Assembly: GCF_900170035.1 (NCBI RefSeq)
Contig: NZ_LT828540.1
Span: 791,717-829,346 of the forward strand
Direction of reading: 5' to 3'
DNA from: Desulfamplus magnetovallimortis
Lineage (GTDB): Bacteria; Desulfobacterota; Desulfobacteria; Desulfobacterales; Desulfobacteraceae
DNA: 37,630 nt
A program made the position numbers and the translations under genes. The notes beneath the pieces were generated by a model. The model saw only the letters and a program-made list of their open reading frames with translations. It ran no database searches and was not told the origin of the DNA. How positions within the stretch are numbered: the stretch's first letter is position 1; each line of letters opens with the position of its first letter. Positions 1 through 37,630 of this stretch are shown here, one piece after another.

Positions 1-85
1 TATTTACGGAATTCTCGTTTTATTTCCTTCAAAAACAAAATGTTAGGTAAAAGCCCAATGGCAACGTTTTAGATAAAAAATTCAC

Positions 86-1033
86 TCATACATTTCCTCT
101 CTTCAAAACAGCCATCCCGCGTTTTCGTTTACGGAATGTTTGAACAGAGTCAACTGTGTAAAGAAAAAGGGCAATCCAGATCATTATAAAAGTCAAAAGC
201 TTTTTGTGGGAAAACGGCTCGTTGTAAATTAGCACCGCAAGAACAAAAGTGATGCTCGGGGCAAGATACTGCATGAAGCCAACCGTAGCCATGGTGCTTT
301 TACGGGTTCCAATGGTAAAGAGCAGAAGAGGCAGTGCTGTAACAAGGTTGGTTCCCATAAGCAGAAGATCTGTCCTAAGATTGAAATGAAAAAGTGCAGA
401 TGTGCCGTCCATCTGCCCCACAATCACAAAAACAAGTGCCGGAACAGAAAGAATCATGGTCTCCATGCAAAGACCTGTCAAGGAAGATATGGAAGTCATT
501 TTATGAAACAGCCCGTAAACTCCAAATGACAGGGCAATACTCAATGCTATCCATGGAAATTCCCCAAGCCCTACAGCATAGTACAAGACTGCGGAACCTG
601 CAACAAAAAGGGCTGCTGTCTGCATTATCCGAAGACGCTCACCAAGAAAAATCATACCCAGAAAAACCATGATCAAAGGGTTAATGTAATAACCAAGACT
701 TGTCTGAAGCACCTGGTCATGGTTAACTGCCCATATAAAAAGATACCAGTTCAAGGCAAGTACAATGGTGCTGCCCAGAAGAGACACCATTGTATTAAAA
801 CTTTTCAGAATAGTTTTTATCTCATGGAACTTCCCCTGCCATACCACAATTGCAAAAAGAACCACAAATGACCATATCACTCTCTGGAACAGAAGCTCTG
901 TTGATGATACATGGGAAAGAGCCTTCCAGTAAATGGGGCTGATTCCCCAGATAAAAAAGGCAGGGACAAGAAAGAGAATGCCTGCTGTTTCCGATGATTC
1001 TTGACATTCAATTTGAGTTTTAGCTCTATTCAT
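86..1033 (-). CDS. rarD: RarD-like EamA-family inner-membrane permease
   Basis: The 315-residue product is strongly hydrophobic with about ten predicted membrane helices, as in the drug/metabolite transporter superfamily. The segments SLGYYINPLIMVFLGMIFL and GFMQYLAPSITFVLAVLIYN are the two hallmark stretches of the RarD subfamily, one near the end of each five-helix half. E. coli RarD was named for a chloramphenicol-sensitivity phenotype, but its substrate is not established. The length is normal for the family. The ATG start is preceded by AAAGGA at a good distance. The gene is separated by about 130 nt from the toxin gene upstream and is probably transcribed alone. Membership is clear; the substrate is unknown. 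Confidence 0.88.
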   Translation of the reverse strand: MNRAKTQIECQESSETAGILFLVPAFFIWGISPIYWKALSHVSSTELLFQRVIWSFVVLFAIVVWQGKFHEIKTILKSFNTMVSLLGSTIVLALNWYLFIWAVNHDQVLQTSLGYYINPLIMVFLGMIFLGERLRIMQTAALFVAGSAVLYYAVGLGEFPWIALSIALSFGVYGLFHKMTSISSLTGLCMETMILSVPALVFVIVGQMDGTSALFHFNLRTDLLLMGTNLVTALPLLLFTIGTRKSTMATVGFMQYLAPSITFVLAVLIYNEPFSHKKLLTFIMIWIALFLYTVDSVQTFRKRKRGMAVLKRGNV

Positions 1034-1161
1034 ACAAAAACATCCTTTATCGTAAACTTATGGATTCCATTAGACAACCTTCTCATTTTGGATTCCTTTT
1101 CAAAATACCTGTACTATGTTCTACCTTAAGCACGAAATACACTAACAATAGTATCAAAAAC

Positions 1162-1515
1162 TTATAATTCTCTTGGTTCCATTAAAAGTTGAATTCCTGA
1201 AAGTATTTCTTTTATCCTGGCTTTTGAAAGTTTGCCTATTTTTTCGGTCAAATCACTTTTATTAACGGTATAAACTTGAGTTATATTTACCACACTCTTT
1301 TTGGAAAGATTTGCCTCTCCCTTTTTTAGACTCACATTTCCAGGAGACAAGGCTCGTTTTAAATTAGAAGTCAGAGAGCAGACCACAACAGTATTTATCC
1401 GACTTGAGTTAAAAAGGTTATTTTGAATGACAACATGAGGATTTCTATATCCCGGCTCTGAACTGGCGGGTTCCCCAAGCTCCACCCAATAAATATCACC
1501 TTGCTCAATTACCAT
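1162..1515 (-). CDS. MazF/PemK-type toxin endoribonuclease
   Basis: This 117-residue protein has the MazF/PemK fold signature. It opens with a GDIYWVELGEP strand, followed by SEPGYRNPHVVIQ, which holds the conserved Arg-Pro-type loop, and then VVVCSLTSN, where family members place the catalytic Ser/Thr. MazF toxins cleave mRNA at short sequence motifs and inhibit translation until neutralised by a partner. The gene starts inside the last codons of the upstream antitoxin (7-nt overlap), so the two are translationally coupled in the usual antitoxin-first order. Length is typical and no key residue appears lost. Cleavage specificity cannot be read from the sequence. Confidence 0.9.
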   Translation of the reverse strand: MVIEQGDIYWVELGEPASSEPGYRNPHVVIQNNLFNSSRINTVVVCSLTSNLKRALSPGNVSLKKGEANLSKKSVVNITQVYTVNKSDLTEKIGKLSKARIKEILSGIQLLMEPREL

Positions 1516-1769
1516 ACATCACTCCCAATGGTTTTAGCCTGTTTTTTTTTCATAGAAGCGCGAACTTGAAGTTCATTAGAGTCTGGATAATCATCAAAAG
1601 CCTTGTTGATTTGGGACAAGAAATCATGGTTTTCATTTTTTTTGATAAAATCTTGAACAGCAATTGCAAATAACTTACTTCGTGATATTTGGAGTTTGCC
1701 AGCCAAACTATTGACTTGTTCAAACAACTCTTCCTGCATTGATATTGCAGTTTTTACCGTACTTGCCAT
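1509..1769 (-). CDS. Ribbon-helix-helix antitoxin paired with MazF-type toxin
   Basis: The 86-residue protein begins with a short basic beta strand (STVKTAISMQEELFEQV) followed by two helices, the pattern of MetJ/Arc/CopG ribbon-helix-helix DNA-binding domains. The C-terminal half is polar and lysine-rich and would be the toxin-binding tail. It lies immediately upstream of the MazF-type gene and overlaps it by 7 nt. By family knowledge it should bind its own promoter as a dimer, with toxin-dependent autorepression. A strong GGGGAGG ribosome site precedes the ATG, consistent with the need for antitoxin in excess. The E. coli MazE partner is instead an AbrB-fold protein, so this is the RHH-MazF combination. 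Confidence 0.82.
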   Translation of the reverse strand: MASTVKTAISMQEELFEQVNSLAGKLQISRSKLFAIAVQDFIKKNENHDFLSQINKAFDDYPDSNELQVRASMKKKQAKTIGSDVW

Positions 1770-1847
1770 AAATAATGCCTCCCCAAAAAGTTTATTCAGA
1801 TAACAGATATTTAGACTTTTCCATTTTCAATTTAATTATGTGGAATA

Positions 1848-2618
1848 CTATAGGTTTTCCGAAGCGTTAAAAAGATGAGTATCAATCAAAGCCCTCACAT
1901 TTAACGCCATCTCTTCCGGTTCCATGGATTGTATGGTTTCAACAGGAATTTCGTCCAGGATTATTATGCTGATCCTGTGATTTTTCTGAAGTACAAGACT
2001 GTGCTTGGGCAGTGCCTGCATTGTGCCGTTAATAACAACAGGCAAAATAGGGAGGTTATTTTGTTTTGCAAGAATAAAAGCTCCAGGCTTGAATGGACGC
2101 AACACCCCATCCTTAGAACGGGTTCCTTCCGGAAACATGTATATGGAACAACCTTTCTGAATCTGACGTTCACAATCTGACATCATTTTCCTGATACTCT
2201 CCTTATCTCCCCTTTTAAGAGAAATGTAGCGGTTAAGATACATGTTCCAGCCAATAAAAGGAAGTTTAAAAACTTCCAGCTTGGAAACCCACTTAAAAGG
2301 AAAAAAAAGCCCGAATGCCACAAGGATATCAAGTTGAGACTGATGATTAGAAACAATAATGTACTGTTTATTCCAGTTAAGTTTTTCTTTTCCCTTAATG
2401 GTTACTGACCATGCAGGCATGCACCAGACATAGAAATATGCCCAGAAGGATGTATAGAGATGAAGTATTACAAGGCGCCTGTCAAACAAAAGTGTCACAA
2501 GCCATATAAAAAGTGCTCCCCAGAAAAAAAACGCCGATGTCAATCCTATAAAAATAAGATAAATACAGGAAAAAAATAATTGATCATTGCAAAAAATAGT
2601 CCCCAAAAAAATCGTCAT
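1848..2618 (-). CDS. plsC: PlsC-like 1-acylglycerol-3-phosphate acyltransferase
   Basis: This 256-residue protein has the lysophospholipid acyltransferase motifs in order. The HX4D catalytic box is at residues 92-97 (NHQSQLD), and the substrate-binding box FPEGTR is at 162-167. Two or three hydrophobic segments precede the domain and anchor it to the cytoplasmic face of the inner membrane. The expected reaction is transfer of an acyl chain to the sn-2 position of lysophosphatidic acid, giving phosphatidic acid. The length matches PlsC. It is 40 nt downstream of an EamA permease on the same strand and may be co-transcribed with it. Paralogues acting on other lysolipids share these motifs, so the exact substrate is less certain than the family. 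Confidence 0.85.
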   Translation of the reverse strand: MTIFLGTIFCNDQLFFSCIYLIFIGLTSAFFFWGALFIWLVTLLFDRRLVILHLYTSFWAYFYVWCMPAWSVTIKGKEKLNWNKQYIIVSNHQSQLDILVAFGLFFPFKWVSKLEVFKLPFIGWNMYLNRYISLKRGDKESIRKMMSDCERQIQKGCSIYMFPEGTRSKDGVLRPFKPGAFILAKQNNLPILPVVINGTMQALPKHSLVLQKNHRISIIILDEIPVETIQSMEPEEMALNVRALIDTHLFNASENL

Positions 2619-2658
2619 GTTATGAAGTATATATACAAAGATTCATTAGTGATTAATT

Positions 2659-3570
2659 TTATTGGTTCCGTGTCAAAAAAAATCCGGAAAAGATTATCCC
2701 GCCTCCCAAAATATGATACCAGTAAATCTCTTCTCCCAGAAAAACAAATGCTATAAATGAAGCAAAAACAGGAATAAGGTAAAAAAACATTGAAGCTGTG
2801 TTTGGGCCTGCAAGTTTAACGCCCTCATTCCAGCAGAGATAGGATAGTATGGATGGAAAAATACCAAGAAAAAGCAGAATCAATACATTTTTGACTGTTA
2901 TGTCAAAAGCGCCATAAATATTGTATTCCCACAGGTAAAAAGGAAAAATAAAAGGCAGACCCAGAACAATTATTGCCGTGAGAAATGCAATCGGCGAAAC
3001 ATCAATCCTGAAAAGTCGCAGAAGCACAGAATAGACTGCCCAACTGAGAATTGCACCGCAGGTGATAAGGTCTCCTGTGTTGATCTTAAGAGAGATCAAG
3101 GTAAAAATATCTCCCTTGAAGATAATCAGCATCATACCTGCAAGGGATATCAGCATGCCGGATGTTCTGGCAAGGCTCTCCCTGCTGCCAAGGAAAATCC
3201 TTGAAAGGAGAAACGTAAGCGCAGGGGTGGCAGAAATAATGAGTGACATGTTGGTTGCTGTGGTATATCCTGCAGAACAATAAATGAGTGTATTATATAA
3301 TGTCACGCTAAGTATAGACAACACTAACATCTTCAGCCAGTTTTTTTTCAGGATCTCCCACTCCTTGCTCAGGCTTTTAAGCCCTATGGGGATAATCACA
3401 CAAAGGGCTGTAAACCATCTAAAAAACGATAAAGAGAGCGGGTGAATATCGTTTATCATACCCCTTGCAAGAACGGTATTAAGAGACCAGCTCAACACTG
3501 ACGTGGTCAAAAGAATAAATGCCACTGTTTTTTTATTTTCAGGAAAAGATATTTTCAACTCAGCCTTCAT
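2659..3570 (-). CDS. EamA-family (drug/metabolite transporter) permease
   Basis: The 303-residue protein consists of two EamA repeats, about ten membrane helices in all. The first half contains LSWSLNTVLARGMI and FFRWFTALCVIIP. The second ends with PVFASFIAFVFLGEEIYWYH, the typical loop and helix where EamA proteins carry a conserved Glu. Members move amino acids, nucleobases or other small metabolites, usually as exporters, and the substrate cannot be predicted here. The gene is upstream of plsC on the same strand (88 nt between the two coding regions). It is one of three DMT permeases in the window and is clearly diverged from the other two. No strong ribosome site precedes the ATG. Confidence 0.85.
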   Translation of the reverse strand: MKAELKISFPENKKTVAFILLTTSVLSWSLNTVLARGMINDIHPLSLSFFRWFTALCVIIPIGLKSLSKEWEILKKNWLKMLVLSILSVTLYNTLIYCSAGYTTATNMSLIISATPALTFLLSRIFLGSRESLARTSGMLISLAGMMLIIFKGDIFTLISLKINTGDLITCGAILSWAVYSVLLRLFRIDVSPIAFLTAIIVLGLPFIFPFYLWEYNIYGAFDITVKNVLILLFLGIFPSILSYLCWNEGVKLAGPNTASMFFYLIPVFASFIAFVFLGEEIYWYHILGGGIIFSGFFLTRNQ

Positions 3571-3840
3571 AATAAATATATAAGATGTTTCATATAAAAT
3601 ATTGACAAAGTAAACAGTTCTTTCCTATAACAGCATGAATATCTATGTCAACACCCATAATTTACACTTTCCCAAATGAAACGCACATTTTTCTGTATGT
3701 GTCATCAAAAAAATGAAAACTAATTTTATGACCATATGCAAGATGGCCAAAATTTTCTGTCATTTCAATTAAGTTCATACCCTTCCATCAAGGTGCAGTA
3801 TTTTATGCACATCAACCATCAACAAAGGAGGATATAATCT
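3571..3840. promoter_or_regulatory. Divergent intergenic region between EamA permease and TRAP binding protein
   Basis: This 270-nt region separates divergently transcribed genes, so it should hold promoters for both. A TTGACA hexamer (3602-3607) with TATAAC 18 nt further on is a possible sigma-70-type pair pointing to the binding protein, but it lies over 200 nt from the start codon. A consensus AAAGGAGG (3824-3831), 9 nt before GTG at 3841, fixes the start of the downstream gene. No clear sigma-54 site or operator was seen. Confidence 0.35.
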
Positions 3841-4923
3841 GTGAAACGTCGTGAGTTTATTAAAAAAGCAGGTGCTGGTGCCATAGCAGCCGGCGCAGCC
3901 ATGGGCGCAGCAGTTCCGGCAATTGCGGCAAAACCTGTAATCTGGAAAATGGTCACAACTTGGCCACCCCATTTTCCCATGCTCGGAGAAGGAGCAGACT
4001 ATATTGCTCAACTTGTCAATGAGATGAGCGGAGGAAAATTTAAAATCAACGTATATGGCGCAGGTGAACTTGTGCCTGGCCTTGGAGTATTTGATGCCGT
4101 CAGTCAGGGAACTGTTGAAATGGGTCACGGAGCCGCATATTACTGGGCAGGCAAAGCTCCTGCTGCACAGTTTTTTGCTGCTGTTCCCTTTGGCTTCAAT
4201 GCACAGTCCCAGAATGCCTGGGTAGCATCTGGTGGTGGAATGGCTCTCTGGGAAGAGATCTACAAACCTTTTAACCTTAAACCTTATCTTGGAGGAAATA
4301 CAGGAGTCCAGATGGGTGGGTGGTTCAACAAGGAGATCAACAGCATTGAAGACCTCAAGGGGCTGAAGATGCGAATTCCCGGACTTGGTGGCAAGGTGCT
4401 TGCAAAAGCCGGCGGTAATGCAATTTTAGTGGCAGGCGGTGAGATATATACAAACCTTGACAGGGGTGTTATTGATGCCACGGAGTGGGTAGGTCCCTAC
4501 CATGACCTTAAAATGGGTTTTTACAAGGTAGCCAAATATTATTATTACCCTGGCTGGCATGAACCCGGAACAACCCTTGAAGCAATGGTAAATCTCAATG
4601 CTTATGAAGCACTTTCTCCGGAGTTCAAGGCTATTCTTGATACTGCAATTGAAAGAACCAACTCTTGGATGCTTGCTGAATTTGAAGCAAAAAATAATGA
4701 TGCTCTCAACGAACTGATCACCAAACACAATGTCCAGCTTAAAAAATTTCCGGATGATGTTTTAAAACAACTCAAAACCTATGCAGATGAAGTGCTTGAA
4801 GAGGTTGCAGCAGGCGATCCCATGAGCCGCAAGGTACTTGACTCATTCAAAGCTTTCCGTGCTAAAATATATGAGTGGAACAAGATTACTGAAGAGCCTT
4901 ACCATCAGTTTAAATATATTTAA
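3841..4923 (+). CDS. Tat-exported TRAP transporter solute-binding protein (DctP/TakP family)
   Basis: The 360-residue protein begins MKRREFIKKAGAG, a twin-arginine signal, followed by an alanine-rich hydrophobic stretch and a likely AIAA cleavage site near residue 30. The mature part matches the DctP family, in particular the 2-oxoacid/monocarboxylate (TakP-like) branch. Recognisable segments are GELVPGLGVFDAVSQGTVEM, LKGLKMRIPGLGGKVL with the ligand-binding Arg, and WVGPYHDLKMGFYKVAKYYY. TakP-type proteins bind carboxylates with a metal ion and feed a DctQ/DctM membrane pair. No dctQ or dctM gene is nearby, so it is an orphan binding subunit. GTG is chosen as the start because of the consensus AAAGGAGG just upstream. 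The ligand is inferred from family resemblance only. Confidence 0.88.
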   Translation: MKRREFIKKAGAGAIAAGAAMGAAVPAIAAKPVIWKMVTTWPPHFPMLGEGADYIAQLVNEMSGGKFKINVYGAGELVPGLGVFDAVSQGTVEMGHGAAYYWAGKAPAAQFFAAVPFGFNAQSQNAWVASGGGMALWEEIYKPFNLKPYLGGNTGVQMGGWFNKEINSIEDLKGLKMRIPGLGGKVLAKAGGNAILVAGGEIYTNLDRGVIDATEWVGPYHDLKMGFYKVAKYYYYPGWHEPGTTLEAMVNLNAYEALSPEFKAILDTAIERTNSWMLAEFEAKNNDALNELITKHNVQLKKFPDDVLKQLKTYADEVLEEVAAGDPMSRKVLDSFKAFRAKIYEWNKITEEPYHQFKYI

Positions 4924-4949
4924 AAGCCGGGTTTAAGTAAACCGCATAT

Positions 4950-4981
4950 CCCCCTTTCGCCATGACCGAGAGGGGGCTTTT
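4950..4981. terminator. Hairpin terminator between convergent genes
   Basis: CCCCCTTTCG (4950-4959) pairs with CGAGAGGGGG (4967-4976) through ten pairs with one G-T wobble and a 7-nt loop. A short T run follows on the plus strand. It lies 26 nt after the TRAP binding-protein stop and 30 nt before the stop of the convergent ABC exporter gene. It is well placed to end the plus-strand transcript, and possibly the long minus-strand transcript as well. The T tract is short, so efficiency is uncertain. Confidence 0.65.
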
Positions 4982-5006
4982 GGGTAAGTTAATTAAACCC
5001 TATTAC

Positions 5007-6881
5007 TTATCTTTTTTCCGTATTATGCAACCTGTAATAAAATCCCTTTTCAGACATAAGGGTTTCATGATTTCCCCTCTCAATCACCCTCCCATCTTTA
5101 AGTACAATAATTTTATCCGCTGTCATGGCTGACCGCAATCGGTGTGCAATGGTAATTGAAGTGCGATTTTCCTTAAGCTTTGCCGTTGCAATACGGATTT
5201 TTTCCTCGGATTCTGTATCAACGTAAGAGGTTGCTTCATCAAATATTATCAAATCCGGCTCATGTGCAAATGCCCTTGCAATGGAGATAAGCTGGCGCTC
5301 TCCGCTTGAAAGGGAACTTCCGGCCTGGGAGATCAAAGTGTCGGCACCACGTGGCAAATGCGAAACAACAGAAGCTGCATAGGAGAGATCAAGAATATTT
5401 CTGAACTCTTCATCTGTTAAATCCACATCAGGGGGCACAATATTCTGCCTTACCGTACCGGAAAAAAGATATGGATCCTGGGTGACAAGGGCAACACGAG
5501 CTCTGATGGATTTTGTTGAGTAGGCATCTGCATTTTTTCCGTTTACAAGAATCTCCCCTCCCCCGGGCAGATAGAATCTTACAACAAGATTGATAAGCGA
5601 TGTTTTTCCAGAGCCTGTGGGACCGAGTATGGCAAGGGACTCTCCTTTTCTGACTGTAAACGAGACATCCTCAATAACCTTGTTTTCCTCACCTGACTCA
5701 TATTGAAAAGAGACATTTTTGAATGAAAGCTCCTCAATGGTGTCAAGAGTCTCCTGCCCGCCATGCTTATCAGTTTCTGTATCAAGAACCTGGACAATTC
5801 TTTCCCCTGAAGCAAGTGCATTCTGTAGAATATTATGTTTTTCCGATAGATCCCGCACAGGCCGGAAGAACATCTTTGTATAGGATATAAATGCCACAAG
5901 TGTTCCAAGGGAAAGGGATTCGGCAACCACCCTGCCCCCACCGTAAAAGATAATCATGGCAAGGGTTATGGAGCTTAAAAGATCCACAATTGGCATAAAA
6001 AGGGCCATAATCCTTATTTGACGCATTCCGGCAATAAAATTTTCATGATTGAGCTCCCTGAAATCATCCATCATCCTTTTCTGATGTGTAAAGAGCTGGA
6101 TTACCTTCATGCCGCCTATGGATTCTGAAAACATGGAGTTTATCTCTGCAATGTTGACCCTCAATTGCCGGTAAACTCCACGGGAGAGACGGGAAAAAAG
6201 CAAAGTGGAGATAACAATAAAAGGAAGAATGAAACCAAGTGTCAAAGAGAGCTTGAAATCCATAAAAAGAAGAATAACAAAAATTCCAATGAGCATGAAG
6301 GCATCCTTCATGACAAAGGTGATAATAGATGTGAACATCTCCTGCATATTCTGGACATCATTGGTGACTCTTGTAGAAACTCTGCCCACAGGATTTTTTG
6401 AAAAATATGAAAGAGGCAGTTTCTGGATATGGGAATATATCTGCATTCTCAGATCATGCATCATTCTCTGTCCTGCATACTCCATTACAATGATCTGAAA
6501 AAAGTTAAGAGCAAATCTTGCAACTGCAAGAAGAAAAAGCACACCTCCTGCAATGGCAGCCTTGAAGAGATATTCGTTGCGAACATTTATCTGCGATGGA
6601 TTAGATAATTCTATTACGGGATTAGACAACTCTATTACGGGATTAGACAACTCTATTACGGGATTAGACAACTCCATTCCAGGAACTATATAGCTGTCAA
6701 TAGCTGTTTTGGTAACGTAAGGGACGGTCACCTCTGTAAGGGAGAGTATAACCATAAGAAAAATTGAAAGTGTAACCATCCGGATATTTTTCCTGATCAA
6801 GGGAAAAAATCTTCCCAGAAGGCTCAAATCTCTCTGGTTGCCAGGCTCTGATTCCCGGGTTCCTCCAAGTCCGCCTCTCAT
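5007..6881 (-). CDS. ABC exporter half-transporter, MdlB-like (canonical-site) subunit
   Basis: This 624-residue half-transporter has an N-terminal six-helix ABC type-I exporter domain (about 30-345) and a C-terminal ATPase domain. Motifs are Walker A GPTGSGKT (420-427), Q-loop Gln468, signature LSSGE (524-528), Walker B LIIFDE with catalytic Glu549, and H-loop His580. The signature differs from LSGGQ while the catalytic Glu is intact, as in the MdlB/TM288 partner of heterodimeric exporters. It starts inside the stop codon of the upstream MdlA-like gene (TAATG). An ELSNPVI heptapeptide is repeated four times at residues 70-95, in the first external loop. The pair probably exports lipids or hydrophobic compounds; LPS genes lie upstream. 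The substrate is unknown. Confidence 0.87.
   Translation of the reverse strand: MRGGLGGTRESEPGNQRDLSLLGRFFPLIRKNIRMVTLSIFLMVILSLTEVTVPYVTKTAIDSYIVPGMELSNPVIELSNPVIELSNPVIELSNPSQINVRNEYLFKAAIAGGVLFLLAVARFALNFFQIIVMEYAGQRMMHDLRMQIYSHIQKLPLSYFSKNPVGRVSTRVTNDVQNMQEMFTSIITFVMKDAFMLIGIFVILLFMDFKLSLTLGFILPFIVISTLLFSRLSRGVYRQLRVNIAEINSMFSESIGGMKVIQLFTHQKRMMDDFRELNHENFIAGMRQIRIMALFMPIVDLLSSITLAMIIFYGGGRVVAESLSLGTLVAFISYTKMFFRPVRDLSEKHNILQNALASGERIVQVLDTETDKHGGQETLDTIEELSFKNVSFQYESGEENKVIEDVSFTVRKGESLAILGPTGSGKTSLINLVVRFYLPGGGEILVNGKNADAYSTKSIRARVALVTQDPYLFSGTVRQNIVPPDVDLTDEEFRNILDLSYAASVVSHLPRGADTLISQAGSSLSSGERQLISIARAFAHEPDLIIFDEATSYVDTESEEKIRIATAKLKENRTSITIAHRLRSAMTADKIIVLKDGRVIERGNHETLMSEKGFYYRLHNTEKR
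6601..6684. repeat. 21-bp in-frame tandem repeat in ABC exporter gene
   Basis: Four adjacent 21-bp units, nearly identical over TTAGACAACTCTATTACGGG, encode (minus strand) four copies of ELSNPVI in the loop after the first transmembrane helix. Unit length is a multiple of three, so the copy number can change without breaking the frame. The two outer copies carry the substitutions and the two central copies are identical, which suggests recent expansion. Confidence 0.9.
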
Positions 6882-8953
6882 TATTCACTCTCCTGCATGT
6901 GCCAGGCTCCAGCATAGTAACCACCCTCTTCAATAAGGGAGTGATGGGTTCCCTGTTCCGTTATTTTACCTTCATTAAGCACCATAATATGATTTGCATT
7001 TTTGAAAATTGAGAACCTGTGGGAGATAATGATCATGGTTTTCTGACCGGCAAATGATTCTATAATATTTATTATGCGTGATGCTGTCTGCATGTCCACC
7101 TGGCTTACAGGATCATCCATAATCATAATGGGAGCAGATTTTAAAAAAGCCCTTGCAAGGGCAATACGCTGCCTCTGTCCACCCGAGAGCATTACCCCCT
7201 TTTCCCCGATAATGGTCTCAATTCCCATGGGAAAATCAGCAATGGTCTCTGTCAACTGTGCCATCTCAATGGCCTCTGCTATGTCAGAATCATCTGCCTC
7301 AGGATTGCCGAATAGCAGATTGGCATGTATGGTACCGGAAAAAAGAAATGGCTCCTGTGGCATGAAAGAGATATTTTTTCTGAGTGTTTCAAGTGGAATA
7401 TGTCCGATATTGACACCGTCAATTGTAATAGTGCCCTTTTGAGGGTCGTAAATTCTTGGGATAAGGGAGGCAAGTGTACTTTTACCACTTCCCGGAGGTC
7501 CTGCAATACCGAGCATCTCTCCTCTGTTCAGCCTGAAACTTATGCCGGAAAGAACATTGGGAGATAAAAGTTCTTTAGATGATAAAAGTTTTTTTTGCGA
7601 AATATTGGATGAATCTATACCCGAACCTTTTTTTAACGATGAATCTTTAAATGATTCAGAAGAGTCATAGGAAAAGAAGAGATCACGAAATTCAACATCT
7701 CCATGTATTGAAAAATCACTTTCCAAGAGCTTTGAAGCGGCTGTTTCAGGATCTTTAATTAATAGCTTTGATGAGGCTACTTCAGCATCTGTAATTAATA
7801 GCTTTGATGAGGCTGCTTCAGCATCTTTAATTAATAGCTTTGATGAGGCTGCTTCAGTATCTTTAATTAATAGCTTTGATGAGGCTACTTCAGCATCTGT
7901 AATTATCAGATCCGATGCTTCTTGAACTACAGTGGAATCTTGTGCTTGTGTGTTCAGAAAATCATCAGTTACCGATGTTTCTGAAACAGATTCTGAAGGA
8001 ACGGCAAGAATGTCGTTGATACGGTCAATGGAGGCTTTGCCCCTCTGAATAAGGTTGGTAACCCAGCCGATTGCCATAACAGGCCATGTCAAAAGTCCAA
8101 GATAGCTTATAAATGCAACAAAATCCCCTGGAGATATCTGATTCAGAATCACTTTTCTACCCCCTGCACCAAGGATAATGGCAAGGCTGACATTGGTCAG
8201 AAAAATTACCATGGGGAAAATTAGGCCTCTGAGCCTGACAAGTTCCATATTTTTTTTAACATAAATTTCAGACTCATTTTTCATGGCCTCTGCTTCAATA
8301 TTTTCACGGTTAAAAGCCATGATGACCTTTATCCCTGCAAATCTTTCCCTTGTTGACTCCATGAGATCCGAAAAAGATGCCTGAACATCCCTGTATGCAT
8401 TGAAAAGCTTTTTGCTGAGTATCTTTGTTGAAAGTGCAATAAAGGGCATGGGAAGCAGAGCCATTACAGTAAGCTCAAGATTTATGTAGGACATGAAAAA
8501 AACGGCTGCAATACCAAGTACAACAGCATCTGTCAGCCCGACAATTCCCATGCTGAGTGCCATCCTGATATTGGTCATATCATTGGTGGCATGGGCCATG
8601 AGATCACCGGCGGTATGTTTGTTGAAAAAAGTGGCAGGAAGTGTCTGAATATGATTGAAAAGTGAACCGCGAATCCCCTCTTCAACCCTTCTGGCAGAAC
8701 CCATGATCAAAACACGCCAGAAGAATCTGAAAATTCCGATCATAATAGATGATAAAAAAATCAGAAAAGCATATTTTAAAAGCTGTGAACCAGCAACAGC
8801 ACCGACAATATCTTCTGCTGCGGTTATGCTGTCAATTGCCCACTTAATTATCCTGGGAATAAAAAGTTGCAGGAGATCCACAACAAGAAGGGATAAAAAA
8901 CCTGCAATAATGTGGAATCTGCGTTCAATCAGGTAGGGTGTTAAAAGCTCCAT
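6881..8953 (-). CDS. ABC exporter half-transporter, MdlA-like (degenerate-site) subunit
   Basis: Start choice: an upstream ATG at 9067 would overlap smpB by 101 nt, whereas ATG at 8953 lies 13 nt after the smpB stop and begins at the first family-like residues (MELLTPYLIERR). This gives 690 residues. A six-helix exporter domain is followed by an ATPase domain with Walker A GPPGSGKS (485-492), LSGGQ (589-593), Walker B IMIMDD and H-loop His645. Asp614 replaces the catalytic Glu, as in the MdlA/TM287 subunits, while the signature is canonical. It therefore complements the downstream partner. Family members are near 590 residues. The excess is a linker with five 12-residue repeats (about 353-411) and a serine/lysine-rich insert of about 30 residues early in the ATPase domain. 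Confidence 0.87.
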   Translation of the reverse strand: MELLTPYLIERRFHIIAGFLSLLVVDLLQLFIPRIIKWAIDSITAAEDIVGAVAGSQLLKYAFLIFLSSIMIGIFRFFWRVLIMGSARRVEEGIRGSLFNHIQTLPATFFNKHTAGDLMAHATNDMTNIRMALSMGIVGLTDAVVLGIAAVFFMSYINLELTVMALLPMPFIALSTKILSKKLFNAYRDVQASFSDLMESTRERFAGIKVIMAFNRENIEAEAMKNESEIYVKKNMELVRLRGLIFPMVIFLTNVSLAIILGAGGRKVILNQISPGDFVAFISYLGLLTWPVMAIGWVTNLIQRGKASIDRINDILAVPSESVSETSVTDDFLNTQAQDSTVVQEASDLIITDAEVASSKLLIKDTEAASSKLLIKDAEAASSKLLITDAEVASSKLLIKDPETAASKLLESDFSIHGDVEFRDLFFSYDSSESFKDSSLKKGSGIDSSNISQKKLLSSKELLSPNVLSGISFRLNRGEMLGIAGPPGSGKSTLASLIPRIYDPQKGTITIDGVNIGHIPLETLRKNISFMPQEPFLFSGTIHANLLFGNPEADDSDIAEAIEMAQLTETIADFPMGIETIIGEKGVMLSGGQRQRIALARAFLKSAPIMIMDDPVSQVDMQTASRIINIIESFAGQKTMIIISHRFSIFKNANHIMVLNEGKITEQGTHHSLIEEGGYYAGAWHMQESE
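7718..7897. repeat. 36-bp in-frame tandem repeat in MdlA-like gene
   Basis: Five 36-bp units encode DAEVASSKLLIK-type dodecapeptides (minus strand) between the membrane and ATPase domains. The first and fourth units share GCATCTGTAATTAATAGC-type variants, while the second and third differ from them at the same positions. This pattern suggests unequal crossing-over or slippage of blocks rather than simple ancient duplication. Confidence 0.9.
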
Positions 8954-8966
8954 CGACTTTAGAAAT

Positions 8967-9428
8967 TCAGGAGTATTTTTTTCTCTCTCTGTCAAGTTCT
9001 CGGTTAACTTCCCGGGTCTTGATGCTCTCCCTTTTGTCATATATCTTCTTACCCTTTGCAAGACCAATCTGAACCTTTATCTTGCCGTTCTTAAAATAGA
9101 CCTTTAAAGGTACAATCGTAAAACCTCTCTCTGCCACTTTTCCGGTGAGTTTTTTAATCTCACGACTGTGAAGCAGAAGCTTCCTTGATCTCAGTGGCTC
9201 GTGGTTATCATAGTAAGCATATTTATAGGGTGTTATATGCATCTGCTTCAGAAAGACTTCTCCATTTTTGATATCTGCATATGCATCCTTTAGGTTCACT
9301 CTTCCTTCTCTTATGGATTTTACCTCTGTGCCCACAAGCACAATACCAGCTTCAACCTCATCGGAGATATGGTAATCATGACGTGCTTTTTTATTGTTTG
9401 CTATTATTTTAATATGGTCTGATTGCAT
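8967..9428 (-). CDS. smpB: SsrA-binding protein SmpB
   Basis: The 153-residue protein matches SmpB along its length. It has an N-terminal [16 protein letters not shown], the core [19 protein letters not shown] and [12 protein letters not shown], and a basic C-terminal tail [20 protein letters not shown], which folds into a helix in the mRNA channel of the ribosome. SmpB delivers tmRNA (ssrA) to stalled ribosomes for trans-translation. A GAAGGTG ribosome site precedes the ATG. The next gene begins 13 nt after its stop codon, so it is likely co-transcribed with the ABC exporter. I looked for ssrA in the 338-nt space upstream and did not find it. Identification is firm. Confidence 0.96.
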
Positions 9429-9766
9429 TTTTTTTACACCTTCTTGATCACACTGTCATGCCCTGACGGGCACAATGAAGGATGCACATTGCATCACAAT
9501 CGAATAGATAAAAATATCGATAAAAACAGATAGTTATGGAAACTTTATAATAAAACACCATGATTACAAGTGCATCACAACTATGCATGAAAGTTTTTAT
9601 ATATCAGTAGGTTATGGAGACTTTCTAACAAAAAAAAAGAATTGAGTGTAGCCTTTTTGAACTATTCTCCCCCTCTCCATTCATGGAGAGGGGGCTGGGG
9701 GGGTGAGGTTTCATGGCAAAAAATTTACTCCGGGTATTCAAAAAAAGGGTACACTCAAAAAAAATG
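9429..9766. other. 338-nt gene-free region between ptsI and smpB
   Basis: No convincing ORF or tmRNA lies here. The half next to smpB is AT-rich and holds short imperfect repeats: ATAGTTATGGAAACTTT and TAGGTTATGGAGACTTT, spaced about 80 nt apart. The half next to ptsI holds the nested palindromic element listed separately. Confidence 0.6.
9642..9758. repeat. Nested palindromic element downstream of ptsI
   Basis: An inner perfect inverted repeat, CCCCCTCTCCAT (9669-9680) and ATGGAGAGGGGG (9683-9694), is enclosed by outer arms that are also inverted repeats: TTGAGTGTAGCCTTTTTGAA (9642-9661) and its imperfect complement at 9737-9758, which begins TTCAAAAAAAGGG and ends TACACTCAA. The nested arms resemble a small miniature-inverted-repeat or REP-type element. 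Because it follows ptsI by 8 nt, the GC-rich hairpin could also act as a transcription terminator or mRNA 3' stabiliser for ptsHI. Confidence 0.7.
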
Positions 9767-11521
9767 TCAGTCAGAAAGAATATTTCCATAGGTTTCTTTA
9801 ACAAAAGCCTCAATATCAGAGGCTTTTCCCATTTTAATCACTTTTTCTACAAATGCACGGGTATCAACAGCATTAAGGCGTCTGACCATCTGATTTATCA
9901 ATGGTATGGACATGCTGTTCATGGAAAGTTCTCTCAGGCCAAGGCCCATTAGGATGGGAAGATTTAAGGGATCCCCTGCCATCTCTCCACACATGGTTAT
10001 CTCAATGTTTTTTTTGTTTGCAGCATCAACAACCATCTTTACCATTCTTATCAAAGCAGGATTCATGGTGTGGTAAAGATGGGCAACCTGCCTGTTCCTG
10101 CGATCAATTGCCATGGAGTACTGGATAAGATCATTTGTGCCGATACTGAAAAAATCAACATGCTCTGCAAGATCTTCTGCAATAATAACGGCTGAAGGTA
10201 TCTCTATCATGATGCCAAGGGGAATATCCTGATTGAAAACCTTCTGCTCCTTTTTAAGCTCCTCAACTGCTTTCCCAATAATCTCTTTTACCTTTATAAT
10301 CTCATCAACACAGGATATCATTGGTATAAGAAGACGGGTATTTCCAAATGCCGCAGCCCTTAAAATTGCCTTGATCTGGGTAATGAATATTTCTGGGCGT
10401 TTCAGACAAAAGCGTACGGCCCTTAATCCAAGTGCTGGATTTTCCTCTTCCACACCCTTCATGTACGGAAGAACCTTATCTCCATTTATGTCAAGAGTAC
10501 GAAAAGTGACAGGCTTTGGTGTCAAAAGTTCAACAACCTCTTTATACTTTTCAAATAACTCCTCTTCTGATGGAAATCGTTTAAGATCAATATAAAGGAA
10601 CTCTGTACGAAAAAGACCTACACCCTTAGCAGCATTATCCCTTACAGAGACCACCTCTTCCACAAGCTCAATATTTGCCATCAGTCGCATTTTAACCCCG
10701 TCAAGGGTTACAGCCGGAAGATGGCTGTCTCTTGCAAGGCTTGCCTGCTGATGTTCATAATTTGCTCTTCTGGCTTCATAGCTGAAAAGGGTATCTTCCT
10801 CCGGATTGATAATAAGTACACCGGAGTTTCCATCAACTATAAGAATATCGTCATTCTCAACACAATGGGTGACATTACCAAGGCCCATTACAGCAGGAAT
10901 GGCAAGGGATTTGGCAATGATTCCTGTATGTGAATCCTTACCGCCTCTGTCTGTAACAAAGCCTTTTATCAACTCAAGCTGAATCTGGCTTGTATCAGCA
11001 GGCGAGAGGTCATGTGCCACAAGAATTACACGTTTGTTGATATCGGAAATCCTGATATCCTGGGCACCGACAAGATGACGCATTACCTGTTCCGAGACCT
11101 GGGCAATATCTGTAACCCTTGATTTCAGATAGGGGTCATTAACCTTCATGAACATGCGCCGGATTTGCCTTGAGACTTTTTTAAGTGCCCACTCTGCATT
11201 GATTCTGTCTGTCTTTATTGTTTCAATGGTTTTGCCATAAAGCATCTTGTCTTTAAAGAGTACAAGGTGGGTCTCAAGGATATCCATCTGTTCTCTCAAG
11301 TCGTTGTGCAATGAGTCAATTATTGCCGCATGTTCGTCAGTTGCGCGCTTTACAGCATTTTTAAAGCGGTTGATTTCAGCCGGAACCCCCTCTTCGGATA
11401 TGGGATACCGTTTGATCAGATCAACACCTTCCCGATCAACAAGATATGCCTTGCCAATGCAGATCCCGGGAGCTCCTGAGATCCCTTTAAGAACAATTTG
11501 ATTTTTTTCAGGTTCAGCCAT
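9767..11521 (-). CDS. ptsI: Phosphoenolpyruvate-protein phosphotransferase (PTS enzyme I)
   Basis: The start is placed at 11521 (MAEPEKNQIVLKGISGAPG). It overlaps the ptsH stop by 8 nt and matches the usual enzyme I N-terminus; a longer frame to 11602 would run deep into ptsH. The 584-residue protein carries the swivelling-domain motif GGKDSHTGIIAKSLAIPAVMG with phospho-acceptor His198. The TIM-barrel PEP site includes GLRAVRFCLKRPEIF, FSIGTNDLIQYSMAIDR and the active-site Cys in ITMCGEMAGDP. It transfers phosphate from PEP to HPr. No sugar-specific EII gene is in the window, so the pair may serve EIIs elsewhere or regulation. Upstream neighbours are LPS genes and downstream is smpB. Confidence 0.95.
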   Translation of the reverse strand: MAEPEKNQIVLKGISGAPGICIGKAYLVDREGVDLIKRYPISEEGVPAEINRFKNAVKRATDEHAAIIDSLHNDLREQMDILETHLVLFKDKMLYGKTIETIKTDRINAEWALKKVSRQIRRMFMKVNDPYLKSRVTDIAQVSEQVMRHLVGAQDIRISDINKRVILVAHDLSPADTSQIQLELIKGFVTDRGGKDSHTGIIAKSLAIPAVMGLGNVTHCVENDDILIVDGNSGVLIINPEEDTLFSYEARRANYEHQQASLARDSHLPAVTLDGVKMRLMANIELVEEVVSVRDNAAKGVGLFRTEFLYIDLKRFPSEEELFEKYKEVVELLTPKPVTFRTLDINGDKVLPYMKGVEEENPALGLRAVRFCLKRPEIFITQIKAILRAAAFGNTRLLIPMISCVDEIIKVKEIIGKAVEELKKEQKVFNQDIPLGIMIEIPSAVIIAEDLAEHVDFFSIGTNDLIQYSMAIDRRNRQVAHLYHTMNPALIRMVKMVVDAANKKNIEITMCGEMAGDPLNLPILMGLGLRELSMNSMSIPLINQMVRRLNAVDTRAFVEKVIKMGKASDIEAFVKETYGNILSD

Positions 11522-11825
11522 CGGCATTTTCTCCAAATCCGGATTCAAAAAATTCCACAAGTTCATCAAGAACAGAAACATCTTTTTCCGATTCAATCTC
11601 AACTGTCATCCTGCACCCTTTTTCGGCATTAAGGGTTAAAATATCAATCACGCTTGAGGCATCAGCCCTGTGATTTTTATAGACAAGCCAGACCGCATCT
11701 TCAGCATTTCTGACTATTCTGGCGATCATTGCAGCCGGCCTTGCATGCAATCCTAGTTCATTTTCAATGAGCACTGTTTTACGGGTATTCAATAGCGTTT
11801 TCAATCCTGTTTCCGCATCCTTCAT
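11514..11825 (-). CDS. ptsH: Phosphocarrier protein HPr
   Basis: This 103-residue HPr-fold protein has the active-site motif GLHARPAA with His27. It also keeps a serine (Ser58, in ADASSVIDILTLNAEKG) exactly 31 residues further on, the spacing of the regulatory Ser46 in classical HPr. It could therefore be phosphorylated both by enzyme I on His and by an HPr kinase on Ser, although no hprK is nearby. The N-terminus is about 12 residues longer than in classical HPr. The stop codon overlaps the ptsI start, giving a coupled ptsHI pair. No obvious ribosome site precedes the ATG, so a slightly later start is possible. Confidence 0.93.
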   Translation of the reverse strand: MKDAETGLKTLLNTRKTVLIENELGLHARPAAMIARIVRNAEDAVWLVYKNHRADASSVIDILTLNAEKGCRMTVEIESEKDVSVLDELVEFFESGFGENADG

Positions 11826-11890
11826 ATCGGGTTAAGAAGATAGCTACATTATCTTTTCATGTGTAAAATGTCAATAAATCATAAGGATTA

Positions 11891-12799
11891 TTAACCTTGA
11901 CCATGGGAGTTGCTGTCAAGATGGCCCAATTTCATGTTTTTTTCATACAACTTTACATATTTATAAAAAGTCTCCTCAAAATTACCAAAGGCAATCACAA
12001 AACCTGGCCATCCGTCCATAAAGCCTGCTTTCAGAAAATATGTTCGGATAAATGACCAGATGCCATGCATAAGGGCCGTGAACATTCCACACGATTTCCC
12101 TTCTTTTTCAAGCTTAATGGCTCCAAGAGTGGAATACCTGTTTTTTTTGGCAAGCATCTCCTCAATGGTCAGGTAAGGGATCTGATGTATGGGTGACCTT
12201 ATTCTTCCGGCTCTATTTTCACTTATAATATCGTAACGTTCATGGACAGGATCGGATTTAAATACAAGGGTTCCCTTTCTGAACAACTGGGGTTGTCTGT
12301 AATCAGGGTAATATCCACTATGTCTTATCCATTTTCCCATAAAAAAGTTTTTTCTCGGCACATAATAAAGATCGTGCAGTTTTTCTCCTACTGATTTTCT
12401 ATTTCCTCTATCTTTTTCTTTTCCTCTATCTTCTTCGCTTCTTCTTTTTTTTTCTTCTTCTTCTGATAAACTGTTTGAGTAATCAGAATTGTGAAGAGAA
12501 AAACGTTGGATTATGGATAAAATTTCATCCCTTGCTTCAGGAGTACAGCGTTCATCAGAGTCAAGACTGAAAATCCACTCATGGGAACAGGCAAATATGG
12601 CCTTATTACGAAGGTCACCAAAACCTTTAAAAGGAATCTGTATAACCTTTGCACCATATTCTTCAGCAATTTCTGCAGTTCTGTCACTGCTGAAAGAGTC
12701 AGCTACAATGATCTCGTCTGCCCATGTAACACTCTCAAGTGCCGGTCTTATTTTTGTTTCCTGATTGTAAGCAATTATATAAACAGATATTTTTACCAT
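11891..12799 (-). CDS. Family 2 glycosyltransferase, WaaE/KdtX-like (LPS core)
   Basis: Starting at MVKISVYIIAYNQE gives 302 residues with a GT-A fold: the opening strand, ADEIIVADSFSSDRT, and the metal-binding LDSDE at 79-83. The later RKNFFMGKWIRHSGYYPDYR and PVHERY segments are typical of WaaE/KdtX-like LPS core glucosyltransferases. An in-frame upstream ATG at 12907 overlaps the ligase stop as ATGA. The extra 36 codons would be translated from a dispersed intergenic element and do not look like the family, so I prefer 12799 but cannot exclude the coupled start. An insert of about 35 residues, very rich in Glu, Lys and Arg (105-139), interrupts the domain. The sugar added is unknown; the gene ends the LPS block. 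Confidence 0.82.
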   Translation of the reverse strand: MVKISVYIIAYNQETKIRPALESVTWADEIIVADSFSSDRTAEIAEEYGAKVIQIPFKGFGDLRNKAIFACSHEWIFSLDSDERCTPEARDEILSIIQRFSLHNSDYSNSLSEEEEKKRRSEEDRGKEKDRGNRKSVGEKLHDLYYVPRKNFFMGKWIRHSGYYPDYRQPQLFRKGTLVFKSDPVHERYDIISENRAGRIRSPIHQIPYLTIEEMLAKKNRYSTLGAIKLEKEGKSCGMFTALMHGIWSFIRTYFLKAGFMDGWPGFVIAFGNFEETFYKYVKLYEKNMKLGHLDSNSHGQG

Positions 12800-12821
12800 A
12801 GGAGCCTTTTTTTCATTCTGA

Positions 12822-12885
12822 TTTACCGTGGGAATAGAAATCTTATTTCCATAATCGGTGGCGACCGGACTTCGGCTATGAATGG
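12822..12885. repeat. Diverged TTTACCGTG element in the ligase/glycosyltransferase junction
   Basis: TTTACCGTGGGAATAG starts at 12822 and similarity to the GGGGGTGGC subtype at 17689 continues to about 12885 (TTTCCATAATCGGTGGCG and GCTATGAATGGG). It occupies most of the 104 nt between the ligase stop and the preferred glycosyltransferase start. The long start at 12907 would translate through it. Confidence 0.6.
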
Positions 12886-12903
12886 GTAGCGTGGAAAAAC
12901 CCC

Positions 12904-14172
12904 TCATTCATAATCGAGGTGATGGTCATTGCATTTTTCTGTCCCATTTTGAACATTCCACTGATCTGAAGATTTAAAACGACCAAGCAGACCATACCCC
13001 ATTGCAAAAAAAAGAGCAGGGCCGGAGTCCAGTATCTGGGAATTAAAAAAGCCGCTTATAAAGATCACCAGAAAAATTGAGAGGGCAAAGTATCCTGAAA
13101 GCTCCTGTTTGAGTCGCCAAGCCTGTTCAAACATAACCCAGCAGATCCACAAATAGACAAAAAGGCCAATAAGACCAAAGCTTGCCCCCATATACAGAAT
13201 ATTACTGTGGGGATGACTTTGGGCTCCACCCTGCTCCTGTGCTGTATAATAGCGATACCCCCCTGTACCAGCGCCGGCAATAGGATTATCCATAAAAATA
13301 TCCACGGCAGCCCTGACAAGGTAGAATCTTGGCATCTGACTGATCACATCCTTGCCCCAGGATTCGTTCAGGATAACCTGTTTATATAGTTTCAGATTTT
13401 TGATGGTGCCATTAATGCGTTTCTGTAAAACAGGCGAAAAGGACATGCATAATACAAAAATAATACATAAAAGAGTAACTTTTTTCCATTCAAGGCGACC
13501 AACAATGTTTACCGCCACCATGGGAGAAAGAAGCAGAAAGGTCATATAGCCATTTCTGCCGTCCATGATTGTAATATGAAACAGAAAAAGTATTATCAAT
13601 ATAAGGTTAAAAACTTTGATCCCGATTTGTGATGAAGACCTGAAAAAAAATGAAGCTGCAAGTATGCCTGCAACAAGATACATGGAAAGAGCACTGTATA
13701 TAACTCCAAAACCAAAATACCCCTTTATACCACTTGGTGAAGGAGGCTGACATAATCCTGCATACTGTATCATGGCAAAAAGTGCATTGATTGCAAGCCC
13801 TGCAAGAAATGCCTTTACAATCCATATAACAGCTCTTTTATCCACAGGGAGCAGCGCAATAACAATGGCATAAAACCAGTAATGTGTTTTTCTGGCATAA
13901 TCCCAGCTTACATCTGTCAATTCAGGCACATACAGCAACCCCACCCAGGGAAGTAGTATCATTGCAAGAAGTGGCCATGCCCAGGGAGATTTCAGCATTT
14001 TTCCTGCATCAACAAGCTTTCCTGAAAAAAGAGCTGTGGCAGATGCCAAGATAATACACATCAAAGGTGGGGCTGTACCAATGGGAAGAAAGAAAAAAGT
14101 CATACCCACCAATGTAAATATAACCCTGTCACTCTTTTCCATACCCTGGTATGTTTTTTTCAGGTCAAGCAT
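12904..14172 (-). CDS. O-antigen ligase/polymerase family membrane protein (WaaL-like)
   Basis: The 422-residue protein has about ten to twelve hydrophobic helices and a large periplasmic loop near the C-terminal third, as in the Wzy_C/WaaL family (PF04932). The family hallmark is seen as SHPHSNILYMGASFGLIGL (319-337, His322 and Asn324), preceded by NPIAGAGTGGY. DGRNGYM at 204-210 corresponds to the arginine-containing loop after the middle helices. WaaL-type enzymes move O-antigen from undecaprenyl diphosphate to lipid A-core; Wzy polymerases share the fold. The position between heptosyltransferase and core glycosyltransferase genes favours ligase. The 175 nt before it show only weak AT-rich hairpins. 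Confidence 0.8.
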   Translation of the reverse strand: MLDLKKTYQGMEKSDRVIFTLVGMTFFFLPIGTAPPLMCIILASATALFSGKLVDAGKMLKSPWAWPLLAMILLPWVGLLYVPELTDVSWDYARKTHYWFYAIVIALLPVDKRAVIWIVKAFLAGLAINALFAMIQYAGLCQPPSPSGIKGYFGFGVIYSALSMYLVAGILAASFFFRSSSQIGIKVFNLILIILFLFHITIMDGRNGYMTFLLLSPMVAVNIVGRLEWKKVTLLCIIFVLCMSFSPVLQKRINGTIKNLKLYKQVILNESWGKDVISQMPRFYLVRAAVDIFMDNPIAGAGTGGYRYYTAQEQGGAQSHPHSNILYMGASFGLIGLFVYLWICWVMFEQAWRLKQELSGYFALSIFLVIFISGFFNSQILDSGPALFFAMGYGLLGRFKSSDQWNVQNGTEKCNDHHLDYE

Positions 14173-14347
14173 AATTCAGATTCCAAAAGTTCTGATCTGT
14201 TCACACCCGGCAAACTGCTTGTGATCAAGTACAGGGATGCTTTTGCAATAACACCTTTGCAATACTTAGGATCACACACAAAGCATATGCAAACAAATAT
14301 AAAAAAAAATTTGCATACCAGAACAGCTCTTGATTTTCTGTTATCAG

Positions 14348-15370
14348 TCAAGTTTCAGTCATCTCCTTTACCACATCAAAAACTTCCCTGACCGTCAACT
14401 CATTCATGCAGCGCCAGTGGGAACATGGCTGCCAGGCATAGCATGGAGAACACGGCAGTTTTTTCTGGATCACCCTGTGTATGGAACCGTAAGGCCCTGT
14501 CCTTACAGGATTGGCAGGACCAAAAACTGCAACCACCGGAACCTCAAGGGCTGCCGCAAGATGCATAGGCCCTGTGTCATTGGTAATAAAAAATCTGGCA
14601 CCCTTAATAATAGGCATCAATCCCTTTAATGTTGTTTTTCCTGCAATTGACAAAGCTTTTCCTTGTGAAAATTTTACAACCCTTTCAGCAATGGCAGCAT
14701 CGGCACCACTGCTTATTACAACCGAAGGCAATGGCAGCATGGAAGCCAGCTCGCCATATTTTTCAGCCGGCCACTGGTTGGCAGGTTTTCCAGCAGAAGG
14801 AGAGATAACCACATAATTTGGAGGCAGGATATTACATATATCAGAATGGTTGTCAAACGGAGCAAAAGGATAGTTTACACTACTTGTGTCACACCCAATA
14901 AAACCGGCAAGTTTAAGATAGCGGTCAATGGCATGGTTATCCATTCCACCTTTTATTTTATGTGTATAAAAAAAAGGGCTTCCCTCATCTGACTCTTCAA
15001 AACCAATTTTCATATAAGCTTTAGATGCAAGTGTTATAAGTCCACTTCTAAGAATACCTGAAAGATCAAAGGCAATATCGTACTTTTCCTTTCCCAGTCC
15101 TTTGACAAGCCCGAATATCTCGTTCAGAGTGGATTTCAGATAACCAATTTTTTTCCACTGATCTTTTTTTATAACCCAAAGTTTGTCTATCATGGGATGC
15201 CCCTCCAGAAAGGTGTGCAGGCCATGGGCTACAACCCAGTCAATTCTGGCGTTGGGGAAAGTGCTTTTCACTGCATTCAGAAATGGAAGTGAATGAATAA
15301 TGTCCCCAAAGGCACTGGGTTTGATAATAAGAATTTTCTTTATCCTGGCCGGAATTACAACAGGACTCAT
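14348..15370 (-). CDS. Family 9 glycosyltransferase, heptosyltransferase I-like
   Basis: The ATG at 15370 is chosen over the one at 15400 because AAGGAG sits 7-8 nt before it. The resulting 340-residue protein starts MSPVVIPARIKKILIIKPSA and has the two Rossmann halves of GT-B family 9. The N-terminal half has FGDIIHSLPFLNAVK. The C-terminal half has VISPSAGKPANQWPAEKYGE, FFITNDTGPMHLAAALEVP and VFGPANPVRTGPYG. WaaC-like enzymes add the first ADP-heptose to Kdo2-lipid A. The C-terminus holds a cysteine cluster (PCSPCYAWQPCSHWRC) also seen in other WaaC/WaaF relatives. It pairs with waaF about 140 nt upstream. The position on the core (HepI versus a later heptose) is not certain. Confidence 0.85.
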   Translation of the reverse strand: MSPVVIPARIKKILIIKPSAFGDIIHSLPFLNAVKSTFPNARIDWVVAHGLHTFLEGHPMIDKLWVIKKDQWKKIGYLKSTLNEIFGLVKGLGKEKYDIAFDLSGILRSGLITLASKAYMKIGFEESDEGSPFFYTHKIKGGMDNHAIDRYLKLAGFIGCDTSSVNYPFAPFDNHSDICNILPPNYVVISPSAGKPANQWPAEKYGELASMLPLPSVVISSGADAAIAERVVKFSQGKALSIAGKTTLKGLMPIIKGARFFITNDTGPMHLAAALEVPVVAVFGPANPVRTGPYGSIHRVIQKKLPCSPCYAWQPCSHWRCMNELTVREVFDVVKEMTET

Positions 15371-15507
15371 TGGGTTCTCCTTAAAAAATCCATACAGCAC
15401 ATCAATAACGGAATTAATCAGTTAGCTTAAGCGCCCTTAAGTTAAAATTTTCCATATTTTTGACTTAAGTTATTGACAAGACTCTTGACATTGACTTGAT
15501 GAAACGC

Positions 15508-16566
15508 TCACTGTTCAGCCATTTTTGCCATGGCAGCATCCATAACCATATCAACTGATATTTTATCCATGCATGCATGGTCAACAGGACAGTGGGGTTT
15601 AAGGCAGGGGCTGCATGGAACCTGAACACGCAGCATCCGGCTGTTGTAACTTGCAGGGGAGGTTGCCACAGGATCTGTTGAACCGATTATGGCAATCTGC
15701 GGTGTGTGAAGTGCTGCCGCAACATGCATTAATCCAGAATCATTGGTAATAAAAAGAGAACATTTTTCTATTAATGCAAATGCATCTCTTAAACTGGTGT
15801 GTCCTGCAAGGTTTATACAGACATTTCCGGAACATGAATTAATAAAATCTCCAAGAGCTTCATCACCCGGGCCGCCAAATAACAAAATTTTGACATTGAA
15901 ACAGTCAGACAGTTTTCTTGCAAGTTCCGCATATCTTTGGGGAAACCATCGTTTGGCTGTACCACCTGTTGCGCCAGGATTTAATCCTATAACAGGTTGT
16001 TCTGCTCTGCCTGTCCCTGCATAATCTGCAATACCATTATCTTCAAGAAATCTTTTTGCCTTTGCCCTTTCATTGTCAGTAACAAAAAGTTCCTGGTACC
16101 CGCCATTGTCAGCAATGGATGCACCTTTTAAAATTCCCCTGTAGTAATCAATCAGATGACCTTTCTTCAGCTTTTTGTCCATTTTGATGGAAGGGTTCAA
16201 AAGCAGAGTTCTGCCGTCTGTGTTATATCCTATACGTACTGGAATGCCGGCCAGAAAAGTTATCAAAGCTGCTTCAAATGCATTCTGCATAAGTATTGCA
16301 ATATCAAACCTGTATTTACGCAGATCCCGAGCAAGACAAATTGTTCCCCAGCCTTTTTTATGGCGTCCATCATTTTCATAAACAATGATTTCATCAACAT
16401 GGGGATTATGCTCAAAGACAGGAATAACCCACGGTTTGGCAAGCAGGCTGATATGGGCAGATGGGTAATGTTTTCTTATGGCTCTTATCACAGGGGTTGT
16501 CATAATGGCATCCCCTACCCAGTTTGCAGCACGGATGAGGATTTTTGAAGGGTTGTTATTGTTCAC
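15508..16566 (-). CDS. waaF: ADP-heptose:LPS heptosyltransferase II (WaaF-like)
   Basis: This 352-residue family 9 glycosyltransferase opens KILIRAANWVGDAIMTTPVI, the WaaF hallmark in which NWVGD binds near the acceptor. The C-terminal half has GLNPGATGGTAKRWFPQRYA and LFITNDSGLMHVAAALHTP, the ADP-heptose site. It ends with the PCSPCLKPHCPVDHACM cysteine cluster. The role is addition of the second heptose of the LPS inner core at the cytoplasmic face. The start codon is GTG with no strong ribosome site. It is preceded by a tandem-repeat tract that reaches into the end of the upstream acyltransferase gene. Length is normal, and unlike several neighbours it has no low-complexity insert. Confidence 0.9.
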   Translation of the reverse strand: MNNNNPSKILIRAANWVGDAIMTTPVIRAIRKHYPSAHISLLAKPWVIPVFEHNPHVDEIIVYENDGRHKKGWGTICLARDLRKYRFDIAILMQNAFEAALITFLAGIPVRIGYNTDGRTLLLNPSIKMDKKLKKGHLIDYYRGILKGASIADNGGYQELFVTDNERAKAKRFLEDNGIADYAGTGRAEQPVIGLNPGATGGTAKRWFPQRYAELARKLSDCFNVKILLFGGPGDEALGDFINSCSGNVCINLAGHTSLRDAFALIEKCSLFITNDSGLMHVAAALHTPQIAIIGSTDPVATSPASYNSRMLRVQVPCSPCLKPHCPVDHACMDKISVDMVMDAAMAKMAEQ

Positions 16567-16607
16567 TATTTCAGTTCTTTCAGGAAGCAGTAATTGTCAT
16601 GTCAGGT

Positions 16608-16778
16608 AACATCATCCAGCTTTTAAGGAAACATCATCAGGTTTTTAAGGCAACAGCATCAGGCTTTTAGGACAACAGCATCAGGCTTTTAGGACAACAG
16701 CATCAGGCTTTTTAGGCAACAGCATCAGGTTTTTAGACAACAGCATCAGGTTTTTAGACAACAGCATCAGGTTTTTGA
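16608..16778. repeat. 21-23-bp tandem repeat between waaF and the LpxL-type gene
   Basis: Eight contiguous units of AACAGCATCAGGCTTTTAGGAC type, varying from 21 to 23 bp, fill the junction. The distal units AACAGCATCAGGTTTTTAGAC extend into the 3' end of the acyltransferase gene, where they encode its last residues (KPDAVV) and its stop codon. There are no spacers, so this is not a CRISPR array. Unit length varies by single bases in the T/A run, a slippage signature. Confidence 0.92.
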
Positions 16779-17665
16779 GATAATAAAGAGTAATTTTTTG
16801 TTTTCCACCGGTTATGAACCCAAAACCACTGCTCCGGATATTGCCTTACCATAGATTCAATGGATGATACATAGTTCTGGGTGTTGATTTCGATATCCTT
16901 TATTCTGTCACCTGTCAACACCAGGGGAATTTCAGGCATAAACCTTATTATGTGGCGTTTTCCATCACGGACAATACAAGTTGGCACAACTGATGCACGG
17001 GTTCTTAAGACAAGTTTTGCAAATCCGCTGTTGGTACATGCAGGTCTGCCAAAAAAATCCACAAACACCCCTTTGTACCAGTCAACATTCTGATCAAGAA
17101 GCGTTCCAACAATACCGCCGGATGCAAGAATTTCATCAACCTTACTGCTTGCCCCCCTCAAAGGAATCATGCAGGTTCCATGTTTTTGCCGCATGGCAAG
17201 CATTAACTTTTCAAGGGGTGGAAAATCAAGTTTTCTGTAAATTGCATATGGTGAGTATCCTGTTATTGCTATGCCTGAAACAAGAAGTTCCCAGTTACCA
17301 AGATGACATGAAAGCGACAGAACTCCTTTGCCCCTGGAGCATGCCGTTTTGATATGTTCAAGTCCTTCAATGGACAAAATCCTTGACACGTCACTTTTTG
17401 TATATCTGTATGACCAGCCAATTTCAAAAAGCATAAAGGCTGTATTATTAAAAATCTTTTTAGCCACTGCATGCAGTTCAGGTTCAGATAACTCTTTTCC
17501 AAAAGCGTGCCTGAGATTATCAAGGGCAATATTTCTGTGCCTTGTATCAATATCAAACCATAGAAGAGCTAAAATATCAGCTATAAAACGTGCAGAACGC
17601 CGTGGTAACAAGCTAATCAGAAGCATTATCAGACAAAGAATTTTATATATGATCAGGTTTTTCAT
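16754..17665 (-). CDS. Lipid A acyltransferase (LpxL/HtrB family)
   Basis: The 303-residue protein has an N-terminal membrane helix and the lipid A late-acyltransferase motifs. These are the HX4E catalytic box at 121-126 (HLGNWE), a GIVGTLLDQN segment, an acceptor region near PACTNSGFAKLVLRT, and the C-terminal FWVHNRWKTK hallmark. LpxL-type enzymes transfer a secondary acyl chain from acyl-ACP to Kdo2-lipid IVA at the inner membrane. The gene lies between lpxK and waaF, where such an enzyme is expected. The last six codons and the stop are formed by a tandem-repeat unit, so the C-terminus was probably altered after the repeat arose. Which acyl position it modifies (LpxL or LpxM type) is not clear. 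Confidence 0.88.
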   Translation of the reverse strand: MKNLIIYKILCLIMLLISLLPRRSARFIADILALLWFDIDTRHRNIALDNLRHAFGKELSEPELHAVAKKIFNNTAFMLFEIGWSYRYTKSDVSRILSIEGLEHIKTACSRGKGVLSLSCHLGNWELLVSGIAITGYSPYAIYRKLDFPPLEKLMLAMRQKHGTCMIPLRGASSKVDEILASGGIVGTLLDQNVDWYKGVFVDFFGRPACTNSGFAKLVLRTRASVVPTCIVRDGKRHIIRFMPEIPLVLTGDRIKDIEINTQNYVSSIESMVRQYPEQWFWVHNRWKTKNYSLLSQKPDAVV

Positions 17666-17688
17666 TAAAGGTACTCTTATTTTTATAT

Positions 17689-17885
17689 TTTACCGTGGAA
17701 ATGGATACAATTTTCTATATTCGGGGGTGGCTGGATGGCAGCCATGCCCGTTTACCGTGAAAATGACTATCATTTTTATATTTGGGGTGATTAATACGTA
17801 ATCAATCATGCCTGTTTACCGTGGAAATGACTACTATTTTTATACTTAGAAATGATTAATACATAATCAATCATACCTGTTTACT
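17689..17885. repeat. Three tandem copies of the TTTACCGTG dispersed element
   Basis: Copies begin with TTTACCGTG at 17689, 17751 and 17815 and run 62-64 bp each, ending in ATGCCCG, ATGCCTG or a diverged ATACCTG. The second and third are close relatives of each other; the first belongs to a more diverged subtype with a GGGGGTGGCTGGATGGC core. They fill the lpxK/acyltransferase junction, and the last copy supplies the lpxK stop codon region. Related copies occur near 12.8, 22.0-22.2 and 23.1 kb. Confidence 0.88.
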
Positions 17886-19334
17886 GCAATTGTTGACAGC
17901 GTTTAAAATAATATTATTAAAAGTATCTTTTTCTGCCGAATCAACAAATTCAATTCTGACACCCAATACAGCAATATCAAGAGGCCACTTTGTACAATAG
18001 TTCAATCGGGCGTAATCCTTTTCCGTTGTAATGAGCAAATCCGCACCACATGTATAACATAGTTCATTGATCTGGCAAATATCCCCGCTTTTATACATGT
18101 GATGGTCGTTAAATTCAAGATGTTCCAGGACATATATCCCCAAATCCGTTACTGTCTGCCTGAAAAAACGGTTATCCGCAATACCTGAAAATAAAAGTGC
18201 CCTTCTGCCAGTCAGATTCTCAATTGTTGTTGGTGGTTGTGGTAGAGAAAAATTTTTATCATCATGGAAAATTTCTTTATTGATAAAACAGTAAAGTGAA
18301 GGTCGATGAGTGGTCATGAAACAGGGTAGGTCATTAATATGGGGTAGGCCATTAATATGGGTTAGCCCCTTAATATTAGGAAGATTGCTTTTAAGAGAAA
18401 GTGATGTTTTTTGGCTTGATGCTGGTGTTGAACAGGGTGCTGAAGGCTCGCCATGTAGTGATGTAATATCACGGCATCGTGTAAAAACAACAATATCTGC
18501 CCTTGAAGCAGCATCAGGTTTTTCCCTCAATCTTCCTACAGGAAGAAGACGACCGTTGCCCAACGGATGGGTATAGTCCATCAAAAGAATATCCAGGTCT
18601 CTTTTCAAGCGGATGTGCTGAAAACCGTCATCAAGAATCATAATACCTTTTGATAGTGCATCAGATGGAGATTGGGGTTCAGATGATGAGTTCAAGCCAG
18701 ATGGAGGTTGCGAGTCAGATGATGCGTGCAAGCCAAATGGAGATTGCGAGTCCGATGATGCGTACAATCCAAATGGAGGTTGCGAGTCAGATGAAAAAAG
18801 CATCTCCATTGCCTTTATTGCACCTTTAAATCGATTTTTTCCGACAACAACCGGAAATGAACGCCTTGATGCCATCATGAAAGGCTCATCACCAACTTCA
18901 TCAGGAGAAAAAAATACATTTTTACCATCCCCTGCTACAACATTGGAGTCTGTTTTCTCAATGGAACCGCCATAGCCACGGCTCAACACTACTGGTTTAA
19001 AGCCCTTTTCTTTAAGCATCTCGGCTACGTAAAGGGTCATTGGAGTCTTTCCGCTTCCGCCTGCAACAATATTTCCTATGGAGATGACAAAAAAAGGGAC
19101 ATTTTTGGCCTTAATAATATTCTTTTTGTAAAGCCAAACACGAACAGATGTAATCAATGCGTAAATTTTAGAAATAAAAACAAGTAGTGATCGGAATGAA
19201 AAAAATTCGGGTTTATAATAATGTTCAATTGATATCTCTGTTATTCTTTTCTCTAATATCTCTGAAATAGAGGATTTTTTTTTATCTAATGTCTTTGTAA
19301 TAGAGGATATTTTTTTCTTAACCAAAAGCTTCAT
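17871..19334 (-). CDS. lpxK: Tetraacyldisaccharide 4'-kinase LpxK with repeat inserts
   Basis: The start at 19334 is chosen because TAGGAAG (containing the waaA stop) precedes it by a few nt; an ATG at 19463 would overlap waaA. The 487-residue protein phosphorylates lipid A disaccharide at the 4' position. Visible motifs are a membrane-associated N-terminus, the P-loop GNIVAGGSGKTP, VVLSRGYGG and the catalytic DDGFQH. The C-terminal ITTEKDYARL is also family-typical. LpxK is usually about 320-350 residues. The excess lies in two inserts: four SSDSQPPFGLYA-type dodecapeptides just before DDGFQH (181-229), and a serine-rich stretch ending in LPHIND-type hexapeptide repeats. Both flank conserved parts without removing motifs, so activity is plausible. 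Confidence 0.9.
   Translation of the reverse strand: MKLLVKKKISSITKTLDKKKSSISEILEKRITEISIEHYYKPEFFSFRSLLVFISKIYALITSVRVWLYKKNIIKAKNVPFFVISIGNIVAGGSGKTPMTLYVAEMLKEKGFKPVVLSRGYGGSIEKTDSNVVAGDGKNVFFSPDEVGDEPFMMASRRSFPVVVGKNRFKGAIKAMEMLFSSDSQPPFGLYASSDSQSPFGLHASSDSQPPSGLNSSSEPQSPSDALSKGIMILDDGFQHIRLKRDLDILLMDYTHPLGNGRLLPVGRLREKPDAASRADIVVFTRCRDITSLHGEPSAPCSTPASSQKTSLSLKSNLPNIKGLTHINGLPHINDLPCFMTTHRPSLYCFINKEIFHDDKNFSLPQPPTTIENLTGRRALLFSGIADNRFFRQTVTDLGIYVLEHLEFNDHHMYKSGDICQINELCYTCGADLLITTEKDYARLNYCTKWPLDIAVLGVRIEFVDSAEKDTFNNIILNAVNNCSKQV
18326..18382. repeat. 18-bp in-frame repeat in lpxK
   Basis: About three units of GTAGGCCATTAATATGGG type encode consecutive hexapeptides of LPNIKG, LTHING and LPHIND type on the minus strand. 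They belong to the second low-complexity insert of LpxK. Units have diverged by a few bases each. Confidence 0.75.
18648..18794. repeat. 36-bp in-frame tandem repeat in lpxK
   Basis: Four 36-bp units encode SSDSQPPFGLYA-like dodecapeptides on the minus strand, directly before the catalytic DDGFQH motif. The last unit is most diverged. The 36-bp period is the same as that of the repeat in the MdlA-like gene, although the sequences are unrelated. Confidence 0.9.
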
Positions 19335-19344
19335 TTTCTTCTTC

Positions 19345-20145
19345 CTACTTTCTGGAAATATGATGCCCGATTTCAGATACAATTTTATCAACAGCTCCAC
19401 CAAATGCCCCAAAAAGTTCCCTTCCTCTCTTTCCTGCATTTTCGGAAAAATCAGTATCTTCAAGAAGCCTCTTCACAACTATATAGAGTTCTTCGCCATC
19501 TTTCACCTTAAAAGCTGCACCAGCAGCAACAAGTGCTTCAGAAAGTTCAACAAAATCAGTCATATGGTGCCCAAAAATAACAGGTTTGGAGAAAATTGCA
19601 GGCTCAAGGGGATTGTGGCCTCCAAAGGGCAAAAGAGAGCCTCCGACAAAAGCAACATCACAAACATCATAAAGAGGCGCTAAAACTCCCATCCTTTCCA
19701 AAATGATAACATCGGGAAAATCAGTTGAATTATCTGAACAGTCAAAATTACCATTTAAATTATTTGAAACAGAAAAATGCTTTACAGTATATGTAAAGAA
19801 TTGAACGGAACAACCAGGCAATTCATTGGTAAAGAGAGAGATAAATTTCTCTTTTACTTCAGATGCTCTTTCAACATTTCTTGGGGCAATAATAAGGCGA
19901 ATATCCGGAAAATTCTGCCTGAGTTTTATAAAAACATCTGCAATCACAGACTCTTCACCAGGGTGTGTGCTGCCTGCAAGCAGCAAAGGGGGTGAAATAT
20001 CTCTTCTGCACCTGAAAAGATTGTAATATTCAGGTTCAAGAGATGGAACAGTTTGATCAAATTTAATATTGCCTGTTACTGTAACTTTATCTGAAGGAAC
20101 ACCAAGTTCAATAAATCTTCTTCTGTCTTCCTCTGTCTGGGTCAT
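19345..20145 (-). pseudogene. waaA: 3-deoxy-D-manno-octulosonate transferase (WaaA), C-terminal part in its own frame
   Basis: From the first Met of this frame, 266 residues correspond to the C-terminal GT-B half of WaaA/KdtA. It begins MTQTEEDRRRFIELGVPSDKVTVTGN, continues with LLLAGSTHPGEE, and includes the donor-site segment FVGGSLLPFGGHNPLEPA. WaaA transfers Kdo from CMP-Kdo to lipid IVA at the inner membrane and is normally essential for LPS. Upstream codons in the same frame (KIPVFLVNARLSLSSLKGYR) continue the protein back to an A9 tract at 20252-20260, where the frame is lost. A low-complexity insert of about 20 residues (SNNLNGNFDCSDNSTDF) sits in the middle. The next gene, lpxK, starts 11 nt after the stop. 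Confidence 0.85.
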
Positions 20146-20320
20146 TATCTTTGTAAAAACAGAAAAAAGCGGAGCAAAAAGCCACTTGAAAGCCCTATAG
20201 CCTTTTAATGAAGATAAAGATAGGCGGGCATTAACAAGAAAAACAGGAATCTTTTTTTTTCAAGGTGCCACAGAAATTCAGGCCAGAGATCACTTTCTGC
20301 AATGATTACAAGCTCCGGCT
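20146..20320 (-). pseudogene. waaA: WaaA middle segment, spanning two homopolymer frameshifts
   Basis: Translation of this stretch recovers WaaA sequence only by changing frame twice. After a run of ten T (20348-20357 on the plus strand as A), the expected protein continues as SVASVCKRIEPELVIIAESD, then LWPEFLWHLEKK. After a run of nine A (T on the plus strand, 20252-20260) it continues IPVFLVNARLSLSSLKGYR. Each tract is one base short, or two too long, for the conserved frame. Residues recovered on both sides of each tract are the highly conserved acceptor-side motif around the Glu-x-x-Leu-Trp-Pro segment. This argues for sequencing error, a recent mutation or slippage decoding rather than old decay. 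Confidence 0.85.
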
Positions 20321-20902
20321 CTATCCTTTTGCAGACAGAAGCAACTGAAAAAAAAAATCATAAGGAAAATATCCAATTTCATGTATATGTTCTGATGAAC
20401 AAGGAATTTCTTCTAATAAAGAATCTTTATTGGATGGTGTAAATTCTTTGTTACTACATGATAAAGAACTCTTGTTATTGGATGCTACAGGTTCTCTTTT
20501 AATGCATGATATAGATGAATGGTGGATTGATGGGGATCTATTCTCCCGCTTTGTGAAATATTGCCTTGCAACTTCAAAACCGCCTTGTGTTGATACAGTG
20601 ACTATGATTTCAAAGCCTTTGGAAATGTAATTTTTTTCAAGTAATCTGACCAGTGGAATGATGGATTTTGCCTCACCCACGGACAAGGCATGAACCCATA
20701 TGCGACGCATTCCCTCTTTTTTTTTGGAAATCAGACTGGAAAGTCCAAGGCGATGACGCATTGTGGCTCTTCTCTTTCCGGAAAAAAGCCAAAACATAGG
20801 AAAAAACGGTAACAAAATCACAAAAAATATAAGTGTCAGGGTGTTATAGATGGTTCTGATAAAGATTTGCATGATGAATTTCAGTGGGTTATCACTGCTC
20901 AC
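20321..20902 (-). pseudogene. waaA: WaaA N-terminal part, frame ends at a T10 tract
   Basis: This frame encodes the N-terminal membrane anchor (IYNTLTLIFFVILLPFF) and acceptor-binding half of WaaA, with RRIWVHALSVGEAKSIIPLV and VTVSTQGGFEVARQYF. GTG at 20902 overlaps the lptG stop; ATG at 20872 (MQIFIRTIYNTL) matches the usual family start and is equally possible. After YFPYDFFF the frame runs off into QLLLSAKG and a stop because of the homopolymer. It carries an insert of about 50 residues made of two imperfect 16-residue repeats (SISCIKREPVASNNKS and SLSCSNKEFTPSNKDS), not seen in WaaA proteins I know. Joined across both tracts, the full protein would have about 510 residues versus about 425 in E. 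coli. Confidence 0.85.
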
Positions 20903-21974
20903 TGCTGATGATATAAATCATGGCAAGCAGCATAAAAATTAAATTTGTAATCCAGGCACTTACAGCCGGCGGAAGCATCCTTCCATATCCAAGGGATGTA
21001 AAGAAGCCATAAATAAACCAGTAAAAAAAAGATGCAGCAATACCAATTACAATGCCAACCGGCAAATTATCTTTCACAATTCGCCTCATTCCTGCACCAG
21101 CACCTATCAGAGCCATTATCAGGCAGATAAAGGGAAATGCAGTTTTACCATAAAGATCAACCTTATAGGTTGTGGCATCATAACCCTCTTTCTGTATTTT
21201 GCGAATATAGGAAAGAAGTTCTGTAAAGCTCATCTCATCTGACTTTTTTACAACTCCCTGCAAGTCGTCTGGCTTGAACTCAATGGGAATCTCTTTTTTG
21301 TCATATTTCACAATTGAAGATGAGGAACTATCTTCAAATCTCTGTTCAAGCACACTGTCAAAAAGCCATGTTTGTTTTACACTGTCAAACTGAGCAGTTC
21401 TGGCATCAACTCTTCTAATTATACTGAAGTCCCTGTCAAGCCAGGTAATGGTAATACCTGCAAGTGTTTTGTCCTTTGGATTAAAATATCTGAAATAATA
21501 AATGGTTCCATCACCTTTAAGCCATATTTTCTCCTTTACAGCATGAATATTTCTGGTCTTTTTTATTACACCATATTTGATATCATTTGCTTTTGACATG
21601 GTAACAGGAACAACTGTCTCTCCCATAAAAATCATCATGAAAGAGAGCAGAAGCCCCCATGCAATTGCAGGTCTTAAAAGATAATAGACACTTATCCCCC
21701 CGGCTCTCATGGCCATCAACTCATTGTTACGATTCATAAGTCCAAAGACCGTCACAACAGCAAGCACAATTCCGGCAGGTGTAAGCTGAACAAACATAAA
21801 CGGTGTTTTAAGAAGCACATATCCAAAGGCATCTATGAATGAAATGCCTGCTTTCACAAACCTGTCCATGTTTGTAAGGTAATCAACAGATATAAAAATT
21901 GCCATGACAATGATCTGTATGATCAGGAAAAATTTGATAAACTCTTTTGCCCAGTACTGTGTTAAAATTGCCAT
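20892..21974 (-). CDS. lptG: LPS export ABC transporter permease LptG
   Basis: Starting at MAILTQYWAKEFIKFF (21974) gives 360 residues, the usual LptG length; the longer frame to 22052 is translated from a dispersed repeat. The YjgP/YjgQ (LptF/LptG) fold is clear. Three N-terminal helices include LLKTPFMFVQLTPAGIVLAV and GLMNRNNELMAMRAGGIS, the coupling-helix region. A periplasmic beta-jellyroll follows, and then three C-terminal helices (AFPFICLIMALIGAGAGMRR, PVGIVIGIAASFFYWFIYGF). LptG with LptF and the ATPase LptB extracts LPS from the inner membrane and feeds the LptC-A-D bridge. lptF and lptB are not in the window. It overlaps or abuts waaA downstream and has no strong ribosome site. Confidence 0.9.
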   Translation of the reverse strand: MAILTQYWAKEFIKFFLIIQIIVMAIFISVDYLTNMDRFVKAGISFIDAFGYVLLKTPFMFVQLTPAGIVLAVVTVFGLMNRNNELMAMRAGGISVYYLLRPAIAWGLLLSFMMIFMGETVVPVTMSKANDIKYGVIKKTRNIHAVKEKIWLKGDGTIYYFRYFNPKDKTLAGITITWLDRDFSIIRRVDARTAQFDSVKQTWLFDSVLEQRFEDSSSSSIVKYDKKEIPIEFKPDDLQGVVKKSDEMSFTELLSYIRKIQKEGYDATTYKVDLYGKTAFPFICLIMALIGAGAGMRRIVKDNLPVGIVIGIAASFFYWFIYGFFTSLGYGRMLPPAVSAWITNLIFMLLAMIYIISSEQ

Positions 21975-22034
21975 TGAAAAATTCTTATTTTGTTTGTTTT
22001 TATTAATTTCATTGACTATTCCTTGTACTAAACG

Positions 22035-22159
22035 GGCATGGTTGCCTATCAATCACCCCCAAATATAAAAATAATAGTCATTGTCATGGTAAACCCTCAT
22101 GGCCAAATAAGATTTCGGCCACCCCCGATCATAAAAACAGAATGTGTTTTCACGGTAAA
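22035..22159. repeat. Two tandem copies of the TTTACCGTG element, inverted relative to the 17.7-kb set
   Basis: Read on the minus strand, one copy starts TTTACCGTG at 22159 and the next starts TTTACCATG at about 22095, each about 62 bp and ending near CATGAGGG or CATGCCCG. The first is of the diverged GGGGGTGGC subtype and the second of the GGGTGATT subtype, the same subtype pairing as at 17.7 kb. They fill the junction between the coiled-coil gene and lptG. Confidence 0.85.
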
Positions 22160-22160
22160 G

Positions 22161-23021
22161 TTAAAGCAATTCTGCCCCCCGCATTATTTCTGCAAATTCC
22201 GAGTTTTTTCCGGCAAATTCTCTCAATACTCTCAGTTGACGTCTCAAAAGAGAACCATCATTATTATGCAAATCCAAATCTCTCATAACTTCATGTTCAA
22301 ATTTATGAAGCTGCTCTGCAACAGGTTTCATCATGGTGCGTCGATCCCAGATTATATACCCGAAAAGTGCCACTATCAATGCGATTAAAGAACTGAAAAG
22401 AACAAGCATAGTTGAATTTGCATCATCCTGTCTTCTATTTAAATCATCAAGCCTTTTTGAAAGAGCTTCCTGACCCGATTTCATTTCTGCCCTGAGAGCT
22501 TCATAACCCGATTTCATTTCTGCCCTGAGAGATTCCTGGACAGATTTCATTTCTGCTCTGAGAGCTTCCTGACCCGATTTCATTTCTGCCCTGAGAGATT
22601 CCTGGACAGATTTCATTTCTGCTCTGAGAGCTTCCTGACCCGATTTCATTTCTGCTCTGAGAGCTTCCTGACCCGATTTCATTTCTGCTCTGAGAGATTC
22701 CTGGCCCGATTTCATTTCTGCTCTGAGAGATTCCTGGCCTAACTTCATCTCTTCCCTGAGAGATTTTTGTTCGGATTTCATTTCTGATCTCAGTTCTGAT
22801 ATTCTTGATGAGAGGGCATCATAACCTGATTTCGTATCTTCTCTAAGATCTGAAAGCCTTACGGAAAGGGCTTCTTGACCAGCCTCTAAAACAGCAAGTT
22901 TTTCGGCAATTTCACGACCGGATATTCTAATCTCTTCATCAACTGCAAAAGATAAAACCGGCAAAAAAACATAAAAAAATACAACTGCAAAAATCATAAA
23001 ATTTATTATTTTAAATTTCAT
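22161..23021 (-). CDS. Membrane-anchored hendecad-repeat coiled-coil protein of unknown function
   Basis: The ATG at 23021 is chosen because GGAGG lies 8 nt before it; a TTG five codons earlier is inferior. The 286-residue protein starts with a hydrophobic signal or anchor segment (FMIFAVVFFYVFLPVLSFAV). It then has about ten copies of an 11-residue unit, LRAEMKSGQEA (77-186), predicted to form a long hendecad coiled coil. A transmembrane helix (MLVLFSSLIALIVALFGYII) and a charged C-terminal domain of about 60 residues follow. I recognise no family function; similar LRxEM/ERLD-type repeats occur in DUF1640-like and mobility-linked coiled-coil proteins. It is the first gene of the minus-strand LPS cluster, which might suggest an envelope role. 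Confidence 0.75.
   Translation of the reverse strand: MKFKIINFMIFAVVFFYVFLPVLSFAVDEEIRISGREIAEKLAVLEAGQEALSVRLSDLREDTKSGYDALSSRISELRSEMKSEQKSLREEMKLGQESLRAEMKSGQESLRAEMKSGQEALRAEMKSGQEALRAEMKSVQESLRAEMKSGQEALRAEMKSVQESLRAEMKSGYEALRAEMKSGQEALSKRLDDLNRRQDDANSTMLVLFSSLIALIVALFGYIIWDRRTMMKPVAEQLHKFEHEVMRDLDLHNNDGSLLRRQLRVLREFAGKNSEFAEIMRGAELL
22470..22800. repeat. 33-bp in-frame tandem repeat array in the coiled-coil gene
   Basis: About ten contiguous 33-bp units encode the LRAEMKSGQEA hendecads on the minus strand. Two alternating unit types, SGQEA and SVQES, occur in an A-B-A-B order over part of the array. This suggests that a two-unit block was duplicated. Copy number is likely to vary between strains. 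Confidence 0.9.
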
Positions 23022-23137
23022 CTCAATGTCCTCCAAATCTGAAATTAATATACAATCCTGAACTTGGCTAAACGATCATGGCTGGAGTTTAATCGCCTCA
23101 TAATATATAAATTTGTATTTATTTCCATGATAAATGG

Positions 23138-23194
23138 ACATGATTACGTATCAATCACCCCAAATATAAAAATGATAGTCATTTTCACGGTAAA
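23138..23194. repeat. Single TTTACCGTG-type dispersed element
   Basis: Read on the minus strand, TTTACCGTGAAAATGACTAT starts at 23194 and the similarity ends at about 23138 near TGATTACG/CATGTCC. It is nearly identical over 50 bp to the middle copy at 17751-17814. It lies upstream of the coiled-coil gene, within the untranslated leader if transcription starts further upstream. Confidence 0.85.
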
Positions 23195-23434
23195 ATGCAA
23201 GCGATCAATAAAACCCCTCTAAACACTATGATTGCGTATTAGTGAGTTATGTGTAAAAAAGTCTTGAAATCGAACTTTTTACAGCTTCATTAAGGGTAAA
23301 CCAAAACAAGAGATATGTCAAAACAAGGGATATGTCAAAATTTACAACTTAAATAAAGAACTGAGAAGGTAAGTCTCTTGGGTGTTACAGAATCTGATTT
23401 AAAGAGATTGAGTTAACGCTAATATATGGTATTG

Positions 23435-23613
23435 TACTCAAAGTCGACACCTATGATCTTGTAAGCCTTGTCAACACTGTCTGAATCAGGATTCCCCGGA
23501 TTAACAGGATAAGGCAGGATTATCTATCCTGAACATCCTATCCATCCTGGTTATCCTGATTCAGACAAATGCAATAACTTCTGAAAAAGCAATAAAATGT
23601 CGATTTTGAGTAT
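23435..23613. repeat. Palindromic dispersed element, copy 1 (CTGAATCAGGAT type)
   Basis: Outer arms TACTCAAAGTCGACA (23435-23449) and TGTCGATTTTGAGTA (23599-23613) are inverted repeats with one mismatch. Inner arms TGTCTGAATCAGGAT (23478-23492) and ATCCTGATTCAGACA (23553-23567) are a perfect 15-bp inverted repeat enclosing several ATCCT/AGGAT steps. The nested-arm structure and about 179-bp size are those of a MITE-like or REP-like element. Copies 2 and 3 are at 27315 and 31301 in the same orientation. Confidence 0.88.
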
Positions 23614-23796
23614 TGTAATATTGCACCTAATAAAAAATCTCAGGAATTAGAAATAAAAAAAATAATGGGGATTTATGTCAACGATTGCCTGTCTAAGAGC
23701 CAGTTTAAAAAATATTTGGCTCTGAGGCTATCTGTTCAACCTGGGAATAAAAGATAAAATTATGGATATTTTTTAAAAAATGTAAAAAGCAGATTT

Positions 23797-23830
23797 AAGG
23801 AAGCAGTGAGTAACCGATGCTTCTTTTTTT
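23797..23830 (+). terminator. Rho-independent terminator-like hairpin
   Basis: AAGGAAGCA (23797-23805) pairs with TGCTTCTTT (23818-23826), nine pairs with one G-T wobble, a 12-nt loop and a run of seven T ending near 23830. No annotated plus-strand gene precedes it, so it may end a short untranslated transcript or be fortuitous. Confidence 0.45.
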
Positions 23831-23892
23831 AACCAGTTGAAAAATTTTAAAACTCAACTTTCAAATATTTATTTTATGGAGGAGATTTATTC

Positions 23893-23985
23893 ATGCAGGG
23901 CAGGGGGACTTACAACGCAATAACATTTCATAACAAATCAATTTGTGTCCAACACAAAACAAATACTTTATTTTTGTGTCCATAA
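23893..23985 (+). CDS. Candidate 30-residue small ORF with strong ribosome site
   Basis: ATG at 23893 follows GGAGGAG with 8 nt between, one of the best ribosome sites in the window. The frame runs 30 codons, starting MQGRGTYNAITFHNKS and ending at TAA at 23983-23985. No family is recognisable. Near its end the sequence TTGTGTCCAACACAA is palindromic, and a second TTTGTGTCC follows shortly. The peptide could be a leader for the EamA gene 200 nt downstream or could be fortuitous. Only the ribosome site supports it. Confidence 0.25.
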   Translation: MQGRGTYNAITFHNKSICVQHKTNTLFLCP

Positions 23986-24183
23986 AAAATATAACCTACT
24001 GTATCTTGTCGTTTCCCTTAAAAAATATAAAATCCATAAACAACAGACCGGCAACTGTCGGGCACTGATCAAATAACTCAGTGGACATATATTTTTTCCC
24101 AATATTCACTAAGGCTTAACCGAAAATAATACTTGTCTATCTGCTTAAACGGATTTTTAAACACATCAAAAAGGAAGGGAAAC

Positions 24184-25122
24184 ATGCAAAATCTTTTATT
24201 TTACACCATCACAGTTCTTATATGGGGTTCCACATGGCTTGCCATAAAATTTCAACTGGGATCAATCGACCCTATGATCTCCGTGGCATACCGTTTTACT
24301 CTGGCTGCCTTTCTGCTTATGGTGTGGTGCTGCTTTAGAAAATTGAAGATGCGCTTTACCCTGAAAGATCATCTTTTCATGATGCTGCAGGGGACTTTTC
24401 TCTTTGCATTGAACTACTGGCTATTTTATATTGCAGAACTTTACCTTACAAGCGGACTTGCTGCTGTTATCTTTTCCACAATCCTTGTATTAAACATGAT
24501 CAATGGTGCCATTTTTCTGAAAAACCCTTTTGACTCAAAGGTTATTGCAGGGGGAACATTGGGGCTTTTGGGTATTGTCCTTGTTTTTAAACCAGAACTG
24601 ACTGGATTTCAGTGGAGCGGTGATGTGATTAAAGGAATTGTGATAAGCCTTGCTGCAACCCTTCTGGCCTCGTTCGGCAATATACTGTCTGCCAGAAACC
24701 AGAAAAACAAATTACCTGTTATACAAACTAATGCATGGGGCATGACCTATGGAGCAATCCTGATGCTGATAATATCATTTGCTGCTGGCAAGCCCTTTGT
24801 ATTTGATTTTTCTGCTCAATACCTTGCAGCACTTATATATCTTTCTGTATTTGGCTCAATCGTGGCATTTGGTTGTTATCTTACCCTTGTGGGGCGTATC
24901 GGGCCGGACAGAGCTGCCTATGCAACTCTTCTTTTTCCCATTGTTGCGCTTATCATATCAACCATATGGGAAGATTATCACTGGACAACAGAAGCCTTGA
25001 TTGGTGTAGCTTTGATTATTTCCGGCAACCTTCTGATCCTGAAAAAGATATCTCTGAAGGATATCAGAAAAAAATCCTTGGCTATCCTGCATGGCAAGAT
25101 TCCTGAAAATGCAGCAGTATAG
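24184..25122 (+). CDS. EamA-family permease paired with MocR regulator
   Basis: The ATG at 24184 is used because AAGGAAGGG lies just upstream; an in-frame ATG at 24133 would add 17 polar residues. The 312-residue protein has two EamA repeats and about ten helices. It begins LLFYTITVLIWGSTWLAIKF, with AYRFTLAAFLLMVW in the first half. The second half has YLSVFGSIVAFGCYLTLVGRIGP and RAAYATLLFPIVALIISTIW. Such proteins export amino acids, purines or vitamins. A MocR-type PLP regulator gene follows on the same strand, and MocR regulators commonly control an adjacent amino-acid or amine transporter. The substrate may therefore relate to an amino compound (inference). Confidence 0.87.
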   Translation: MQNLLFYTITVLIWGSTWLAIKFQLGSIDPMISVAYRFTLAAFLLMVWCCFRKLKMRFTLKDHLFMMLQGTFLFALNYWLFYIAELYLTSGLAAVIFSTILVLNMINGAIFLKNPFDSKVIAGGTLGLLGIVLVFKPELTGFQWSGDVIKGIVISLAATLLASFGNILSARNQKNKLPVIQTNAWGMTYGAILMLIISFAAGKPFVFDFSAQYLAALIYLSVFGSIVAFGCYLTLVGRIGPDRAAYATLLFPIVALIISTIWEDYHWTTEALIGVALIISGNLLILKKISLKDIRKKSLAILHGKIPENAAV

Positions 25123-25145
25123 CCTACATAATGGCTCCTCCATTA

Positions 25146-25248
25146 AGGAATGAGTACGAAAAAAGGTGTCCACAATTAGAATTCTCAACCATACGGCCTA
25201 AAATGGCTGGATGTTTTGAAATGGGCAAGTTGTTTAAGACTCATTCCT
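25146..25248. promoter_or_regulatory. Spaced inverted repeat between EamA permease and MocR gene
   Basis: AGGAATGAGT (25146-25155) and ACTCATTCCT (25239-25248) form a perfect 10-bp inverted repeat with 83 nt between, just upstream of the MocR start. It could be a pair of operator half-sites for the dimeric regulator, or the base of a long stem in the leader mRNA. Confidence 0.35.
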
Positions 25249-25268
25249 AAACGGATTACGAACCTTTT

Positions 25269-26717
25269 GTGAACTTAGAGCTTTTACAAACCATGAACAA
25301 AACCCCCCTTTATGAAAATGTGGCGCATAAAATTATAGGTCTTGTGGATGAAGGAACCTTTAACCCGGGAGACAGGGTTCCTTCCATCCGTGCTTTGAGC
25401 CATCAGCTTAAAGTGAGTATCAACACCATAAAGATGGCCTATGGATTTCTTGAAGATCACAGAATAATAGAAGCAAGACCCCAATCAGGGTACTATGTCT
25501 GCCCAAGACTTACAGCCATTCCAAGGGAACCTGAACCTGAAAACAGCGGCTTCAGGCTCCACCCTTCCGAGATTACATCAAGTGAGCTTGTGATGCAGGT
25601 TATGGGGGATGTCATGAATCCAAAGCTGATTCAGTTTGGAGCAGCAATTCCTGATCCGGAGCTTATTCCTGTTACCAGAATAAACCGAATACTTGCGTCA
25701 GAGTGCAGACGCTTTCCCGATGAAAGCACAGGCTACTCAATGCCTCCTGGCAATAAAAGACTTCGTACCCAGCTTGCCAGATTCATGATGAGAAGCGGAT
25801 GCACCCTTTCGCCGGATGAGATAATAATAACCAATGGTGCCACTGAAGCGGTTTTTCTGGCGCTCCGTACCCTGTGCAGCCCAGGGGATACACTGGCTGT
25901 CGGCACCCCCTTCTACTTCAACTTTTTACAACTTATCAAAAGCCTTGATCTAAAGGTGCTTGAAATTCCAATGTCTCCGGTTGATGGCATCAATATAAAA
26001 GCACTTGAAACAGCCTTGAAACAGCATAGTGTTCAGGCGTGTCTAATCATTTCCAATTTCAACAATCCCCTTGGAAACTGCATGGCAGACAGGGCAAAAA
26101 AAAGAGTGTTGCAACTTCTTAAAAGTCACAATGTACCGCTGATTGAAGATGATATTAATGGTGATCTTTCCTTTTCAGCCCGCCGCCCTTCAGTAATAAA
26201 GTCATGGGACAGTGACGGAGATGCACTGCTCTGCTCTTCATTTTCAAAAACCCTTGCACCAGGCTACCGAATAGGATGGATTGCCCCTGGTCGCTATTTT
26301 GATGCTGTAAAACGCCAGAAACTTGTGACCAACATAGCCACCCCTGCCCCCACTCAGCTTGCAATGGCTGAATTCCTTGTCAGCGGCGGCTATGAACACC
26401 ATTTGAGAACTATCAGAAAAGCATATGCAAAAAAGGTAATGCAGATGGCAGATGCTGTGGGGCAATATTTTCCGGAAGGTACCAGGGTAACCCGTCCAGA
26501 AGGCGGTTTTACCCTCTGGATTGAGCTACCACAGGGAACGGACAGCCTTGAACTTTATGGCATGGCACATAAAAAGGGGATATCCATTGCACCAGGAGCG
26601 ATCTTTTCAACAACGGATCTTTTCAGACATTGCATTAGGCTTAATGCAGCATTATGGTCAGACAGTACAAAGTGGGCAGTCAAGGAGCTTGGAAAGATGG
26701 CCTGTGATATTCAATAA
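25269..26717 (+). CDS. MocR/GntR-type regulator with PLP aminotransferase-like domain
   Basis: This 482-residue protein joins an N-terminal GntR winged-helix domain (about 12-80, PLYENVAHKIIGLVDEG and RVPSIRALSHQLKVSINTIK) to a fold-type I aminotransferase domain (about 110-480). The PLP lysine is Lys327 in SSFSKTLAPGYRIGW. ISNFNNPLGN and LIEDDINGDL match the other cofactor-binding motifs. MocR proteins sense amino acids or PLP adducts and regulate adjacent transport or metabolic genes; here the target is probably the EamA permease just upstream. The start is GTG at 25269 or ATG at 25293; neither has a clear ribosome site. An inverted repeat lies upstream. Catalytic aminotransferase activity is not excluded but is unusual for the family. 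Confidence 0.9.
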   Translation: MNLELLQTMNKTPLYENVAHKIIGLVDEGTFNPGDRVPSIRALSHQLKVSINTIKMAYGFLEDHRIIEARPQSGYYVCPRLTAIPREPEPENSGFRLHPSEITSSELVMQVMGDVMNPKLIQFGAAIPDPELIPVTRINRILASECRRFPDESTGYSMPPGNKRLRTQLARFMMRSGCTLSPDEIIITNGATEAVFLALRTLCSPGDTLAVGTPFYFNFLQLIKSLDLKVLEIPMSPVDGINIKALETALKQHSVQACLIISNFNNPLGNCMADRAKKRVLQLLKSHNVPLIEDDINGDLSFSARRPSVIKSWDSDGDALLCSSFSKTLAPGYRIGWIAPGRYFDAVKRQKLVTNIATPAPTQLAMAEFLVSGGYEHHLRTIRKAYAKKVMQMADAVGQYFPEGTRVTRPEGGFTLWIELPQGTDSLELYGMAHKKGISIAPGAIFSTTDLFRHCIRLNAALWSDSTKWAVKELGKMACDIQ

Positions 26718-26807
26718 ACATCCATGATTGTTGATGCATCACAAAATACCGTTAAAGTCGTTTTATTTCAGTATATTACGGAGATTTTTCAATAAAGGAG
26801 ATACAAT

Positions 26808-27257
26808 ATGAAAAAAACACTTCCCGCAAGTATGTTTTTAAGTGTAATTTTAATGCTTGGATGCGGCGGAACAGCCCCCTCTTCCAGTGTCAAAACAGGA
26901 GAGCTGGCCCCTTGCCCTGGAAAACCCAACTGTGTATCCAGTCTGGCGGAAGATAAAAAACATTTTATTGAACCGTTTTCATATACAAGCGGAAAGAAAG
27001 AGGCAATGGAAGAGCTAAAAGCCATTATCTCCAAACAAAAGAGGATGACGATTGTCAGTGAAACAGAAAATTATCTCCATGTGGAATCCAGAACAAAATT
27101 TTTCAAATTTGTGGATGATGTGGAATTTTACTTTCCTGATGATGAGCAGATTATTCATATAAGATCTGCATCACGATTAGGTTATTCGGATCTTGGAGTA
27201 AACAGAAAACGTATGGAAGGAATAAGAGAGCTTTTCATAAAAAAAACAAAGCATTAA
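26808..27257 (+). CDS. DUF1499-family lipoprotein
   Basis: The 149-residue protein has a short signal peptide ending in ILMLGC, a lipobox with Cys19 as the acylated residue, so it should be membrane-anchored in the periplasm. The mature part matches DUF1499 (PF07386): CPGKPNCVSSLAEDKKHF near the start, LHVESRTKFFKFVDDVEFYF in the middle and IHIRSASRLGYSDLGVNRKR at the end. The function of this family is unknown. AAAGGAGAT precedes the ATG closely. It is 90 nt after the MocR gene on the same strand, but it may have its own promoter. Confidence 0.9.
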   Translation: MKKTLPASMFLSVILMLGCGGTAPSSSVKTGELAPCPGKPNCVSSLAEDKKHFIEPFSYTSGKKEAMEELKAIISKQKRMTIVSETENYLHVESRTKFFKFVDDVEFYFPDDEQIIHIRSASRLGYSDLGVNRKRMEGIRELFIKKTKH

Positions 27258-27595
27258 TGACATGTTTAATCTATCGTTCCATTTTAATGATAAATTGCTT
27301 CGGCTTTTAATCTCCTCAAAGCCGACACTTATGATCTTTTGAGCCTTGTCAACATTGTCTGAATCAGGATGTCCAAGATTAACAAGATAAGGCAGGATTA
27401 TTTATCCTGAGCATCCTTTTCATCCTGGTTATCCTGATTCAGACAAATTCAATAACTGCTCAAAAAGCAATAAGGTGTCGATTTTGAGAATCTCACCAGT
27501 AAAAAGGAAAAACACTTTTGAGACGATGTTAAGGACGTCTTAAAAACCAATCAACACCTGAAGACAAGAATGAGTTCATACGCTTTGGAGAAAAG
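27258..27595. other. 338-nt intergenic region upstream of mcrB
   Basis: Most of this space is copy 2 of the palindromic element. The last 100 nt before mcrB should hold its promoter and the ribosome site TTTGGAG, 5 nt before ATG at 27596. No other ORF is supported. Confidence 0.55.
27315..27488. repeat. Palindromic dispersed element, copy 2 (CTGAATCAGGAT type)
   Basis: Outer arms CTCAAAGCCGACA (27315-27327) and TGTCGATTTTGAG (27476-27488), and inner arms starting TGTCTGAATCAGGAT at 27356 and ending ATCCTGATTCAGACA at 27445, match copy 1 in order and orientation. It ends about 108 nt before the mcrB start codon. Confidence 0.88.
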
Positions 27596-29803
27596 ATGAC
27601 AGATACAAATCATAAAAAACCGGAAACAAAGGTCTGCTGGTTTGTCGGAGCTAACTTCGGAGGAACAGAGGATCAAACATCTCGTTTCATCAATGAAGGT
27701 ATTTGGGAAACTTTAAATCCTGGAGAAAAAGATGTTGCTTTTGTAAAATCGATGCAACCAGGTGACCCTATCGCAATAAAATCGGCCTATGTTAGGAAAC
27801 ATAATCTGCCGTTTAACAATCGTGGAAATTCAGTATCAGTTATGGCAATCAAGGCAATTGGTACGGTGAAAGAGAATCCTGGAAATGGTTTCAGTGTTCT
27901 TGTGGATTGGAGTGTAGCTGAACCTATTAGGGAGTGGTATTTTTATACATATAGATCAACCATATGGAGGGTTTTACCCGGAGATTGGGCTGCTGACGGG
28001 TTGATTGAATTTACTTTTGAAGGTAAAGAGCAAGACATAGACAGGTTCCGAAACGCATCATACTGGAAGGAACGCTTTGGGGATAATGCAGTAGATAAGC
28101 GGCGTTTCAAATGGACAGGCTTTTATGAGACATTTGCAGACAAACTATTATCTTACAGAAATAATCGCTCAAAGTTAATAGCTAAGCTTCATGAATTATC
28201 AGCATCTACTGCAAAAGGCTTTAACATTTTGAATGATGAACTTGAAAAAGGTATCAAATCTCCTCTTGAAGATATTTGTCCATTTACAGTCATTGGTCTT
28301 TTTAACCGGGGTATCACAGATGAAAATCGCATTAACATAGCGTCAGAATTAAAAAAATTTCTTGAAATTGATGAATCAGTTCCAAATTCATTTGAAGGTA
28401 TTCCACTACTGAACAATCAAAATACCTGGTTGTTCAGTTATGCATATAAACGTCAAGATGATGATATTGAGACTCTTTGGGAAATATTTTCAAAGGCTAT
28501 TGAATTTGCAGATTCTAACGATGAGGAATCCCGATCTGAATTCATTAAAGCATATAATGACGCAATAGGCAGGAACATGGTCGGATGGAAGTTGTCCATG
28601 GGGCTATACTGGGTTCGTCCATGGACTTTTACAACTCTCGATAACCAGTCACGGGAATACATCGAAAAAAAACTCAACATCCAGATCGGCATGAACGGCC
28701 CCAAGGGTCGCTGTAATGCTGAGGATTATCTTACGGTTCTGGATATCCTTGAGGCTCGCTTTAAAGAGGACGGGTATCCGGTACACTCATTTCCAGAACT
28801 TTCCCTTGCCGCCTGGCATTTTAAGGATAATCAATCTTTCCAAGAAACAGATACAAATAATTCAGAATTGGAGAATGATGACGCTGATATCATAGAAAAC
28901 ATTATTGCTCCCATTGAGCCATATTCATTAGATAACATCCTTACGGATGGATGTTTTGTCGAAAGAGATAAACTTAAAACAATTCTCGAACGGCTTAGGA
29001 CAAAAAAGAATCTTATCCTCCAAGGCCCGCCAGGTACTGGAAAGACATGGCTGGCAAAAAGGCTGGCATTTGCCTTGATGGGAGAACGCGATGACAGCAA
29101 ACTCCGAGCTGTGCAGTTCCATCCAAATCTTTCATACGAAGATTTCATCCGAGGTTGGCGCCCCATGGGAGACGGAAAGCTCACTATGGTGGATGGCCCT
29201 TTCCTGGAAATTATGAAGTCAGCTTCCAAAGAAGCTACATCTAAATATGTTGTTGTAATTGAAGAGATCAATCGCGGGAACCCGGCCCAAATTTTCGGAG
29301 AGATGCTGACACTTCTTGAAGTGGATAAACGGACGCCCAATGAGGCATTGGAACTTTCCTACAAAAGATCGGACGGAGAACGTCTATTTATTCCGGACAA
29401 TTTATACGTTATAGGAACTATGAACGTTGCCGACCGTTCTTTGGCGTTAGTGGATTTTGCACTTCGGCGACGTTTTGCATTCATAGATCTGGAACCCTCA
29501 CTTGGAAAACTCTGGCGGGATTGGGTCCAATCACAATGCGGAATTGATCCTACAATTCTCATTGAAATTGAAAAACGGATTCTTACCCTGAACAATGAAA
29601 TATCAGATGACACAAGCCTGGGACCTCAATTTCGGATAGGTCACAGTTATGTAACACCTCCATTTGGAATTCCAATCAATGATGCCAGAGAATGGTTTCG
29701 TCAGGTAGTTGAGACAGAAATCGCTCCATTGCTGGATGAATACTGGTTCGACGGACTCGATAAGGCAAAAAAAGCAAAAGAGCGCCTTCTTGAAGGGTTT
29801 TAA
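27596..29803 (+). CDS. mcrB: McrB-like AAA+ GTPase subunit of a modification-dependent restriction system
   Basis: This 735-residue protein ends in an McrB-type AAA+ domain. Walker A is GPPGTGKT (477-484), Walker B VVVIEEINRGNPAQIFGEML (552-571), and the McrB signature TMNVADRS (608-615) is followed by the sensor region FALRRRFAF. McrB hydrolyses GTP and, with McrC, translocates and cleaves DNA carrying modified bases. The N-terminus (about 10-165) starts VCWFVGANFGG and has PGDPIAIKSAYVRKHNLPF; I read it as a PUA/EVE-like base-recognition domain (inference). Residues 190-410 form a further helical region typical of long McrB homologues. mcrC starts 5 nt after the stop. The modification recognised is unknown. 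Confidence 0.9.
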   Translation: MTDTNHKKPETKVCWFVGANFGGTEDQTSRFINEGIWETLNPGEKDVAFVKSMQPGDPIAIKSAYVRKHNLPFNNRGNSVSVMAIKAIGTVKENPGNGFSVLVDWSVAEPIREWYFYTYRSTIWRVLPGDWAADGLIEFTFEGKEQDIDRFRNASYWKERFGDNAVDKRRFKWTGFYETFADKLLSYRNNRSKLIAKLHELSASTAKGFNILNDELEKGIKSPLEDICPFTVIGLFNRGITDENRINIASELKKFLEIDESVPNSFEGIPLLNNQNTWLFSYAYKRQDDDIETLWEIFSKAIEFADSNDEESRSEFIKAYNDAIGRNMVGWKLSMGLYWVRPWTFTTLDNQSREYIEKKLNIQIGMNGPKGRCNAEDYLTVLDILEARFKEDGYPVHSFPELSLAAWHFKDNQSFQETDTNNSELENDDADIIENIIAPIEPYSLDNILTDGCFVERDKLKTILERLRTKKNLILQGPPGTGKTWLAKRLAFALMGERDDSKLRAVQFHPNLSYEDFIRGWRPMGDGKLTMVDGPFLEIMKSASKEATSKYVVVIEEINRGNPAQIFGEMLTLLEVDKRTPNEALELSYKRSDGERLFIPDNLYVIGTMNVADRSLALVDFALRRRFAFIDLEPSLGKLWRDWVQSQCGIDPTILIEIEKRILTLNNEISDDTSLGPQFRIGHSYVTPPFGIPINDAREWFRQVVETEIAPLLDEYWFDGLDKAKKAKERLLEGF

Positions 29804-29808
29804 TACCC

Positions 29809-30909
29809 ATGACGGAAATGATATCAAACATCAATGAAAAAATTGGTCTAATCGGACGCATTCCAGTGCGTAATCTATGGCTTCTTATGCTATACGCATC
29901 CCATCTATTCCGGGACATGGAAAAAGATAACATAGCTGTGGAGGAAAACCCGGATGATATTCCTGATCTTGTGGCAGAAATATTATGTCGTCAGGTTGAA
30001 CGTCGAATCCAAAGAAATTTGAGTTATGGTTACCAAACAGAAAAAGCTGTTCTTAGTCGCGTTCGGGGGCGTATAGACTTACTAAATACCGAAAGAAACC
30101 GCCTGCTTGACCGAGGAAAAATAGCGTGCAGTTTTGATCAACTTACAGTTAATACTATCCGTAATCGTTTTGTCAGGGCAGCTCTTGAAAACATATCAAA
30201 TAGTGTTAAACGTACTCCACTGGCTCGCAAATGCCGATCGCTGGCAGGCAGTCTAAGAAATATGGGAGTAACCGGAGAATGCCCGGGAAGATCCCAAATT
30301 TCTGTTGAGCGCTTTGGAAGAAATGATACTGAGGACAAACCAATGGTTGAAGCTGCGCATCTGGCGTTTAACCTTGCCTTGCCAACGGAAGCGTCAGGAA
30401 CAAAAAAACTCACTTCACCGGATAGAGAAATTCACTGGATCAGGAAGCTCTATGAGAAAGGGATTGCAGGCTTCTACAATGTTTTACTCTCTGAGCAAGG
30501 ATGGAGTGTAGTTGCAGGTAAAACGGTGGGTTGGCTTATTGAATGTAAGAGTCCGGGTATCGACAAAATTCTTCCGACTATGAAAACCGATATTATTTTG
30601 GATCATCATAGTTCAGGACGCAGAATTGTCATTGATACTAAATTCAACAGCATAGTGACACACGGCTGGTATCGTGAAGAAACACTGCGAAGCGGATATA
30701 TATATCAGATTTACACTTATTTAAGATCCCAGGAAAATAATGGGGACCCCCTTTCAGCAAGCGCAACAGGATTGCTGTTACATCCCTCAGTGGGTAATAT
30801 GGTGAATGAGAGCATAGTCATCCAAAACCATGAAATTCGATTCGCCACCGTCGATCTTGGTGCAACTGCAAAAGAAATACGCAAACAACTTTTACATGTT
30901 ATTAAGTGA
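29809..30909 (+). CDS. mcrC: McrC-like PD-(D/E)XK nuclease subunit
   Basis: The 366-residue protein has the McrC layout. An N-terminal region (IPVRNLWLLMLYASHLFRD, then VERRIQRNLSYGYQ and VRGRIDL) contacts McrB. A C-terminal nuclease core follows, in which LPTMKTDIIL supplies the first acidic residue (Asp261) and RRIVIDTKFN the D-x-K (Asp276, Lys278). McrC stimulates the GTPase of McrB and cuts the DNA. Active-site residues look intact. The 5-nt gap to mcrB indicates a single transcript. No methyltransferase is adjacent, as expected for a type IV system. The nuclease assignment follows from the family and not from any activity seen here. Confidence 0.9.
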   Translation: MTEMISNINEKIGLIGRIPVRNLWLLMLYASHLFRDMEKDNIAVEENPDDIPDLVAEILCRQVERRIQRNLSYGYQTEKAVLSRVRGRIDLLNTERNRLLDRGKIACSFDQLTVNTIRNRFVRAALENISNSVKRTPLARKCRSLAGSLRNMGVTGECPGRSQISVERFGRNDTEDKPMVEAAHLAFNLALPTEASGTKKLTSPDREIHWIRKLYEKGIAGFYNVLLSEQGWSVVAGKTVGWLIECKSPGIDKILPTMKTDIILDHHSSGRRIVIDTKFNSIVTHGWYREETLRSGYIYQIYTYLRSQENNGDPLSASATGLLLHPSVGNMVNESIVIQNHEIRFATVDLGATAKEIRKQLLHVIK

Positions 30910-30944
30910 TACATCCAATGAAAACAGAATGTGCCCAAGGCTGA

Positions 30945-31097
30945 CTAATTGGCCAACTTTCCGGTGATGCGCTTGATAGCCTTGTCGAATTTTAGTTTCC
31001 AGCAAAAATCCGGCAAAGATATACTAACGCTGTACGGGAACTTGCAGATCGTGGCACATGGAACACCATTGTCGGACATCCCATTGATGATTCATAA
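30945..31097 (+). pseudogene. Possible remnant of a third gene after mcrC
   Basis: One frame reads LIGQLSGDALDSLVEF, then a TAG, then FPAKIRQRYTNAVRELADRG and a short tail ending at TAA (31095-31097). The composition is protein-like on both sides of the single internal stop, and no start codon or ribosome site is present. It may be the 3' remains of a gene lost after the McrBC pair, or of an older resident. I do not recognise its family. Confidence 0.25.
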
Positions 31098-31300
31098 ATG
31101 GCGCTTCTTGCCAGGATGTTGGTGAAAACAGGCTTTTATGACCCGTAAAAAGCCAGGAAGGGATATCAATATTGATTGCGTTCCAGTCATTTGACTGTGG
31201 CATGACCATATCCGCAGGATTACACAGACTCTCCAATCCGGACAGTCAGGCCAACGGTAGAATGATGCCAATCCGCTCGATATTTTGGAAAGCAGGTTTA

Positions 31301-31422
31301 TGTTGTATCAGGATGCCCAAGATAAGCAGGATAATTTATCCTGAACATCATGTTAATCCTGGTTATCCTTATTCAGACAAATGCAATAACTTCTGAAAAT
31401 TCAATAAGATGTGGATTTTGAG
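31301..31422. repeat. Palindromic dispersed element, truncated copy 3
   Basis: From TGTTGTATCAGGAT (31301) through CCTTATTCAGACA to GATTTTGAG (31422), the sequence matches the inner palindrome and the right arm of copies 1 and 2 in the same orientation. The left outer arm is missing and the inner arms have several substitutions, so it is an older or truncated copy. Confidence 0.75.
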
Positions 31423-31522
31423 AAAGCATCAATTGCAAACGCCATCTCATCACAAAAGGACTTTACTCTTTTCAGGCAACGCCCCTCGAAAAATGACGTA
31501 TGCCCCAAAGTCTTGAATTTTT

Positions 31523-33943
31523 TTATTGTAAAGCCAATGCTTCACGCAACCTGACACTAAGCTCCTGCCTTGAGAACGGTTTTTGAATGAAGTAAACCCC
31601 CTCATCCAGAATGCCGTGATGGGCTATGACGTTGGCAGTGTAGCCGGACATGAAAAGACACTTGAGATCCGGATGGATGGCTAAAATATTCTCAGCCAGA
31701 TCCCGTCCGTTCATTTCAGGCATAACCACGTCGGTTAAAAGCAGATGTATCATGCCCCCATATTCCCTGGCATAGCCAAGGGCTTCGCCAATGGAATTAG
31801 CTGCCAGAACCTTATAACCAAGCTTTTTGAGCATCATGGTCGTCATTTTAAGAATCGTTGGATCATCGTCAACCACCAGAACTGTCTCTTGACCGTGTTC
31901 TGGAAGAAGTTCCTTTACCTTCTCATGCAGGGATTCCCTACTGGCTTTGTGCCGAGACAGATATATTTTGAAGGTTGTCCCATTTCCCGGCTCGCTGTAA
32001 ACATTGACAAACCCATTGTTCTGCTTGACTGCCCCGTAAACCGTGGCCAGACCCAACCCAGTCCCTTTTCCTGCTCCCTTGGTTGTGAAAAATGGCTCAA
32101 ATATGTTGCCAAGTGTCTCTGCATCCATGCCACACCCGTTATCGCTGACTGCCAGAGCCACATATTCACCAGTGAGAAATCCAGGGTGATTGATGCAGTA
32201 GTCGTCGTCAAATCGGGTGTTTGCAGTTTCTATGGTGATTTTTCCCACATCGGATATTGCGTCACGGGCATTGACGCAAAGGTTGGCAAGAATTTGATCA
32301 ATCTGGCTGGGATCCATTTTCACCGGCCACACATCCTCTCCAGGTATCCACACCAGATCTATATCCTCCCCGATGAGCCGCTTTAACATATTGATCATTC
32401 CAGCTACGGTTGTGTTTATGTCTATTACCTTGGGGGATATGGTTTGTTTGCGGGCAAAAGCCAGTAGTTGCCGGGTAAGATCTGCGGATTGCTCACCAGC
32501 CTTTTTGATCTCATTTAATGATTCGTAAAGTGGCTGGGCCGGGTCAATATCTTCCATGGCCATCTCTGCGTAGCCTGTGATTACACTGAGCTTGTTGTTG
32601 AAATCGTGTGCCACACCTCCTGCCAGACGACCCACGGCTTCCATCTTCTGGGCCTGTCGAAATTTTTCATCAAGCTCCATCCACTCTTTTTCTGCCACCT
32701 TGATTTCAGTGATGTCCCGAAATTCAACAACCCTGACCTTTTTCCCCCTGTAGGGAATATTTCTGGCCTCAAGCCGCAGTGGATAAACCTCTCCGTTTTT
32801 GCGAACACCTTCTGCCTCATAGGCCTTTTCGTATCCGGACTCAATGTTCCTGATAACCTTGTCACGGGTATCGTCGGAGATGAGATTCAAACCGTTCATG
32901 CCGATAAGTTCATCATATTCAAAACCTGTGATCTCGGACAATCCTCTGTTGCACTCAAGGATGATACCTTTATCATGAATGGCAATACCGCCAAAAGATG
33001 CATTGTGAAGCGACCTGAACCGCTCTTCACTTTCCTTAAGTGCCAAATCAGCCTTTTGGGCTTCGGTAATGTCACGCAGGAAACAAACCAATTGTCCACC
33101 GTCTTCCTGACGAAACTGGATACTCACTTCAACATCAAAGAGAGTTCCATCTTTACGCCGGTGCCTGGATTCAAAGCGATCACTTCCTTTTAATATGATC
33201 TTTTGTACCCGTTCAGCTATCTGTTCCTTTGTTTTATTAATATCAAGATCCGAGATGTGCATGGTCATAAGCTCATCTGCACTGTAACCACTCATCCCGC
33301 AGTAGGTCTCATTGACTTCTAACAACATGCCTTTGATATCTGTTAACCAATAGCCATCCATTGCAGATTTTAGTATGGATATGTGACGCTTTTCATTGAG
33401 TTCTAATCTTTTCCGGTTTTCAATATCCTTTAGCTCTTTTAAGCCGTTTTCGGATATAACTGAAATCAAATTCTTAAAAAAATGCAAGCTGGCATTCAAT
33501 TGTTTTTGTGTCCAGACCGGCACTTTTTTAACTGCCTTCAGGTAAGCTTCTTCGTCAAAATCATACTTTCCAGCCTGTACACGAAAAAATTCCAAATCAG
33601 GCTCTTGTAGAAAAAACTGACCGGTCAGGAAATTTCCATAATGTACACCATCAATGATAATAGGGATGGCATTCACAAAAAGACCAAGGGGACAACTGTA
33701 AGTAACTGTCTGCTTTTCTTCACAAAGATGATCTTTAATGGATTGATTGCTCCTTATGCAAAGCCTTTCAGTATCCTTGTTTTTTCTGTGAAACCTGGTG
33801 CAGATCTCCTGCCATGCAGTTGCTGTGAGAATGTTCCCATCATTATCTAAAATTGAGGATGAAAAGGAACAGATTTCATTCAAGCTATCCTGAAGTTCCT
33901 GAAAAAATTTAATATCAATAAGATCCTGAAGTTTATATTTCAT
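31523..33943 (-). CDS. PocR-PAS-PAS hybrid histidine kinase with C-terminal receiver
   Basis: The 806-residue soluble protein carries a PocR sensory domain (about 1-170) with four spaced cysteines (48, 62, 74, 84). Two PAS domains follow (about 187-295 and 305-415; NAS-FGGIAIHD, VEFRDITE). Then come the HisKA domain with phospho-accepting His446 in GGVAHDFNNKLSVI, a HATPase domain (NLCVNARDAI, DNGCGM, GKGTGLGLATVYG) and a receiver with Asp738 (LLLTDVVMPEMNG) and Lys788. PocR domains are thought to bind small organic ligands such as diols; cysteines suggest metal or redox sensing here (inference). There are no membrane helices. No obvious output regulator is adjacent; the REC-HDOD gene lies 1.5 kb upstream. 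GGAGC precedes the ATG. Confidence 0.9.
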   Translation of the reverse strand: MKYKLQDLIDIKFFQELQDSLNEICSFSSSILDNDGNILTATAWQEICTRFHRKNKDTERLCIRSNQSIKDHLCEEKQTVTYSCPLGLFVNAIPIIIDGVHYGNFLTGQFFLQEPDLEFFRVQAGKYDFDEEAYLKAVKKVPVWTQKQLNASLHFFKNLISVISENGLKELKDIENRKRLELNEKRHISILKSAMDGYWLTDIKGMLLEVNETYCGMSGYSADELMTMHISDLDINKTKEQIAERVQKIILKGSDRFESRHRRKDGTLFDVEVSIQFRQEDGGQLVCFLRDITEAQKADLALKESEERFRSLHNASFGGIAIHDKGIILECNRGLSEITGFEYDELIGMNGLNLISDDTRDKVIRNIESGYEKAYEAEGVRKNGEVYPLRLEARNIPYRGKKVRVVEFRDITEIKVAEKEWMELDEKFRQAQKMEAVGRLAGGVAHDFNNKLSVITGYAEMAMEDIDPAQPLYESLNEIKKAGEQSADLTRQLLAFARKQTISPKVIDINTTVAGMINMLKRLIGEDIDLVWIPGEDVWPVKMDPSQIDQILANLCVNARDAISDVGKITIETANTRFDDDYCINHPGFLTGEYVALAVSDNGCGMDAETLGNIFEPFFTTKGAGKGTGLGLATVYGAVKQNNGFVNVYSEPGNGTTFKIYLSRHKASRESLHEKVKELLPEHGQETVLVVDDDPTILKMTTMMLKKLGYKVLAANSIGEALGYAREYGGMIHLLLTDVVMPEMNGRDLAENILAIHPDLKCLFMSGYTANVIAHHGILDEGVYFIQKPFSRQELSVRLREALALQ

Positions 33944-33997
33944 GGTTCTGCTCCGAAAGGAATTTTATCATTTAGATTGGGCATCGTTCATTTATCG

Positions 33998-34136
33998 GTT
34001 TACACTTTTTGAGGCTTATTCTTTTGTCTGAATCACGGATTAAACGGATTAAAAGATTACACTGATTGAAAAAATCTGTGTAATCAGCGTAATCTGTGGC
34101 AATCCGTGATTCATACAATTAAAGAAAAGTGTAAAC
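33998..34136. repeat. Second palindromic element family (TGAATCACGGATT type)
   Basis: Outer arms GTTTACACTTTTT (33998-34010) and AAAAGTGTAAAC (34125-34136) enclose inner arms TGAATCACGGATT and AATCCGTGATTCA. Between them lie ATTACACTGATT- and AATCTGTGTAATC-type steps. It is a nested palindrome like the CTGAATCAGG element but distinct in sequence. It lies upstream of the hybrid kinase gene and downstream of the GIY-YIG-like gene. Confidence 0.82.
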
Positions 34137-34213
34137 TACTTTTAAGCTGATATGAAGGATGCCTTAGATTGCAACAAAAAAAATAATAATGGCCTATTTC
34201 CCGGGATATTTTG

Positions 34214-35371
34214 TTATACCCATTTACCGTCCTGGTATTTCATTCCATATTGTTTTTTTATCTGATAATATTTTTTTTCTGATAACGAACGTATGTCAGA
34301 GTCGGAATGATGTGCAAAAAAATTTCCGTGCAAGTCAGTATATAAAGCGTTGATGCCATGCTTTTTGCTCTCATGTAAATAACAGTCAAGATGCATTGTG
34401 CTGTAAGAGGTTGAGAATACAGTATCTGGAGGGGATAATTTTTTAGCTTTTGCCTTAAAGTCTTTCCCATTATTTGGTGTTTCAGTATATTCCTCATTAT
34501 TCTGGTTATCAGCATCTTTTCCACTATTTTGAGTTTCTGTAATTTTTCCACTATTTTGAGTTTCTGTAATTTTTCTACTATTTTGAGTCCCTACAACTTT
34601 TCTACTATTTTGAGTTTCAGCAGATTCCCCATTATTTTGAGTTTTAGTTACTTCTCCATCATTTTGAATTTCAATTACTTCTCCATCATTCCGGGCATTG
34701 GTACCTTCTCCATCATTCCGGGCATTGGTACCTTCTCCGTCATTTTGAAACGCCGAACTACCAGTGAGCATATTATCATCCTGATCGGGATTAAGTCTGG
34801 CAGAAGGTGTTGATCTTTCTGCCCCTGATAACTTGTTATCGTTTTCATTATTTTTGTGACTTTTAAACAGGAGAATCAGCATAAATATACTAAGTGCAAC
34901 AACGGCCGATATAATGAACAATACAACCATTGCGAAAAATGTATTTTCGATATACTTTTCCAGAGACATATGAATACTTAAAAAAATGGCGATGGCGACC
35001 CCCAGTAAAATTCTGATATAGTCCATGAAAGTCAATGAGTTGCGCTTAGTTCTCGCGAGCTTTTCTTCTCTTATTTTATGCAGTTTGCGGTTTTCAAGTA
35101 TTTTGTTGACTTCCTGGATTTCTGCAATGGCCTTTTCGGTGGAAGCTCTAAACCAGCTACTTCCTTCTTTCACTTTTTCCAGACGATTCTGAAGAATCTT
35201 TTCAAACTCCTGAGGATTTTCCACAACAATCTTGTATTCTATAACGTATGGATATGGGGATTCCATATGACTCATTTCTGCCGGTCTGAAGGCAGGATCT
35301 CTCATGCTGTAACTGACATTAACTATGTCAGGCATAGCCTTATTTGTCATTATGTAAATCCATCCCGGCAT
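34214..35371 (-). CDS. Degenerate GIY-YIG (T5orf172)-like membrane protein with nonapeptide repeats
   Basis: The first 90 of 385 residues resemble the T5orf172/MUG113 branch of GIY-YIG nucleases: GWIYIMTNKAMP, an arginine-containing RDPAFRPAEMS and a NPQEFEKILQNRLEKV helix. The second motif, usually KIG(Y)T, reads NVSYS, so catalytic competence is doubtful. Two transmembrane helices follow (about 118-134 and 145-169). Then come about ten 9-residue repeats of ITETQNSGK/NDGEGTNAR type (210-303), and a C-terminal domain of about 75 residues (HGINALYTDLHGNFFAHHSD) that I do not recognise. The combination of a nuclease-like domain, membrane hairpin and polar repeat is unusual. The function is unknown; neighbours are signalling genes. 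The ribosome site is weak. Confidence 0.65.
   Translation of the reverse strand: MPGWIYIMTNKAMPDIVNVSYSMRDPAFRPAEMSHMESPYPYVIEYKIVVENPQEFEKILQNRLEKVKEGSSWFRASTEKAIAEIQEVNKILENRKLHKIREEKLARTKRNSLTFMDYIRILLGVAIAIFLSIHMSLEKYIENTFFAMVVLFIISAVVALSIFMLILLFKSHKNNENDNKLSGAERSTPSARLNPDQDDNMLTGSSAFQNDGEGTNARNDGEGTNARNDGEVIEIQNDGEVTKTQNNGESAETQNSRKVVGTQNSRKITETQNSGKITETQNSGKDADNQNNEEYTETPNNGKDFKAKAKKLSPPDTVFSTSYSTMHLDCYLHESKKHGINALYTDLHGNFFAHHSDSDIRSLSEKKYYQIKKQYGMKYQDGKWV
34463..34744. repeat. 27-bp in-frame tandem repeat in GIY-YIG-like gene
   Basis: About ten 27-bp units encode nonapeptides on the minus strand. At least three subtypes occur in blocks (NARNDGEGT, IEIQNDGEV and ITETQNSGK), each with neighbouring near-identical copies. 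This shows stepwise local duplication. The array is the longest of the coding repeats in the window after the hendecad array. Confidence 0.9.
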
Positions 35372-35448
35372 AGCTTTATAATACCCCTTTTATCCATTTG
35401 AGCAATTCATACAGTCAAAATCGAAAAAAATACCTGTTATCGGCTGAA

Positions 35449-36711
35449 CTAACTTACACTGCCCATAATTTCCGATTGCTCTTTTATACTTTTTTCAGCC
35501 TCGTCATAAATTTCATCCAGAAAATCCGGAGAGAGTTCCAGTAATTTTACCGATTTCAGTTCAGATAACTCCAGGTTTTTCTTGTTAAAAAGGTTGTAAC
35601 CCAGCTTGTCAGCCATTGCATCGGCAACATTAACAATTAATACTTCAACATCAATCTCTTCATTAAAATCTGTCCACTCATGAAATTTCACCACATCAAC
35701 AAAATCCTGGCTGAATTGCCATTTCTCCATTAATTTGGCACCGAAACCTGTGTGTACTTCAAACACTTTGTCAATCAGTTCATCAAGTTTAACATCAAGT
35801 TCAACTGAGTATTTATCAGCAATGTGCTTGCATAGCAGAGTTGCACCAACATCATGAATAAGACCTTTTACAAAAACCTTGTCGCCAAGTTCTGGATATT
35901 TTTTTCCGGCAATTTCCCTTGCACAGTGAGCGCAGGCAAGGGAATGCATCCATGCCCTGTTCATCATTTTATTTATGGCAGGATCCTGGGACCTGTAGAG
36001 TTTTTTATTGGCGATGGAAACCACAATACTCTGGATCTGATCCCTTCCCAGACGGGCAATAGCGCCTTGTATATTAACAACCTTTTCAATGCCCTTGTAA
36101 TAAGGAGAATTGGCAAGGGCAATCAGTTTTATTGAAATGGAAGTGTCTTTTTCAATTACCTTTGCAATATCGGCATTTTCAGCAGTTTCGTTATCCATAA
36201 TCTCCTGAAGCTCCTGGACAATATATGGAATGGAGGGTAATTCAATTTTTCCCTTGTTAAACTCTTCTATTGCAGCGGATATAACTTCAGAGATTGTTTT
36301 TTCGGCTGCTGTTTCAGCTTCAGCTACCATTGTGTAACCAAATTTCTCAAGTTTATTAGTGAGAATTTTATAAGATGCAGGCTTGACAACATAATCGCTA
36401 CAACCTGACTTGTGGCATTCCAAAATTGTTTTTTTGTCAGCATAACCCGTTAACATAATGATAACTGTATCCGGCTTTCCCGAGTCTCTGTTATCCTTTT
36501 CAATGGTTCTGACTTTTTTCAATACATCTATGCCACTCAAGCCCGGCATCACTATGTCCAAAAAAATCAATTCAGGAAAATTTGCCTCAAACAATTCAAT
36601 GCCTTCACTCCCATTATTTGCTTCAAGAACTTCATGTCCGTTCATTTCAAATATTGTTCTGAGCAGACGTCTGTTGCTTTCTTCATCTTCAATTATGAGA
36701 ATTTTTGCCAT
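35449..36711 (-). CDS. REC-HDOD response regulator
   Basis: The 420-residue protein has an N-terminal receiver (about 1-125) with the acidic pair Glu8/Asp9, phospho-acceptor Asp52 in LIFLDIVMPG, and the conserved Thr and Lys in MLTGYAD and VKPAS. A linker leads to an HDOD domain (about 155-350; LPSIPYIVQELQEI, KLIALANSPYYKG, VNIQGAIARLG, GLIHDVGATLLCKH). HDOD is a catalytically diverged relative of the HD-domain phosphodiesterases and acts in protein interaction during signalling. It retains an HD pair in LIHDVG, as many HDOD proteins do. Candidate phosphodonors include the hybrid kinase 1.5 kb downstream, but specificity is not shown. The target pathway is unknown. Confidence 0.9.
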   Translation of the reverse strand: MAKILIIEDEESNRRLLRTIFEMNGHEVLEANNGSEGIELFEANFPELIFLDIVMPGLSGIDVLKKVRTIEKDNRDSGKPDTVIIMLTGYADKKTILECHKSGCSDYVVKPASYKILTNKLEKFGYTMVAEAETAAEKTISEVISAAIEEFNKGKIELPSIPYIVQELQEIMDNETAENADIAKVIEKDTSISIKLIALANSPYYKGIEKVVNIQGAIARLGRDQIQSIVVSIANKKLYRSQDPAINKMMNRAWMHSLACAHCAREIAGKKYPELGDKVFVKGLIHDVGATLLCKHIADKYSVELDVKLDELIDKVFEVHTGFGAKLMEKWQFSQDFVDVVKFHEWTDFNEEIDVEVLIVNVADAMADKLGYNLFNKKNLELSELKSVKLLELSPDFLDEIYDEAEKSIKEQSEIMGSVS

Positions 36712-36817
36712 TGCTTTAAATACCCATTAATGTAACTTTAATATTTAGGTGCTTATCTGCGCAAGTTTTGCCGATCTATGATAATGTAAAACGGCAAATG
36801 AAGCATACCAAACAGTC

Positions 36818-37513
36818 CTAAAAGTATTTTCCCACCATGAACAACAGAGCATTTATCCCTCTGTTATCCTTGTGTAAATTGGCGTTTGACAGATGCCACA
36901 GCTTCAGTTCTGCAAAAAAAGGACGTTTGCCTGGGATTCGATATTCAGCCCCGATGCCCGCTCTTGGATTAAAATTAAAATGCAGCCCCTGTCCTTCTAT
37001 TTGATGTTCTGTATATATGATTCCCACACCTGCTTCCACATAAGGAAAAACATTATATTTTAAAAAGAAATCACCAATATAATAAAAAAAATTATTACTT
37101 AAAAAAGTATGTTTTTCAAATTTTTTGAGATACAGCAAAGCTTCAAAACCGGAAGAGAGGATTAAACCACTTGAATCCATATTATCATCAACGTTTGTTC
37201 CAATGGTAAAATCAATTTTGAACTTCAAGTTGTCAGGTGCGGCATGCCCCCATATGCGTTCATAATCAAAAAGCATAAATCCATTTACAGATACAAAATC
37301 ATCTGCACGATCTGGGTCATATGCCATGCCATATTGAAATCCAATGGCTGTTTGAGAATCTGAGATTAAAATCCTGGGAGAAGCCTCTGATACTGCATCA
37401 GGGATATTCCTATTTTCATCCGAATATCCATAAGTCACTGACACGATCATTAATAATAATACCCACAGAACTCTGTGTGCAGAATAAAAGATACAATATT
37501 TTAATTCTTCCAC
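36818..37513 (-). CDS. PagL-like lipid A 3-O-deacylase / acyloxyacyl hydrolase family protein
   Basis: The 231-residue protein has a signal peptide (about 1-30) and alternating beta strands of an eight-stranded outer-membrane barrel. It ends in aromatic Phe as outer-membrane proteins do. The C-terminal KLWHLSNANLHKDNRGINAL matches the PagL active-site region, with His207 and Ser209 of the triad. The position of the PagL catalytic Glu (in a G-I-E context) is Asn221 here, a change common in the wider PF09411 family, so activity is uncertain. PagL removes the 3-O acyl chain of lipid A, a fitting role near LPS genes. The start is GTG with AAGGAT upstream. Confidence 0.8.
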   Translation of the reverse strand: MEELKYCIFYSAHRVLWVLLLMIVSVTYGYSDENRNIPDAVSEASPRILISDSQTAIGFQYGMAYDPDRADDFVSVNGFMLFDYERIWGHAAPDNLKFKIDFTIGTNVDDNMDSSGLILSSGFEALLYLKKFEKHTFLSNNFFYYIGDFFLKYNVFPYVEAGVGIIYTEHQIEGQGLHFNFNPRAGIGAEYRIPGKRPFFAELKLWHLSNANLHKDNRGINALLFMVGKYF

Positions 37514-37630
37514 TTTAATCCTTTTTATATGAAAGTCTCAATAACAGCCTGTTTTTAAAACGACTTTCATCCCTTCGATTGTAGCGGTCATCAGCCATGT
37601 ACGTTATTTAAAATTTAATAAAAAGGCATC

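Follow-up and report, generated by a model that had tools for sequence, protein, structure and literature searches.

Tandem arrays of short duplicated segments, in frame within conserved enzymes, at many sites of the Desulfamplus magnetovallimortis genome

The genome of Desulfamplus magnetovallimortis contains, at many sites, short DNA segments duplicated head to tail, and within conserved enzymes the copies found are in frame and lie mostly in loops, linkers and protein ends. The window examined here is a whole stretch of 37,630 nucleotides, part of a genome of 6.68 Mb (G000), and it was included in a sample of 838 kb (12.5% of the genome), made up otherwise of contiguous blocks of five contigs. 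Arrays in the window were detected with Tandem Repeats Finder (TRF), and those counted below have a period of at least 6 and a score of at least 80 unless stated. All window features are on the minus strand, apart from one intergenic repeat given without strand.

The initial annotation had proposed extra segments, lacking from the respective families, in five proteins of one cluster, namely MdlB-, MdlA- and WaaE-like proteins, LpxK and WaaA. Such segments are present in all five and, MdlB excepted, missing from the aligned family and order relatives; in the first four TRF reports arrays. The genes of the two ABC exporter half-transporters, both matching Pfam ABC_membrane and ABC_tran, carry the 7- and 12-residue units that had been described. 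In mdlB (5007..6881) a 21-bp unit encoding ELSNPVI is repeated 3.9 times within the membrane domain (6597..6678), in a stretch that, going by the family, we take to be the loop joining the first two membrane segments. This array is absent from the three genus relatives that could be aligned (the sequences retrieved from G005 and G003 were MdlA and were left out), and the loop is longer and of other sequence in the order-level relatives G035, G036 and G046, so the absence of inserts from whole families, true of the aligned relatives otherwise, was too strong a claim for MdlB. In mdlA (6881..9040) a 36-bp unit is repeated 4.9 times between the membrane and ATPase domains (7724..7906), and the alignment bears out a second, Ser/Lys-rich insert (7562..7657), where TRF reports none; its site holds other sequence in four of the five aligned genus relatives and nothing in G009. 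The WaaE-like glycosyltransferase (11891..12907; Pfam Glycos_transf_2) has the expected acid/base-rich insert (12380..12505, by TRF and alignment, ignoring the L015 row, which is another protein), and this holds an imperfect array of 18 bp x3.4 (12395-12456, TRF score 73).

LpxK (17871..19334; 487 amino acids from the ATG at 19334, a start chosen by us) is clearly identified despite its inserts (Pfam LpxK, E 4.1e-77). Its 12- and 6-residue units correspond to TRF periods of 36 and 18 bp. The first form an array of 36 bp x3.6 (18651..18794, residues 181-228), shortly ahead of the DDGFQH stretch, and the second, 18 bp x2.9 (18324-18376, score 78), end a longer insert defined by TRF and alignment (18324..18467, residues 290-337; 25 of the 27 relatives found were used). 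A third array, of 33 bp x2.3 near the N-terminus (19242..19316, TRF), is added here and is modelled as a helix. The structural model keeps the fold, matching crystal structures 4lkv and 4ehx (Foldseek 4lkv_B, E 2.4e-22), and its two segments with pLDDT below 50, residues 184-217 and 292-314, both fall within inserts.

The 16-residue units attributed to WaaA stand in part: two degenerate units (SSISCIKREPVASNNK / SSLSCSNKEFTPSNKD) can be discerned, by eye alone, within the insert at 20387..20545, in the first of the three frames over which the waaA gene is split, with frame changes near a T9 run and an A9 run, but TRF reports none even at a score of at least 30. The statement that all units are multiples of 3 nt holds for the coding inserts and fails for two other arrays of the same interval found by TRF. 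One, of 22 bp x8 (16604..16776), runs from the last codons of an lpxL-like gene past its stop codon, and its period is not a multiple of 3; the other, of 64 bp x2.2 (17743..17884, without strand), is a tandem copy of a dispersed intergenic family with at least 55 matches in the genome (40 of 456 first-look candidates scored) and no match in a plasmid search. Further along, TRF finds an array of 33 bp x10 (22462..22790) with 11-residue, coiled-coil-like units in the predicted protein 22161-23036, possibly an old structural repeat by our assumption and kept in the counts, and arrays of 27-bp units (34498..34744) in a protein without Pfam match (34214-35371).

The arrays are not confined to this cluster. 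The 838-kb sample contains 139 of them, or 126 once 13 CRISPR rows are taken out. None of the 40 sampled stretches of 20 kb is free of arrays, and a single base shuffle of the same DNA gives 0 at a score of at least 80 and 2 at a score of at least 50, against 139 and 196 observed. These counts include a few arrays doubled at the ends of stretches (L074/L075) or overlapping (L060), as well as the CheB/CheR-PAS arrays with TNEELQ units (L076, L077), which we presume may also be old structural repeats. The hosts, among them DnaX, RapA, RecD, FeoB, MTHFR and S1-type proteins, are functionally unrelated according to Pfam scans, which left 9 of 53 array-bearing genes uncovered. This occurrence in every sampled stretch, together with distant aligned homologues that lack the inserts (the MdlB loop excepted), supports the earlier proposal that the process acts genome-wide and that loops tolerate it.

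Outside the genus, some 1,315 kb of DNA, part of it from E. coli K-12, gave 10 arrays. The excess over relatives depends on the score threshold, since at a score of at least 50 the density here is 23.4 arrays per 100 kb versus 17.0 in the order-level relative G044. Exact duplications are only about twice as dense, with 8.2 per 100 kb versus 4.0 in each of G024, G044 and G010. The genus itself is not uniform, as G007 has 4.5 arrays per 100 kb, below this genome; draft MAGs may collapse arrays, which bears on this density. The sample of G003 comprises 77 kb, of which 16.9 kb are N, and is too poor for gene calling, and its group overlaps that of the Desulfamplus MAG loci (L102 is the L017 contig), with one array in both.

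The process that makes these arrays is blind to codons, and the frame is kept by selection. Every one of the 59 coding arrays has a period divisible by 3 (one is CRISPR DNA miscalled as a gene). Among sequence-unique arrays, 49 coding ones are in frame and none out, as opposed to 4 in and 11 out between genes (Fisher p=1.8e-9), and at a score of at least 50 out-of-frame cases make up 4 of 71 unique coding arrays. It is because intergenic arrays do not follow the multiple-of-3 rule that the rule can be assigned to selection. Genes were called by our own script, so some of the arrays classed as intergenic may sit in missed genes. In composition, the repeats favour N, S, E, T and Q and are poor in Y, F and W.

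The same places hold other sequences in sister species, as alignments of the LpxK, MdlA and TopA loops show (G010 gave no linker sequence for MdlA). The TopA insert measures 40, 34 and 28 residues in the three sister species G007, G004 and G005, that is, it changes in steps of 18 bp, and the loop varies slightly in G011 and G020 too. The coding arrays are also mostly individual: for 49 of 59, the rest of the 838-kb sample offers no match, and those of mdlA and lpxK are each single copy in the whole genome and without a copy in the other 10 genomes searched, so neither of these two is a copy of a mobile element, and the earlier view that the inserts differ and are not one such element is borne out. 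Between genes, 51 of 69 arrays (CRISPR rows counted) recur at a minimum of three further places in the sample. Dispersed intergenic families form arrays too and account for some of the excess.

How new copies may arise is suggested by ten fresh duplications, defined as isolated, unique, exact and two-copy, with N masked. Their periods are 12, 24, 15 and 126 in coding DNA and 20, 22, 16, 20, 15 and 18 between genes, and their junction homology (k=0, 0, 0, 0, 0, 1, 1, 2, 2 and 4) is near chance expectation. One of them, the exact 126-bp duplication (L073), may stem from misassembly. In the same DNA there is no general excess of runs of 1-5-bp units: homopolymers of at least 9 number 52 against 75 expected from a first-order Markov model, runs of 4-5-bp units are not raised, and dinucleotide (12 vs 5 expected) and trinucleotide runs (11 vs 3) are slightly so. 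MutS1 and MutL are both present above cut-off in the genome. The microsatellites, these two proteins and the junctions of the ten duplications together point to a tandem-duplication process and not to a microsatellite-type mutator; the slippage that the initial annotation named beside duplication needs qualifying to that extent. Loss of mismatch repair is disfavoured on the same grounds, and Ku-dependent end-joining was rejected as a source of the duplications, no Ku being found in any of the 58 genomes searched (a control set detected it in B. subtilis).

The explanation we consider probable is repeat-independent tandem duplication followed by expansion and then by selection for frame and folded cores. 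In this Desulfamplus lineage, segments of about 10-130 bp would be duplicated in tandem throughout the genome unusually often, or be unusually well retained, with no need for pre-existing direct repeats and no recognition of codons or genes. With a second copy in place, slipped mispairing or unequal recombination could expand and contract the pair into arrays, whose units would afterwards drift apart. Purifying selection would then purge genic arrays that are out of frame or break folded cores, and the survivors would be in frame, situated mostly in loops, at termini or in the linkers that join domains, and carried mainly as disordered passengers. The cause, we infer, would be a raised rate of duplication and not relaxed selection.

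Relaxed selection is the alternative that survives best, though we hold it to be rather unlikely. Under it, the rate of duplication would be normal, and rare tandem duplications would accumulate unpurged in a large genome under weak selection. The genome, at 6.68 Mb, is indeed larger than those of nine listed congeners (2.5-4.3 Mb, with a completeness of 52-89% in several), dispersed intergenic repeats are many, the called coding fraction is 0.82, and genes are no poorer in in-frame arrays than intergenic DNA is (7.1 vs 2.6 per 100 kb at a score of at least 80, 9.8 vs 8.6 at a score of at least 50). However, the lack of out-of-frame unique arrays in genes, together with the lack of a general microsatellite excess, indicates that selection is not weak overall, and large-genome relatives are array-poor in their samples, with 4 arrays in 200 kb of G024 (5.7 Mb) and 1 in 100 kb of G017 (6.1 Mb).

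An altered topoisomerase, causing breaks or nicks whose repair gives repeat-independent duplications, is an improbable source. The signature of the E. coli topA R168C allele, as far as the excerpted report describes it (PMC6954433), resembles the ten fresh duplications, yet in TopA, the topoisomerase compared, 11 of 12 positions equal those of E. coli, R168 and the catalytic ones included, so that this particular allele is rejected. Position 35 is K and not R, likewise in other relatives, and the alignment contains no position at which the genus has one fixed residue and all others have another. One column is invariant except in this genome, which has D in place of E. The failure to find Ku and units of up to 126 bp also stand against a topoisomerase origin.

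We see still less chance that the arrays are themselves selected, with variable disordered loops tuning activity or serving as contingency loci. A pN/pS of 0.63 between neighbouring units (57 arrays) suggests mild constraint, and the unit number in TopA differs between species, but the hosts share no function, the insert sequences differ between sister species, and units divisible by 3 would be unable to silence a gene through a change of frame. It is very unlikely that a defect in mismatch repair has increased ordinary polymerase slippage: many arrays have 10-20-bp units, there is a slight surplus of di- and trinucleotide runs and the waaA frame changes lie at two 9-base homopolymers, but both repair proteins are present, long homopolymers are below expectation and 4-5-bp units are not raised. 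Mismatch repair is not known to act on loops of array-unit size. The weakest reading, a mobile in-frame element inserting into genes in the manner of Rickettsia palindromic elements, is rejected for the coding arrays by the uniqueness of most of them in the sample (and genome-wide in the two tested), even if the MdlA linker insert of the G007 clade (PLPNGEG...) is similar to a repeat found in a second protein of G007 (L090), so that an element may have entered that linker loop there.

Titles and abstracts on Desulfamplus, intragenic bacterial repeats, repeats in conserved prokaryotic proteins, bacterial repeat density, Plasmodium-type inserts, Deltaproteobacteria repeats, gyrase tandem duplications and Rickettsia palindromic elements contain, among the matches listed, no report of this array pattern. 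The 72 sequence-unique arrays of the 838 kb would extrapolate to some 570 genome-wide, with old and fresh events on one background. They also offer a natural map of residue-tolerant sites in conserved enzymes such as LpxK, TopA, DnaX and FeoB, and a warning for annotation, since extra protein length in the genus can mean repeat inserts and not new domains. The origin of tandem repeats from non-repeated DNA was stated as unknown in 2019, in an excerpt of PMC6954433.

Several known systems resemble parts of this picture. Rickettsia palindromic elements are a mobile family giving in-frame peptide inserts in conserved genes; the inserts here are alike in that respect and differ in that most of the coding arrays are unique in the sample. 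Intragenic tandem repeats (coding minisatellites, VNTR) share the head-to-tail, in-frame units, of 9-126 bp here, the enrichment in disorder-promoting residues and, in topA, a unit number that differs between three sister species. The filtering of coding repeats by reading frame is already known, according to excerpts of PMC12699852. In the excerpted part of a census (PMC7230257), the named bacterial examples are adhesins, matrix-binding and PE-PGRS proteins, whereas arrays here are common in housekeeping enzymes; this contrast depends on definition, since by the census's much broader one over 30% of bacterial proteins have repeats. The E. coli topA R168C allele, in the excerpt of PMC6954433, gives head-to-tail duplications of 2-19 bp in galK independently of existing repeats, a likeness to the ten short duplications found here; the present case differs in its intact R168, its longer units and in being a natural pattern.

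Tentatively, and with some doubt, Desulfamplus could be seen as carrying a standing, lineage-wide tandem-duplication mutator, by which head-to-tail copies of 10-130 bp arise without microhomology and keep rewriting housekeeping proteins in their loops and linkers, making it a bacterial counterpart of the Plasmodium low-complexity proteome produced by a different mutation process. In Plasmodium, conserved enzymes are broken up by lineage-specific low-complexity loops, and it is in such inserts within conserved enzymes that the two are alike. P. falciparum, however, is described in excerpts of PMC12699852 as having the highest density of short tandem repeats and an AT-rich genome, as opposed to a GC of 0.41 here and runs of 1-5-bp units that are not generally raised.

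The initial annotation took in-frame low-complexity inserts in at least five conserved proteins as the outcome of a genome-wide process, and the genome-wide part of that claim is borne out. In a sample of 838 kb, i.e., 12.5% of the 6.68-Mb draft genome of D. magnetovallimortis (G000; the window is C1:791717-829346) (40 stretches of 20 kb, from the first 200 kb of contigs C1, C2 and C3 and the first 100 kb of C4 and C5, plus the window), Tandem Repeats Finder (TRF; score ≥80, period ≥6) detected 139 arrays, or 16.6 per 100 kb, with at least one in each of the 40 sampled stretches, against none in one shuffle of the sample at the same score. Removal of 13 CRISPR rows leaves 126 arrays (15.0 per 100 kb). 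The 72 sequence-unique arrays of the sample would extrapolate to about 570 in the whole genome. Within the genus, the same score yields 9 arrays in 200 kb of G007, 5 in 77 kb of G003 and 13 in 85 kb of six Desulfamplus MAG loci; outside it there are 10 in about 1,315 kb (4 in 200 kb of G024, none in 200 kb of G033, 2 in 100 kb of G044, 1 in 100 kb each of G017, G023 and G010, none in 100 kb of Escherichia coli K-12, and 1 in 415 kb of 25 further loci from a search with the window's waaF-like gene, whose best-matching named loci are mostly Desulfamplus MAGs). The excess is smaller at the laxer score of ≥50, with 23.4 arrays per 100 kb against 17.0 in G044, 8.0 in G010, 7.5 in G024 and 1.0–3.4 in the rest of the non-genus DNA. 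Twenty-two places in the sample (e.g., L048:1379-1478) are 100-N assembly gaps, one adjoining an 18-bp duplication, which suggests that gaps may be hiding additional arrays.

That all repeat units are multiples of 3 holds for genes but not for the DNA between them. Among arrays without a match elsewhere in the sample (unique arrays), all 49 coding ones at score ≥80 are in frame, whereas the intergenic ones are 4 in frame and 11 out (Fisher p = 1.8e-9), and those lying partly in genes are 2 in and 6 out; lowering the score to ≥50 gives 67 and 4 in coding against 13 and 24 in intergenic DNA (p = 5.9e-11). Since the density of in-frame arrays is no lower in coding than in intergenic DNA, the periodicity is produced by selection acting on a codon-blind process. 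A local example is the 22-bp array of eight copies at 16604-16776, which starts in the final codons of an lpxL-like gene and continues beyond its stop codon with a period not tied to codons. Neighbouring units differ with a pN/pS of 0.63 over 57 arrays, which would indicate weak constraint; N, S, E, T and Q are enriched in the repeats and Y, F and W depleted. We read the arrays as mostly passengers, probably tolerated by selection.

The window's cluster lies on the minus strand from 5007 to 23036 and comprises mdlB, mdlA, ptsI, waaE-like, wzy-like, two heptosyltransferase-like, lpxL-like, lpxK, waaA, lptF and coiled-coil genes (part of these names have Pfam support, and some are ones we presume). 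Four of the five proteins originally named contain TRF arrays: MdlB (21 bp, 3.9 copies), MdlA (36 bp, 4.9), the WaaE-like protein (18 bp, 3.4, imperfect) and LpxK (36 bp, 3.6, and 18 bp, 2.9, with a third of 33 bp, 2.3, close to the N-terminus); the fifth, WaaA, has two degenerate units visible by eye. Its gene (19348-20917, minus strand) is spread across three reading frames, with shifts near a T9 and an A9 run, possibly through sequencing error, transcriptional slippage or decay. The predicted coiled-coil-like protein (22161-23036) contains ten 11-residue units, and similar arrays occur at L060:4031-4627.

Our own gene caller returned 633 genes in the sample (coding fraction 0.82); 53 of them carry an array scoring ≥80, including one in L069 that is CRISPR DNA. 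A Pfam scan of 44 of the 53 found a family at E ≤1e-5 in 39, the 22161-23036 coiled coil among them falling below its family's curated cut-off. Array-bearing proteins include DnaX, YebG, LptA/LptD-N, RapA, RecD, MeaB, a polyA-polymerase/tRNA nucleotidyltransferase, a histidine kinase, a BadF-type ATPase, MTHFR, FeoB, a sigma-54 regulator, AFOR, and TsaD-type, S1 and MiaB-like radical-SAM/TRAM proteins. Judged by eye, arrays sit mostly at termini or between domain matches, those interrupting a match including the nucleotidyltransferase, MdlB and LpxK. The LpxK inserts hold no invariant or nearly invariant column of a 26-sequence alignment. The AlphaFold model of this LpxK (mean pLDDT 79.3) matches LpxK crystal structures, and pLDDT falls below 50 for three or more residues only at 184-217 and 292-314, both within inserts. 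The model makes a helix of the 33-bp array near the N-terminus, so that arrays are not all disordered loops.

Absence of the inserts from distant homologues is upheld at the main LpxK site, where none is seen in five aligned outgroups, with a partial exception at MdlB: its array is missing from all three genus relatives for which an alignment was possible, while three order-level outgroups have a longer loop of other sequence at that site. Two sister-species loci, L012 and L017, have different low-complexity inserts in the same LpxK loop, and inserts at further places (L017 MAISSSGMAISSS; L012 QISSIESRKLSSIGSR). All five aligned genus relatives have a longer MdlA linker than five outgroups do, though the difference is small in G009; one insert is common to G004, G005 and G007, G003 has another, and none of those aligned resembles the D. 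magnetovallimortis array. The insert in this linker in the G007 clade (L124, L125, L126), PLPNGEG..., is similar to a repeat of a different protein (L090:5436-5493), so that genes of that clade may be receiving a dispersed element. TopA bears acidic low-complexity inserts of differing sequence in D. magnetovallimortis and seven genus relatives, small in G003, G009 and G001, with slight lengthening in the outgroups G011 and G020 too; their lengths of 40, 34 and 28 residues in G007, G004 and G005 correspond to 18-bp steps. A second topoisomerase IA-like gene, not topA, lies at G000:C15:13482-15276, matched as two pieces, one with an internal TGA. A single heptosyltransferase gene of the MAG locus L018 has four arrays. 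The length of the DnaX linker varies among outgroups as well, and none of the nine genus relatives gave a RapA match above the chosen cut-off.

Most intergenic arrays belong to a different class from the coding ones: 51 of 69, CRISPR rows included, have at least three other places in the sample. The one at 17743-17884 is a tandemly repeated member of an intergenic family of 61-65 bp that is dispersed through the genome, with at least 55 matches there when 40 of 456 candidates were scored; the family is found in G001, G002, G006 and G008 and, at the search cut-off, not in G003, G004, G005 or G007, the other four of eight congeners searched (G009 was left out). A CRISPR array occupies L069:7001-13149 on contig C3, its repeat TTTCTAAGCTGCCTGTGCGGCAGTTTAC presumably resembling type I-F repeats.

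As to mechanism, the sample with N masked has 69 tandem duplications that are exact (p ≥12), a density of 8.2 per 100 kb. The corresponding densities are 4.0 in each of G024, G044 and G010, 3.5 in the Desulfamplus MAG loci, 1.5 for G007 and between 0 and 1.0 elsewhere. Fourteen are isolated two-copy duplications, and ten of these are unique. Five of the ten have a junction homology of 0, two of 1, two of 2 and one of 4, about what would be expected without homology. Runs of 1-5-bp units show no general increase in the same DNA. The genome encodes both MutS1 and MutL, and a search of 58 genomes gave no Ku. Of the slippage or duplication first proposed, the genome-wide process stands, but slippage would give way to tandem duplication independent of pre-existing repeats. 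One exact 126-bp duplication, within a sigma-54 response regulator (L073:1349-1600), is either a very recent event or a misassembly. With one genome per species, a raised duplication rate cannot be separated from better retention. The duplication spectrum is alike in kind to that of E. coli topA R168C (PMC6954433), although the causal substitution is absent from D. magnetovallimortis, whose TopA R168 is unchanged.
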